A DNA stretch of 64,000 nucleotides from Ascochyta rabiei. Lineage: Eukaryota > Ascomycota > Dothideomycetes > Pleosporales > Didymellaceae. The translations under genes and the position numbers were made by a program. Positions 1 through 64,000 of this stretch are shown here, one piece after another. The stretch's first letter is position 1; each line of letters opens with the position of its first letter. The notes below the pieces were generated by a model. That model had not been told where the DNA came from. It saw only the letters and a list, made by a program, of their open reading frames with translations, and searched no databases. The DNA lies in the NCBI RefSeq assembly GCF_004011695.2, contig NC_082426.1:62001-126000 (forward strand), in the 5' to 3' direction.

Positions 1-2
1 CC

Positions 3-347
3 CTCGCCTCCTTCACCGACGGCTCCATCTCGCCCTCGTTTGGCCAGAAGAAGCGCCTCGACGGCGAGGACGAGGCCCAGCCCACGCCCACGACCTCTCG
101 ATCCCTCCCCAACACCAAAGTCATCGTCACCACCGACCTCGGCTCCCGGGGCATCGACACCGTTTCCGTCCGCCACGTCATCCTCTACGACGTCCCCCAC
201 ACCACCATCGACTTCATCCACCGTCTCGGCCGCACAGGCCGCATGGGCCGTCGCGGACGCGGTATCGTCCTCCTGGGTCCTGGCGATCGTGCGGACGTGG
301 TGAGGGAGGTCAAGGACGCCATGTTTAGAGGCGAGGCCCTAATCTAG
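3..347 (+). CDS. MRH4: Mitochondrial DEAD-box RNA helicase, 3' end (MRH4 type, partial)
   Basis: Partial gene, cut by the window's left edge; 114 codons and the stop (TAG at 345-347) are visible. The frame carries helicase C-domain motif V ([13 protein letters not shown]) and motif VI ([17 protein letters not shown]), which bind ATP and RNA in DEAD-box helicases. The ending, [18 protein letters not shown], resembles that of fungal MRH4, a helicase needed for assembly of the mitochondrial large ribosomal subunit (family knowledge). The first visible residues form a hydrophilic insert ahead of motif V. The last 20 or so codons are the founder of a tandem repeat that continues beyond the stop. 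DEAD-box membership is secure; the MRH4 assignment is likely but rests on a short fragment. Confidence 0.8.
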
Positions 348-724
348 ACAATACAATGATTGTGTAGACATAGCAGGGAGGTAAAAGACGCCATGTTTAG
401 AGGCGAGGCCCTGATCTAGACAATACAATGATTGTGCAGACATAGCAGGGAGGTGAAAGACGCCATGTGTAGAGGCAAGGCCCTGATCTAGATAATATAA
501 TAATTGTGCAGACATAGTAAGGAAGGTTAAGGACGCTATGTTTAGAGGCGAGGCCCTGATCTAGACAATACAATGATTGTGCGGACGTGGCAGGGAGGTG
601 AAAGACGCCATGTGTAGAGGCAAGGCCCTAATCTAGACAATACAATAATTATGTAGACGTAGCAGGGAGGTTAAGGACGCTATGTGTAGAGGCGAGGCCC
701 TAATCTAGACAATACGTCGATTGT
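287..724 (+). repeat. 72-bp tandem array derived from the MRH4 3' end
   Basis: The anchor GACGCC/GACGCT recurs at 315, 387, 459, 532, 604 and 676, a 72-bp period with one 73-bp unit. Each unit repeats the last eight codons and stop of the helicase gene (ATGTTTAGAGGCGAGGCC plus TAATCTAG or TGATCTAG, some with TGTAGA). The first unit lies inside the coding sequence, so the coding tail is the source. Between founder and copies, the part upstream of GACGCC differs almost only by C-to-T and G-to-A changes (for example CGATCGTGCGGACGTGG against TGATTGTGTAGACATAG), as RIP would produce. Confidence 0.9.
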
Positions 725-1470
725 TCTTTTTGTCCACAGTCCTAGACGGTCCCGTTGTACGATATCTGTAGTGCATTGCATAGCAAGGCGTTGCTGCATG
801 ACAACATCCCGGTCAAACCCTAACAAGACATGCCAAGACAACGAGATCAAATAGCCTGTCCAACATCCACCACCTTGAACCCACACCTGCTTATCGTGCT
901 TCCTTTTATTGATCCTACTGCACAATATATCTATAAGAACACCTCTACCTCCCTTCTTGAAATCTACATTTTTTACTAGATTCTAGACTCTTAGTTTTTT
1001 ATTATACAGTACTACTTATATCTATCTATCTGTAAATAACACCTACTGTATAAAGAGAGAGAAGGTAGATTAGATACTAATAGACTTGTCTTAGAATTCC
1101 AACTATATATCTGTAATACGTACAGCTCTATACTACTGCACTCTATACCTACAAGCTAGTAATGTTAGAATAGAGATTCGCTATTAGTGTAGTGCTCTAT
1201 TAGATCTGTGCCGCTGTGCTCCTTGTCCACGAGCTAGGGGTGTAGGGATGGGGGTTTGCTATTTTTGTAATGCTGTGTTGCCTGCGTCTTTGCGCGTGTA
1301 GAGGCTGATTAAGTTGCTTTCCCCACCAAGCGACTTCCGTCCACGACACTCACGGCTCAGCAGCTCCATCCTATTCATCAAAGACTTGACATCATCTTGG
1401 CTACGAATCGTCAACAACGTAAGACCGATACGGAAAGAAGAGTGTTGGTGAACCGTCCCTTAATACAGAA
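725..1470. other. Intergenic, partly AT-rich
   Basis: No gene seen. From about 930 to 1240 the sequence becomes strongly AT-rich, with short TCTA/TATC runs, like RIP-mutated DNA elsewhere in the window. The edges are ordinary composition. Short open frames here have no recognisable protein character. Confidence 0.5.
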
Positions 1471-1487
1471 CTGCTAAGAACAGTGCC

Positions 1488-1937
1488 TGGCTTTCGGGCT
1501 TCTTTGCGTCTGAACCTGCAGAAGATGAAGTCACGGACCATGACCTGAGCTTCGAACACTTGGATCAGTACACCAAAGCTTACCGCACCGGAAAGCCCGA
1601 AGCCATGATGGAACTCTACCCCGGCAACTTCGTCTACTCCGACTTCAGTGCGCCCGTCCCTTCCCACCCACGCGAGACACGCTGATGAAAGACACGTACA
1701 ACAAGACCTTCCACAACTTCCACATCCTGGACATCAAACCCATGTCTGTACATGGGCACAAGGATTTCACGGCCTGGGAGTGGGAGATTACGTGCCAGCC
1801 GGCTGTTGATAACGACACGGGAGCGAAGATAGCAAAGTGGGGTGCGAAGCCGAAGAAGTCGGTGGGGTATACGTTGATGTGGTTGGAGGTGGCAAGATGT
1901 TGTGAAACAATGACTATGTGCAGATGAAGGATGTGTA
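1488..1937 (+). pseudogene. Broken NTF2-like (SnoaL-like) protein gene
   Basis: Three adjacent reading frames together look like one small NTF2/SnoaL-like protein. Frame one (about 1488-1685) reads FEHLDQYTKAYRTGKPEAMM then LYPGNFVYSDFS and stops at TGA 1683-1685. A second frame picks up with PPTRDTLMKDTYNKTFHNF and runs through a Trp-rich strand (FTAWEWEI) to VGYTLMWLEV near 1890. A third frame ends NNDYVQMKDV at TAG 1935-1937, the ending expected of the family. At least two single-base frame changes are needed and no good intron fits the first (the only GT..AG choice is 29 bp). I therefore call it a decayed gene; a sequencing error or an unusual intron is possible. The exact 5' end is unclear. 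Confidence 0.5.
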
Positions 1938-2747
1938 GCTATGACATCGGAACGGTGCTTTTGAACTTCCGGCAGCCTGACAGCAGGGCTCGTCGACAAC
2001 CACCGCAAATGACTTTGTCGTCTGCAACACGGCATCCATGTAGTCCGTCCCGTGCCAGCCTCTTGATGGGATCTCGCATCTCCTCTTGCTTAAGCTTGGC
2101 TGCACGATATAGTCCCAGAACGGCAGGCGTATTGACCTTCTTTCTGTAGACAGGTCTGCTTGTGAGCACTGTTCAGCATCTGGCCACGAGAACAGACTAG
2201 CTCTTCAAACCGTAGGCTGGTCGATACTCGGTATGCCAGACTCCGTTCCTAATAAGAGTCGGTTTCTGTATCTGTACTCTCACTGACTTACGTGTGTCGT
2301 TTTTTTCCTGCACAAAGGACAGGGGGATGACATGAGCTGCATCTCCACCCCGAGAACCCATGGCGATTGATCAGAGTTTCCTCATCCCGTCTCCGCATGA
2401 GAAAACATCTCGTACCGATAACGGGATGACCACGATATTCATGCTCAAACGCTAGGGTCGTGAGTATCCTCTTTTCTAGGCGTAGAAGGATGCCATGAGC
2501 TCTTGACAAACAACATCTGCATAAGTTATTCTTCATTACGAAGATTGGTGATCAAGCTGTTTCATGACGCTCTATGGTTAGGCGGATGAGTGTGAATGCG
2601 CCTGAGCGAAAATAGCCTCACGACTCCAACCAGCCCCTCTTTCTCTCATGCTGAGGTTACATGCCATGCAAAGCACGTGTCTTCTCAATACCATCAAAGA
2701 TTGTTTTCTGCTAACGGGCTTCCACGGTGCTTGGAAGAAAACTTCTC
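1938..2747. other. Intergenic, no gene recognised
   Basis: About 800 bp between the NTF2-like pseudogene and the 3' end of the GPI-anchored protein gene. Several short open frames of 60-85 codons overlap on both strands, none with a recognisable domain, signal peptide or consistent splice structure. Confidence 0.4.
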
Positions 2748-3410
2748 CTACAACAGCAGACCGCCAAACACACATGCAGCAATGCCAACAAAACCCCCTC
2801 CGAAGACCATACCGTTGACTGCCGCACCGGCCGTAGAAGCCTGGGCAGGTGCAGAACCCGTTCGAGATGCGCTTGAAGATGCAGCGGCGCTACCTGACCC
2901 CGGCATTGGCGTGACGCTTGCTGTCGATGCGCTTGAAGGTACACTCCGAGCTGCAGTCTGCGACGCTATTGCAGACGAGCTCCCGGCCACGGAACCTGTA
3001 AGAACCAGCTCCTCCGTACCCGCAGTGACCGTCAAGGTCAGCTTGCCAATCTCGGTACCCTCGTAAGTCGTCGTGCTCGATCCCGGGAAGTTGGCCTCAC
3101 TGCCGCCAGCAGTTTCCTTGCACACCGCACTGCTGGATGCAAGCACGCAATCCTGGGTTGCGGTGAAATCGGTGTTGGGGTCCGACATGTCGACGTGGTA
3201 GGTCGAGCGTCCCACGACGAGGATGTTCTTGGGGAAGAGTCCGCAGTCGGCTGACATACACGCCAGCGCGAATGTGGTGGCGTCCTTGTTGGCGCCTACA
3301 ACGGACGCAGCTACAGAATTGGCATCGCCGAAGACGTATGGGACGGTCATTGTGACCTGCTGAGCCGTAGCCAGAGTGATTATAGTCGAGAGAATGAGTG
3401 TGGAAATCAT
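2748..3410 (-). CDS. GPI-anchored cell-surface protein, Ser-rich
   Basis: Single-exon protein of 220 aa. Residues 1-16 form a signal peptide (MISTLILSTIITLATAQ). A globular region with five cysteines follows (about 17-125, including CMSADCGLFP and the CVLASSSAVC pair). Residues about 140-195 are Ser/Ala/Thr-rich, a likely O-glycosylated stalk, and the last 25 residues are hydrophobic (VFGGGFVGIAACVFGGLLL) after a small-residue site, as in GPI-anchor signals. This layout is typical of fungal GPI-anchored wall or plasma-membrane proteins. The specific function is unknown. The start is the first Met and gives a clean signal peptide. Confidence 0.8.
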   Translation of the reverse strand: MISTLILSTIITLATAQQVTMTVPYVFGDANSVAASVVGANKDATTFALACMSADCGLFPKNILVVGRSTYHVDMSDPNTDFTATQDCVLASSSAVCKETAGGSEANFPGSSTTTYEGTEIGKLTLTVTAGTEELVLTGSVAGSSSAIASQTAARSVPSSASTASVTPMPGSGSAAASSSASRTGSAPAQASTAGAAVNGMVFGGGFVGIAACVFGGLLL

Positions 3411-4182
3411 GGTGACGATGTGATCATCGCTGTAATGAGCAAACTAGTCCAAGGGCGTTGGCGAACTGCTGAAGGTTGGGCGCGAATACTAACGAGTGAC
3501 GAATGCACGGGAACAGAAACGGGGTGAGTATGTCAAGACCGCGGCAGAATATATAGTCTTTCCGAGTCAGATATTTGGACATGGCACGCCTCGACAGGCT
3601 ATCGCAAAAGGGGCTAGGCAACGTCACTGGTGGCGTTTATAGGGGATATTCGGCTGTTTCTGGTATCCAACTATCGACCGACCGTTGTTCTGCTGCAGTG
3701 AAAAGCCTTCAGAAAGTCCATGGCCCGAGTCATTGCATCGGAACCCAAAACATTCGCCCACAAACGCCCTCATCAGTCCGGTTGTCAGTCAAAAGCTTTG
3801 AGCGTCGTTGCACGGAATACAAGGCGCTAATACTAGCTCCCGAGGCACGGCTCTTAGTTCCGTGTGTCGATCATCCAACATGTCACAACCAAGGTTGTCA
3901 ACGATCAAATGGATTTAATATTCTGAGTTGGTTTTGTTTGATTCCTTCAAAACAATCGAACTAACGTCCAGTACGCCTAACATCAAACAGAATCGATATT
4001 CCTGCTCCTTTTTATCAAATCTGTTTGAACTTGTTTGAATTCGCGTTGCACGTGAGGTTGTTAGGATACTTGTGATAGCTGCTGACGATCGATTTCCTGG
4101 GGTAGTTGGAACCCACCACCACTAGCTCAACACAGCAATTATATAGTAGCTTGAGCAAAAAGATAGCCTGTTCTGAGAGTAG

Positions 4183-4300
4183 AGTTAAACCTGCAAGCTT
4201 AAAAGCTCGTAGATTTCATCCAGACTAGCAGACGCTTGCTTAAGCAGCGGTGTTCGTAGACTTGGTTGCGGACCGCTAGCCTAGATCGAATCCCTTCTCT
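4183..4300 (+). pseudogene. Possible decayed 5S rRNA copy
   Basis: This stretch lines up by eye with fungal 5S rRNA. It has CTCGTAGATTTCATCC where 5S genes have CTCGGGATCCCGTCC, then CTTAAGC, then GTAGACTTGGTTGCGGACCGC resembling the internal control region, and CGAATCCCTTCT, the usual fungal 5S 3' end. The distance from CTTAAGC to CGAATCCC is within one or two bases of that in 5S, and total length is about 118. GATCCCGTCC to GATTTCATCC is three RIP-type transitions. A TTTT run follows at 4307-4311. It could be a 5S pseudogene, a 5S-derived SINE or chance; an alignment would decide. Confidence 0.35.
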
Positions 4301-4709
4301 TCCTCCTCTTTTGATAGAATGTTCTTAAGACTGTAGAGATATATAGAATATACTAAACAGGTTATTGTAATATTATTGTTGTATTGTAACAGAGAAAGAT
4401 TCTGGTACTAGCTTAGGTTTGGCATCCATCCATGAATGTCAATCATCTAGTACAATTGCCAAAAAAATCGCCAGCTACAACCACGCTGTAAATCTACTAA
4501 CCCAGCTTGGTAATAATTAAAGTTATACTGCTGAGTTATTTATACTTGTCACGTTTACTCTAGCTCTGTTGTGGCGGATTAGGAGGAGCTACCTTAGTAT
4601 TTGATATCGCCTTTTAGAGCCTCACAATTCTTAATAATCAAACAATTGTACAATTAAAACAGCTCCTATAATCTATCAAAGCCAATAAACAAAGCGCAAC
4701 ACCAGGGAA

Positions 4710-4763
4710 TTGTCAAACAAACAAAACTGGGCTTCAAATATTGTTTGTTTTGTTTGTTGACAA
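4710..4763. repeat. Imperfect inverted repeat
   Basis: TTGTCAAACAAACAAAAC at 4710-4727 is nearly the reverse complement of GTTTGTTTTGTTTGTTGACAA at 4743-4763, with a loop of about 15 bases (TGGGCTTCAAATATT). It lies in AT-rich, probably RIP-affected DNA. It may be a remnant of a terminal inverted repeat or a hairpin formed by (CAAA)n words; no flanking target-site duplication was recognised. Confidence 0.5.
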
Positions 4764-4913
4764 GCTTGATCACAACCTGATGAACACAGGTTCAGAAGAC
4801 AAGTGATGGAGTGCGCTTGTTGGTAATGGGACGATATTTAAGCACACCTCCTCTCCCGCAGTTGTCTGCGAATAGGTACAGCATAATCGATCTGTGCGTG
4901 AAACATTCTTCCG

Positions 4914-6345
4914 TCAATCCAGGTCCTCGAGCGCCCAATGAGGCCAAATCTCATCCTGCCTTGGTCTGCTGGCCAGGTTTCGATCTTGGATATGCTCGGC
5001 CAACGGCAGGTCTTCGTGCTGACTCCTTTCTCCCATACTCACTCCCCTGGCCTGGATCGTCCTAGCAAACCCCAGCGTCTGCATCTTCCATTGTTTCCTC
5101 CCAAGCTTGCCCTCAATCATGTCTGCCAGAGCTGTCGCATCAAAGCACGCCTGACTTGTACTGGCGACAGTGTGGGGCCGGAAGCCAGCAAGCGCATCGC
5201 CAATCAAGATGACGCGCCCGTCGAGAAACTCGTTGGTTGGCGATATGACGTCGGTGACGGCCTGGACGAAGGGCGTTTCTGTTGAACAAACAAGCTCTGC
5301 GAACTGCGGTGGGAGTTTCTCACGTGCAATCTTGCATTGTTTCTCCCACGCCTTGGGGTTGATTTTGCCCGGCGGTAGCGTGATGCGGTGGTAGTTGCCA
5401 TCCACGTCTGTCATGAGTTCGCGGAACTCCTTTGAGCGGTCGGTCATGCCCCTGGGCTTCGTGTTTTTGTAGTACACAAAATTGATGAAACGTTTCCCAG
5501 GCGATAATACGCCGTTTGTGCCGGGGATGAGGTATGCCAGGATTTGGATGCCGGGGCAATGGAAGAACGTAAAACGCTCGCTGAAGGCTTCCAGAGTCTT
5601 AGGACTGACACTGTCCTCGCGGAGGGTGCCACGCAGAGCGACATAGCCAGCATATGTTCGCTCGACATCGGGTGAAAAGATTGAGCGGATGGTGGAGCTG
5701 GGGCCGTCCGCGCCGATAACGAGGCCTGCTTCTACCGAACCCTTGACCTTGTCGCTGGTCTCATACTCGATGACGAGTCTACCTCCTTCGCTCTCTTTTC
5801 TCCACATCCCTGTGACTTTGTGCCCATGCAGGTGCTTCACTGTGGAATTGCTATCGTCGCTTTCGGGGACCGAGCAGTATTCGCTTTCCAAACCGTCGAC
5901 ATTGGCGCGGAGCATGTAATATGCTAGATCCCAGCTCGTCATATTTTGTTTCACATCTTCTTTGTGCACAATCTCGCCGTCAATGTTCAGGTACTGCCTG
6001 CGCAGGCTGGAGACGGCCAGTTCGCGCCCACATCTGTCATATCTCTTGAAGAACGCGAGCGTGTCGCCACCCGCAACAATACCCGCGCCATGGTTGTTCA
6101 GGACCCGTTCGGGATTGCGCTCAAGTAATGTGATCGTATGGGCGTGCGGCGACGGAAGGCGCTTAAGGGCGAGTGCGGTTGCAAGACCTCCTAATGAAGC
6201 TCCTATCTATCGCGACGTCAGATGCATACGATGACGTAGTGCCATGTGGTCTCACGACCATCACCAAGAGGTTACTCACGATGACGACGTCCAGGTTCCT
6301 TGTTGTCGCGTGAGGAAATCCCTCGGACCGGATAGTTGAGTCCAT
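4914..6345 (-). CDS. FAD-dependent monooxygenase (2,6-dihydroxypyridine hydroxylase-like)
   Basis: Two exons: 6345-6280 and 6206-4914, with a 73-bp intron (GTGAGT..GCGATAG). The joined product is 452 aa. The splice falls inside the Rossmann motif and restores DVVIIGASLGG (the FAD-binding GxxxGG), which supports it. The next elements are TITLLERNPERVLNNHGAG, VIGADGPSSTIRSIF (the DG motif, near residue 190) and VILIGDALAGFRPHTVAS (the GD motif that binds the FAD ribityl chain). The family hydroxylates aromatic or N-heterocyclic substrates using NAD(P)H; the substrate here cannot be read. It is divergent from the reductase at 6713 and probably shares its 367-bp promoter region. Confidence 0.85.
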
Positions 6346-6712
6346 CGGTCCGCGGTCACAATTGCAGAAAGAACAGTGCATCCTCTCATCCAGTATGTGT
6401 TTTCTACCGATCGGCATGCACGCCGTCAATCCGTCTCAAACATGATGTAGCTTCGGAGAGCCCCGATCGATGTGTATACGGTTATGCGTCCTGGATCGCT
6501 GTTTTTCGATCGGAAAAGCTGAAAGTCCACAGCGGAAAGTCCAGGCCTTTGGAGGCAAATGATGTTCCTACCCAACCCAAACGCCCTTCGACAGCCGCTT
6601 TTAAACCGAGTGAAGCCTTGCCGTGGGTTTAACTACAGCTTTGGTATGTTCTCTCTTCTCAGAATGTAGTTCACATTCTGTTGCAGAGAGGCAACCAGCA
6701 CACAAAGCGACA
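6346..6712. promoter_or_regulatory. Shared upstream region of a divergent gene pair
   Basis: A 367-bp stretch between the start codons of the FAD monooxygenase (minus) and the reductase (plus). It has no convincing coding frame and must hold both promoters. A pyrimidine-rich stretch (TTCTCTCTTCTCAG, about 6649-6662) lies roughly 50 bp upstream of the plus-strand ATG. No specific factor site could be assigned. Confidence 0.5.
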
Positions 6713-7843
6713 ATGACAGAGGCGCGTAAGGGTCTAGTTGCAGTACGTCATAGGCAACGCAACCGTCTACACACTAGCTAACGTCTGTCTCAGATCACAG
6801 GCGCCAACGGAACCATAGGATACGCGTGTGTAGTCTACGCCCTCAATATTGGATATCGAGTAAGATGCATTGTCCGCCGCGAGAACGCAGTAGCGACTAT
6901 TGAGTCAGCACCTTCGGTACAACCCTACCTCGACCGTCTTGAGTTCGCGATCGTGCCGGACAACGCAATCGAAGGCGCTTACGATGAAGCGTTTGCAGAT
7001 GTCGATTACGTTGTACATATTGCTGGAGTCTGGCCTCTGCCGACGTTGCATCCTGACAACGAGATTTACCGCCCATTCCTGCACTCCATGAACAACGTCC
7101 TCTCATCCGCCAAATTATCCGGGACAGTCAGAAGGATTGTTTTCACGCAGGCTGGCGCAGGTCTCGTCGACTCAGAAGTTGGCGACACGTACGGCCGTGG
7201 TATGACCCAGATTCTGAACGAACATGTCAGAGTCAATGCCGCCTCGCTCACCTATCAGCCTCCATTATCGTCCGCCCACCAGGCGTACTGCGCTTCAAAA
7301 GCTCAATGCATGGACTACCTTGACAACCTACGTCGCAGCCGTGCAATGCCGTTCTCCATCGTGCAGGTCATTCCTGGGACCGTAATCGGAACGTCCGAGT
7401 TTGTGAAGACGGCGGAGGAGGCACGAATGCATATGGATCGGCAGACGAGAGCGCTACTCTTTGATGATAACACGCCAAGGTATGCGTTTGGATTCGTGCA
7501 TGTGCAAGATTGTGCAAGGGTGCATGTCGAGGCGCTTGATGAGGAGAAGGTCAAAGACGCGGACATACCGCCTAGATTTGTCGCAGCCGCGACTACAGAG
7601 GAAGGTTTAGATGGAGAGCGGGTCTGGAGCAAGGCAGTGAGGATGATTGAAAGCGAATTTGCGTCTGAGATCGAAAGCGATGTATTTGCTTTGGGACGCG
7701 AACGAACGCCGACCAACATGCCATATCGGGTGGATTCAAGAACAACAGAAAAGATGCTGTTGGGTGGGGAGGTTATCAAGGGCTTAGAAGAGTCTGTCAA
7801 GGAAGTCGCTAGATGGTATGCTCGATTCGTGGAAAGATCTTAA
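6713..7843 (+). CDS. NAD(P)-dependent epimerase/dehydratase (dihydroflavonol-reductase-like SDR)
   Basis: Two exons: 6713-6742 and 6794-7843, with a 51-bp intron (GTACGT..CTCAG). The product is 359 aa. The splice joins LVA to ITGANGTIG and so rebuilds the N-terminal GxxGxxG nucleotide-binding motif of extended short-chain dehydrogenases. The active-site YxxxK is seen as YCASK (about residue 198). VDYVVHIAGVWP matches the conserved helix-strand region before it. Members reduce or isomerise ketone, aldehyde or sugar-like groups; this one most resembles the dihydroflavonol-4-reductase/3-beta-HSD-like branch. Its position next to a FAD monooxygenase suggests a joint small-molecule pathway, which is inference. 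Confidence 0.85.
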
Positions 7844-7924
7844 AGAACAAGTCATAACAATCGCATATGGTCTATGTGTGATCCCAGCTCCAGTCACCAG
7901 AACTTCCTCTATATGCGATAGGAC

Positions 7925-10253
7925 CTACCATTTGAAAGACTCCTCAAAATACTCGACGCCTGTGAAGCCCTGGCCAAGCATTTGCACGCTGGCCATGCGA
8001 GCTTCGTCAGCCATTCGTGCAGGGCCGCACGCTACAATAGCAAGAGACAGTCGACCAACATCATGCGCTGCTTCTCCGACTAACGAGTGTACATTTGGTC
8101 TGCCAACTTCAATCGTCACGCCACGTGGTGCGTGCTCAGGAATGTCGTCCTTGTGCTCAACATCTTGAGTGACATGTACCTCGAGATTGCATCGTTCGTC
8201 AGCAAGCAGATGCTTGAACTCACGCAGCATGGAATTCAAGAACTCATGCTCCCTGACTGCCCATACGATCTTCACACTTTGCACGTTCGACTCGGTAGCG
8301 AGCAGATGTGCGAGATGCGATAACGGTACCGCGATTCCAGTTCCGCCAACGATAAACAAGATGTTGGAGAACTTTCTTAGTAGTACACTGTGCCCGTACG
8401 GCCCTTCAATGTTGACACGAAGTGTTTTGGGGCGTGAGAGGCAGCGCTTTTTGAGTCGCGATGTGAAGCCGTCATAAGGTCGTATGAGATACACCATTGA
8501 TGGTGCCAGTGTTGTGGAAGACTTGGGTGCGAGTAGTGCATCTGATTCAGAAGACGAAAATGAATCGGTCCGATGGTTGGAGGGTCGTGACGACACGGGC
8601 GAGAGCGGTATTTGCTCGTTTGCCTGTGGTGATGCGACATATGCCAACGTGAACGGATGGCTCTGATGAGCGTACGCTAGATCGTTCAGAACATAGATGT
8701 AATAATAGGTACCTGGCTTCGGCGTAATATAGTTCCTCAACATCGGTACGTCCATGCGCACAAGGTTCGATGTTGGGTCGTAGCTGACAACAGCTTTCGT
8801 GTTCCATACTTTCCAGTCGAATGCCAGAATGCGGATGCCGCGTAGCAAACGATCGAAGACCCAGACACCAAGGCAAGGCCAAATAAAGATGTTCCATTCG
8901 CCATTGGTGAATATCTCCACATGGTAATACATCGACCACAAAGCTGCGATCGACAGTGCAATGTGTGTGACGAGAAAGATCTCATAATGTGCTCGTCTGA
9001 CGCCATAGAAAGAGAGCGCTAGAAGCAGACACATAGCGATAGTAGCCAGTTCGCCGTTCCAGAAGTAGTGTTTGGTCCAATACTTCAAAAAATTTGACCA
9101 CCCATCATCTGGCCTATGTCAGCTTTCTAGCAGGAAGTTCAATTGTACGTCGGCTTACTGTCCAATATCATCAAGGTATATCCAACACTATGTACCACAG
9201 CTTGTAACGTTGCGACTCTTGCCGCCCATCTGTGAAATGCGTTGTACGTACCAAAGCCCCAGCCTGTCATCCACATCAATACATCGTTCCGCATCCCAAA
9301 TAGCCATACTAGAGGGAAGTTGGCAAGCGAGATGATTCCTGTTCGATCAGAAACAAAACGCAGCAGCTGGTCAGATTTTTTCGGCCAGTAGAGATTGCCA
9401 TCTGTCAAGCGGTAGCTTGCACAACACAGGACGATGTTGAGAATGATGAAGGCGGCGATTGTGAGTGATTGAGCGCGAGGCGGTATGGTACACCAACCAA
9501 CAGGTTGCGAGCAACGCTCGCCAAACGCAGCAGGTACAGTGATATAGCGCTTGAGCCAGGTGTTAGGTAGGCTTAGCACACCGCGCTGATTTTTGGGGAC
9601 GATGTTCTCGTCGTTGAGCGCGGCTGACCACTCTCGACTCTTGGTCTTGGTAAGCAGAGCAAGAAGCCGAAAGCAGACCCCAAAAGATACAACAACGATC
9701 CAAAAATAGTACATGTACCATCCGTACACAACATGAATATCGTACTCGAAGAAAGCAGCATCCTAGAGCCGATCAGCGCTTTGATTAGGGCCATTTCAGC
9801 TGCACTGCCTACCAGAGTTGTGAACCCTCTTTCAAAGAACGACTCATCCAGAAAAACCACAGAGCTCAACACTGGCCATTTGAGAGCCTTTTCTGCACTA
9901 AGTCTTGGTAGCTGGGCTCTATCTTCCGGGGTCCAATGATCGACAACATCGTGTAGTGAAGGCAACGTTACGCCCGCGTGCTCGTCGCACCACTCGCTCG
10001 TCTCGGCAATATAGCGTGGCACCTCCCCATCGTTCAAGTCGCAAAAGTCATCAAAGCATAGATACAACGAGCTGACTCTTAGCTCGCTTCGGCACTGTCG
10101 GATTTTGCGGGAAAGCCACGGATCTGTATCGTTGAAAGTCGCATAGCCAAGAGTAAGGTCGCAAGCGCGGGGACACCATTTCCCGAAGCGGAGAGCATCA
10201 GCTATATTTGGGAGTCCGAGAAGGAAAACAGTGGTACACCCGACGATGTGCAT
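7925..10253 (-). CDS. Ferric/cupric reductase transmembrane protein (FRE family)
   Basis: Three exons: 10253-9813, 9762-9159 and 9108-7925, with two 50-bp introns. The product is 742 aa. It has an N-terminal signal peptide (MHIVGCTTVFLLGLPNIADA) and a Cys-containing extracellular segment (about 24-145). Several membrane helices carry the paired haem-ligand histidines (FHRWAARVATLQAVVHS; HYEIFLVTHIALS). Next come an FAD-binding motif (HPFTLAY), an acidic/Ser-rich insert, the NADPH-binding GGTGIAVPLSHL, and VACGPARMADEAR near the C-terminus. These proteins move electrons from cytosolic NADPH across the plasma membrane to reduce extracellular Fe(III)/Cu(II) before uptake. The family is certain; the metal is not. 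The 3' end lies 81 bp from the reductase stop, so the two genes are convergent. Confidence 0.92.
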
Positions 10254-10521
10254 GAAGGGAGTCGGCGCGAGGCGTGGTGTTGCGGGGTGTGATAAGCGGT
10301 GAAAATCTAATCAGATGGCAGATGGGCGCAGCGCACGAGCGGCCGGCTATTTCTCGGGCAACAAATTAGGCAAGAGCCCTCAACCTTGAAGGACTCAATG
10401 TCAGCCTGCATACCGTACAACCTGACCATATCATAAACACTATAGCCATATCTGTGTTCTTCTTGCAACGTGAGAACTTCTGTTCTTTGCTGCAGGATTC
10501 ACCTGTACGACACCTCCGGTC

Positions 10522-11274
10522 ATGTTCTTAGCACTGCCTGTCGAGCTGCGACTACGCATCGCGGAATACGCACTCGAACAACGTCCGGCCGCAGGAATAC
10601 CTCACATAGGGCTCCCTCTTCGACAGTATAAACATCAATATCGGCCTTCTGAAAACCTCTCACTCCTCCTCGTATGTCGCCAATTTGCACTGGACTTCAC
10701 ACCCTTAGCGTACAACAAGACGAGATTTACACTGTGGACTGAACACGACGTCGCTCGTATGAGGAATCTCCCTCCTCACAAACTGCGAAACATAAGAAAG
10801 CTTGGTTTTGAGCCATGGTCAGTACGCTGCGAAGAGTGGACTGGAACGGGGTCCTCGGAGAGCTTCTTCTGCAACCAGGAACAACTGCGTCTAGATGAGC
10901 TCGTATTTTTCTGGCCGCACAACTGGGTACACATGATTGACGTCAGGCTTGTGGTCCGGTTCTTGCGCCGCGTGCGGCACATCAGAACCATCAAATTTGT
11001 ACAGTATGGGGGGATAAAGGAGACGAGGAGAAACGAGTATCGTTCGCTGATTGGCATGATCATGAAAGAAGACCATTTCCAGAGATACGATGCTCCAGGT
11101 GCACCGAACATTGAAGCTACCTGGTGGGATTGGCATCTCAACAGTCAGCAGAACATCCATACTTTCCAAGCCCAGGAACCCAGGCCAGTGCTTCCGGAAG
11201 AGGACTACATGCTGCTCATGAAGCCGAGAGTGGATGCGTTGATGGCGGAAGCTGAGCAGGCAATTGCTCTTTGA
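10522..11274 (+). CDS. F-box-like fungal protein of unknown function
   Basis: Single-exon 250-aa protein. The N-terminus, MFLALPVELRLRIAEYALEQ, matches the short F-box-like helix found at the start of many filamentous-fungal proteins (LPxELRxxIxxYAL). It is followed by LLLVCRQFALDFTPLAYNKTRF, the usual second part of that module. The rest is basic and aromatic-rich with no recognised domain. Such proteins are expanded in Dothideomycetes and mostly uncharacterised; if it binds Skp1 it could be a ubiquitin-ligase adaptor. The start at the Met immediately before the F-box is typical of the group. Confidence 0.7.
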   Translation: MFLALPVELRLRIAEYALEQRPAAGIPHIGLPLRQYKHQYRPSENLSLLLVCRQFALDFTPLAYNKTRFTLWTEHDVARMRNLPPHKLRNIRKLGFEPWSVRCEEWTGTGSSESFFCNQEQLRLDELVFFWPHNWVHMIDVRLVVRFLRRVRHIRTIKFVQYGGIKETRRNEYRSLIGMIMKEDHFQRYDAPGAPNIEATWWDWHLNSQQNIHTFQAQEPRPVLPEEDYMLLMKPRVDALMAEAEQAIAL

Positions 11275-12124
11275 CCAGTGGACTCCCATACTTGCGGGAC
11301 GTGCATGCGCATGTGATACTGTGGACACCGTAGGATAGAACAATTCGGCGCAAGGAACTGTTCGTATCATTTCTGGTGAACTCCAAAGTGGGGGCCAGCG
11401 ATTCAGAAACCTCCGAAACAGGAGTGCAATCTTCCAGAAAACCGAGTCAAACCTCCTTTCCGCTCCTACTGAAGCTTGTCCTCGATCTGCACGTCTAGTC
11501 AGAGACAAATTGGCTAAAACAACATGTGTCAGGGTAGGCCTGACAGCACACGTGCGCTTGAGACAGACCGTGCCAAACAAAACGACTACCACTCAGAGGC
11601 ATTCGAATTGTACACAGACAAACTGTAACAAACCTCAACGCTGGCGGTCTGATCTCGTAGAAATAGTACCCAAACGTTATCGCCGGTTAGCAGTTCCTAC
11701 ATCGATGCTCCATAGCTGGTCACGAATGCGAAAGCTCTTCCAGCTGGACATTGAAAGATAAAACTTCTCTTGCGAGGCAACGAATATGCTCTCAACGAGG
11801 TGCCTGATCTGGAGATCGTGTAGTCACCCACATACAGGGCAAGACACATATGGATCTACAGGTTTGCTCTAGTAAGGCTGAGCCGCACGCGCAGGACCTT
11901 TTTCAGACACTACCAAACGCGTTCTAAGAGTGTGTCTCAATCATCTGACGATGTCTTGACAGATGCTTATGCGCAGATGCTGTTTGGTCTTTACATAAAT
12001 GTACTACTTTCCCGCTTCTTCAACTTACAGAACACAACCGCAAGCCGATTTGCTTCAACAACACATCTTGTCCATTTCGATTTCACTTGCCCTCGCTTCA
12101 TACCTTTGATTCTGCCGTCAAGCC
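11275..12124. other. Intergenic, no gene recognised
   Basis: 850 bp. Short overlapping frames on both strands show no domain or codon pattern like the neighbouring genes. The last 150 bases before 12125 are pyrimidine-rich (CCCGCTTCTTCAACTT and similar), consistent with a promoter and 5' UTR for the next gene. Confidence 0.4.
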
Positions 12125-12934
12125 ATGACCATCCCCAACCCCAACATCGCAATCGCCGATGGCTACAAGACATTCACCTCAAGCGCATCAAGCACCGAGA
12201 TCACCAGCTCTCTCTGGCTTTGCTTCCTGATCCTTTTCATCGCATTCAATCTCGCCAAACTCCTCGGACCGGATATATTCGCCATCGCCAACTACAACAA
12301 ACGAATCTACCGCGGCTCCATCGACCAGATCAAGCGCGTCTACACTTCCTCTGTCGCTTCAGCCCAGCTGTACGCCGCACTCGGCCGCATGTGCAAATTC
12401 ACTCTGAAGACCGACCAAACCGTCACTGTCGAAACCGTCAACGTCCCGGGAGTAGGAATTCTGGCCATGGTCCGCGGACTCCCTCCAAACCTACCCACAT
12501 CACAGCTGAACCAAGTCCTCGAGACGACACTGTACTGCCACTTCCAGCCGCACCCCCACGCACCCCTCGACACACCACTTCCAGCTAAGAACCGCACCTC
12601 CACCGAGTCAGCCGCGATCGACACCTCGCACCGCGATCTGTGGAGGGGGACATGTATCCAAGACGCAGTTGAGACCTCCTCCTCCGCTCTGCCCTCATCC
12701 ACATCCCCGCCGGACGCCTCACACACCCAAGTCCCACGCGCAGGAGGCACCACGACGAAGCCGCGACGCCATCTCACCGCACCCCTCACGAACAACCGTG
12801 CAGACCCCTCTGCCCAGAACGAGGCGGTCGGCAACGACGACGGAGCCAAGGAGCTCAACGCACGTCCACTCCACCAGAGCAGCTCTCTGGCTCCACATGA
12901 CCCGCTGGACGTCGATGCGTACACGCGGGACTAG
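12125..12934 (+). CDS. Predicted single-pass membrane protein, unknown function
   Basis: Single-exon 269-aa frame. Residues about 29-46 (LWLCFLILFIAFNLAKLLG) form a membrane helix. A mixed alpha/beta-like stretch follows to about residue 150, including VYTSSVASAQLYAALGRMC and VETVNVPGVGILAMVRGLPP. The C-terminal 120 residues are Ser/Thr/Pro-rich and charged and are probably disordered. The start has upstream pyrimidine tracts and there is no better Met. I do not recognise the family. The well-formed N-terminal half makes a real gene likely; the low-complexity half is less certain. Confidence 0.6.
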   Translation: MTIPNPNIAIADGYKTFTSSASSTEITSSLWLCFLILFIAFNLAKLLGPDIFAIANYNKRIYRGSIDQIKRVYTSSVASAQLYAALGRMCKFTLKTDQTVTVETVNVPGVGILAMVRGLPPNLPTSQLNQVLETTLYCHFQPHPHAPLDTPLPAKNRTSTESAAIDTSHRDLWRGTCIQDAVETSSSALPSSTSPPDASHTQVPRAGGTTTKPRRHLTAPLTNNRADPSAQNEAVGNDDGAKELNARPLHQSSSLAPHDPLDVDAYTRD

Positions 12935-13627
12935 GCTCCCTACAGCTCAGCGGGACGAAGCAGAACCGTGCCTGGTATGGCAAACAGGTGCTGGTGCGAT
13001 GACAGTACAGTTCTACTCTTCTTCCTCCTCTTCCCCCTCCTCTTCCCACGCCTTCCTTCTTGACATTCGCGGCGTGGAGGGTCGATACATCCTCGCCCCT
13101 TCCACTCTTTTCTCTTGTGTTCTTTTCTTTTCTCTTGTTCAGAAACAGGGGGTAAATGCAATCTACACCATTCTGTTTTCGCGGGGGGGTTTCGAGGGAT
13201 AGTACACGGCATTATCATAGCGGCACGCTTCTTTTCTGGCAGATGTAGGTATTCGGGTTGTAGAGTTCAATTTTGGTTGCTTGTGTCGGACGCATGTTTA
13301 CACAGTGATGGTGAAGGGTGATATTGCAGGAGACTAATACAGCCTTTGTTAATGCGGTTTGAAGAGTGACGTTTTGTTCATTGCTGGGGTTGTGCTAAGA
13401 CGACAGCTTTCTAGTGTTCGGGCCTGGAGCTCTGAGACTACAGGCCGGACTACGAAACTTGCCCGTGTAGCACCCAATGGCTATAGGATAGCCGTATAGG
13501 AAGCATGGCCATGTAGTTTGGCTGACTCCAAACCATCACTTCTCTGGAGACGTGGCTGTAATGCACGAATGTCTCAAAAGTCGGGTCTGTATGGGGTCGA
13601 AGTGCGCCCCTTGTAGGGGTACGGCGA
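12935..13627. other. Intergenic between two convergent genes
   Basis: About 690 bp between the 3' ends of the membrane protein and MAPEG genes. It contains CT-rich tracts (TTCTTCCTCCTCTTCCCCC at about 13018, and 13100-13140) that resemble 3' UTR or promoter pyrimidine runs. No gene recognised. Confidence 0.4.
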
Positions 13628-14217
13628 TTAAGCCATGGCAATCTTGTACGCGGAGATACCAGACATGATGATCAGCGCATAGTGCGCCAACATCCACGCA
13701 GCGCCATAGTACCTGCCCTTGCCGCCCTCCTCTCCACTGTTTGAGTATCCAACAGCGTACACGACCCGGTTGACGCTCCACACGGCTCCCAGGATAGCGG
13801 TAGCCACGGGCCACCTGAGGCCGGAGATCAAGAGTGTGCCCATGACGGTGGGGTGGTTCTCGCCGAAGTTCTGGTGGGCGCGCTGAGCCGAGTTGAAGGC
13901 CAGCATGGCCTTCTTGGACGCGGGAGATGCCGTCTGGATCTGCTCGTACGAGGCGTACTCGAAGGGGTAAGGGATCTTGGCTGCCTTGCGGAAGGAACCG
14001 ACATGGCCGCCGTGCCAGGCGTTGACGAAGAAAGTGCTGACGACAGCGCCGAGGACGTAGCTAAGGATGGTTAGTTGAGGTTGCGCGACTTCGATGGATG
14101 AAGCGCAGGTTGCGCCTGTAAAGCGAGCAATTGACTTGGAGGCGCAGTGCAATGGGCATGGAGAGGGTGAACGTACCCGTACTCGGCGGGAATAAGGTTC
14201 TTGACGAGCTCAACCAT
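13628..14217 (-). CDS. MAPEG family microsomal glutathione S-transferase (MGST3-like)
   Basis: Two exons: 14217-14177 and 14060-13628, with a 116-bp intron (GTACGT..CTTAG). The product is 157 aa, normal for MAPEG proteins. The join gives MVELVKNLIPAEYGYVLGAVV. Hydrophobic helices match the four-helix MAPEG fold, and the central signature FNSAQRAHQNFGENHPTVMG contains the RAHQNxxE core that binds glutathione. The protein sits in the endoplasmic reticulum or outer mitochondrial membrane and conjugates or reduces lipid peroxides and electrophiles with glutathione (family knowledge). Confidence 0.9.
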
Positions 14218-15102
14218 TGTGAGGGAGATGCGTTCTGCCGAGTTTGTTGTTGCTGTGGGGTTGGCTGAGAAGCTGTGTCGATGGCAATTGTTCGGTGGTT
14301 TCCTCGGCCGGTAGCCGTCAAACCGCGCTTAAATACTAGCTCATGGTGTTCGTCTCGAAGCTTCTGCCTGTTGTGGATAGCAACACACTTCAGGGCGTTG
14401 TACTCCGTAACGGCGGACGAGTTTCGGGTGCGTTGGAGCGGGCTGCGGCACGACAGTCCCTCCGCTTGAGCCCTGCACGGTCAGTCTGTGTGCACCGCGG
14501 CGATGTGCTGTGCTACGCAAAGGGCCATGTTGTCAGCATGTGCATTGGGTGCCTGGATTGCGCAAATGTCATCAGGAAAGGAGATGAGGTGGTTCATGTG
14601 GATGACGTAGGTGCAAGCATGAATACAATAGCAGACGACACCTGAGAATGCACAACGATTAGGGGGCATGCGCGGATATATAAGTAAAAGCAAGAAGGGC
14701 CGCTCGCGTCATTTCCGTCTATCATCGCGCCCATGTGCTGATCAACGTTGCATGTGATTACTATATACCAAAGTGCGATGCGGAAGCCGCGGATCAGCTT
14801 CGAGCCAAGTGGGAGACAATCGGTGCTTCACTACTCCTGCGTCTGCTTCCACTATAGTAAGTTGTGTAACTTGTCCTCGGTGTGGAGCAAACGAATCGAG
14901 GCTTGCCTCATTCGGTTCCTTGGTTGCCCATACCCTCGGGACTCGGTGAACATAGCCACAGCTTCCACAAATGCACGAACGCGTGCTGTCTGATCGCTGG
15001 GTTGTGAGTCCGTCCGTATCGACGCCTCACAGCTATGGTATCGACAGTACCCTTATAGGGAAGCAGACGATGTTTACCGTTCACGCGAATCGTTCAAGTT
15101 GC
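14218..15102. other. Intergenic, no gene recognised
   Basis: 885 bp between the MAPEG start codon and the DHFR stop. Holds the MAPEG promoter. Small frames at about 14343-14645 and 14971-15393 lack recognisable protein features; the latter overlaps DHFR in antisense. Confidence 0.4.
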
Positions 15103-15786
15103 CTACGCCACACGATTATACAAGCAAAACTCAAATCGCACATCCTTCTCCTCGACCTCTGTACCGTGTTCGAAGGCTTCCCCAGTGAACTCTTTCAATT
15201 CTTCTGGGCTGGCTTTCTTCCAGTTCGTTCCATCCAAGTCTTCGCTGAAGAAAGTATCACACTCGTACTCCCTCTGGATCTTTGTCAACAGGACGTGCTT
15301 CGCCTCCTTCCGTTTCAGCGCCTGCTCATAGATGCTTGCGCCGCCGATGACCATGATCTTGTCGACCTCTATGCCGACCTTGTCGCTCTGTAACTGCTGG
15401 AGCGCGTCTGACACACTGCTCGCGACCAACGGACTTGGGGTATTGCCTGTCCTCCCTCCTTGTTCTTCTCCGTTCCCCAGGGTCTTTGTAAACGCATTTG
15501 TGTCCCGCGTAACGACGACATTCACCCTCCCCGCCAAAGGCCTGAAACGCTCCGGTATGGAATCCCACGTCTTCCGCCCCATCACCACCGCATTCATCCT
15601 TGTTCTCTTCTCCGCCATCTGCCCCGCTGCGTCGCCCTCTGATATACCCGTTGGCCAAGTCCGTTTTGTGACGCGTGCGAAATATCCCATTTCTTGCTTG
15701 AGTTGTGGCCAGGGTAGACCGCCTGATTTTCCAATGCCGAGCGATGGCGTGGCGGCCAGTATGAGCGTCAACGACTTCGACGGCAT
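15103..15786 (-). CDS. DFR1: Dihydrofolate reductase
   Basis: Single-exon, 227 aa from the Met at 15786. It carries the DHFR signature in order: LILAATPSLGIGKSGGLPWP (residues about 7-27, with the Leu-Pro-Trp of the folate site), VVMGRKTWDSIPERFRPL (NADPH site), RVNVVVTRD, and IMVIGGASIYEQAL (Gly-Gly NADPH loop). The enzyme reduces dihydrofolate to tetrahydrofolate with NADPH for thymidylate and purine synthesis. The frame stays open for 116 more codons upstream to a Met at 16134. I chose the inner Met because MPSKSLTLILAAT is the usual DHFR beginning. Confidence 0.95.
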   Translation of the reverse strand: MPSKSLTLILAATPSLGIGKSGGLPWPQLKQEMGYFARVTKRTWPTGISEGDAAGQMAEKRTRMNAVVMGRKTWDSIPERFRPLAGRVNVVVTRDTNAFTKTLGNGEEQGGRTGNTPSPLVASSVSDALQQLQSDKVGIEVDKIMVIGGASIYEQALKRKEAKHVLLTKIQREYECDTFFSEDLDGTNWKKASPEELKEFTGEAFEHGTEVEEKDVRFEFCLYNRVA

Positions 15787-16469
15787 TGTATTGGGCTTGT
15801 ACGAGGAGAGCGTTGTGTCGCGAGGTGCAGTGCACGACGGATCGAGTTGGCTCATAGCTTGCGACCAAGATTGGCAGGGCGCGTGGCGGATGGTGGTTGT
15901 GCGGGATACGGAGGGATTGGCGAGATGCGAGATGCGTCTTGGGAACGACGCCGTAAGAATGATGTGGGGTGCTTTCATACGAAGCGGGATGGCGGGGCAC
16001 AACGCAGGGACAAGACGCGGAAGAGTCGCGGAAGAGTCGCGGAAGACACGCGCTAGTGAGACGCGAAGAAACGTCATCTTACACGGATACAGCAGTTCTA
16101 CAGCCCAGTCATCGCATTCAATGGTGTAGCGCAAAGAGTGATCGTTATGTCTTCTCTTGTGTCAATGCTATGTAAATGGTACAAAGCCAGTATGACGCAA
16201 TGGCAACGTCGGAACTTCAACAATACAGCCCAGTCCAGCCAGCGCAACTAAAATATGCCAGACGCCGCCACCAAACAAACGCCGGTGATTACACCTTCCA
16301 ATGCCATGCCGCTAACCCCGTGATCATCCAGACAATATGACGAAGTGAATTGGCAAAGCCAAGTTCATACAATGCGAGCTCATGTGCGATTCTTCCGAGG
16401 GTATAGGTACGTCAGGATTGTTGAAATAATGCCCACGCGAGTTCCTCCACGTCACGCTTCGTAAACGTC
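15787..16469. other. Region between DHFR and PSY2 genes
   Basis: About 680 bp. It holds the DHFR promoter and the 3' flank of PSY2 (both genes minus strand). The first 350 bases are an open frame in phase with DHFR, noted in the DHFR entry. From 16135 on nothing coding is apparent. Confidence 0.4.
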
Positions 16470-19306
16470 TTATTCGTTCTCGTTGTTCTCGCCTCCGGTC
16501 TTTACGGGTAGTGAAATTGATATCTTCTTGGCCGTTCCACCATCTTTCCCAGAGTTGATCTGCGGTGATTTTCGGCGTAGACTGCGTAGACTCGGTGTAC
16601 TTGTGTTGCTTGATGTCGAAGCACGGCGTTTGGGTGCGGTCGTCGTCGATAGGTTAGCGAGCAGCTCATCCTCCTCATCGTCTTCTCTACGACGCTTCTC
16701 GGAAATACGTTCCGGAGGTGACCCTGCAGAGCTGATCGTTTTCGGTGACTTGCTCTCGTCCTTTGCTTGCATGGCAGCTGTTGCACTGCGCAGGGTCATG
16801 GGGATATCCATGTCGACATCGTCTTCGGCATCGTCGTCGGGGTAGTTTACTAGTGGTCGTACTGGCGACGCTCCATTCAGCACTGGCTTCCCAGGAGCTG
16901 CCAGTTCGTCCTCGTCGTCTGATGTATTGAAATACGCTTCCTCGTCTGCGTCCACGTCCCTCAACCCTTGACCCCACTTGCCACCGTTGACCAATCCTGA
17001 TGGTCGCGCAGGTGTGTCACTTTCCACGCTAGTAAAAGAGTGGTCGAGCTCCTGTGTGGTCACTGGCTCTTGCATCTGGTCGTAACGCAAGATGAGGTTT
17101 TGGAAGGTGTCAACATACGTGACAAGCTGAAGCTTCTCACGATACGTCTCAACCAAATGGTGAACAATGATTTTGATGTTTTCGCGCTTGATGAACTCGA
17201 AGAGCTCGAGGCAGGCTGAGTTCAACAGGTTGTCTCGCGGCATCGTGTCGAACAAGACTTGAAGGATTGGTTCGAAGAGTTGGTGTTGGATGATCTGCCG
17301 ATTATGTGTCTCGTCGTGTAAGGCGATGACTGTGCGGAAATATTTCAGAGCGGCTACATGACGTTAGCAGTCGTAACGGTTCAGGCTCAGACGTACATAC
17401 TCAACTTGAGGTGCTTCTCCGGACAACTCATCAGCTGGCCGACTCTAGCTGCAAGACCTTCTGAAAGGATGAAGTATTTGCTGCGGTAAGAATGTTGCCG
17501 GATGAAGAAGCACAAAACCTCCACCAGATGAGCGTACAAGGATACCTCTTGTATCGAGAGGTCACCCACTGAATACTGTTAGCTGCATCATAGAGACAAG
17601 TCAACGCACTTACTCGATTCTTTGCCTTCAAGTTCCTTGAGCGGTTGGAAGAGCTTTCTTGCGGACTCGTCGTAAAAGTTTTGAACGAACGAGTCAGTCT
17701 GGGGTATTGATGGCAATTGACCCCTCATCTTTGCCAGGAAGTCGCTGTTAGTACGGCCTAGAGCCTCGATGGATGCCGAGTTTGCGTTAGGGTCCAGCAA
17801 TATCTTGATCGCGTCAGCCATCTGCGCTTTAACGCCCAGATCAACCTCGATGAGGAGCAACTCGATGAGCGTGTCGGTCAGTGGCTTCGACTTTTCCTGG
17901 ATAGCCTTGAAGATGTAACTGCGGACCATCAATGCATCGTGGTCTATAAGTGAGACCAGTATGTCTGTTCCTGCAACTCGCACGGACGCATCCTGATGCT
18001 TGAGCGCAAACTGTATCACTTCCAGCAAGCCGTTGCTGATGAAGTTCTGATAAAGTTGAGCTCGGCCGTTCGCCTGTAGGCTCTTGGCTATTGCGCAGCA
18101 TTGTTGGATGAACAGGACAGCATCCTTCTTACGCTGCAAGCTTTGCTCCTTCGCGCCGAAGATGCCGAACAGCTCTTTCAAGAAAGGAAGGTTCGATTGC
18201 AGATGTTGGACAATGTCGACTTGGTGGAAGAAGATGAGCGAATTGAGGACCGAGAAGGTGGGATCGTCGAGGATGCGCGCAAGTACGACATCCTTGAGAT
18301 ACTGCAGGCGGTACGTCGAATGGATTTTCCGTTTTATGGAATCGTCCTCGATTTTGACCACTTCCTTAAACTTGGACTCGTCGGAGAGGTACTGTCTATG
18401 GTTGGCCTTGTGTAGCGGGAAATCTGGGTCATCTGTGAGGATGGTCAGTCAAAGAGTACATGGGAATCTGTGCATGAGTACTCACACTCCAGTGCCCCAA
18501 CAACGCCCAAGATGATATCATCGTGCACGACATATTCTATGATGGAAGTGTCGTTGAGCAGAATGAGCATCTTCATGATACTGCACAGCCGATGCAGATC
18601 TGATACGCTCTCAAGGTCCTCTGCCATGTCCACGAGGGGTATCAGCATGGGAATGTACTTTTGCGCCAGGATGAATTTGGCCAGGGCTTCGCGACCACCC
18701 GGTGTCGAGTTTGCTGCGCGCATGTGGTTTTCGATCTCGTGGAGGTTGCCAAGGTCTGGATTGGGCAGCATTATGGGACCAATGTGGTCGATATCGTCTG
18801 AAAGACCATCGTCTGCGTTAGATCAGCTCTGCATGGAGAGCGCGTGGACAGGTCAACGCACCTTGAGCCAACTGCTGCAACCGCGACTGCACTTCGTTGA
18901 CGAATTCCCTGCTAACAGTCAGCGCGCTGACCGTGACGGTAGCACTCGCGACAAGCCTACCATATGTTGGCGCAGCCCTCTGGCTCCTGGAAACTGAGGG
19001 CCATGTCGGTGCCGTTCTGCTCGGTCCACACTATGAGTGTATCCTGCTGCTTCTGGTAGCCATCGTCCTTGCTGATGCGCGTCTCGAGCAACTGGCGCGT
19101 CTGGTCGTCTTCGGACAAGACGACGATCTTGGCTTCTTCCTGCTGCAGCGCGTGTCAGCCTGGGCCATGGCAGAGGATTCACGCGAGCCTACATTCACTA
19201 CAACGCCCCTGCAAAAGCCTGTGCCCCTGTCGAACCAGTCATTGTTCTTGAGCTCGTAGACCTTGACGCGCTTGCGATCGTGGGCCGGTGGCGCTACCAG
19301 GGCCAT
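16470..19306 (-). CDS. PSY2: Protein phosphatase 4 regulatory subunit 3 (PSY2/SMEK/FLFL)
   Basis: Seven exons: 19306-19193, 19142-18961, 18908-18862, 18812-18486, 18432-17614, 17568-17401 and 17353-16470. The joined product is 846 aa with all phases matching. It begins with a PH/EVH1-like domain ([20 protein letters not shown] onward). The SMK-1 region follows ([19 protein letters not shown] to [14 protein letters not shown]), built of armadillo/HEAT-like helices. The C-terminal 200 residues are acidic/Ser-rich and basic, with a likely nuclear signal ([10 protein letters not shown]). The family brings phosphatase PP4 to its substrates in DNA-damage and metabolic signalling. Exon 2 can begin at either of two adjacent AG sites, adding or dropping one Gln. 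Confidence 0.95.
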
Positions 19307-19694
19307 TCTCCACGTGAGGGCTCTGCCAGCACGCTGGCGGCGACCAATGTCCCCTCGGCAGCGAAGAATGCAGTCGCGACGGTGCGCGCAGGGCAAAGGT
19401 GGGCGGTGCGGCTGGTCCCGGCGGCGTGATGCTGGTCAGGCGCCAGGCGTCGTGCGTGCGAGGTTCGCGCTGGGCGGATGACGATACGAGGCTAGGCGGG
19501 CGGCAGATGTGCGCGTGCGCCGACGAGCAGGGCGCGCGACAGGACAGTGGGGCGCTCCGGCGCAGTGCAGTGCGTTGCGGTGCAGTGCGGCGAGATGCGA
19601 GGCGATGCGCGATGTGCGCGGGGTCAGCGACAGGCTCGGTGCGCAGTATCGTGACTGCGACGGTGCTCGGTGGTAGGTGTGATCGTCGGTCGCG

Positions 19695-19728
<34 letters not shown>

Positions 19729-21884
19729 TGCAGAACGGACAGCGGACAGCGGACAGCGGAACACCTCGCCCACGCTAACACGGCGGATATCGATAAGAGG
19801 CTGGGTGCTAACGAAACCTGGACCGCGGCAAAGGCTGACGTACTTGAGCCGCAACACCACGGCGGGAAGTAGCGATGCAGGAGACAGGTGCGTGATGGGC
19901 GGTCGATGTGCTGCGGTAACATGCATCACCTTCGCACTGGTGTGGCCACCGTCCATCCCCAGACCCAAAGCCTCTGACGCAATGCCTTGGCGTGCGACTC
20001 GTCCACCTCCCACACCAACACCGCCGTCCACGATATTCCATCTGCAAGGCTGGCTTCGACCTCGCTTTTCGCACGGTCGGCCATGTGTTCTTCGGCTTCC
20101 AGGCGCTGAGCTGGGCTGCTTGTGCTGACGGGCAGTCGTGCCACCACGCGCCCAGCTCGAGCTCCTGTGTATCACCTGCTCCACATCGGCGGCTTTCGTC
20201 TCCTCGGCTCTTCCTGCACACCTGCTCCAACGGTTCCCTTCTAGACGTAGGTACTCAATCGCCACGTTCTTCGCACGTCTGGCACCCAAACGTCTGGTCA
20301 CCACAGCCGGCGGACGAGGCTTGTCCAGATGCAGCTCAGCAGACCCTGAACCAGTCTCCCTTTCCCTCCCCTGAACACGTGTACCCCACATCACATTCAA
20401 CCATGCCAACCGGCCCTTTGACAGCCGCAATTGCCTGAACCTCCAGAGGGTGCTCTTCTATCCTGCCAGATCTCGGCACAAGCAAGCACAAGCGCACTTG
20501 AGGCTGATGGCCGAGCATCGATTCTGTCCAGCTACTAAGCATTTAGCATCATCTCCAATCGAGCCAACGGTCCACTCGGCGAAACTAACCGAACAGGGAG
20601 GACTTCCCCAGAGACACGATCCGGGCGGCATGAGATCCATCTCATTCTGGTGGACAGCCGTCGATGACCAAAGCGCGATCAAAGGCTGCTACAGAGAAGC
20701 GAGCGAGCTTCGGCCTCCTGCGCAAGCACGGCGACCTACGCAAACTTGAAAGAAGAGTTCCATGCAGGTGAACGTATGTCGCCGAGACCAATCATGTGCC
20801 CAAGCCACCAGAAGAGAAGTCAAGCTGTAAGAAACTAATCCACTCTTTACGAGCTCCCCTCACTGAACAGTGGGATCATTTTTAGCTCCCGCTCACTACG
20901 GAGAGCTCAACATTCGGCACTCGCAAGGCAAGGTAAGGTGTTTACGCCAACAAAATCCGCTAATTTTCCGATACGCTACCTTGGTTCTTGTGGCAGGACA
21001 CGGCAAGACGATGATCGATGACATTTGATGGTTATGTGGGTGCTAGTGCTATTTAGTATGATTCGGAACCGGTTGCTGGGGCCTGTCCGGCTGACAGTTT
21101 GGTAAATCCTGGAACTGCACGGTTGCCAACAGACCGTCAGCGCGCGGCAAAGCCCAGAATCACAAATCCCCCTTGGCGAATGTCCGCACAGCCCAAATGC
21201 CTCCATAGGCACAGCTGAGTGCATTATCATCGATCAACATGCACAAGGTGGCCACGTTCTTGAAACTCCTCCACCTTTCTGAGATGTGTTTGGTCTCGAC
21301 TTCCTGCATGGAATGTGGGCATCACCGCCCTCTTATCTGTGCCCGGGGTGCAATGGATGCTAACTTTAGCTGCAGATGCGCTTGTGGCTGGCATGGCCAC
21401 ATTCTGAAACTGGGAAACTGGTGTGCTCCAAATCTTGGAAGTCGAAGCGTCGCACCTCAACACCAGTGAAAGATCAGCGATCTTGTCCCACGTGCGTTCG
21501 TTTGACCGCCGCAGATACGCATACCTATTCACTGTTCTGGCCGCCTCGACCGTGTCCGCACGATCCGCCATGCGCTTTTTGTACGGTTCCTGGTGGGCTG
21601 ATAGTCCCGAACGGGAGCTAATGACTCTGAATGGTTGCTAGTCACGTCTAGTGCCTATGGCTGCATCGCAATAGTTCGGCGCATCTCGGTAGCGCCAATA
21701 TCAAACACGCATTGACGAAAATGCTATCACCAGGCCAGTGGATTATTTGTTGAGCCACTATTTGCTGAAGTATAACCCACAGCCTGGGTCTGACACAGGG
21801 TCGCAGTATCGAAACTTGCGCTCTCGTCCGAACCTTCCATCACAACACACAAACAACCTACTCAACATACCTCCATCTTAACCA
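19307..21884. other. Long gene-poor stretch
   Basis: About 2.6 kb. The first part is the PSY2 promoter and is GC-rich with simple repeats (see 19695-19760). Long open frames here (for example minus 20430-19624) are made of Arg/His/Ala-rich low-complexity sequence, typical of stop-free GC-rich DNA, and I do not call them genes. From 20450 to 21880 nothing recognisable was found; the last 100 bases hold the promoter of the next gene. Confidence 0.45.
19695..19760. repeat. Simple repeats (TGCG)n and (AGCGGAC)n
   Basis: A tract of about eight GTGC/TGCG units at 19695-19728, followed by three or four copies of a 7-base AGCGGAC unit at about 19738-19760. Upstream at 19560-19615 are scattered GCAGTGCG/GCGATGCG words. 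Confidence 0.8.
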
Positions 21885-22861
21885 ATGGCTTTCTTCTCCA
21901 AGATCAAGAAGGCAAAGGAAGCCGCTGCGGAACATAAGAAAGAAGCAGCTACCCAAGAGCCACAAAAACCCAAAGTCCCGTACAAACACATCCCCGTCCA
22001 CGCTGCTGCAGACGCCTTGTCAGCGACTCCCACAACCATCCGCGCTGAAGATCTAAGAGAGAGGATTGCAGCGGCTCGAAGGAGCAGGTCCATGTCATCT
22101 GCCAGTGCAAACCCAAGATCAGGCGTCGCATTGTATCAGACAGTAAACACACCAACATCTCGATCGCGTCCCAGCTCTATCGCCTCATCGCCCACCCACA
22201 GCCGCAATGGCAGCCTCGGCAAGAGGACAAACAGTGACCTCTCCATCTCTACAATGATGCAATCAAACCAGGAGGCGCCTTCACGCGGACGCCAGCCTGC
22301 GCGTCGCGACTATTTTAGCCATTCATCAAGTGTACCTACTGTGCCCCAGCTTCCTGCACAGCATCGACCGGCGCCTCAGACTACTATCAGCAGCCGGTCT
22401 TCTGTCACTAAGAGAAGGAGCCCACTTTCTGCAATGTCTATCACCGAAGACGGTATGTGCAGCTCTGCCACATGATATAGCAAGGCTGACCAACCCAGAC
22501 GAAGCTGGCGAGCCATCTTCCAGTAGCTCTCAAGCATCCGATGGATCCGTAGCATCTTCGCGTAAGTCTTGCATGGAAATTGTACCATGACATCGCTAAT
22601 AGATTCACAGAAAGTTCCACCACTGAGGTCTCAAGGCCAAACAGCAGCCAAGATCAGAACAAGGATATTAACAAGGAACAGAATTACAGCAGACCGTTGT
22701 CCACAATTGCTTCGGCCCCAGTAACACCGGATGTAACTCCGCAATCGCAATACAAGCACCAGTCTGTCATTGATGTTTCTTCGGCGCAGCCAGAGCCTGC
22801 GAAGAAGAAGTCGAGATTCTCCCTCTTCTCTCGCAAGAGCATGCTTGTCGCGGCGCATTGA
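21885..22861 (+). CDS. Low-complexity basic/Ser-rich protein, unknown function
   Basis: Three exons: 21885-22452, 22499-22561 and 22611-22861, with short introns (46 and 49 bp, GTATGT..CCCAG and GTAAGT..CACAG). The joined frame is 293 aa. The N-terminus (MAFFSKIKKAKEAAAEHKKE) is a Lys/Ala-rich helix. A short motif-like segment follows (KVPYKHIPVHAAADALS, about residues 30-46). The rest is Ser/Pro/Arg-rich and disordered, with a final basic patch (KKKSRFSLFSRKSML). Intron phases agree exactly, which supports a real gene. A PYKHIPxHAAxDA motif of this kind recurs in other filamentous ascomycete proteins as I recall, but I know no function. Confidence 0.7.
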
Positions 22862-24658
22862 TGGACGCGTCGCTTTTGCAACAGTTTCCGATCTTGCACA
22901 TCACACTCCTTTGCAGTCTGATACGCTCATCCAACGCCTTTCGGCCTCACGTTCATTTTTGTTTCCACAATTTACAGTATCGGCATTTCAGCAAGGTCAA
23001 GGGCACATTCAGCGGGGCGTCGGGGCGTTTTTACAAATTTTGAACCTGTACGTAGGCACTCAGCACATTGCAGAGTCTTCAAGTTGTCACGAATGGCAAG
23101 GTTAAGCCAGGAGAGGATAGATACACAAGCAAAGAATATTGTCAATTGAACGAATTACTGGACACAAGCTACTCGACCGTCTTCAATCTCAACATCACTT
23201 CAGACAGCAAGTCAGATTGGTTTCAGCCTCAACGTGCTTTACGACCCACTTCTTCAAACGGCCCTTTTCCTCTATCAGCCTGGATCAGCTAGCCACAAAA
23301 CAGGCTTCGTATTTGCTATCGCGACATTGACGTGGAGGGGATTCCGGTCAGACGTGACTTTCTAGCTCTGAGATTGATTGGTAGAGCGCAGTGCATAAAG
23401 TCGGCATGTACATACAGACACGTCACAACTACCGACCAGTACCCTGCAGATGGACAATCTCAAATGGATTCAGCTGAAGAGCAATCGAGAGCGCCACCAA
23501 CCCGGACATCCCCCTTCGGAAGGGCGAATGCACGTGCAAGGAATATTACAGGAATGTTAGAGGGCGTCAGAGAACCTAGGCGCTGCACCCACGGGCGAGG
23601 CCTCGACGGCACGGCATGGAGCGACGTCAAGAGCCAAGAACGCGGCGCCAGCAGCTGTTGCACACACACACGTTGCGGGCCCTGCGCCGAAGCCACACCA
23701 TCGTCTTGTACGTCGTGTCGGTCTTTGCGGAAAGGGGGGCCGGGTTCCAGGAAGCTTTGTCGGGCTAGATCAGCCATCCAACATTCTCGCATAGCGACTC
23801 GCGGCCGTACTAAGTAGGAGCCTGACAGAAGGGCCTGCACGCTATACCGAGACGGTGGCTGGGAAGATAGAGACGCCTCTTTAAGGGCGTTTGCTGCATT
23901 AGCGGTGTCAGTGTGGCGAGACCCACGACGAAGGCTAGCCTGACCCAGAAGTGGACAACAGAGCCGTGGACGTGGGCCAAGATCGACGGATCCTCCGAGA
24001 GCGAGTCGCGGCACATTCCTGTTAACGCTGCTGCTCCACCAACCTTTTGACGTTCGAAGACGAGGTTTAGAACCGCCATGTAGATTTGCAGCGCCACAAA
24101 ACCCCTCATGATCCTCAGCTGCAACCGTGCTACGTTAGTACAGGGCGTTCAGACAGATGCGCAGCTCAGCCTCGCAAGCCAAGTATTGACCACGGCACGC
24201 GCGGTCTGGAGCAATGTGGAATTTACCTTTGTGGCGAGCCAGCGGCCTTGTTGAGAAGATTTGCAATATCCCTGCGAGTATGTCACTCCAAGCACACCAT
24301 GACGAGATCGACTCTGCTTGTCATTACCACGAGGCTGAACTTTACACGGCATCTTCGAATCGACCATGACTCGCAGCCCCGGAATCCAGCACCAAGGTAA
24401 TCGTCATCCAAAGATCAGGGTCTGGGTTTTGCTCAAATCACACCTCACGTGTCCCAGACCATGGTCCTGGTCGAACCCAGTCCCAAGGAAAGGCATTCTC
24501 AGCACATCGCCGCTGTAATAGAGCGGAATACCGTGGTAGCGAAGAAAGGAGCACGGTCCAAGTCTCTATCGATAAGCTAGAATCGCGTGCATCACACGAG
24601 GCGGCGGAGTTAACGACGCGACTTCCCCACGCTCGAACCTGGGGTCGCTGAGGCTGCT
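22862..24658. other. Intergenic, no gene recognised
   Basis: About 1.8 kb. Several 80-180 codon frames overlap on both strands (plus 23332-23817, minus 24014-23460, minus 24124-23810) with no recognisable domain or signal, so I leave them uncalled. One of them could be a lineage-specific small protein. Confidence 0.4.
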
Positions 24659-25291
24659 ATGGACCCTTCGAAGCGCACAAGAGAGGCGCTACTCGGTAAG
24701 CTCTCTCTTCCATTGCTGGTTTACTCGGCGTAAGGCGAGGCTTAGGCTCAGCCTTGCTGCGCATGCGCATACGCTCTGTGGTCTAGATGGCCCTCTCTCT
24801 TTCTCCGCGGTGCCTGCTGACGCCTACCAGCGCGCGCAGAAGCACTCTGCGATGCCATCACGCCGCGGAGTGACAACGTCGATCCTGCCGCCGGCGACGG
24901 CTACCTGAGCACGATCCTCAAAGCAGTCAAGATGGACGGCGCGCCGCCGAGCACCATGGCAGCTGCGAACGACTACGCGACGAGCGCGGCGAAGGAGTTG
25001 ACGATCCGCGAACAGACTGCCGGGCTGGTGCGTGTGGTGGTGTCTTGAACAGATGCAGGAATGCTTGCGTTGACGCATTGACAGATCAAGACGACGCAGG
25101 ACATCGCGACGCTGATACGCGATCTGCAGGAGTTGTGGCTGTTTGGCGGGCTTGATACGCTGCAGAACCCGGCGGATCAGGAGACGCAGAAGAGGAAGGC
25201 TGAGGATGTTGCGGGCATGATTGAGGTGCTTGCGCAGCAGACGCCTGGCGTGAAAGTGGAGGCACGAGAGGATACGAACGGGGGGGTGTGA
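24659..25291 (+). CDS. MED22: Mediator of RNA polymerase II transcription subunit 22
   Basis: Three exons: 24659-24695, 24840-25027 and 25085-25291, with introns GTAAGC..GCGCAG and GTGCGT..GACAG. The product is 143 aa, the normal size for MED22 (Srb6/Surf5 family). The C-terminal helical pair has the family pattern ELTIREQTAGLIKTTQDIAT then LIRDLQELWLFGGLDTL, where the LWLFGxLDT ending is a recognisable feature of fungal MED22. This subunit sits in the Mediator head and contacts RNA polymerase II. The first intron (144 bp) is longer than most here and its exon join is the least certain part. Confidence 0.75.
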
Positions 25292-26178
25292 AGTCGATTG
25301 AGTGATCAAGGAACATCCAACGGGGGAGACGTCAAGCCCTGAACGTCGATGGGCGGTACACAAGAGTCTGTCTGGCAAATACAAACGACTCGGCGAGATC
25401 GTTGTGTCAACTGCACATCAGCTCTGCGCAGGATGAACGTCGCAGACCGTCGCAGCGTCCAGCGGTATGTTCGTTACCAGAGCGAGACGTGAGCACACAA
25501 CGCAAGAGATACCCAGATAGATGCCAATGCTTCCATAACGGCTACCATACCTGTTTGGCTGATTTCATGAAAATCTTTACCAATTCACGGAGGTTTGTCG
25601 ATTGAGCAGCGTGTATGATTTCTATTCAAGATCTGGTACGTTTGAAGTCGATGTAAATGCGTACTTGTTTCATGTAAGTAATCACTTTTAAACCCATCAC
25701 AATCTGCGCCAGTAACCACACGCCATAACAACGTCAATAGTTTATGCAACAGCACAAAATGAATAGCGCTTAGGACATACAACAACTCTTTCTATCAAGA
25801 GATCTAATTTGCGTTGTTTTCATGGACCTTAGCATTGCTTAGCAAGGTGTTCCTGCGCAAGGGATTACCCAATCAAACGAGCTTTTGTCTTACAACCTCC
25901 TTCCTCAACACAACCCTTCCTTGCCAACGTTCGTCAACTCCACTGCTGTTTGTCACATTTACTGGCGTTTTTATTGATGCGTTTTGTCTCCGGTGTTTTC
26001 TATGCACGCTTTTTAGTTGAATTCCACATCCATATCACCAGGGACGGCGCTACGTGTACTCTCAAAACTTCATCAGGGCCGCGAAAGAGCTAGTCTTGGA
26101 CATTCCTTCTTTGCGGTCGCTCTTATACTCGCATGCCGAACTAGGTGGAGGAAACCCTGCGTGTCTGAGTACTGCAAC
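25292..26178. other. Intergenic, no gene recognised
   Basis: About 890 bp downstream of MED22. It includes a pyrimidine-rich stretch before 26179. The reading frame of the next gene is open from 26017 but its first 54 codons look less protein-like than what follows. Confidence 0.4.
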
Positions 26179-28131
26179 ATGCTTCGATGTTATGCCGTGC
26201 GCACTATCGTGCCTGAGACTCGTGCGCGCACTGGCGCAGCTGCAATTCGTGGATATCGTAATGCACGATCGTCAAACCCATATCCAACACAGGACCAGCA
26301 GAGTTCAGATTCTACCACACGATCTCTTAGCCACGTCTCGCCTCGGAGCGGAGCGGTGTCCATGGGCAGTAAGCCTGATGTTACAAAAGCCAGGGCAGGC
26401 ATGTGGCAGACTGCGCGGCGTGCTGCTCCCCGGTTACTATCTGTCGATTCGGCGGCGTTACTCGAGCGGCTATTGCTCTCCGGCACCACGTCGAAGCTTC
26501 GTCATGTAGACAACGCCAAGCCGCGCACACCAAGCAATCGCAGATCACCAAGTTCAGCCCACACAACGTTAAAGCGCTCTGTACCACCCCCTTTGATCCC
26601 ATATTGGGGGAAACCATACCTCGCCGAAAAGTTGCTTATTAAATACAAAACGCCTGACGTAGCATTTCAGGCCTTGAATGTTCTTTATGATCATGCCAAA
26701 ACGACGTCGTGGGACAGACAAGGCTGGCTTGCGCGCAACAACTGGCAGAACGCCGATGAAATTTTCAAAGAGATTTCTTGCCAAACTGAAGACTACGTTT
26801 TCTATCGGTTTCTAGGAGGAAAGCTGCATGAAGCTGCATATGAGCGAGCGCAGGGCGCCACAAAGCTCATCACCTTAGATACATTGCGTCGTTATACGTC
26901 TGGTTTGTCCGTGGACGTAAAGATGCGCCCATTTCTTGAGCAGTCTCGATTTTTTGACTGGTTGGCTTGGACGGTTACCTCTTCCCCTTACTCAGGATTG
27001 CGGGCCTTAGGGCCGCAGTTGCGCGTTTTGTCTGGAGAAACACACCTGATTGTCAAGAACTTGGCACGTTTTAGAGCCATTGTGAGCAGTCCTGACAGCT
27101 ACGAGAAACGATATGAGATGGCCAAGCGCCGTCTCGCTGGAGAGTGCGAAGATCTTCACCGCAGCACATCAGAGCTGTGGGCCGTTCTTGCCGAGTTCTT
27201 CAATTTGCTCAAAGCAGCCAATACATACGACAATCGTAGGCCATTTTACACATTCAACGCCACTCTCAAAAGTTTCAAGAGAGAAGCGATAGGCATTACA
27301 GACGACCTGTTCATGATTGGAATGAGACGACACGGATCTAAAAGATGTTGCCGAGAGAACACTTTCAACGCTCTACATCATCATATCAAGCTGCTGGGCG
27401 GCTCGTTACGTCAATCAGTAAGAAGCATCCAACGCTCCTACTACGACATTTGTTTCGACGCCGTCAACCGATCCCGCATAAGTTCCAGGTTCATCCCTGT
27501 CCTTGCACATAAGGGATCTATCAGACGATTACTGAACGACTTACTCTTGAACAATCGACGCATGGTAAACATATACTACGAGTCACTCCTGCACTTCTGG
27601 ATGCGGCACGTCGAGCTCATGTCACCGTCGGAGCTCGAACGTCAAGACAGAGTAGCACAGCGCCATTGGCTGGCACAGCTGAGATCTGATGATACGCACG
27701 TGTCACGAGAGATAGAACTCAACAACCTGTACCTTCCCATACGTCGATCTCGTCAAAAACTCGCTCATTTTCCAGGATGGAGTCGTGATTCAGCAAGTCC
27801 TGGCGCTTGGTCTTCGTCCAGATATCGAGTGACAATACATGAGGAGGCTATCAAAGCTATTGAAAGATTGGAGCAGATATCTCCATCGCAATCCCAGAAT
27901 AATTCGCAAGTCCTGCGTAGGCTCCTGAACCTAGATGGCAAATCTACGTCCAGCTCCAAAGGTGTACCGCTCCGATCAAAGCCTCCATCTACTACCCGTG
28001 GCAGAAAAACAAGGGGTCAGAGTCCAGAGAGACACCCTGAAAACTTCGGTTCCCGCTCTCTTAGCCTGCTACACCCTGAGCATAAACAGCGTGGGCGGCG
28101 TGCAGCAGGTGCAAGTCATAGTCGGAAGTAG
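26179..28131 (+). CDS. Large protein of unknown family, possible mitochondrial import signal
   Basis: A single long frame, open from 26017; I place the start at 26179 (650 aa) because MLRCYAVRTIVPETRARTG is an Arg-rich, acid-free leader typical of mitochondrial targeting peptides. The middle (about residues 150-570) is a well-formed helical protein with many aromatic and basic residues (for example LLNNRRMVNIYYESLLHFW). The last 90 residues are basic and low-complexity. I recognise no domain. Near the 3' end the +1 frame (27935-28339) is also open and looks protein-like, so a frameshift or unseen intron may alter the true C-terminus. Length and composition make a real gene likely. Confidence 0.6.
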   Translation: MLRCYAVRTIVPETRARTGAAAIRGYRNARSSNPYPTQDQQSSDSTTRSLSHVSPRSGAVSMGSKPDVTKARAGMWQTARRAAPRLLSVDSAALLERLLLSGTTSKLRHVDNAKPRTPSNRRSPSSAHTTLKRSVPPPLIPYWGKPYLAEKLLIKYKTPDVAFQALNVLYDHAKTTSWDRQGWLARNNWQNADEIFKEISCQTEDYVFYRFLGGKLHEAAYERAQGATKLITLDTLRRYTSGLSVDVKMRPFLEQSRFFDWLAWTVTSSPYSGLRALGPQLRVLSGETHLIVKNLARFRAIVSSPDSYEKRYEMAKRRLAGECEDLHRSTSELWAVLAEFFNLLKAANTYDNRRPFYTFNATLKSFKREAIGITDDLFMIGMRRHGSKRCCRENTFNALHHHIKLLGGSLRQSVRSIQRSYYDICFDAVNRSRISSRFIPVLAHKGSIRRLLNDLLLNNRRMVNIYYESLLHFWMRHVELMSPSELERQDRVAQRHWLAQLRSDDTHVSREIELNNLYLPIRRSRQKLAHFPGWSRDSASPGAWSSSRYRVTIHEEAIKAIERLEQISPSQSQNNSQVLRRLLNLDGKSTSSSKGVPLRSKPPSTTRGRKTRGQSPERHPENFGSRSLSLLHPEHKQRGRRAAGASHSRK

Positions 28132-28889
28132 AAGGGACCACCAATATCAATACTCCGTGTTCTGTTGGCTTACTTCTAAACGCCATGACAAGGTGATTGT
28201 GGCCCAATGGCTCTCGGAGGTTTTCATCGTCCGTAACCCAATATACATAACCCAGATTTCGAACTGTACATCTACTGCATCGATCCTCGACGGACCTTGC
28301 TCCGTTCACCGCATTTGCGTTTGCTGCAGCGGGATATAACCCTGTCATGCATTGCAAACAACAGCTTTGGATGCTGCCAAGCCAATAATATCATTGTCAA
28401 GTAAATCCTCAGACGCTTCGATTGATTGATTGATTGATTGATTGATGAGTTTAACGTCCTGTGTGAGTCTAAGACTATATAAGACGAGAGCAGTTAAGCT
28501 GCTCCAGTAATTCCTCAGACGCTTCTTTTGTTCTCAAGACCTCGATTGGTTGGAGAGTGCGTTTGAGTTGGTTTGGTGGCATGTCTGGCGACGATAGATG
28601 CCACGAGAATGGACGTAATTTTTTGTCTTGTATACGTTTGTGTTATGATGTCGCTCTCGATGCTGCCCAAGCCAATAACAGGCTTCTTACTAGCAGAGTG
28701 TCGAGGGCGGTATCGTAGCAGGCATAATCGAAGTGGGAGATACCAACCCACTGCCTCGTCAGGTTGATTGCGATGTGCTAGAGCGTTCTTCCCGTCATCA
28801 GCACCAGTTCGACACAGCAGAAGGGCAGCTCGTTCTCGAAGACGACCATCAGACCACAGCTTGGAAGAATCTGGACTCACCGCCTGCGG
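28132..28889. other. Intergenic with short repeats
   Basis: About 760 bp. Holds a (GATT)n microsatellite at 28420-28446. Two short words are repeated: TCCTCAGACGCTTC at about 28406 and 28512, and GATGCTGCC(C)AAGCCAATAA at about 28369 and 28658. They suggest a local duplication. No gene recognised; open frames on both strands are short and unconvincing. Confidence 0.5.
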
Positions 28890-31800
28890 ATGTCCACTAC
28901 GGCCTCAGCTAGCGGCTCTCTCACCTCGATCAGTGGTCACCCCGAGACGGCGCTTACGACCTCACGCAATCACCTCGTGGCCAAGCACTTGGACCCTGTT
29001 TTTATTAAAAAGCGCTCTTCACTCTCGATCACCCAGCCTTCTGCTTCTCCAGCATGCAGTCTTGATCCTCTCTGCGGTAGACTCCCACCGGGGCGACTTC
29101 TTGAATACTCGCCAAGCAAAGGCGAAACCGAGAAGGTACATAATTCACTACAGGGAAATCGACACAAGGCCGCTCGCAAAAGGTACGAAGTGAGAAGGTA
29201 CAAGAGCGCGGAAATCGTGGACAGTGAGAGCGGGAACTTGGACGCAGACGCCAGTGATGATCAGCATCAAGACCACGGAGATCCTCCTACGACATCGAAA
29301 CGCGCTTCACACAGCACCTCCAACGTAGCCTCGAAAGGCGCTAGGCAGACTAAGAGCGGTAGAGCTTCTGTGACACCACACAAGATGCATAATCGATCTC
29401 GGATGAATTCGTTGACTTTCGCCGCCTCAAGCAGCCGCTCTACCAAAGATATGAGGAAGAGGCCCTTGACGCCTACAGCGCCTTTGGGTATTCCAAAACG
29501 ATCCAAGAGTGGCCCGTTCATTGTCGATTCAAGCAGCGAGGATGACGGAGACAGTGATGATGATGATGATGATGTTGATGATGACGACGACAATGACGAA
29601 GGAGATGGATTCAGTTACAGTGCTCATATCTCTGTAACGTCAAAGCGTCCTGAGAGAAGCGGTACAGACAGGGTTGAAAAGCTGGACGACGTAGTCGGAA
29701 GTCTTTCGTCTCCAAAAGCCAGCTTTCAGCAGCAAGCTCCGATTGGAGCACCTGTACGCCAGCTAACTGCACCGAAAGCTGCACCAATACCCTATTCAAG
29801 GGAAGGGCTGAACAGAGAACGGCTGAAGATGATGCTGGCAAGGAAGCGAGGCCCTGTTGAAGTGCAGAGTCCGACACAACAGAAAGCGCCGATGTCGATA
29901 GGAAGGGCAGGAGCTGATCCACGAAGCCGACCATGGAGCGGTCGCAGCTTTTCAGGAGACCAACGCACTGTGACCGAAGCGCAGAACAAAGCCGGCAGGA
30001 ATATTTCGCCTTTTGCGAGAGCTCGACCAAAAGCGGACCAAGCTGTATCCAGCAGCTCCCGAGAGATACCGTCAAACCAGGTGCAAGACACGAAGCCAAG
30101 TTTGCTTTCCAAAACTACAGAAGTGCCTGCGAACAAAGCTTTCGAGCCCTCTCAGGCCAGTCGCGCCACTATACAACAGCCACCTTCCCTTGATGATACA
30201 AATCTCAAGCCATATGCACAGCCAGCTGCATTATCACGCCAACCAAATTCTTCCACCCTACGAACAGCAAATACTGCCCCATCACATGACGCAGCGAACA
30301 AAAGCTCTCTGTTGAATATTCTAGACACAGCAAAAGCCGGACATGATGCGGCGGCTGTTGAATATGACAAAATTGGAAAGGAGTGGCAGAAGGCTAAGAT
30401 TGGACGGGTGCCGACAAAGTCAGCAAAGAGTGTGAAGAGACCTGAGGTCGGAGCGAGATACGGGCATACTTTGACAGCAGGGAAGACAAGTGATGCAGAG
30501 AAGGTAAATATGGGAATGGCGGATATGCGTGCTGTGCCAGCAGACGCAAAGGCCATGCAAGTACCAGTATCGAGAGGCCAGGCATCTCTTAGGCAATCTC
30601 GTCCAGGTTCACCGAGAGCTCAGGTGGAGACATCGGCTTCAAGGCCTGTCCCGGCTTTCGGGATTTCGCCAGTGGATCGAACGTCGGCGGAAAAACTGCG
30701 TCGCCCTGCCCCGAATGCAAGGCGAAGATCGATGAATGCTCCTCCAAACCAGAACCCACTTCCGGCCACGTCCAGAAACGAAATCCCCCCAGCTACGATT
30801 TCTACTGCAGAGGGGCAGGGTAACTTTCGTGTTAACAACCAGACTCGGATACCTCATACGTCTTCGCCGAAGGAGCGAATGCCTGTGCGAACTTTTGAAA
30901 ATTCCAATAACTCTTCCGTGAGGGACACGGTGGACTCAGGTAATTTCGCCAAGGGAACAGCTGCAAATGCAACTTGGAGGAAGTCTGAGCAGTCATTTTC
31001 AGATGTTCGGGCAAGTACGTTCAGTGTGACCGACATAGAACTTCCAGGACGTCAATCACAAAAATTGCCTACGATGCAGCCTCAACTTTCACTTGCCTTT
31101 GCAGATACCGGATCTGTGAACAAAGCGCAAGTTCTAGTCAAACCGTCTGTAACGTCTGAGCGTGGTATCAGCTCACTATCGACACTGAAAACTCATGCAA
31201 ACAATCAAAGACAGGACAACGATGAAGCTATGGAACTGTCGTACGAGAGCTCGACCGCTTTCCCGTCTGGAGCATTGCAGCCAATTTCTATAAGCACCAA
31301 ATCTCGTCCCCAAAGACAAGTACCAGTAGCGGTGATGGTTCGCCCTACACGCGAAGACGATGCGAAGTCCCTCTCAGCTGGCAGCACGGTTGAGACGGGG
31401 TTAGAAGCGGTTGAGTTGTCGAAGATACGTCTCGAAAGTCCAGATACATCTCTATCCGACCACTCTGAAGCACAGTCCTCGACCATGGAGTCCGATGCTC
31501 AGGTGAGCACTTCCATGCCAGCGATGACCCATCAACATTCCACAAATATTGCAGACAATGCAGCCTCGGATGCACCTGACAGGAAGGGTCCCAGTGCCGA
31601 CCGTCAAGGTTCGGTCAGATTTGAAGTCATTACCCAGACGCCTTTGCCTGCACACGTAGCTGATATCGCTCTGGAAAAGCAGTCCGCAGAGGTCTTGGAA
31701 CCGGTCGTGAGCCAATCAACACAGTCCGTCGAAATCGTACATGAAGAACCAACACTGCCAGTCGCATCCTTCCAAGAGACCTCACAGACTGCGTTGATAC

Positions 31801-32927
31801 CTCTTCGTCCACTGAATCCAGTTTCTGCAGAAGAGATGGCTCGTTTGATAGCTTCTGCCACGCTGCTATCGCCACGACCAGCCACGAACTCCTCATCGCT
31901 ACAAACTCTTCCAGTCTCGGACGCATTATGGAAGCCTCAGCTCGCTCCGACTATTGCCACCGTCTCGACACCTGCTTCTGCATCTTCCGCTGCGACATGT
32001 CCAGGGATAATCAGCCTCCAAACCCCCATTACTCCACACACCGCAGAACCGTATTTTGAGTACACTATTCACCAGATTCTCTCATCATCAGGATCAGAAT
32101 ATATCACGACGGAGATCTCGGCACAGCCCTTCCTTTCCGCTGACGCCGCCAACGCGCAGACAGAACTGCTTTTCCAGAACGCCCAACAGCAGTACAAGTA
32201 CCTGGACATGCTGTGTAAATCAACAACGACTACCGTCACCGATCACGGACTGGTAGTATGCGAAGGCAAATTCACCAACATCGAGAACCCAAGCGCAACA
32301 CTCACACTCAAGATATGGGTCGCGCAGAACGTAGTAGGAGTCCACGGCTCTCTGTCCTCTCTCTCACATCCTCAACAGCCCCTTCTCCTTTCTCGAAGCG
32401 TATACGCACTCCGACTATGGCGCCTCCTCGACGTCCCACCCAGTGCCTCTTCCTCCTCCTCCGCTTCCGCTTCTGACTCCGATTCCGACGCCTCCACCAC
32501 CAACGAGCCCAGTCAGTGTAAACCCCGCGTCCGCACCTATCACCCCCTCCCCTCGATAGCCACCGAACTGCACACCACCCTCGCAGCAGCGAACCGCGCT
32601 GCGAAACGCGTCCAGCTCGCACTCAGCCATGAGCCAGCCCCGACAAAATCCATGCAAAAACAATGGCAGACCCAGAACCTACGGGCGCTGAATCGAAAAC
32701 TCGAGGGTTTGGGACAGGAAGTCGACGATGACGACGAAGGGCGGGAGGGAGGTGGTGGTGGTGCTCCGCATAATGTAGGAGGAAGCAGAACGCCAAATCT
32801 CTTCGAATACGCAGCAGGCCGGCGTCGTGGGTGCTGGCGTAGCGTGTTTAACGGGTGTGAACTCGGTGCTGATGCATTCGAGCTGCTGGTGGTAAGGACC
32901 GGGATCTCAGGACCGCGGAACCTTTAA
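28890..32927 (+). CDS. Very large, mostly disordered protein of unknown function
   Basis: Single open frame of 1345 aa. The first 1000 residues are Ser/Thr/Pro/Lys-rich and probably disordered, with an acidic run (SSEDDGDSDDDDDDVDDDD, about residues 215-233) and basic patches (KRPLTPTAPLGIPKRSKS) suggesting a nuclear protein. A folded-looking domain lies near residues 1050-1190, beginning YFEYTIHQILSSSGSEY and including LTLKIWVAQNVVGVHGSL, after which the sequence is again Ser-rich and charged. I do not recognise the domain. The start is the first Met in frame; an upstream exon is possible. Unbroken length over 4 kb strongly supports a real gene. Confidence 0.75.
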   Translation: MSTTASASGSLTSISGHPETALTTSRNHLVAKHLDPVFIKKRSSLSITQPSASPACSLDPLCGRLPPGRLLEYSPSKGETEKVHNSLQGNRHKAARKRYEVRRYKSAEIVDSESGNLDADASDDQHQDHGDPPTTSKRASHSTSNVASKGARQTKSGRASVTPHKMHNRSRMNSLTFAASSSRSTKDMRKRPLTPTAPLGIPKRSKSGPFIVDSSSEDDGDSDDDDDDVDDDDDNDEGDGFSYSAHISVTSKRPERSGTDRVEKLDDVVGSLSSPKASFQQQAPIGAPVRQLTAPKAAPIPYSREGLNRERLKMMLARKRGPVEVQSPTQQKAPMSIGRAGADPRSRPWSGRSFSGDQRTVTEAQNKAGRNISPFARARPKADQAVSSSSREIPSNQVQDTKPSLLSKTTEVPANKAFEPSQASRATIQQPPSLDDTNLKPYAQPAALSRQPNSSTLRTANTAPSHDAANKSSLLNILDTAKAGHDAAAVEYDKIGKEWQKAKIGRVPTKSAKSVKRPEVGARYGHTLTAGKTSDAEKVNMGMADMRAVPADAKAMQVPVSRGQASLRQSRPGSPRAQVETSASRPVPAFGISPVDRTSAEKLRRPAPNARRRSMNAPPNQNPLPATSRNEIPPATISTAEGQGNFRVNNQTRIPHTSSPKERMPVRTFENSNNSSVRDTVDSGNFAKGTAANATWRKSEQSFSDVRASTFSVTDIELPGRQSQKLPTMQPQLSLAFADTGSVNKAQVLVKPSVTSERGISSLSTLKTHANNQRQDNDEAMELSYESSTAFPSGALQPISISTKSRPQRQVPVAVMVRPTREDDAKSLSAGSTVETGLEAVELSKIRLESPDTSLSDHSEAQSSTMESDAQVSTSMPAMTHQHSTNIADNAASDAPDRKGPSADRQGSVRFEVITQTPLPAHVADIALEKQSAEVLEPVVSQSTQSVEIVHEEPTLPVASFQETSQTALIPLRPLNPVSAEEMARLIASATLLSPRPATNSSSLQTLPVSDALWKPQLAPTIATVSTPASASSAATCPGIISLQTPITPHTAEPYFEYTIHQILSSSGSEYITTEISAQPFLSADAANAQTELLFQNAQQQYKYLDMLCKSTTTTVTDHGLVVCEGKFTNIENPSATLTLKIWVAQNVVGVHGSLSSLSHPQQPLLLSRSVYALRLWRLLDVPPSASSSSSASASDSDSDASTTNEPSQCKPRVRTYHPLPSIATELHTTLAAANRAAKRVQLALSHEPAPTKSMQKQWQTQNLRALNRKLEGLGQEVDDDDEGREGGGGGAPHNVGGSRTPNLFEYAAGRRRGCWRSVFNGCELGADAFELLVVRTGISGPRNL

Positions 32928-33291
32928 CCCAACTCTACAGCGAGTCTACACAAGAAGTGAGAGGGGGGGGGCTGGGTTGGAGAAAGATGGAACAGTACAC
33001 GATAACTAACGAAACTCTACATAACAAGACTTTTATTCATGGGACCGTGAACACCACCAAGCGTCTGAATGTAGATATCTTCAAGTCCCTCCCCTCCTCA
33101 CCCCAACCTACCGCGCCACAGCTCAAAAAGAGTAAACCAGCACCCCTCACTTCCCCGAAACACAAACCCCCCTTTTTTCCTTTCGTAACAACCACCACGA
33201 CGCACAGCGAACAAACAAACGAGTGCAGAAACCACAAACACCAGCAAAGCAGCATAAAAGGAGAAAAAAAGAAAAAAAGCAAAAATGGAAA
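32928..33291. other. Intergenic before the tRNA gene
   Basis: 364 bp between the 1345-aa gene's stop and the 3' end of the tRNA (minus strand). A-rich at 33261-33285, which on the minus strand provides the T-runs that end tRNA transcription. Confidence 0.5.
33264..33285 (-). terminator. RNA polymerase III T-run terminators
   Basis: On the minus strand the tRNA is followed by three T-runs: five T (33281-33285), seven T (33272-33278) and seven T (33264-33270). Four or more T residues end pol III transcripts, so this is a strong, redundant terminator. Confidence 0.85.
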
Positions 33292-33363
33292 TAGCTGAGA
33301 CTGGTTTCGATCCAGTGTCCTCCGGGTTATGAGCCCGGCGCGCTTCCGCTGCGCCACTCAGCT
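33292..33363 (-). tRNA. Initiator tRNA-Met (CAU), intronless
   Basis: A 72-nt sequence folds as a full cloverleaf with anticodon CAT in the loop CTCATAA. The anticodon stem has three G-C pairs (GGG..CCC), the first base is A paired with a final T, and the T-loop reads GATCGAAAC instead of the TTC-containing loop. These are eukaryotic initiator tRNA features, so I call it initiator rather than elongator Met. Its A box (GTGGCGCAGCGG) and B box region are intact. No intron. CCA is not encoded, as expected. Confidence 0.95.
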
Positions 33364-33589
33364 TTACTTTCTGATTGGATGAAGATTCGGCTAATTATTC
33401 AAAAACTATACACTCTAAACTAAGCATCGGCACGAAACGCGCACGAATCCTATGTTTTGTGCAGGAGGTTCGGTCGCACGGTGTCTGGGGTGCAGTTTTC
33501 TCCAACACGAGGTGGATCTTGTGGGGTATTTTTGGGTTGCGAGTGCACGGAATTAACAGTAGTAGAAATGTATTTCTGTTGCTAAGAAC

Positions 33590-33850
33590 GCAAGGCTACC
33601 TATGTAACCCTAATACCTAACATATAAGGTACTAACACGTACATACTACAGTAGGCTACACTATAAGCACACTACTTAGTTTAAGGATGCCTGTACTAGT
33701 AAACGTGCTAATAAAGCACTGTTTACAGCTATATAGTAGACAAGGGGATTTACTAAGTAACTATTAGGCTAAGTGGCACTAGCATGTAGCAACGTCTACC
33801 TCTAACCTAGTATTAGCAACAAGTACTGTTCTGGTCTACGTGCCTACTAT
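33590..33850 (-). repeat. RIP-mutated partial copy of the adjacent ZIP gene 3' end
   Basis: This stretch matches the end of the ZIP transporter gene at an offset of 402 bp: GTAGGCTACACTATAAGC at 33651 lines up with GCAGGCTACGCTGTAAGC at 34053. Over 83 columns I counted about 25 differences, and about 20 are C-to-T or G-to-A in the copy. The similarity includes the gene's stop codon and its final codons, and also reaches into 3' flanking sequence before it. The right edge is uncertain because similarity fades with more mutations after about 33780. It is not functional. Confidence 0.85.
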
Positions 33851-34057
33851 CTAAGATTCTAAGTAAGTACTAATACCTTTTAGAGGTCTACCTAGCATAG
33901 TAGAGCCGTATCTTAATAGTAACAGTATTAAGACAGATAAAGATAGGAGAATAATAGTAATAGTCTATATGCATAAGAATGTAACACAACACTGTCTATG
34001 CAAATAAAAATCTAACACCTAATATGTAAAGTACCAACGCGTATATACTACAGCAGG
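33851..34057. other. AT-rich 3' flank of the ZIP gene
   Basis: AT-rich, with TAAGTA/TAATAG words. Parts near 33980-34050 match the flank of the RIP-mutated copy at 33590-33640, so this is the other half of the local duplication. Confidence 0.5.
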
Positions 34058-35634
34058 CTACGCTGTAAGCGCACTGCTTAGCCCCAGGATGCCCATGCCG
34101 GCGAACGCGCTGACGAAGCACAGTTTCCGACTATGCGTCAAGTCGAGCGACTCGCCGAGCAACTGCAGCGACACCATGGCCATGATGCCTGCGGTCACGG
34201 CGAACATGCAGCCGTAAACTTTCTCGCCGGGCTCGCCCATGCCGTCGCTCTTGCCGCGGCCTGCCACTTTGAACCACAGCGCTGCAACGCCGGCGCCGAG
34301 CGGCTGCGATACGCCGCCGAGGAGGGCGCTCCAGAACATGGCGCGCCAGCGCGAGTTGATGGCGAGGTAGAGGGGGAGGGCGAGCGCGAAGCCTTCGGTT
34401 ATGTTGTGGATGAAGAGCGCGAGGAAGATGGAGAGGCCGAGGGTTGGGTTCGCGTGGTTGGTCGCGTAGGTGATGAAGCCTTCGGGGATCTTGTGCAGCG
34501 CGATTGCGGTGCTGGTCTGGAGACCGATGGCGAGGAAGGCGTTGGTGGGGACGTGGTGGTGGTGTTGCGGGGCGTGGGAGGCGTGCGAGTGGGCTGAGTG
34601 GCTTGAGGATGCGGATGAGAGCGACGTCTGGCTGTGTTTTTGCGCGAGGCTGCGCGGGCGTGTGTTGTTCGTGGTAGGCAGGCTGGCGGTCGAGCTGTCC
34701 ATCATGGCAGGTCCGGAGCGCGTGGGCATGAGTGGTGTTGTCTCGTCGACATCCTCGAGAGTAAGAAGCTGGCGGTCGTGGGCGTGCGGACCTTGAGTGG
34801 TCTGGTGTCTGTTGGCTGCGGAGGGGCGTGCTGGGTTTAGATGCTGGCTTGACTTGGAGGCATACAGACGGGGAGGCCGCTGCTGTACATTCTTGAAGCA
34901 TTCTGCCCCGCATGCATCTGAGTAGCCGTAGCACTGCCCATCCTCGTCGCAGAGTGCTTTCTTCTGGCCGGTGACTAGTTGTGAGACCTTGGTCGAGATG
35001 GCCGTGTGTAATGACGGTCGACGGGGCAACTTGGAGTTGTCACTGTTAGTGCCGTAGGAGTGCTCCTCGTGTCCAGCGTCGGGCTGCAGCAATCCACTGT
35101 TTTGCTCTTGCATGGGCTTGTGCGAGTGCGCTGCCTCTTCATCCTCGACTTTGCCCTCGTCACCGTGCTCGTGATCGCAATCGACGACGGAGTGCGGTAT
35201 GTAGCGATGCAAGATGTCTGAAAGGATAGAAATGCCGAATGCACCAAGCAGGAAGAAGCCAATCATGGTCAATGTCGCATCTCTCGGGGTCATGCCTCCG
35301 GTGATCAGATACTTCTTCGATGACGGCAACATGCTGAACAAGGAGGAAAATATCTGTGTGCTATTATCAGTAAAACGTAGCCACCGCACGGTTGCAGACG
35401 TACCATGACACCGAAGGAGAGACTCAGTCCAGTCGAAAGGAACGCATTGCTGTCCTCGATCTTGAAGTTTTTGTGCCCAGGAAAGAGGCGCACAATGAGG
35501 TCAACACAGATTATCGAAGCGCCAAACGTGCATGCTAGGTTCTGTCAGGATCATCACAGGAAGAAGACTCAAGCCAACATACCAATGCCGCTGACCACTG
35601 CCATTATCCATCCTCGCGTGTCATTGTCGAGCAT
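34058..35634 (-). CDS. ZRT3: ZIP family zinc/metal transporter (ZRT3/ATX2-like)
   Basis: Three exons: 35634-35583, 35534-35404 and 35353-34058, with introns of 48 and 50 bp. The product is 492 aa. N-terminal helices (IMAVVSGIACTFGASIICVD; LSTGLSLSFGVMIFSSLFSM) are followed by a cytosolic loop of about 200 residues with His-rich runs (HAPQHHHHVP). The ZIP core then has the metal-site helices AIALHKIPEGFITYATNHAN and FIHNITEGFALALPLYLAI, with the HxxxE and HNxxE patterns that bind zinc. The long loop and early LFSMLP element resemble yeast vacuolar Zrt3, which releases stored zinc. Substrate and membrane are inferred from this resemblance. The 3' end is partly duplicated downstream. Confidence 0.88.
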
Positions 35635-36325
35635 GGCTGCAGCCTTCCGTCCACCTTGTCCGTGCTTGTACCCGTTTCTGTGTTTCCTCGTGACGTCGGT
35701 CCGGAAAACTTCAAGGTCGCGTCGCACAAGCCGCTGCGTTGGATGTCTTTATATACAGAAAAAACGAGTATTGTCCTTTCGAGGTGGTAGACAGTGCCTG
35801 ATCTGCACGAGCGAGGTTTGTAGATGGCCCTGGTGCACCTTGATGGGCACTCTGCAGATCAAGCGCTAGCGTCGTAGGGCTGGAAGGAACATTTAGTCAC
35901 GTGCGAGCGTGGAAGCGTGCAATGTGGGTGCTTTGATTGGCTGGCAAGCGTTGGAGGTATCACAATGTTAGAGATCACAATACTGCACGTCTTGTGGTAA
36001 AGCACAGCGTAAGAAACACAGTAAATAGTTGTTATGGTCACACAAGTGCTGGAAGGGATCATAGATTAACAATGTGTGTGGTAAAATAGTCTTTTCGTGA
36101 ACAGGTGAATCTTGTGAATCCTCCGAAATGCTTCCCTATGGTCTCGCCGTGTGCGGCTTGAAGGATGTGAAATTCCAAACGCCCAACACGCCTGCAGTTC
36201 TGCTGTCAAGCTAGTGTTATGCTCCAGTTGCGCCTACGCTATGCAGTTGATGAATGAAGAAAGTAAAGGTCGGTGACGACCGGGAGTTAAAGATATAGGA
36301 TAAGACAGTCGTAGAGAAGGAAAAT
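35635..36325. other. Intergenic, no gene recognised
   Basis: About 690 bp between the ZIP start codon and the mannosyltransferase stop; contains the ZIP promoter. No coding sequence, RNA gene or repeat recognised. Confidence 0.4.
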
Positions 36326-37973
36326 TCATGCCTTAGGAGGGCGCGGTACAGGCATCTTGCGCCACCTGCCCTCGCCGTCCTCTGGCCCTTCATTCATGAC
36401 GAGCAAGTTCGGCGAGCCGCAGTAGCTGCCGGGTTTCGCTGTTCTGGTAATCTTAGCCCAGTGACCCGCAAGGTCAGTTCGCGTAGCATTGTGAGCAAAG
36501 CCTCGTGAAGGGTCTTCGTACTCCCAGACGGTGTCGGTCACGGTCTGTCCAGGTTCGTCGCCCATGCGCGCGTTGACGCTGGGAAAGCCGACCATGTGGT
36601 TGAGAATGTCGTGGAAGATGGAGTACAGACGCTCTGGGCGGCGGGTCCAGTTGAGCCAGGACAGCGTCTTTTCGTCGTAGGCAACTCGGATGTAGGGGTT
36701 CACGTAGATACCGGAGTCTGCGGGCATGCCCCTGCCAGTGCGTCGATACTGCAGATCAGCGTTGATGAGACAACACTCGGACGCGTCCCAGAAAACGTCC
36801 TCTTCGTAGCGGAAACGCAAGGGGGCTCGAGCAGGATCAGGCGATGTGTGTTGAGCGCTCGACGTTGCGTTGGCCGGTTTGTCCTCGAAGCGTGTCTGGT
36901 CCTGGAACCAGTGAGCTTCGTATGCAACCATGCCTCCCCAGCAGCTTCGTACTCGGACGGCGTCGGTCTGCGAGAGCATGTCGTTCCTGCTTGTCGCGGT
37001 ACCGGCACTGGTGAAGTAGGGGAAGAAGGGTACTCCGGTGACGCGTCCGTCGTAGTCGCGCGTAGCAAAACGATCGTAGAACTTGAAGGCGTTGATGTAG
37101 TCGAAGGCGCAAGCGGCTCCGTAGTCGGTGCGGCCTGCCGAGTCGACGTTGGTGGCGAAGAGCAGCTGAGCAGCCTCGATGGGGTGGAAGTTGACGTCGT
37201 TCAGGTACAGGATCTTGTCGAACCTGACGCTTTGCTGGTCGATGGGGGCGAGGGCGCGGTTGCGGACCTCGGCGAGGAAGGCTATGCGCTTCAGACGCGA
37301 TTTGCCGGTGGGCAGGGTGACACGGGGCAGGGTTTTGGCGTCGAAGGGCTCGGCGACGATGGTGGATTTGCCTGGCAGGTTAGCGGCGGTGGCGGTTGTG
37401 CAGGTTGGTGAAGGTACAGGTGAGGTTCTGGCGGAAGCTGGCCAGCGAGTGCTTGGCTGCTTCGGTGGGGTTGTCCTCGTAGACGCTCAGATGCACGTTG
37501 TCCGGGCCCAGCAGGTCGATCAGCTGCAGCACCGAGCGTGCCCAGGCGCCCGAGGTCAGCTGGCCCTTGTCCTCGTACAGGGAGGCGGCGATGAAGACCT
37601 TTTCGGCGAAGGGGTTCGCGCGGCCTGGCTCGGTGCCGTTGGCTGCGCGCTGCTGCAGCTCGAGGTAGTGGGCAGGGCGGGTTGTGTAGCTGGGGAAGAA
37701 GATGCCGGCGATGAGGACCAGGAAGGCGCAGAGGTAGAGCACGGCGAAGAGGGCGTAGCAGATGGCACGCACGAGGGACCGCCTTCTTCTGCGCGGAGCG
37801 ACGAGGCGGGTGTAGGTCGCGCGCTCACACAGCGTCTTGACGCCCGGCAGGCGTGAGCTCAGCGCGCGGAGCCACGAGGGCGTCGAGAGGGAGCGCGGCA
37901 GCGCGGGCAGGTCCTGGGCCTCGAGCGAAGTGCGCGGGAGGAGCTCGTAGTCGTGTTGCCGGGGGCCGGACAT
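36326..37973 (-). CDS. CMT1: Alpha-1,3-mannosyltransferase of the CMT1/CAP59 type (GT69)
   Basis: Two exons: 37973-37418 and 37371-36326, with a 46-bp intron (GTACCT..TGCCAG). The product is 533 aa. It is a type II membrane protein: a cytosolic basic tail with RRRRR, then a helix (AICYALFAVLYLCAFLVLI, about residues 70-90), then a lumenal catalytic part. The join restores NLTCKSTIVAEPFDA. Family features include KVFIAASLYEDKGQ, LIDLLGPDNVHLSVYEDNP, KILYLNDVNFHPIEAAQLL (an acidic Asp-rich metal/sugar site) and CWGGMVAYEA. Cryptococcus Cmt1 adds alpha-1,3-mannose; in other fungi the role is less clear. The start at 37973 is chosen because the open frame upstream is a repeat. Confidence 0.88.
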
Positions 37974-38640
37974 GGGGAGGGCGGGTCGCGGAGCATGCGA
38001 TGCGATGCAGATGGCGATGCAGATGGCGATGCAGATGGCGGTGCAGATGGCGGTGCAGACGGTAGTGCAGATGGCGGTGCAGACGGCAGTGCAGACGATG
38101 GCGGTGCAGATGCTGGCGGTGCAGAGGGAGAAGCCGTTGGCGGGGAGCTGGGCGTGTGTCTTTTGTAACTCACCCACACCCCCCGGGGCGCAGCTGGCAG
38201 CGTGGCAGCCTGCAACGAGCCAGGCCGTGCGCCCATCAGCGCCCACCAGCGCCACACCAGGAAATCGCTCACGGCGTGCACCGCTTGTCAGAACACACGC
38301 CCCACCGGCTAGCGCTGCAGCGGGGCCCCTCGACCCTGCAGCGCTTCGACGGGCACCAAACACGACTCGCCGCGTCGCTGCGTGATGAGAAGACGAAGAG
38401 CCTAACTAGCACGGAGCGAAGAATCGAACAAAACCCCATCAAACACATCACGTGCCCCGCTCTCATCACGCCGTCCTCTTCCTCACCACCCTACCATTCC
38501 TTGACCAAGACGAATTCACAAAGAGCGCAGCATCCCGCCTTCTCACGCTGCCGCCAGAGCCTTGAGAAGTACTACCCGGACATGTCGTTGTTTGGCAAGT
38601 CGGCGCACAGGCTGATGAGCTCATCTCGCTAACCGCGGAC
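37974..38640. repeat. 12-bp repeat tract upstream of CMT1, then unassigned DNA
   Basis: At about 38003-38124 a 12-base unit (GATGCAGATGGC/GGTGCAGATGGC) recurs roughly ten times with small variations. It lies just upstream of the CMT1 start codon and so probably in its promoter or leader. If translated in the CMT1 frame it gives a Cys/Ile/Thr/Ala repeat, which I regard as non-coding. From 38125 to 38640 no gene is recognised. Confidence 0.75.
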
Positions 38641-38676
38641 GAATTACCGCTCCCCCTGGCGCTGTTGCCTATTCTC

Positions 38677-38970
38677 TCGTCCGAATCAGATCTGATCCTC
38701 TCTCGTCTGGATCAAATCCTATAATCAGCTAATAAATCCTTCCTCCCTCACTTGAATAAAATCCCATAATCAGCCAACAGATCCTTCCTCCCTCATCTGA
38801 ATTCAATCTAACCATCTGCTAACAAATCATTCCTCTCTCATCTGAATCAAATCCTACAGCCAGCTAATAAATTCTTCCTCCCTCACCTGAATAAAATCCT
38901 TCCTCCCTCACCTGAATAAAATCCAACCATCAGCCAACAGATCCTTCCTCTCTCGTCTGAATCCAGGATA
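38677..38970. repeat. 45-bp minisatellite
   Basis: About six copies of a 45-base unit of the form TGAATAAAATCCCATAATCA followed by GCCAACAGATCCTTCCTCCC and TCATC, including one shortened copy near 38890-38914. Copies differ at many positions, mostly C/T and A/G, so the array is old or mutated by RIP. Confidence 0.85.
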
Positions 38971-39106
38971 TCCTAACCCATCAGGAGTGTACAGTCCACG
39001 TGTGTCGTGCCTTGTTACGAGCCGTGTCACGAGTGGAGAACGCGCAAACGCTCGCGAGATGCAAGTGTGACGCGGCGCGATGGTTGGTGTCTGTCCATTG
39101 TTCTCT

Positions 39107-39339
39107 TGTCGATTGGAGTGTGTCGATTGGAGTGTCTGTCGATTGGAGTGTCTGTCGATTGGAGTGTCTGTCGATTGGAGTGTCTGTCGATTGGAGTGTC
39201 TGTCGATTGGAGTGTCTGTCGATTGGAGTGTCTGTCGATTGGAGTGTCTGTCGATTGGAGTGTCTGTCGATTGGAGTGTCTGTCGATTGGAGTGTCTGTC
39301 GATTGGAGTGTCTGTCGATTGGAGTGTCTGTCGATTGGA
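39107..39339. repeat. 16-bp minisatellite, nearly perfect
   Basis: About fifteen copies of GATTGGAGTGTCTGTC in direct tandem, almost identical (the first copy lacks the final TGTC pair). Because 16 is not a multiple of three, all three plus frames and minus frames stay open and give 16-residue repeating peptides. These are not genes. Near-identity means recent expansion, unlike the older 45-bp array next to it. Confidence 0.95.
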
Positions 39340-39697
39340 CATGGTGCCGTCACGCATGGAGAGGTGTTAGCTGCACGCAGGGAGCCTGAGTTCTGGATAT
39401 GGGTTGGGATGTGTGTTTGATGTAGCTATCACCTGCCTAGTCGGTGCGGTGCAGTGTCGTGTGGTGTCACGCAGTGTGTCGTGTAGTGACGGCAGTACGA
39501 TGCCCAGAGTGAAGCTCGAGGAAGCGAAGCTCGTGGAATGGAGTAACGGCGCATACTGTCGCTCCTCGCGTTGTCTCCTCTCGTGCTGTCTTGTTTCGTC
39601 TGGTGAGTTGATATCGATCTCAATCACAATCTCAATCTCAATCTCAATCTCTGAACGCATCAGCTTCATACACTCCGCTACTCATTCATTCACTTAC

Positions 39698-39865
39698 TCA
39701 ATTATTCCCCTCCACCTCCCCTCCCCTGTGCTGCTCCCGCAGCACGACAAATTCAGCGTCGACAGCGCGCCCGCAGCTGGTGTACAGACAGTACGCGAAG
39801 AAGCAGACAAACGCCGTGACGAGCAGGAGGACGAGGACGATTGCGTGAGAGGGCTTGAGTGGCAT
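39698..39865 (-). CDS. Small single-pass membrane protein, 55 aa
   Basis: A 56-codon frame, from ATG at 39865 to TGA at 39698. It reads MPLKPSHAIVLVLLLVTAFV then a CFFAYCLYTSC stretch, so residues 8-28 are one strong membrane helix ending in cysteines. The tail is short and charged (VVLREQHRGGEVEGNN). The protein is shorter than most gene-calling limits. Its hydrophobic pattern and position 267 bp downstream of the MEF2 stop, on the same strand, are consistent with a small gene, but no family is recognised. Confidence 0.4.
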   Translation of the reverse strand: MPLKPSHAIVLVLLLVTAFVCFFAYCLYTSCGRAVDAEFVVLREQHRGGEVEGNN

Positions 39866-40132
39866 CTTGTTCTGGGTTCGAGTTGGCGTTGAGTTGGGGG
39901 GTGCGGGTGGCGAGGTGAGCGGAGAGGGGAGAAGAAGTGTGAGGATGGGAGGGAATGGGGAGGTGAAGAGAGGGGTGGATGAGATTGTCGGTCACGTTGG
40001 TTACTTGCTTTCACCTTGCGCTGCGCCGAGGAGTCGGGGGGATTTGAAGACCCGTTGTTTGGGGTCTCGTATCGTGCGTGTTATACGTTCTTGTTGTACA
40101 CTCTATATGCACTCGTTAAATGGAAAACACTG

Positions 40133-42877
40133 CTAAAACTCCCTCATGCTATCCAACACGTCCTTCTGCCGCTGCGACCCCATCTTCTCGAACCCGTCGA
40201 CGCTCATCACGAACGTGGCGCGCCCGCCCGTCAGCGCACGCAGGTGGTTCAAGTACCCCACCATCTCCTTCAGCGGCACCCGCGCCACGATCTGCCGCTG
40301 GCTGTCTGCGAGTCCACTGCTCATGTCGCCTGTGCCGCTCGCGAACGGATCGGGCGGCGTGTAGATCAGGTTCGGATCGATGCGTGGCAGATCCTCCGTG
40401 GACGTCGAGGTAGCGATGGACTCGGTGCCGTCGAGGGAAAGCACCTGTCCACCCCGCGCAGACGAGATGTCCTGCACCACAGCGCCGAGGGAGGATTCGT
40501 GCACGAATATTGTCACGTTCATGACAGGCTCCATGAATGAGGGTGGGCTTGCGGCGATCGAGGTGCGTAGGCTTGCATTCACGGCTGCGCGCGTTGCCAT
40601 CGACAGCGCGGTGGGCGTTGTTTCTGGGAAGAGCGTTGCGCCGGCGTCGAGGTCGATGCGGACGCGTGTGTTGGCGACGGGGAAGCCGTTGAAGGGACCG
40701 CGGGCCAGGGCTGCGGAGGCGCCGGCTTGGAAGGAGTGAAGGATGCCTGGGAGCGAGAGGTGGGGTGGAATGTGAGCTTTGTGAGAAGCAGAGTCGTGGC
40801 GGGAGAGCCTAGGGTGGGAGATGGACAGCTTGTTGTTGTCGGGGAGGGTGAACGTCGTCTCGAAAGGGCCATCTTCAATCTCTGTCTCGACCTGGGTACC
40901 GGGAACGATCATGCTGTCATCCAAGGGCTCGACCGAGGCTGTGATGCTCGCCTTGGCTTGTTTCCCTGCAATAGGTTTGTCGAGCTCGTAAGTGTACGGT
41001 GATGTCGCTGAAGTGATGGTCTCGCGATACCCGATCTCGATCTTGCCTATGCGCGCCTTGGCTTTGAAGTCGTTGAGAAGACGGTCGCGTGCGATCTCGA
41101 GATGCAGGTCGCCCATGCCTGCAAGATGCGTCTGCCCCGACTCTTCATCGATGGAGAGGTGCAAGCTAGGATCTTCACGTAGCAGTATCGCCAGACTCTC
41201 GTGGACGTGCTTCTGCTCGCTAAGGCTGTGTGGTTCAATACTTGTAAAGAAGACAGGTGGTGGTACGTTGATGGGTCTCAGCTGCAGGGTGTTCAGCCCG
41301 CCTGGAGGAGTTCCCTTCATCTGCAGGCCTCTGTACACTATCAGTGTATCGCCAGTCCTTGCGTGCTTGAGGCCTGTGATCACGCCAATCTGGCCAGGCC
41401 CGATGCTGTCGACCTCTACAGCATCGTTGGCATACATCTTGAGCAGACGTGGCGCGCGTTCGGCGAGTCCCAGGTTTGTGTTGTAGAGAGTTGCGCCCTT
41501 GTCCAGAGACCCAGAGTAGACGCGCACGTACACCAGCACACCTCGTTTGGTGTCGTTGACCACCTTGAAGGCCAGGGCACAAGCTGCGAGATTCTTGACG
41601 TCAGGAACCGCCAAATCTTTCGACTGTTGTGGCTTCTTGGCCGCTTTCGCAGGTTGGGCGGCTGCTGATGCGGTAAGGAGAGTGGATAAAGTGCTGCTCT
41701 GGCCTGAGATGCTGATCTCTGGATCTGGGCGCTCGAGAGGTGACGGAAGCAAGTCGACGGTCGCATCCAGCAGGGGTTGAACACCGATATTGCGGAAGCT
41801 GGCACCTGCGAAGACTGGTATAACAGTCTGACTGCTCTGTAGCACTAGCCGTCGAAGCGACTGCCAGACCAGCAAGGCCGGTATGGCCAGGTGGTCTTCA
41901 TCGTGTTCCAGGAAGGCCTCGACCATGGCATCGTCGTGCTCGCTCAGAATCTCGACCAGAGCAATTCTGGCCTTCCTGATCTCTTGAGCGAACTTTGCAT
42001 CGGTCTTGTCGAGCTCTTCTAGACCAAACGCCTGGATGGCTCTCCCGTCTCCTCCTAGCTGCCACAGCATACCGCGGAGGTTGACGACATCGCCGACACC
42101 GACAAAGTCTCCATTGCCACCTTGCCACCACGGAATCTGACAGATAGCAGGCCAGCCATGGAGCCGGACGCCGATCTCTTTCACGGTCCTCGCAAAGGCA
42201 GCACCAACTCGGTCAAGCTTGTTGACGAAGATGATTCTGGGGATGCGGTAGTTGCCAGCCTGGGTCCAGACTTTCTCAGTTTGGGCCTCCACGCCAGCCA
42301 CGCCGTCCAGAATGCAGACAGCCCCGTCTAACACACGGAGAGAGCGCAGGACCTCAAATGTAAAGTCTGCGTGGCCAGGCGTGTCGATCAAGTTTACATT
42401 GTGCGGGAATGTTGAAGGAGAGAGGGAGTCAAATGATTCAGGTGCTTGAGGAGGCTTTGGGCCTGGTTCCTGTGGTGGCCAATGGAAGGTGATTGCTGCA
42501 GACTGAATGGTGATTCCACGGGCTCGTTCAGCAGGCAGAAAGTCGGTCACCGTGGATCCCTCGTCGACATCTACAACGTTTAGAATGTGCATTGAAGATA
42601 CGCAACGCCATGCCTACCTCCTATTCGTCGCGTGTAGCCACTGTAGTAGAGCATGCGCTCTGTTGTCGTTGTCTTTCCCTGTTCACCAGTCAGCGAGTGC
42701 CCCCGTCCAGGCATCAACAAGACGACTCACTGCATCGATGTGGGCGACAATGCCGATGTTACGGGTGGTCTGTGACAGGAGGTCTGCGTGAGGTGTCTGG
42801 GTGGAGAGCAGCCTCCGTGGCGCCTTCACATCACGCCGGACGACTCGACGAGCACAACGCGCCCATCCAACCCACAT
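40133..42877 (-). CDS. MEF2: Mitochondrial elongation factor G2 / ribosome-releasing factor 2
   Basis: Three exons: 42877-42731, 42678-42618 and 42570-40133, with introns GTGAGT..AACAG (52 bp) and GTAGGC..TGTAG (47 bp). The product is 881 aa. The N-terminus ([20 protein letters not shown]) is an Arg-rich mitochondrial leader. Joining the exons gives [19 protein letters not shown] (G1), [12 protein letters not shown] (G2), [12 protein letters not shown] (G3) and NKLDRVGA (G4), the translation-factor GTPase motifs. EF-G domains II-V follow. MEF2/GFM2 works with ribosome recycling factor to split mitochondrial ribosomes after termination. MEF2 rather than MEF1 is chosen because of the [20 protein letters not shown] segment and the extended insertions. 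Confidence 0.9.
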
Positions 42878-43109
42878 GCCAAAGTCTGTACTGGAGTGTA
42901 GGTGGTGGGCACTGGACGGTGGGATGCAGGCAGCACGTGATGAGCAGATGATGCACTGATGCAGCTGTCCAGGGCCGCGCCTTGCCCGATGATGGCAAGG
43001 GCCGCCAAGCATGTGGGTGAGCAGGGAGCAGGCACGGCCGAGGAGCGCTCGACGACGTCAACAGGCAGCAACAGCAGCGCGGTGAAGCCAGCTGCTCGCC
43101 TCTCCCACC
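42878..43109. promoter_or_regulatory. Compact bidirectional promoter region of MEF2 and VPS17
   Basis: Only 232 bp separate the two start codons, on opposite strands. The sequence has no good coding frame of its own and must supply both promoters. No particular factor site could be assigned by eye. Confidence 0.6.
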
Positions 43110-45032
43110 ATGGACTACTCCAACAACGACACCGAGTACCCGGGCGGCTCCAGCCCGTGGGCCTCGTCGCCGCAGCACAATCGCGCGCCGTTCGGCCAGC
43201 CTCCCACCAGCGACCTCCCCTCCTCCCCGCTGCCTCCGCCCGCGTCTCCGTACGGCCAGGACTCCGGGCAATATGGATACATCGGCGACCACACCCAGCA
43301 GAGCCGCCCGGGCGCTGCTTCGACGGACAACGGCGAGCCCTACCGCTCTGCGCAACAGCAGCCGCAACAGCCGCCGCAGCCGCCGCAGCCGCCGCCCGGC
43401 CAGGATGCGCCGCAGCTCCCCCAGCACCCCAACGCGCCCCAGCAGGCTCCGGAGCCCGGCCAGCAGCCCCAGCAGCCCCAGCAGCCCCAGCGATACCACG
43501 CATCTCGCCCCCAGCGCCAGCAGCAGCAGCACTACAAGCTCCAGGCAAAGGTCACGGGACTCGAGCGCAACGGCAAGAAGGACCCCATAATACGCTTCGA
43601 CGTCTACGTACGTGCACAACGCGCCGCTGCGGCTTTTGCTGTGCTGACCAGCCCCAGACCAACCTGCCCAAGTTCAGGACCACCCAGTTCCGCGACGTGC
43701 GACGAGTGCACACCGAGTTCGTGAAGCTCGGCGAGCACCTGATCTCGGCCTGTCCCGAGGCCATCGTGCCCGCAGTGCCGCCAGCCACGACATCTGCAGG
43801 CGCGGGAACCGACGAAGATGAGGCGCGCTTGAAGGCGGCCGTACAGCGGTGGCTGAACGTCGTCTGCAGCAACGACATTCTCATCCGCGACGAGGAGATG
43901 GTCTTCTTTGTCGAGAGCGACTTTGGATACAGCCCCGTGGTGCGGAGGAAGCAACCCGCGACCGGCGTTCGCCGCAAGGTCATCAAGCAGTTTGCGCCGC
44001 CTCCAGACGACACCCCAGAGCTCGCCGCTGCCCGTCCGATTGTGAAGGCCTTCTACCTGGGCACAATGGAGGCCGAGCAGAAGGTCGAGAAGGTCGTCAA
44101 GCACAGGAGAAGTAGGTGGCCCAAGTACGTGCCTTGAGAGGGGACGCTAACACGACGCAGACCTTGGTGTTGCCGAGTCGGACCTTGGTGCCAAGTTCGC
44201 CGCACTGCACGCCCAGGAGACGCACGTAGGACTGGCCCACGCCTACAAGAAGCTGGGCAAGGTCATCCAAGCCACCGGCGACTTCCACGCCGCCCAAGGC
44301 ACAGCCGAAGCAACCACCCTCGGCGACCCCCTCCAATACCACAGCAGCGACGCCTTCATTGCTAAAGAGACCCTCACGAACCGCCACATCCTGCTCCGCG
44401 AGCTCCTTCAAGCGCAATCAGCCACCAAATCAAAGCTTTCAGCCGCCGACAGACTGAAGGCTAGCTCCAGCGTCAAGCGCGACAAGGTCGACGAAGCCAT
44501 CGCCCAGCTCGACGAAGCCCGTAGCCACGAACAATACCTGACCTCGAAAGCGCAACGCGTGACCGCAAACCTGCTCCAGGAGCAGAGGAAATGGTTCGAC
44601 CGCACTGCAGCCGACATGCGCCAGGCGATCCGCGAGTATGTCATTCGCGAAATCGAAGCCGAGCGCCGCACACTGGCTACCCTCGAGTCTGTCCGCCCAG
44701 ACATACGCGCCATCGACGGCAGCGGCGGTCTCTCGAGGCTGGGCCGCGAAGCTCATCCCACCCAGCGCCGCGTCTCGCTCGCAAACTCCCAAGGCCCCAA
44801 GGGCGATGCGTGGTCCGGCGTGCCGCGGCGACCGGGCGATGGGCTGAACAGGAGCGTGAGCGGCAGCATTCCTGCCGCGCTCCCCGAGGGGGACGAAGAG
44901 GACGAGGAGGAGTCGGAACATGGACGCAAGCGCGCATCGAGCAAAGCAGCGAGTACCACGGCAGGCGAGGAGGACGATGACCGCATTGACGCCAAGAACG
45001 CAGCGAGCCGACTGGCGACCACGACTTTCTAG
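43110..45032 (+). CDS. VPS17: Vacuolar protein sorting protein 17 (retromer sorting nexin)
   Basis: Three exons: 43110-43607, 43658-44111 and 44161-45032. The product is 607 aa. Residues 1-145 are Pro/Gln-rich and disordered (PQQPPQPPQPPPGQD). A PX domain follows, beginning YKLQAKVTGLERNGKKDPII and continuing after the splice with FRTTQFRDVRRVHTEFVKLG. The second half is a helical BAR-type coiled coil (LLQEQRKWFDRTAADMRQAI), then an acidic Ser-rich tail. This layout and sequence match Vps17, which pairs with Vps5 to coat endosomal tubules in the retromer pathway that returns cargo to the Golgi. It is divergent from MEF2 and convergent with SNX41. Confidence 0.93.
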
Positions 45033-45211
45033 CAGCAGGTTCGTGACAGGCAGGGCTGAAACGAAACGTAGGATGGGATAGGAGAGCAGCAGCAGCAGCA
45101 GCAGTATACCAATCCAGACCAAGCAAGCAAGCAAGCAAGCAAGCATTCACTGCATTGATGATACTATGTGTTCCAATGCAAGCCAACCCTATTACAGTAT
45201 TACACGCCCAT
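45033..45211. repeat. Short spacer with (AGC)n and (CAAG)n microsatellites
   Basis: 179 bp separate the stop codons of VPS17 and SNX41. It holds an (AGC)n run at 45085-45104 and a (CAAG)n run at 45117-45145. Confidence 0.8.
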
Positions 45212-47421
45212 CTACACGTCGTTTGCAGTCCGCGGATACTCGTCCGCCGGGTGCTGGATATTATTGGCTTCGGCCCTTGCTTCCTCCCAAGCCGCTTTGT
45301 TGCGTTTCGCCCAGTCGATGTGGCACTGTGCGAATTCCATCTACACGTTGATTAGTCCCAGCGACATGCCATTGAACGAGTGGTGGGCACATACCATGTA
45401 GCGGCGCAAGTCGTTTTCCTTTTCTTCCTGGAATCGGCGGAGGTCTTTCATGACGCCGGAGCTGGCGTCTTTGGTGTCTTTTTCTGCGACGCCCAGGGCT
45501 TGCTCGAGCTGCACGGGGATTAGCCTGCTGGCCTTCTGATTCTGCATGTATCAAACACTCACCTGCACCAGACTGTCTCTCGTCTTGCCGATCTGATCCC
45601 GCCTGGTCTTCTCTGGATCGACATCCGCCATACCTCGGAATGCATGTGTGATGGAGCCAAATAGCTTGTTTGTGACAAAGTTCCCACTGGCTGTCTTCTT
45701 GTGCAAGCTGCCTGGGTGCGAGTTGAGGTCCGGGCTATCTGGTGCTCCTTGGTGACTCGACGGCGGTGATCCATCGCCATGCGTAGGCGGGAAATCCGAA
45801 TCGATTGACGCCCGGTCAACCTCTGCGCTTCGCCTGGGCTCGGAGTTGTCGCTGCGTTGCGAGCTGTGCGAAGTTGCACGACTCCGTGTAGGGGGTTGGT
45901 GGCCGACGCCGCTGAGGTGCTGCTCAAGGCGCTTGGATTCTGCTTCGCTGCGCTCGAGAGATTCAAGGAGGTTCCGCTTCTTCTCGAGTTCGTCTTTGGT
46001 CATGTCTTCTTGTATCCGCTTCAGGATGCGGTATTTCAAGACAGCTCGAACGACCCCAGCAAACTGTGCGCTTTCGCGCATGGGTTCGGCGAAACTTGCG
46101 CTGAGGGAAGAGGATAACTCGGTCGTGGACACGTAGGTAGAGTCGACCGCCTGCCCAGTCTTTTCTATCGCGGCGGCAAGCGATTGTGACTGTTCCGATA
46201 GCGAGAAGGCATTGAAGCGCGCGCCCAGATCTGCCATATCGTCGCCCCAGGCCGACAAGTGGGTGAGCAATCGCCTGTTGACCTTCTCCATTGGCCCTTG
46301 CAGCAGATGTTCCAGCTCTTTTGATGATTGCTCGAAGTTGACAAAGTATGGATCCAGCTCCTCTTCTGACAAATCGCGCGACTCTGGAGGGAATCGTCCA
46401 AAGACCTGTGGCCCAGGTGTTGTATGCGCAGCGGCCGAAGGGAGGGCGGCGTGACTCGGTGGTGATGTGGGCGTACCAGAGCTGGATGTAGGACCGGAAG
46501 ACTTCAGCTTGGCAGATGAGGATGGGACAGGGAGATAGCTGTGCGCTTGACTGGGGTTCGCGGTATCCAGCGGCGGTGCTTTCAGGATCTGCTTGGGGAT
46601 GTTGGCGACCGGCGCACTGCTCAGTACCTCGTTCTGGGGGTGTTTGTTAGTTTTTTTTTTTTGGAAATAGATTCAGTGTCAGCAGAAGCTACCCACCCAG
46701 CTCGTGTGTGGGTCGAGGAATCGCCAGAAGACACCGTCCTCCATGACTTCCTTCATAGCCCTACATCGGTTGAGGAAGACTGCCAGCATGCGCTTCCTCA
46801 GCTCTATGATGCCAGCATCCTCCTTTGCTTTTGTCGGCCGTGCAGCGTAGTCTGCCATGGAATGCTTCTCGGGGATCGGAGGTATGATGAGGGTTGGGTG
46901 CAGGCTGACCAGCGTCGCTCGTAACGAAGCGAACTCGGAGTACCTGCGCTTTACTTCGAGGCCCTGTACCAGCATTAGCTACTTCCTATGCTTGGGCAAG
47001 TGTATCGTACGCCGCAGCTGATTGTGTATTGTATGAAGTTGACGTTGTCTTTCCCTGCCTCGGTGATGAGGATAAGCTGCCCTGGGTTCTCGTACAGCCA
47101 TTGCTCCACGCGCGCGTCGTAGCCCCCTTTCTTGGGCGCAACAGGCTCTTCGCTCTGCTGGTCCTCGTCGTAGTCGATATCGCTCATGTCTCTCTGCGCG
47201 ACATATTCGGGCGAATCCTGCGCGGGGGACGAGGCCTCGGAGGGCGGCGTTGCCGGTCGATAGGGTACTGCAGCGTGGTCAGCTCAAAGCCCGGTTCGAG
47301 ATCCAGCATTGGGGGTTGAAGCCGTACAGGCAGCAGGGGAGGCTAGCCCAGTCACATCGGAGGTATTGGAATCATGGCGGGCAAAGGACCCGTACGGATT
47401 GTTATCCTCGTCGTCCCACAT
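45212..47421 (-). CDS. SNX41: Sorting nexin 41 (PX-BAR protein of the SNX41/ATG20 group)
   Basis: Six exons: 47421-47328, 47267-47011, 46963-46697, 46633-45563, 45508-45395 and 45340-45212. The product is 643 aa with all phases agreeing. It begins MWDDEDNNPYGSFARHDS, the start usual for fungal SNX41. The PX domain includes LEVKRRYSEFASLRATLVSL and IIPPIPEKHSMADYAARPTK (phosphoinositide binding), then LAVFLNRCRAMKEV. A BAR-like helical part follows (LEHLLQGPMEKVNRRLLTHL, FAEPMRESAQFAGVVRAVLK). The protein recycles cargo from endosomes and may act in selective autophagy with Atg20. Within the pair, SNX41 is favoured over ATG20 by the start and length. A (T)12 tract lies in intron 3 on the plus strand. 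Confidence 0.9.
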
Positions 47422-48562
47422 GGCGGGGTAGAGCCGGTTTGAAGAGAACGGGAAACTTTGGCGCCGTGGTGTTGTACGGGAAGCCAGAAAAGTGTTTGGC
47501 GGCGTGGAGGGCGCAAGCTATTCTGGGCTTTGCTGGTGGAGTCGTGAGCTTCAGGCACCGGGCACCGGGTGCAGTGACAGAGTGACGTCGGCAGATCTCC
47601 CATGCACGGGGCAAGCGCTACCGGAAACCCCAGCCACTCCACATGCTCAACCACAGCCATCGATCCTGATTGATATCACAAGATGCTTGTATTGCTGTCC
47701 ACTTCCGCCATCTCTACACATGCGTCAAGGGCAGGCTCGAGGTGCTGGGTATACGCACCGGCTACGGCTAGTCGATCTTCTATCACTATGCATGAATGAT
47801 CGTGGAGCAAGCTGTGAGAGCGTTTCTATAGCACCGGCAGCTGTGTATTCCATATGCTCATCGATAGTAGCGCGTTTCGGTCCTTGTGAGCCGTGACAGA
47901 GATTATGGTTTGGCTTGCATTTCCTATTCACCGCTGTTAAATGCGTGTCGATTCTCAGCGCACGTGGCACATGTGACAGACTCTCTTTCTGCAAGATCTT
48001 CTTACGATTTCATGCTTTACGGCCTCGTTTTCAATCAGACTTCGAGATGTCTCATAAGGTGCACTTCAGGAGATAGCCAAGCCTCCACATTTCTCACCAT
48101 GATGGCCCTACTTGCCAGACACAAAAGTCACAAACCAGACTGCCTCCACACACCTACCCTTGTCAGCCAAACTCTTACATCTCGACATTTTAATTCAACT
48201 GCTGTTGATATCGACCCTGCTGTTTCATGTTTGGTCAAGCTTCACGGTCGCCTCGTCTTCCACATTGCAGTAGTGAAGAGATGCTCTACCAAACCGGTCT
48301 CGACGCCTGTATTGAAGGCATCGAGAACCTTCCAGTCGACAAACGGCAGAAACAGAGTGGTACATGCGAGCTCCTTTACCTTGGCCTTCTCCAAAGCTTA
48401 CTGCGCATCACAGATGGGTACTTTGTCGTCAAAACTTTTGCCAAGCGCACGGTGACCTCACCGGCAACAGTGGATAGCTCTTACTTCGTCCCGTCGCCTC
48501 CACTCTCACCTCAACGCCTTATCTGGTCATTACCTCCACCTTAATCGCTGTCTAGTACCACC
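47422..48562. other. Intergenic, no gene recognised
   Basis: About 1.1 kb between the starts of SNX41 (minus) and the 610-aa gene (plus). Holds both promoters. The plus-strand frames near 47886-48455 and 48227-48544 lack recognisable features and probably lie in the leader of the next gene. Confidence 0.45.
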
Positions 48563-50577
48563 ATGAATCAAACTCCACTACATGGTGGTCCAGCTCGCAG
48601 CAGCTCTGGTCAGTTCAGTCACCAAGATGCGAGATCTCCACAGAATGCGAGGTCTTCACAAGACGCTCGAAGCAACTTTGCGGTGCAGCCTGCCGCTGAC
48701 GTGGGCACCGTCAAACTCAAGAAGAAAGTGGTCAAGATCGTGAGCGCTGCTGGCCCAGCACCTAGCGCGTCTCTTCCAAAGACACCTCCGGCAGCCCCAG
48801 CTTCGTCGCCGGTCATGACTTCGCTACCAACTTCAGTCTCTTCGACTGCTCTTGGCTTCGCCCAAGCACAGCGAATAGTAACCAACGAGTATGTACACGA
48901 TCACCCTCGATCAAATCTTTGCTATGACAGCCCGCATTGCTTCAGATGACTGACAACAGCTGCCAGAAATGAGAGAACAGAAGCCACCAGGCCTGCTGTG
49001 AAGCCTAGCTCAAGAACTGCCGCAACAGCGCTTCCACCCTCAAAGATCGATCTGCCTCCGCCCTCTCTGGAGGACATGTATGCGCGACTGTCAGGTGCAT
49101 CTTCTACCATTCTGTCCAGGCCGGCGAAAGAGCTCTCGCCCGCTGCACCAGACAAGTCGATGTTCTCGTTCGAGGACCGCTTGGATATCAGCACAGCTGC
49201 AGTACAAGCTTCGGCTCCCTCAAGCGATCGGGTGGACCTTCAACGTCTCCGAGACCAGCCTAGAGAACCTCAATCGACTCTCTTGGTGCAACAAACACTA
49301 CCTTCCATTAATTGGCATGACAGTTCCCAAGACGAGCAAGAGTATCTGCGTAAAGCTGCAGAGTACATTGGTGCACTTCCTCCCAGCATTGATAACATTG
49401 CACAGAGCATCAAGACCGTTTCGAACAAGCTTCACGTCTCTTATGCCCCAGCGCGGACCAAACTCCAGCCAGTGGAAGTCGAAAAATTGTGTGCACGTTA
49501 CGTCTTCGCTGTGGTGACATACGTCAACAACAAGGTTAACCTCAGCCCAGAACCTATAGCTGCAGACTTCGTCATGAGAACGCTACACAAAAACAATGGT
49601 AACTTCCTCCGACTTTGTGCTGTTCTGGTTGAGGGCAATTACATCGCCCTTGACAGCCTAGAGCATGTCGCCGGTCTATGCAAGAATATCCTCGATGTAC
49701 TGCCGAAGGCGGAAGGCCCATTGAGTGCGCAACCGAACACTGCTGGAGCTGATGTGTCTAAACCGAACACAGCTACGACAAATGCCCGTCCCACAAGCGC
49801 CGCAAAGGTGGCATCAGCCGATCCGCTCGACGGTATGAAAGCCTGGCCTTCCCAAGAGAGGCGTGAACACAGTATGTTCTAGAATGAGACTGCAGACTCA
49901 TTGACGATGCTGACAAGATATAGGTGCTGTATACCGTACTTGTGTCCTGAAGGGCGTGTCCGGCGTCAAGTCTCTGAACGAGCTGCAGGCCCTTGTGTGG
50001 GGCGGCAGGCTCGAGTCAATCTCCATGCCAGAGACTGGATCGGAGCACGCCCTAATCAAGTTCCTCACGCCAAAAGCCTGCCAGAATTATCTTGATGCCA
50101 CTGAGAACGGAATCGAGGTCTATGGTGGCACAAAGAAGACGATCGTCTTTGTGGACAAGCAGCCAGGGCCAAGTTCCATTAATGACGTGATTCAAAACTG
50201 CATTGACGGAGATGCATCTCGTTGCGTTCGAGCTACTGGCGCCGACAACGACTGGTCAGATGTAGCTCTGTTCAACCTTGCACGTGGCAAACAACAAGTC
50301 AAAAGAGACGTTGATCGCATCAAGCAGGGCAAAACGGCGCGTGGAGTAAGTACATTGTGGCGTACATCATCTGAACCCTTGACTAAGACCAACACAGCAC
50401 CACTTCATCGAGTTTCGCTTCGGCAACATCTACCACGCTCTCAACTTCAAACGCTACCTCATGGATGATGAAGAATGGGAGCACTGTTCGATCGGTTACG
50501 CTCCGGATCCATGCGAACTTGCGCGTGGCGTGCACTATAAGGATGCAGACGAGGCAAACGGCGGCATTTTCGCTTGA
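48563..50577 (+). CDS. Unknown protein with a possible RNA-binding (RRM-like) domain
   Basis: Four exons: 48563-48888, 48967-49871, 49924-50345 and 50398-50577. The product is 610 aa with all phases agreeing. Residues 1-200 are Ser/Pro-rich and disordered. Residues about 235-360 are helical (YLRKAAEYIGALPPSIDNIA to ILDVLPKAEG) and resemble a small MIF4G-like or helical repeat fold, which I cannot confirm. Residues about 415-490 have the strand-helix pattern of an RRM: VYRTCVLKGVSGVKSLNELQ, then ESISMPETGSEHALIKFLTP. The C-terminus has FIEFRFGNIYHALNFKRYL. A role in RNA binding or translation is plausible but inferred; no family name is assigned. Confidence 0.75.
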
Positions 50578-52091
50578 ACGCCGCGATAGTAGGGATAGGA
50601 CTACCAGTTTTGGTTCGCGATGTTCAAGTACTGCTTCAGGCTTCAAGCGTAAAGGGACGTTTGAGTACAACGTGTATCTCGATCGGCTAAAAAAAACTTG
50701 TCCAGCCAAACTGTCAGACTGCTGCAACGTCAGCGACAGATACTAAAAACCCGTGGTGTTGTACATGAAAAATACAGTCGATATCCTCTATGGGCTGCCT
50801 CAAATCGCCTCCCAGAGACCGCGGTCTTGGTGCAACTAGGGTCATAGCAACGGAAGCCAGTGCCTCTCCAGCATCGGCTCTGACCCAAGTCCTTTTTGCT
50901 GGATGTACAGGTGGAGCCGATGCGTGCTACGCTCCCCGCATTTTGGAAGATGCACTAAAATAGCCTAGCCAGCAACGTTTATTATACCATGTTCTTCGAC
51001 CACCTGCAAAAACTGCCAGAGAATACTGCTGACAATCTTGTACGTTTTCGAAAAGCATGAGAGCTGAACACAAGAGTGATGTTCATCTCATAGGTAACGG
51101 CCTTACAACAGTACAACCCAGAGACCTTTCATACCACTCTGATCATGTGCAGTTCCGAACTTGGTAAAGCTTTATCGCGATTTGCTGCTTAACTAGAGCA
51201 TTTCTGAGATCGCTCGATCTTTGGCACTGAGCTGAGCCGTAAACTCGCTGACCGTTAGGGCTGGGTGGCGCGCAGGGCAAGCCGTCCTGCGAAGCTAAAA
51301 GTAAGATAACCTCGTGTGAATTAGGCTGGATGAGGCTAACATTAAGCGCGAAAGGTTACCAAGTCAGGCTTGAAATTTTCGCTCTGGCTTCCTGTATTGG
51401 ATGGCTTTAGTCTCTTGAGTCCAGCTGTTCTTGTCCTACGTTAGTCGGGCTTGTGCGTTTTGGAGGCTCGAGTCCTGCAAGCCTTCGATAGTCGCAGACA
51501 ACAGTTTGCCACACGAAAGCCGGCCCCGAGCCGTGCCGACGCCAAAACACACGGGAAATGCTCGAAAAGATCGCGAGTTTCTCATAAGACACGATGTAAA
51601 TGCTGCGCAGACACAGACTCATCTACCTCACAACAAGAGACCAGCAAAAATGATGGAAGAAGACGACGTAGAAGATGCAAGACTTCATTAACAACCACTC
51701 TCTGCTACAACCATGACCGCTATTTTGGCGCGAGAAATTTCCCCGCACTTAGGTCTTTCAGCCAGCCCCTGGTCGTTAGCTCTGTGTGAGAGGGCTTCAT
51801 CTTCCACAAGGCCTGCTGAGCGACCAGAGATACTCGCAGGGATCGTTGTTCTGATTGCATATCAGACAAAAAGCCAAAAGCCACCAGAAGACATACTCAG
51901 CTGCGCCCAAAGCACACGAGGCATATCCTGATGGGTCCAGATACCAAAATGCAGATGTTCAAGTCCAGACCTCTGATAGCGAGCAGTCAGCTGATGGTCC
52001 GAACCTGGGTGAATATTAAACTGCACCGCCGTAAGACTTTCTCAATTCGAGCGAGCTTTAATTCTCATCTACAACTAGAGATCTTTTAGCC
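50578..52091. other. Intergenic, no gene recognised
   Basis: About 1.5 kb. Short frames around 51431-51931 show no domain or signal peptide. Nothing tRNA-like found. The last 100 bases before 52092 are likely the promoter and leader of the secreted-protein gene. Confidence 0.4.
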
Positions 52092-53156
52092 ATGTATCTT
52101 ACCGGCCTTGCGTTCTGCGCGGCTGCTTTCCTTACTTCCGTCCACGCACAGAGCTATCCGGGATGCAAGGGTGGATTATATGCACTTGTTGGGAGAGATG
52201 TCTCCAAATACCCTCCTGCCCAGACATTCTGCTCTTCGAAGTTCCCAGTGCCGGTCCAAACGTCGACTATCGTAGCCCCGACGCAAACGAGGGCACAAAC
52301 TGTTTACATTACAGCCACTACCACAGGGACAGCTACAGTCACCACGACCTATTCGACTTCAACATCCACATTGACAACCCATGAGACAGCTACTATTACC
52401 TGTCCGTCTTGCCATTTCACTCGCGTGTAGCATCCTGCTGACCGAATCAGTTGAAACGACCACCACTATAACAGTTCCATACGCAAAGCGTGCTGATCCA
52501 ACATCTGACAAATGGAAGAGCATTCTTAGTCAAGCCTCTGCTTTCGTCGGTGCAGTCTGCACGTGTATTGAGAAGCCCAAGACGACCAGTGTGACGACGA
52601 CACCAACGGTAACAGCTACCACCACAGCTACCACCACGGTCAGCATAACAACTACTTCAACCGCGTCTGTTGTTGCTACAATATCAACTACTGAAACGAA
52701 TACTGTTACAACGACTACCACTGTGACGGCGACAGCCACTGTGACGGCAGCTCCTAAGCCAGACTACAACCAGTGCAGCGGATCAAACACCTTTTGCGCG
52801 AACTCTGAAAGTTGTGTTTGTTACCCAACAACAGACAATGTAGGAGAATGCGTAAGTCGACTCACGGAAGTGTACATACGTCTTGAAGCTGACAATACCC
52901 CAAGTCTACGAATGGCGGCAGCTGCGGGCAACCGTGCAATACTGGGGCTGATTGTCCGAACAGCCGTTGCGTGACACAATGCCGGTACTCTGGATACGCG
53001 GGTGGCTGTACACCTGATAACGATCTCTTGAGGTGTCGGACTAGCTCCACTAGTGCCAGGTTGCTGTTTGCTCGCGGTTCGAAGTTGGGACAGGCTCGGG
53101 ATGTGGAAGCTCGAGCCGTAGCGCACCGACCTTATATCGAGCCACCATCGCAGTAG
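52092..53156 (+). CDS. Secreted Thr-rich, Cys-rich protein (effector-like or wall protein)
   Basis: Three exons: 52092-52401, 52451-52851 and 52905-53156, giving 320 aa. Residues 1-20 are a signal peptide (MYLTGLAFCAAAFLTSVHAQ). A Cys-bearing N-terminal segment (SYPGCKGGLYALVG to FCSSKFP) is followed by two Thr-rich mucin-like stretches, separated by VPYAKRADPTSDKW. The KR in that segment is a possible Kex2 cleavage site. After the second stretch comes a Cys-rich region (CSGSNTFCANSESCVCYP, then CSTNGGSCGQPCNTGADCP after the splice), resembling small disulphide-rich carbohydrate- or host-facing modules. No exact family is recognised. The first intron has a weak donor (GTCCGT), so exon 1 is the least certain. 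Confidence 0.7.
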
Positions 53157-53735
53157 GTTTATATTGGGCTGAGGGTTTAGTCTAGAGAGCTTGGGTCAAT
53201 GCATGTCGTTTGGGCACATATAGATTCTATATACAACGTCCTCGTGTTGATTGTTGCAGCTTGATCTCACTCGTGACAGAAGCTTTGAGATTCCTCAATA
53301 AAGGTATTTTTTGGACTGGCGTGCGGAACCCGGCCCACCTGGAGATTGCCAACACGCATTCAACGACACCACCAACATCTTGGAGATAGAACAAGAAAAT
53401 CGTGCACCGGTTAACAAATTTTGAACCTTCTCACAAGGCAACATCCTGATTAATGCTTGTCCAGATCGGGTCCAGGAGTGATGGAACATGTCAAGAGACT
53501 GCGATTTAGATCGTCACAAGTCACGATGATCATACGACTACTTTAGAAGTCTTGATCCCGTTGAAATCGATGGTCGAGGTCCAGCTGCAATAATGCATCG
53601 TCGTGAGGTCGTGGAAGACTAGCGTCAAAGAGAAATTTTGCCCCACATTCCCAGCGTGTCACAACCCAAATCTCACCTCAAAATCTGTGGTCCGTGACCT
53701 TAACGCCTCTCCCGACCATTGAGCGATTTGTAGCA
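53157..53735. other. Intergenic, no gene recognised
   Basis: About 580 bp between the secreted-protein gene and the THADA/TRM732 gene. Nothing recognisable besides a likely promoter near its right end. Confidence 0.4.
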
Positions 53736-56700
53736 ATGGCAGGGGCTGAGGGAAAGCAAACAATACCCACTCCAGAGAAGGCGCTGCGGGACCTAGCCAA
53801 GAATGCATCCAAGGCCATCCCTCGATTTGCAGAAAAGGAACCAATCACCGGCGTGAAGTAAGGATGCAAAGTCCGTGAACATCGAAGTTCAAGTTCCAAT
53901 CATTGCTGACCTCGACAGAGAGCTTCACGTCCTAATTGATCCTCTCTTGGAAACCGCTGATCTGCCCGATCTGAATCCCGGGCATCGAGCTGCAGCATCG
54001 AATGCACTGTGTTCGATTATTGAATGCTGCCAGGCATCAAAGACCGAGTATGCACGCAACGCGATCCTGGACCACTCGATATGGCTCAGATTGTTCAACA
54101 TTTATCTACAGAGATCAGATGATGCCAAAGGCAAATCGATGAGACAGATGCTCCTGCTCCTAACAAGTGTCATAACAAAGAACCAGAGCACGCACGCATC
54201 AGAACTCCGACTACAGGCTGCAGCAACTTTTGTGGACATCATCTGTGACCGACAAGACCGTGTCAAAGTCAAGCCGGCCTTGCAGGGTCTAGCACATTTC
54301 CTTCTCCGAGACGTGGTGTCGATAGCACAACTGCTTGAGCTGTACGGAGCTCAGTCCGCATCCAATGGACATTCTGGGACATCTTCTTCGCAAACTCTTT
54401 TCAATGCTTTCCTTGTGTGGGTGGTTCACCACGATACCTCACTCTCGGCGGGGCATTTGGTCAAGAACTTCCTGATCCAGGCACGCCAGCTGCCTGATAA
54501 CGCAACTCAGAGTAGCAGCACAGCCATCTCGCCATTATGGATAGAACCAGTCGTACAGACACTACATCAGTGGCCGGATCGTTTGCGTGAGTTCAAAGCC
54601 AATGTGTTCCCGCATTGCTTCCTGCCAAATATCGACGAGTACCTTCGCTTCCTCTCCTACCTGCGCTTTGGCGTACATGTGCAATCGAGAGGTGTTTTGC
54701 CTCAAGCCCTGCGCACATACGAGTCTCAAACCAGTGGGTTGGAACGCTCTGAGGAATTCAAGATCTTGTTGGCTGCCCTTGAGACTGGCAAGGAGTTGAC
54801 GATTGTTCGGGACATCGGTGAGTTGAGATGCAAGACTTGCAGCCAGGGAGCAGAAGGAGCTAATTTGACACAGACTTTCGTGTATGCGATCGAGTCGAAG
54901 TACAGGGCAACTACCTGAACCTGCCCGACGACATTTTTGGCGCTTGGATGTCTCACTCTGAGCCCGAGGTCAGGCTAGCCGGCGTATTTCTCTCAGTGCA
55001 CTCTACTGCCATCACAAAGCCCATGACTGGTGGCATCTTCAAGTCTCTCAAACGTAATTTGATCCACCTACACTCAGACACTGATGCCTACTTCCGACGA
55101 GAAGTTCACGGCTATACACAAAAGTTGTTTGACCGGCTCCGAGCGAGTACAGCCACTCTGTCGAAAAGCTTGATCAAGGGTCGCACGCCAGAGCAAGGCC
55201 GGCTACCATTCCCCAAAGAGTGTCTCCAACAGCAAAACTCATGTGCCGGGACAACTTTTGAGGACCCACTGATGGAATCTTTGGCCTTCGTCGTGTGGTA
55301 CATAAAATTCCTTGAGTGGGAACTCCGGTCGACCGGCACATATCAACGCCGCATCACGGCTCTCAGATCTCTAATTCTCGTTCTTAAGTCTGGTGTTGAC
55401 CCGGAAGTGCCACATGCGCAGTTATCGAAGTCAGCTCAGGGAGAGTTGAACTGGGCGCATGGATTACAGACCTCGAACCAACAACTGATTCGGTCGCTGC
55501 TAGACTTGGTCATGGATCCCTTTGATGATATTCGAGAAGCCTCCATATCCGCCCTTCAGTTATGTCTTGCAACACTACCAGGCGTTGAAAGAGATGCAGT
55601 GGTGACGTCAACGCTTCCACGCTTCGTTGCTCGCGCTGAGGCCATGATGCTCTGTACAGGGCGCGCTGACCATGCAGATGGTGTCGCTCGGGCCTACTCA
55701 CTGCAGTTTTCTGTGGCTAGTTCGAGTGCCACAAACTTATCGGATTCGCCATCATCGAGGTTTGGAGTGTTTGAGGGCCTGAACAAGCAGCTTGAGGAAA
55801 CACTCCAGGTTGCCAGAACAAACCTCTCGGAAGCTGTCAACGGCCGTCCAGTGCACGGCATGTTTGCTGCGTTGACGTGAGTTCTATTGACACTCGATTG
55901 AAAGCCGATTTGACTCATACTTCACAGCTATATTGTCGACCAGGATGGGTTCTACCCCAAAATTGCAGAAGAGTCTACTGACGCTCGCCACACTTGGGTA
56001 CAATCTCATGGTGACATCATTACGAGCTTTGAGTCGCTCTGGACTATTGTCTTCAACGTCCTCTGCGCCGATGCACCAGAAGGAAACGTACCAGACGAGA
56101 TGGAAGAATCAGCCAGCTTGGACACGAGGGAAGTTCTGAGCTACTCGTGGAGAGGTCTTAAAGAGGCTAGGTGAGCTCATGTTGCTGGTGTTAGTTATTT
56201 CCACTTACATTTATAGCGTTTTAATCCGTACAATGATCACCAAGGCTACAATTGGCGACGATGGGCAGGCGATGATCACACCAAATGTCTTTGAAAGGCT
56301 CGGTCGGCTCTGCTTTACACAGCTCTTGGAGCTTCGCCATCGCGGTGCACACTCGACAGTTGCTCAGACCTTCGCGGCCTTTTGTCGCCGTTGTGCCACC
56401 TCCAAGATCCCACAACTCCAAGCACTGCCAGAGGCGTGGTATCAAGTGAGTGCGTAAAAGTCATACCCTAACAGCTCCTGACATCTAATGCCAGGAAACA
56501 CTTCGATCGATGCAAGACAAAGCTGGTGCGATCACAAGGAGATCGGCTGGCATTCCCACACTCATGGCCAGCATAATTGCAGCTGAGCCAGAAGCTGGCG
56601 GGAAGTTGCTCGCGCGCGCCATGAACGACCTGGTCAATGAGGCGACTGTTGAGGCGCAACATACGAATATTGAAGAGAGTCGATTACCACAGGTGCATGC

Positions 56701-59128
56701 GATCAACTGTATCAAGGAGATCTTCACAACTTCGAAGCTCAGCGTAGCATCAGAAGCGTACATTGCACAAGGCCTGGAGCTTGCAGCAAAGACCCTCAAC
56801 TCGAACATGTATGTTGAACTGCACTTGTCGGAAACGTTTTGACTGACAGCGCGAACAGCTGGCCCATTCGAAATTGTAGCCTTATGCTCTTCAAAGCCCT
56901 GATTGAAAGGCTTCTGGGGAGCAGTGAAGCGCAAGACTGGAAAGAACAGGACCGTGCAAAGACATCTCGGTTCTCTTACGACAACTACCCCAGCTTACTG
57001 AGCATACTCTCTGACCTCCTTGATCCGGCTGGTCCTCTCAAGCAAACACTGGAGAACACGTCAGAGAGCAGCAATCCTTTCGATCTTCATGGAGCTGAAG
57101 GCGTCTTCCCAGCACTACAAATTCTGCGACAAGCGCGACCACCTACGAATGAACTTGGTCCAATCCGAGCCTCTGTGGAGAAGCTCTTGGCAAGTCCGCA
57201 CTGGCACATGCGCGACATGGCAGCACGGACTGTGGTGTCACTGCTTCCTTCGCACGAGGTGCACGATGCAGCCTTTGAGATGTTGAGGACCGGATGCAGC
57301 TCTGCTAACCACCGCCACGGCCTGCTGCTGGCTGTAAAATATATGATAAGGAAGCTTGTCAATGACCAGACCAGTCCGGGTAAACTCAATATCGCTTCTG
57401 ATCATGATCCCATCGCTGACGTGTGCAGCCTCGCAAGGAATCGAAGTTTTACTGCTCGAACTCATCAACTGTGTTGAACTCTGGTTCACCCATAACACAT
57501 GTCCCTTCGTCGATACCGTATTCCTTGACATCGTAAGCACATGCGGCCTGGCCGTGCTACAGCGTGAAGAATCGAAGCCTGTGTTGCATGCATGGACACA
57601 GCTCATGTCGTCTATTGAAGTCGGTCCAGAGTACGAGCTGGGTGTTTGTGGTGAATCCGACAGCTCTCTCCGTATCGAAGCCTTGGCTAGACTATTCATT
57701 ACCGATCGAACTATCATCAGGCCCGAGTCCTTAGGCACGATTGTCTCTGAAGATTACCAGAGCATCGGTGATACTCTTATGCTTCTAGCAACAGAGGATC
57801 CAGATACCTGCTGCGCTGCACTGGAGACGTTAGAAACGATTATCCAAAAGGCCTTTTCGAACGCACCCACAAAGCCGATCTCGCTACTTATGGCACACGT
57901 ACATCGTGTTATTCTGAACGCCGTGGATGTGGAAGTCGTATCCAAAGCCCAATCTGTGTTGGCAGACGCCCTCGACAACGAGTCTGCGAGGACCGAATTC
58001 TTCACCCTTGTCACCGACTCGCAGCTCCTCGATACATTGGCAAGACTGGAGGACCAATGCCTCTCTGCTCCGCCTTCAAACGTGCAGAGCGCCCTGCACC
58101 TCCTCGGCTTCTTTATCGACCATGCCTACCACACGCTCCCGGAATCCCATGACACCATCTTCGCGTCCACAAGTCGCTACATCCGCCTCCTGCGCATGAC
58201 AATCATGGACACCAACCCCTTCGACACGCGCTTCGCCGCCGCGCAGTCGGTATGCGCACTGCATCACCTCTGGAGCTCGAAAACACCATCATCGCAACCA
58301 TCTCCGCTCGTGCTGGGGCTGGGCCTAATCGTATACGACACACTCCAAGACGACGACGACGAGATCCGCGACTGCGGCGCTCTCGCAACATCCACATTCC
58401 TGACCACGAGCCCAAAGATAAAATCAGCGCCTACAGTCCCGCTCCTAGCAACCCATAACCTACTCACGCACCTCCTCTCTCTCTTCCCAACCTCCACTGC
58501 ACTCGCAACCCACGCCCTACGCCGCCTGCTCGACACTCCCCAAGGCACCCCACTCTTCCAAACCCCCTTCACCGCCATTCTCTCAAGGGAACTAATGCCC
58601 AACACCGCGCTATTCGCGCAGGAGAAGCAGAACCAACACAAAGACGACGTCCTAGACGCGCTGGCCTGGTCTTCCATCTGCGTCTCTCTCGCCACCTCCC
58701 TGCCTGCTTCGGCAGTAGAGAGCGCAGCGGCGTGGACAGCAACCGCGCTCGACGTGCTGGCTCGCACATACGCCGGAGACACTGCGGATGCAGATGCAGA
58801 TGCAGATGCAGATGCAGCGCCCACGGACGGCCCGCTAGGCTGGGCCAGCAAACCCCGCGTCTTCACCTGGGCAGTGCGGATCCTCTGTCTAGCCGATCTA
58901 GCACTGCAGAGCCCCAGCCCGCATTCCTCTGCGCAGAGCAAGACGGCCATGAAACTGGGGTTGGCGCGGGTGGCAGACGCAATGCGTCGAGGCGGGGGTC
59001 ACGGTGTGTTGGTCCAGCGGGCGGAGAGGGTGTTGGAGCAGGATGTGCTGCGGGGGTTGGGCGTGCTGAGCGGGATTGCGAGGGAGGCGCCGGGGTATGC
59101 GGCTGCGGGCGGGTGGATGCACGGGTGA
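53736..59128 (+). CDS. TRM732: THADA / TRM732-like tRNA 2'-O-methylation partner (DUF2428)
   Basis: Eight exons: 53736-53857, 53919-54817, 54874-55876, 55928-56170, 56217-56445, 56495-56808, 56859-57379 and 57438-59128. The product is 1673 aa; all seven introns are 46-61 bp with matching phases. It is almost entirely alpha-helical repeats (for example LRLQAAATFVDIICDRQDRV; FGVHVQSRGVLPQALRTYES; MDPFDDIREASISALQLCL). Sequence and size match Trm732/THADA, which with Trm7/FTSJ1 helps 2'-O-methylate position 32 of some tRNAs. A (Asp-Ala)n run (DADADADADADAA) near residue 1560 comes from a (GCAGAT)n microsatellite. The stop is at 59126-59128; the last part of the gene is duplicated downstream. Confidence 0.85.
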
Positions 59129-59451
59129 GGGTTAGGTGTGTTGGTTGGAAGGTAGGTAGAAGTCGGGGGCTCAAGTAGTAGGTAGAAATAGCTTGTCTAT
59201 TTTACGTCTACTTTTTTTTTTAACAACAGAATGTGCTAGTCTGGTAGGTAGAGAGGAGGTTAGAAAGGAATGTATTAAGAGTGTTAGAGGTGCTGAAGAG
59301 AATTGCAAGAGTGGCGGTAGAGTATAGTAAAGCAAAAGAATAGACTTATAAAGTTTAGATTAAGTACAAGTCAAAAGCAGTTATTAGGGATAATATATCT
59401 ATTTTGTATTTGTTTTGGAGTTTTATGACAAGATATTGTGGTTATTCCCAC
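59129..59451. other. Spacer between THADA/TRM732 and DGAT1
   Basis: A short AT-rich spacer with a T-run (about 59211-59221). From about 59228 it is a mutated copy of the THADA 3' end (listed separately). No gene. Confidence 0.5.
59228..59400 (+). repeat. RIP-mutated copy of the THADA/TRM732 3' end
   Basis: This stretch aligns with the last part of the THADA coding sequence at an offset of 227 bp: GTAGAGAGGAGGTTAGAAAG at 59248 against GCGGAGAGGGTGTTGGAGCA at 59021. Of 29 differences in 70 columns counted by hand, 19 are G-to-A or C-to-T in the copy, mostly G-to-A on this strand. The similarity runs past the original stop into the flank, fading by about 59400. The copy is not translatable. Confidence 0.85.
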
Positions 59452-61136
59452 TTACCGCCTGGAAAACATACCCCCGGCTCTACTCGCTTCGAACTGCTTA
59501 CTCACACTCCCGTACTTGGCCTGCCACGCGAAGAAATACAACAACGCGCCCAGCGGCTGTCCCACCAGGCAGAAGCTGATCCAGAAGATCATGTTGCCTG
59601 CCGTTTTCCCGTCGATGCCCCTGATCTTCTGAAGATAGTCGGTCAGCGCAATGAGCGGGATCTGGGTCATCATGCCAACGAACGCCACGCCAATGACATT
59701 GTGGGTTGGCACGCCGACGAGCAGCTCGTGCAAGACGCCGGAGATGAGGAAGACGATGATCTGGGCGACAGGGGGAGGCACGCCGCGACCGACGAGCGGG
59801 GAGTAGACGTGGCGGCGCATGAAGTTGGTGACGGGTTTGTTCCACGTGGTCCAGTAGGTACGTATCGAGCTGGAGTTCCACCAAGGCCCGTAGAACTCGC
59901 GGTCACCGAACCGCATGACTTCGGCAAGGGCGTTGAGCGAGGATTGGAAGAGGGCGAAGAAGCCGCACAGCCAGCAGAAGACGCTTATGGTGCTGAGCTT
60001 CATGACACGTTCGAGGATGGCAGGGAGGTTGAGCGTGAGGAACTTGTCGAGCGAGTTCTGGAGGAGGGGCGCGGCGTATTGGGCGCTGGCGATCCAGACG
60101 ACGATGCTGAGGCCGAGGACTTCCAGCAGGCGGCGGAAAACAAAGCCCCAGCGGATGTGCGAGGTGCGTGGATAGACGGGCTGGTAGACGAGCGTGGGCG
60201 CCCACCAGAAGTAGCACATGTTCTTGAAGTTGATGTTCTGGGGATACGGGCAGGAGTTGTAGAGTGCAGGAAGTGGCTCTGCTTGCTTGGGGTGCAGATA
60301 GGCGTGACGCAGGTCGCGGTTGGTGAAGGCGTACGAGGCACACTTGAGGAAGACGATGACGGCGTGCATCTCGCAGAGGGTGCCGATGCCGGGATGGTGG
60401 ATGTCGTAGTAGACGTACTTTGTCGCAATGTACAGGTTCGAGACGGCGTTGACGCTGTGGAAGAAGGCGACGGTGTGCCAGGTGGAGTTGAAGCTCCTCA
60501 ACGCGGCGGCATACTTTTCAGGCGTGTCTTCGTCCTTTTCGTCTGTTATTTTTGCGTGGGCTCGCTTGGCTTGCCACGATGCGAGCAACTCGATGAGATA
60601 GGTGACGAAGAGGTGGGCAGGGACAAGCAGGTAGAGGAGCAGGCCGGTGATGACGTCTGAACGTCGATAGTCGTGACAGCTGATGCAGATGAGGACGCCG
60701 TATTTCTGGAGATTGACAATCATCAATCGCAGGTTGGACACAACTGGTGGAGTCAGCATCAAGTTTGGTATGGTTCAGGAGGCTGCCTACTCAAGACCAG
60801 GATCATGAGGTTTCTGAAGCCGACGAAGCTGGGCGTGTTGTCCGAGTCGTGGCTCAGACAGGAGGTGCGAGTGTCTGCGTGTGTAGCAAAGACGTGGCGG
60901 TACTTGCTGTCTTTGCTGCGCTTGCGTGGTGCGGCGTTAGACCGGGTGGAAGTGTTGCCATTGGGGTGGGCTGGAGTATTGCCATTGGAGTGGGTTGGAG
61001 TATTGCCATTGGAGTGGGTTGGAGTACTGCCGGTCGAAGCATGTCCAATCTGGTCAGCACTGCGGCCGCGGTGTTTGGTGGAATTGGCCTCCATGGGGCT
61101 GAGTCCAGTGGACAAGGCCTGGGTGAGGGTAGCCAT
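59452..61136 (-). CDS. DGAT1: Diacylglycerol O-acyltransferase 1 (MBOAT family)
   Basis: Two exons: 61136-60791 and 60743-59452, with a 47-bp intron (GTAGGC..CACCAG). The product is 545 aa. The hydrophilic N-terminus holds an 8-residue repeat (NGNTPTHS, about three copies). MBOAT helices follow: SNLRLMIVNLQKYGVLI, FYGPWWNSSSIRTYWTTWNK, MRRHVYSPLV and the catalytic His segment FLISGVLHELLVGVPTHNV, then FVGMMTQIPLIALTDYL. These match animal and plant DGAT1 closely. The enzyme makes triacylglycerol from diacylglycerol and acyl-CoA in the endoplasmic reticulum. The FYxDWWN box here is FYGPWWN. An alternative start 10 codons upstream (61166) is possible. Confidence 0.92.
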
Positions 61137-61745
61137 GGTGGCTGGCAGGCGATGCTCGAGGAGCAATCCAGGGTGTTTGTCAGGGAGGGTTGAACTTTTG
61201 TTGGGAGAGGCGGGATTGCGTATCTCCTGTGCCGAGGTGGTGGAATGAGAGGCGGTGGAGCGGGTGGGCGGAGGGATTCAGGACCGGCATCGGCATCAGC
61301 TACTTGGCCAGCAGCTGTGGGCGAAAGAAGAAGATCAGCTCGCAATGCATGGCAGACTTGGTGCACTGGAGGGGATGTGGCGCTGCAATTGTTGAACTGC
61401 GGGGCCCACGTTCGCTCTTCCGCCTTCCCCGGACCCGTGGTGTGGGAGTGCCTGGAGCAGCCACAGCAGCCGCAGCAGCCACAATCAGCCACAATCAGCC
61501 ACAGCCAGCTCAACTCCAAACCTCGACAGTGAGTGTCGATCGATCAACAACAACGCGCCGCAACCCGTGCACGTACAACGCCCACGTGCAACGCCCACGC
61601 ACAACACCCACGTACAACACCCACGTACAACACCCACGTACAACACCCACGTACAACACCCACGCCCACGCCAGTTCATGGAGCGCTGACTGCCTCCCCC
61701 CTCACCACCGCGGTGAAGACGTCGCGACATCCCCCTCCCCCCAGC
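61137..61745. other. Region between DGAT1 and PFS2, with repeats
   Basis: About 610 bp between divergent genes; both promoters must be here. It contains CAGCAGCC/CAATCAGCC words at 61459-61508, and a 13-base tandem repeat (ACAACACCCACGT, about five copies) at about 61609-61668. In-frame open extensions of PFS2 upstream of 61746 are low-complexity and treated as leader. Confidence 0.5.
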
Positions 61746-63786
61746 ATGGAGCGCGAGCCCTACCAGCACCAGTTCGAGGGCGGCCCGCGCGCGCGACCGA
61801 AGCGTATGTCGATGCTCTCTTGCTGCGCGCTTGTAGCAACCCAACGCTGACCGTCCAGGCGCCGTGACCGACTATGGCGCGACGACCGTGCAGTGGATGC
61901 GCAACCGCCGCCCGCGGTACAAGCACACGGCCACGGCGGAGATGGAGCGGCCGAGCGCAAGCTACATTGTCGACATGCAGCCGCCCGCCGCCCGCCTCGC
62001 CAGTGCGGCCGAGTCGATACCGGCCAAAGCGGTGCATTCGTCCCTTAACAAGGTCAAGCACCCCATCAACGTCGTCAAGTGGACGCCCGAGGGCCGCCGC
62101 CTGCTCACGGGCTCCACCAGCGGCGAGTTCACGCTGTGGAACGGCATGGGCTTCAACTTCGAGACCATCATGCAGGCCCACGAGGCGGCCATCCGCTGCG
62201 TCGAGTACACCCACACCGACGACTGGCTGCTGTCGGCCGACCAGACGGGCGTCGTCAAGTACTGGCAGACCAACTTCAACAACGTCAAGGAGATGCAGGC
62301 CCACACCGAAGCCGTGCGTGGCCTGGCCATTGCACCGACCGACTCCAAGTTCGTCACGTGCGCCGACGACACCACGCTGAAGATCTGGGACTTTGCCTCG
62401 AGCCAGGAGGAGCAGACCCTCACCGGCCACGGCTGGGAGGTCAAGTCGGTCGACTGGCACCCCCACAAGGGTCTGCTGGTCTCGGGCTCCAAGGACCACC
62501 AGGTCAAGTTCTGGGACCCGCGCACAGGCCGCTGCCTCACCACGCTGCATGGACACAAGAACCCAATAGCAAAGACCATCTTCGAGCCCACCCAGGGCAA
62601 CCTGCTCGCCACCTGTGCGCGTGACCACACCGCCCGCATCTTCGACCTGCGCATGATGCGCGACGTCCTGCTCCTGCGCGGCCACGAAAAGGACATCATC
62701 ACCATGGCCTGGCACCCCATGCACAAGAACCTCCTCTCCACCGGCGGCGTCGACGGCAGCATCCACCACTACCTCCTTGATGAGCAGAATGCTCCCGCTG
62801 CCACGGCGCCCACCCTCTCCCCCTACGACTCCGCCGACCCGCAGAACGCACCTGCGCAGGCCATCTACCCCGCCCACAGCATCCCATACGCACACGACTT
62901 CACCGTCTGGACCCTCGACTGGCACCCGCTCGGGCACATCCTCGCCTCAGGCTCAAACGACCGCGTCACACGCTTCTGGACCCGCCCGCGCCCCGGCGAC
63001 ACAAAGTACCCCGAGGACAGATACCACATCGGCCAGGCCGCCGCCGAAGCAAACGGCACCTTTGACCGCGGCCACGGGCGCCGCCAGCGCGCAGAAGAGG
63101 AAGAGCAGGAAGCCGAAGACGAAGCCGAGGGCCTCGTCGACCAGAAGCTCCCTTCGAAAACTGCAGGCGTTGGCTCCCTCCCATTCCTGCCCCCAGGTCT
63201 CAACCTGCCCGGCCTCGCGCCCACAAATCCAGACGGCAGCTCCAGCGCCCTCCCGGGCATCGGCGGTGTTTCGCATCCTGGCATGCCACCCCTTCCCCCT
63301 CCCCCAACAGGCATGAACCCCTTCGCCGGTGGCCCACCGCCACCCTTCCCCGGCGGCATGCCCGCAGGCATGGACCCAAGCCGTCTGGCAGCCCTCCTCC
63401 AGTCCGGCGCCGTACCACCACCTCCCCCGCTAGCACACCATGGCGGACCTCCCCAACACCAACCGCCCTTTCCCCCACAGCAGGGCGCACCACCACAATT
63501 TCCACCCGGCCCCCCACCAAACTTCCAGTTCCCACCCGGTATGCCGCCCGGCTTCCCCCCACCCGGCTTCCCACAAGGGCTGCCCCCCGGCTTCCCCCCA
63601 CCACCACAAGGCTTCGCGCCGCCGGGCATCCAGATGGCAGCGCAAAACGGCGGACCTGTTCGCGGGCAGAATGGCGGGCAAAATGATGGTCAAAACGGCT
63701 GGGAGAGGAAGAGAGCGCCGCTGCCGGATCAGAACGACGCGCTGCAGGCCGAGATGCGCCAGGGGCGGTATCGCAAGGCTAGGTAG
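61746..63786 (+). CDS. PFS2: Polyadenylation factor subunit 2 (WD40; WDR33 homologue)
   Basis: Two exons: 61746-61803 and 61859-63786, with a 55-bp intron (GTATGT..TCCAG). The product is 661 aa. A conserved lead-in ([20 protein letters not shown]) is followed by seven WD40 repeats (for example [60 protein letters not shown]). The C-terminal 200 residues are Pro/Gly-rich ([19 protein letters not shown]), as in filamentous-fungal Pfs2 and human WDR33. This subunit of the cleavage and polyadenylation factor recognises the AAUAAA-type signal and scaffolds mRNA 3'-end processing. The start at 61746 is the Met just before [13 protein letters not shown]. Confidence 0.95.
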
Positions 63787-64000
63787 TATCGGCCTTGAGC
63801 GTGTGTGGAGTGTATGCATAGCATATTTGTGCAGAGAGGGGGTTTGGAGGTGATGAAGTAGTATTCGCTTCAACACACTACCTACCTTTTCAGTCTGTTT
63901 ACATGGTCTTCTCATCCTTCTTTACTGGAGATCAGAAAAGTTAGCTGTCTGTGTTGCTGATGCAACCATTCTGGTGTAATCGCTTTTTGCTAAAGTTAAG
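63787..64000. other. PFS2 3' flank
   Basis: Short non-coding 3' flank to the window's edge. No RNA gene or coding start recognised. Confidence 0.5.

What the first reader, a model, noticed from the sequence alone, without database searches (positions are those of the whole stretch)
287..59400. Three unrelated genes each followed by a mutated copy of their own 3' end
MRH4 (287-724), the ZIP transporter (33590-33850) and THADA/TRM732 (59228-59400) are each followed, within 0-400 bp, by one or more copies of the last part of their coding sequence including the stop codon and 3' flank. In all three the copies differ from the source mainly by C-to-T and G-to-A changes. A process that repeatedly makes short, local tandem duplications at gene 3' ends, later mutated by RIP, would explain all three. 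I know of no named mechanism for such a bias in fungi.
Basis: partly seen in the sequence, partly recalled or inferred. Interest (0 to 1): 0.75.

Follow-up and report, generated by a model that had tools for sequence, protein, structure and literature searches.

The report
Tandemly duplicated, decaying gene tail ends
In a chickpea-blight fungus the last stretch of several unrelated genes has been duplicated in tandem and the spare copies are decaying, most simply because a duplication over a gene's end leaves the gene intact while one over its start would not.

Summary
MRH4 helicase, a ZIP transporter and a THADA/DUF2428 gene are each followed head-to-tail by copies of their own end: 72 bp x6 (285-718), ~240 bp x2, 227 bp x2. 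The MRH4 and THADA stretches match nothing else in the 40.9-Mb genome (Ascochyta rabiei); the ZIP stretch matches elsewhere only through an unrelated 157-bp dispersed element, with its own 5-bp target duplication, that later landed in the ZIP copy. The gene-side copies carry C-termini shared with relatives, so the distal copies are derived. Most changes are C>T/G>A; a RIP-like CpA/CpG preference is clear for ZIP and MRH4, not for THADA.

Outside the window, 240 kb gave two more stop-spanning cases (BEACH x3, ~270 bp; Iwr1, 29 bp) and one ambiguous. In the sample 5 of 58 gene 3' ends and 0-1 of 55 5' ends carry such copies. Similar duplications are common in non-coding DNA. Excess over random tolerated placement: all events 5 against ~1 (P 0.0007-0.004), but three prompted the hypothesis; outside the window 2 against 0.5-0.8 (P 0.09-0.18), or 3 against 0.6-0.7 (P 0.015-0.028) with the ambiguous case.

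Ordinary tandem duplication, tolerated at 3' ends, then RIP and decay explains the data. A 3'-specific process is neither shown nor excluded.

The parts
285..357 (+). MRH4 source unit: last 63 nt of the coding sequence with stop (345-347) plus 10 nt of flank
   Evidence: Helicase_C PF00271 in window 3-344; tail shared with 10 of 10 relatives printed
358..718 (+). five tandem copies of the MRH4 tail unit, 72-73 bp each
   Evidence: TRF; alignments
719..724 (+). GATTGT after the last MRH4 unit, against GATCGT at 285-290 where the first unit begins: possible microhomology, seen by eye, not tested
34058..35332 (-). ZIP transporter, last exon(s) of the gene
   Evidence: PF02535; 100% identical to an A. 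rabiei protein
33983..34222 (-). ZIP source unit: last ~165 nt of coding sequence, stop, ~75 nt of flank; aligned to 34180, the last ~40 bp placed by unit length
33587..33761 (-). ZIP tail copy, distal part
33924..33982 (-). ZIP tail copy, part on the gene side of the inserted element; only its first stretch aligns, the rest placed by length
33762..33918 (.). 157-bp dispersed element inserted in the ZIP copy, flanked by an exact 5-bp duplication (33757-33761 and 33919-33923)
   Evidence: 35 other matches in the genome
57350..59128 (+). THADA/DUF2428-family gene, last open frame, stop at 59126-59128
   Evidence: homologues carrying PF26523, two of them also PF10350; Pfam itself gave no match to this frame
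59000..59226 (+). THADA source unit: 129 nt coding plus 98 nt flank
59227..59431 (+). THADA tail copy, directly adjacent

Best explanation
Short head-to-tail tandem duplications (tens to about 270 bp) arise often in this genome, probably by slippage or template switching at microhomology. One that spans a stop codon does little harm: the promoter-side copy still carries the gene's true end, and the spare lies downstream. One over a start codon or inside a gene usually breaks it and is lost. Spare copies are free to decay. Where the paired stretch is long enough, RIP (C>T, preferring CpA and CpG here) hits them; purifying selection keeps the coding source unchanged, which makes the change look one-sided and keeps the pair recognisable longer. 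Shown: tandem geometry, which copy is the source, the mutation direction, the context in ZIP and MRH4, and similar duplications elsewhere in non-coding DNA. Inferred: the forming event, selection as the cause of the 3'/5' asymmetry, and RIP as the agent.
For: Adjacent head-to-tail units at THADA and, with the element left out, at ZIP and at L035; six MRH4 units. Gene-side copies match relatives' C-termini. In the 304-kb scan 28 merged local direct duplications; 8 lie inside predicted genes and 20 do not. 3' ends 5 of 58; 5' ends 0 of 55, or 1 of 55 with one scoring. Context: ZIP CA 19/43, CG 19/36, CC 6/25, CT 7/56; MRH4 halves CA 14/55, CG 9/32, CC 1/52, CT 1/64; BEACH u0-u2 CA 25/49, CG 6/10, CC 4/30, CT 7/88. 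RIP in Neurospora can act on 155 bp and substantially on 220 bp of close homology (PMC4858203, passage). AT-rich blocks of this genome have strong RIP indices (C3 2.08 and 0.39, C7 2.08 and 0.29); three DNA-methylase loci are present.
Against: With all events counted, stop-spanning ones exceed random tolerated placement about five-fold (P 0.0007-0.004), and with an ambiguous event the excess outside the window is P 0.015-0.028. THADA shows no clear CpA context. MRH4 copies have no RIP index signal and their unit is 72 bp. In the BEACH array the non-coding flank of the gene-side unit kept its Cs (20 sites C there and T in both copies, 1 site G there and A in both), which selection on coding sequence does not explain. 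The forming event was not observed.
Confidence: 0.65

Rival explanations
1. A 3'-end-specific duplication process: transcription termination or R-loops near poly(A) sites stall replication and repeatedly make short tandem duplications of gene tails.
For: 5 stop-spanning events of 13 against 0.86-1.27 expected; 3 of 8 outside the window if C2:505417 is counted; two further arrays (L035, L049) begin 24-31 bp after a stop without including coding sequence.
Against: Three of the five prompted the hypothesis. Outside the window 2 of 7, P 0.09-0.18; with events found at one threshold only, 1 of 6, P 0.43. Fisher 5/58 against 0/55 gives 0.057, against 1/55 gives 0.21. Pairs with one conserved coding copy stay detectable longer. 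No shared motif was looked for or found.
Confidence: 0.22
2. The copies decayed by ordinary AT-biased mutation and deamination without RIP.
For: THADA has no clear context preference; MRH4 copies lack a RIP index signal; the MRH4 unit is shorter than the Neurospora threshold.
Against: CpA and CpG preference in ZIP and MRH4, CpA in BEACH, L042 and L035; RIP index of the ZIP copy 3.0 and 0.47.
Confidence: 0.2
3. A mobile element insertion copied its flanks (long target-site duplication).
For: At 4 of 23 element places, including ZIP, the flanks are duplicated.
Against: At ZIP and L035 the element lies inside one copy of a tandem duplication that is complete without it, and it has its own 5-bp duplication. 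MRH4 and THADA hold no such element in these searches.
Confidence: 0.02
4. A dispersed repeat family that happens to include the gene ends.
For: The ZIP query found 35 further genomic matches.
Against: All 35 fall in query 196-363, that is the inserted element and a few bases beside it; the MRH4 and THADA queries hit only themselves. The search skips very common words, so a weak family could be missed.
Confidence: 0.02

Closest known systems
Short tandem duplication by slippage or microhomology-mediated template switching
   Same: Head-to-tail units, direct orientation, two to six copies, sizes of tens to hundreds of bp; possible microhomology at MRH4
   Different: Here the units noticed span stop codons, so one copy is a functional gene end; the forming event is not observed
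RIP (repeat-induced point mutation)
   Same: C>T/G>A changes with CpA preference in ZIP, MRH4 and BEACH; close pairs of 220 bp or more in ZIP, THADA and BEACH
   Different: CpG is hit as much as CpA in ZIP; THADA lacks the context; the coding source copy and the BEACH gene-side flank are spared
Minisatellite
   Same: The MRH4 array (72 bp, about six units) is one by form
   Different: Its first unit is the functional end of a conserved gene

Membership tests
Tandem duplication | adjacent units in the same orientation | tested here: met
   THADA 59226|59227 and ZIP with the element left out; MRH4
Tandem duplication | microhomology at the unit borders | tested here: inconclusive
   GATCGT/GATTGT at MRH4 read by eye; no statistical test, others too decayed
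RIP | excess of C>T and G>A | tested here: met
   ZIP 39 of 59, THADA 26 of 38, MRH4 32 of 45
RIP | CpA preference | tested here: inconclusive
   met for ZIP, MRH4, BEACH (with CpG); not met for THADA
RIP | all copies of the repeat are hit | tested here: inconclusive
   coding sources spared, as selection would do; but the non-coding flank of the BEACH gene-side unit is spared too
RIP | enough paired length (155 bp in Neurospora) | tested here: inconclusive
   ZIP, THADA, BEACH units exceed it; MRH4 units of 72 bp do not, though the array does; threshold from PMC4858203 passage, not from this fungus
RIP | arises in the sexual cycle and needs a RID-type methylase | not testable with these tools
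   three DNA-methylase loci found but not assigned to type
Transposon insertion with long target duplication | element sits exactly between the two flank copies | tested here: not met
   element is inside one copy at ZIP and L035; own duplication is 5 bp

The most novel reading that the evidence does not exclude
Gene 3' ends in this fungus are true hotspots of short tandem duplication, tied to transcription termination, so that on the order of one gene in twelve (5 of 58 sampled) carries a stop-spanning duplication of its own tail, many of them being erased by RIP.
Probability: 0.22. Interest if true: 0.65.

Novelty: new member of a known kind. Interest (0 to 1): 0.33.

Why it matters
If the sampled rate holds, hundreds of genes would carry spare, decaying copies of their own ends: a natural record of how often short tandem duplications form and of how long a pair must be before RIP acts, and a trap for annotation, RIP indices and repeat masking near gene ends. 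The 3'/5' asymmetry is a simple handle for telling selection from mutational bias.

Tried and rejected
Long target-site duplication by the dispersed element: looked strong at first, rejected after leaving the element out and finding its own 5-bp duplication. L035 as a stop-spanning case: rejected, because the Sec24-type gene there (Sec23_helical, Gelsolin domains) ends at 1468 by my gene finder's splicing, about 27 bp outside the unit. Rows dropped before the placement test: of 28 merged events, 8 inside predicted genes, 7 on the AT-rich or gene-poor chunks C3, C7 and C11, and C2:505417-505614, a 100-bp tandem duplication at the end of a weak 103-aa gene model without Pfam match whose present stop lies in the copy; effect of counting it is. 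Iwr1 was added though found only by the gene-end scan. 5' hits not counted: C22:62394 is a minus-strand gene model that ran wrongly over MRH4; C22:60175 (one of three scorings) is a long and probably real minus-strand gene whose modelled start lies in an 18-bp repeat run, so this one is doubtful rather than false. Two gene-finder versions were discarded. Rfam gave only a tRNA; a plasmid search gave nothing. Literature searches listed no paper on tandem duplication of fungal gene 3' ends; I saw listings and abstract beginnings only, and other wordings were not tried.

Full report
WHAT WAS CHECKED. The window is C22:62001-126000 of a 40.9-Mb, 23-contig genome. Its ZIP protein is 100% identical to one named Ascochyta rabiei on a contig of 1,006,318 bases, the length of C22, so the organism is A. 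rabiei, a chickpea pathogen; the isolate is not determined. For isolate ArME14, 40.9 Mb and 11,257 gene models are published (PMC7341154, passages).

GEOMETRY. MRH4: six units of 72-73 bp from 285 to 718, the first being the gene's own end. THADA: a 227-bp unit 59000-59226 (129 nt coding, 98 nt flank) directly followed by its copy 59227-59431. ZIP: source unit 33983 to about 34222, copy 33587-33761 plus 33924-33982, interrupted by a 157-bp element. On the gene side of the element only the first stretch of the copy aligns (to source 34180); the rest is placed by length. Gene identities: Zip PF02535 and Helicase_C PF00271, relatives named MRH4, DUF2428 family through relatives (Pfam gave no match to the THADA frame itself).

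WHICH COPY IS THE ORIGINAL. ZIP: the annotated own protein and all ten relatives aligned end in SSALTA. MRH4: all ten relatives printed share RGEALI, with at most four differences over 33 residues. THADA: four of nine relatives share the end clearly, four have diverged there and one is cut short. So the gene-side copies are the old ones.

COPIES ELSEWHERE. The MRH4 array, the DNA after it and the THADA region each hit only themselves. The ZIP query hit itself and 35 other places, all within query 196-363, that is the inserted element and a few bases beside it.

THE ELEMENT. 140-167 bp in the 15 copies for which both ends were found (34 hits looked at); 7 of these 15 have an exact 5-bp target duplication, the ZIP one among them. 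TG...CA ends with 5-bp duplications recall a solo LTR; that class is recalled, not tested. At 23 element places the two flanks were compared: ZIP, L049, L035, L042 and L041 exceed all 506 cross-pairs; L041 is low-complexity DNA and is discounted, and L043 is weak. At ZIP and L035 the element sits inside one copy of a duplication that is complete without it, so it came later.

HOW COMMON. I fetched 240 kb beyond the window (180 kb of it gene-rich) and wrote a simple gene finder (corrected). In 304 kb, 28 merged local direct duplications scored 50 or more: 8 inside predicted genes, 20 not. The two AT-richest classes also gave null hits (8 of 1074 and 4 of 1128), the others none (0 of 5724), so events in AT-rich DNA are less sure. 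Stop-spanning: MRH4, ZIP, THADA, a BEACH gene at C2:504104 (three units of about 270 bp from 22 nt before the end of the stop codon) and an Iwr1 gene at C22:143834 (29-bp period, 28 aligned bases identical). At 58 3' ends, 4 (RIP-aware), 4 (transition-tolerant) and 3 (strict) exceed the 99.9% null; at 55 5' ends 0, 1 and 0, the one being a doubtful start in an 18-bp repeat run. BEACH passes only with RIP-aware scoring and Iwr1 only with the other two; both are plain on direct alignment. The last exon of the BEACH gene rests on my gene finder and on its WD40-like end as I read it. A further event, C2:505417-505614, duplicates 100 bp at the end of a weak gene model; its present stop lies in the copy.

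IS THERE A 3' BIAS? I placed 13 events of the gene-rich chunks at random where a unit avoids coding DNA or covers only a stop, with 0, 300 or 600 bp promoter guards and with or without a 1.25-fold correction for missed genes. Expected 0.86-1.27 stop-spanning, seen 5 (P 0.0007-0.004); outside the window expected 0.54-0.80 of 7, seen 2 (P 0.09-0.18). With C2:505417 counted as stop-spanning (no promoter guard): 6 of 14, P 0.0001-0.0003, and outside the window 3 of 8, P 0.015-0.028; counted as not: 5 of 14, P 0.001-0.003, and 2 of 8, P 0.11-0.16; with the Iwr1 case left out, which the scan had not found: 1 of 6, P 0.43. Fisher tests of 3' against 5' ends give 0.057 (5/58 v 0/55) or 0.21 (5/58 v 1/55). 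I read the excess as suggestive, not shown.

MUTATION. With scoring that treats transitions and transversions alike, C>T plus G>A make up 39 of 59 (ZIP), 26 of 38 (THADA, 99 bp aligned) and 32 of 45 (MRH4, five copies). ZIP and MRH4 prefer CpA and CpG, BEACH CpA (and, on few sites, CpG), THADA neither clearly. RIP indices (TpA/ApT; (CpA+TpG)/(ApC+GpT)) are 3.0 and 0.47 for the ZIP copy, 1.56 and 0.87 for the THADA copy (its source has 2.0 and 0.93, so this index does not separate them), 1.09 and 1.14 for the MRH4 copies, and 1.73/0.56 and 1.88/0.50 for the BEACH copies. In Neurospora 155 bp of close homology can trigger RIP and 220 bp give substantial RIP (PMC4858203, passage). The 29-bp Iwr1 pair is unmutated. 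This fits a length-dependent RIP on top of ordinary decay, but length and age are not separated here.

VERDICT. A real and repeated pattern with an ordinary explanation: tolerated tandem duplications at gene ends, decaying partly by RIP. The open part is whether 3' ends are duplicated more often than tolerance alone predicts.

Noticed in passing
window 33762-33918 and 35 other genomic matches: A dispersed 140-167-bp element, ends like TGTYAGG...CCTRACA, exact 5-bp target duplication in 7 of 15 copies with both ends found; perhaps a solo LTR or a miniature element.
   Followed up: partly
C2:504083-504894 (L014): BEACH gene followed by two more ~270-bp tail copies. Copies 2 and 3 share C>T at 20 sites but G>A at 1, and the non-coding flank of the gene-side unit kept its Cs: strand-biased and one-sided, unexplained.
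   Followed up: partly
C22:143815-143872, window coordinates 81815-81872 (L007): Iwr1 gene with a young, unmutated 29-bp tandem duplication across its stop codon.
   Followed up: yes
C2:505417-505614 (L014): 100-bp tandem duplication at the end of a weak gene model; the downstream copy supplies a frame-shifted stop, so the duplication may have changed a protein's C-terminus.
   Followed up: partly
L035 and L049 with their flanks (C1:2102600-2105200, C5:428800-431400): Tandem duplications that begin 24-31 bp after a stop codon without including coding sequence.
   Followed up: partly
window 38696-38963 and 39087-39339: Two non-coding tandem arrays, one with a 16-bp unit and about 15 copies at 99% (TRF), upstream of a minus-strand gene.
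   Followed up: no
upstream of the window, about -2103 to -1765 in window coordinates (L005): An 18-bp repeat run, reading SSLPLP in the MRH4 frame and AAADWR on the other strand, between MRH4 and a long minus-strand gene model.
   Followed up: partly
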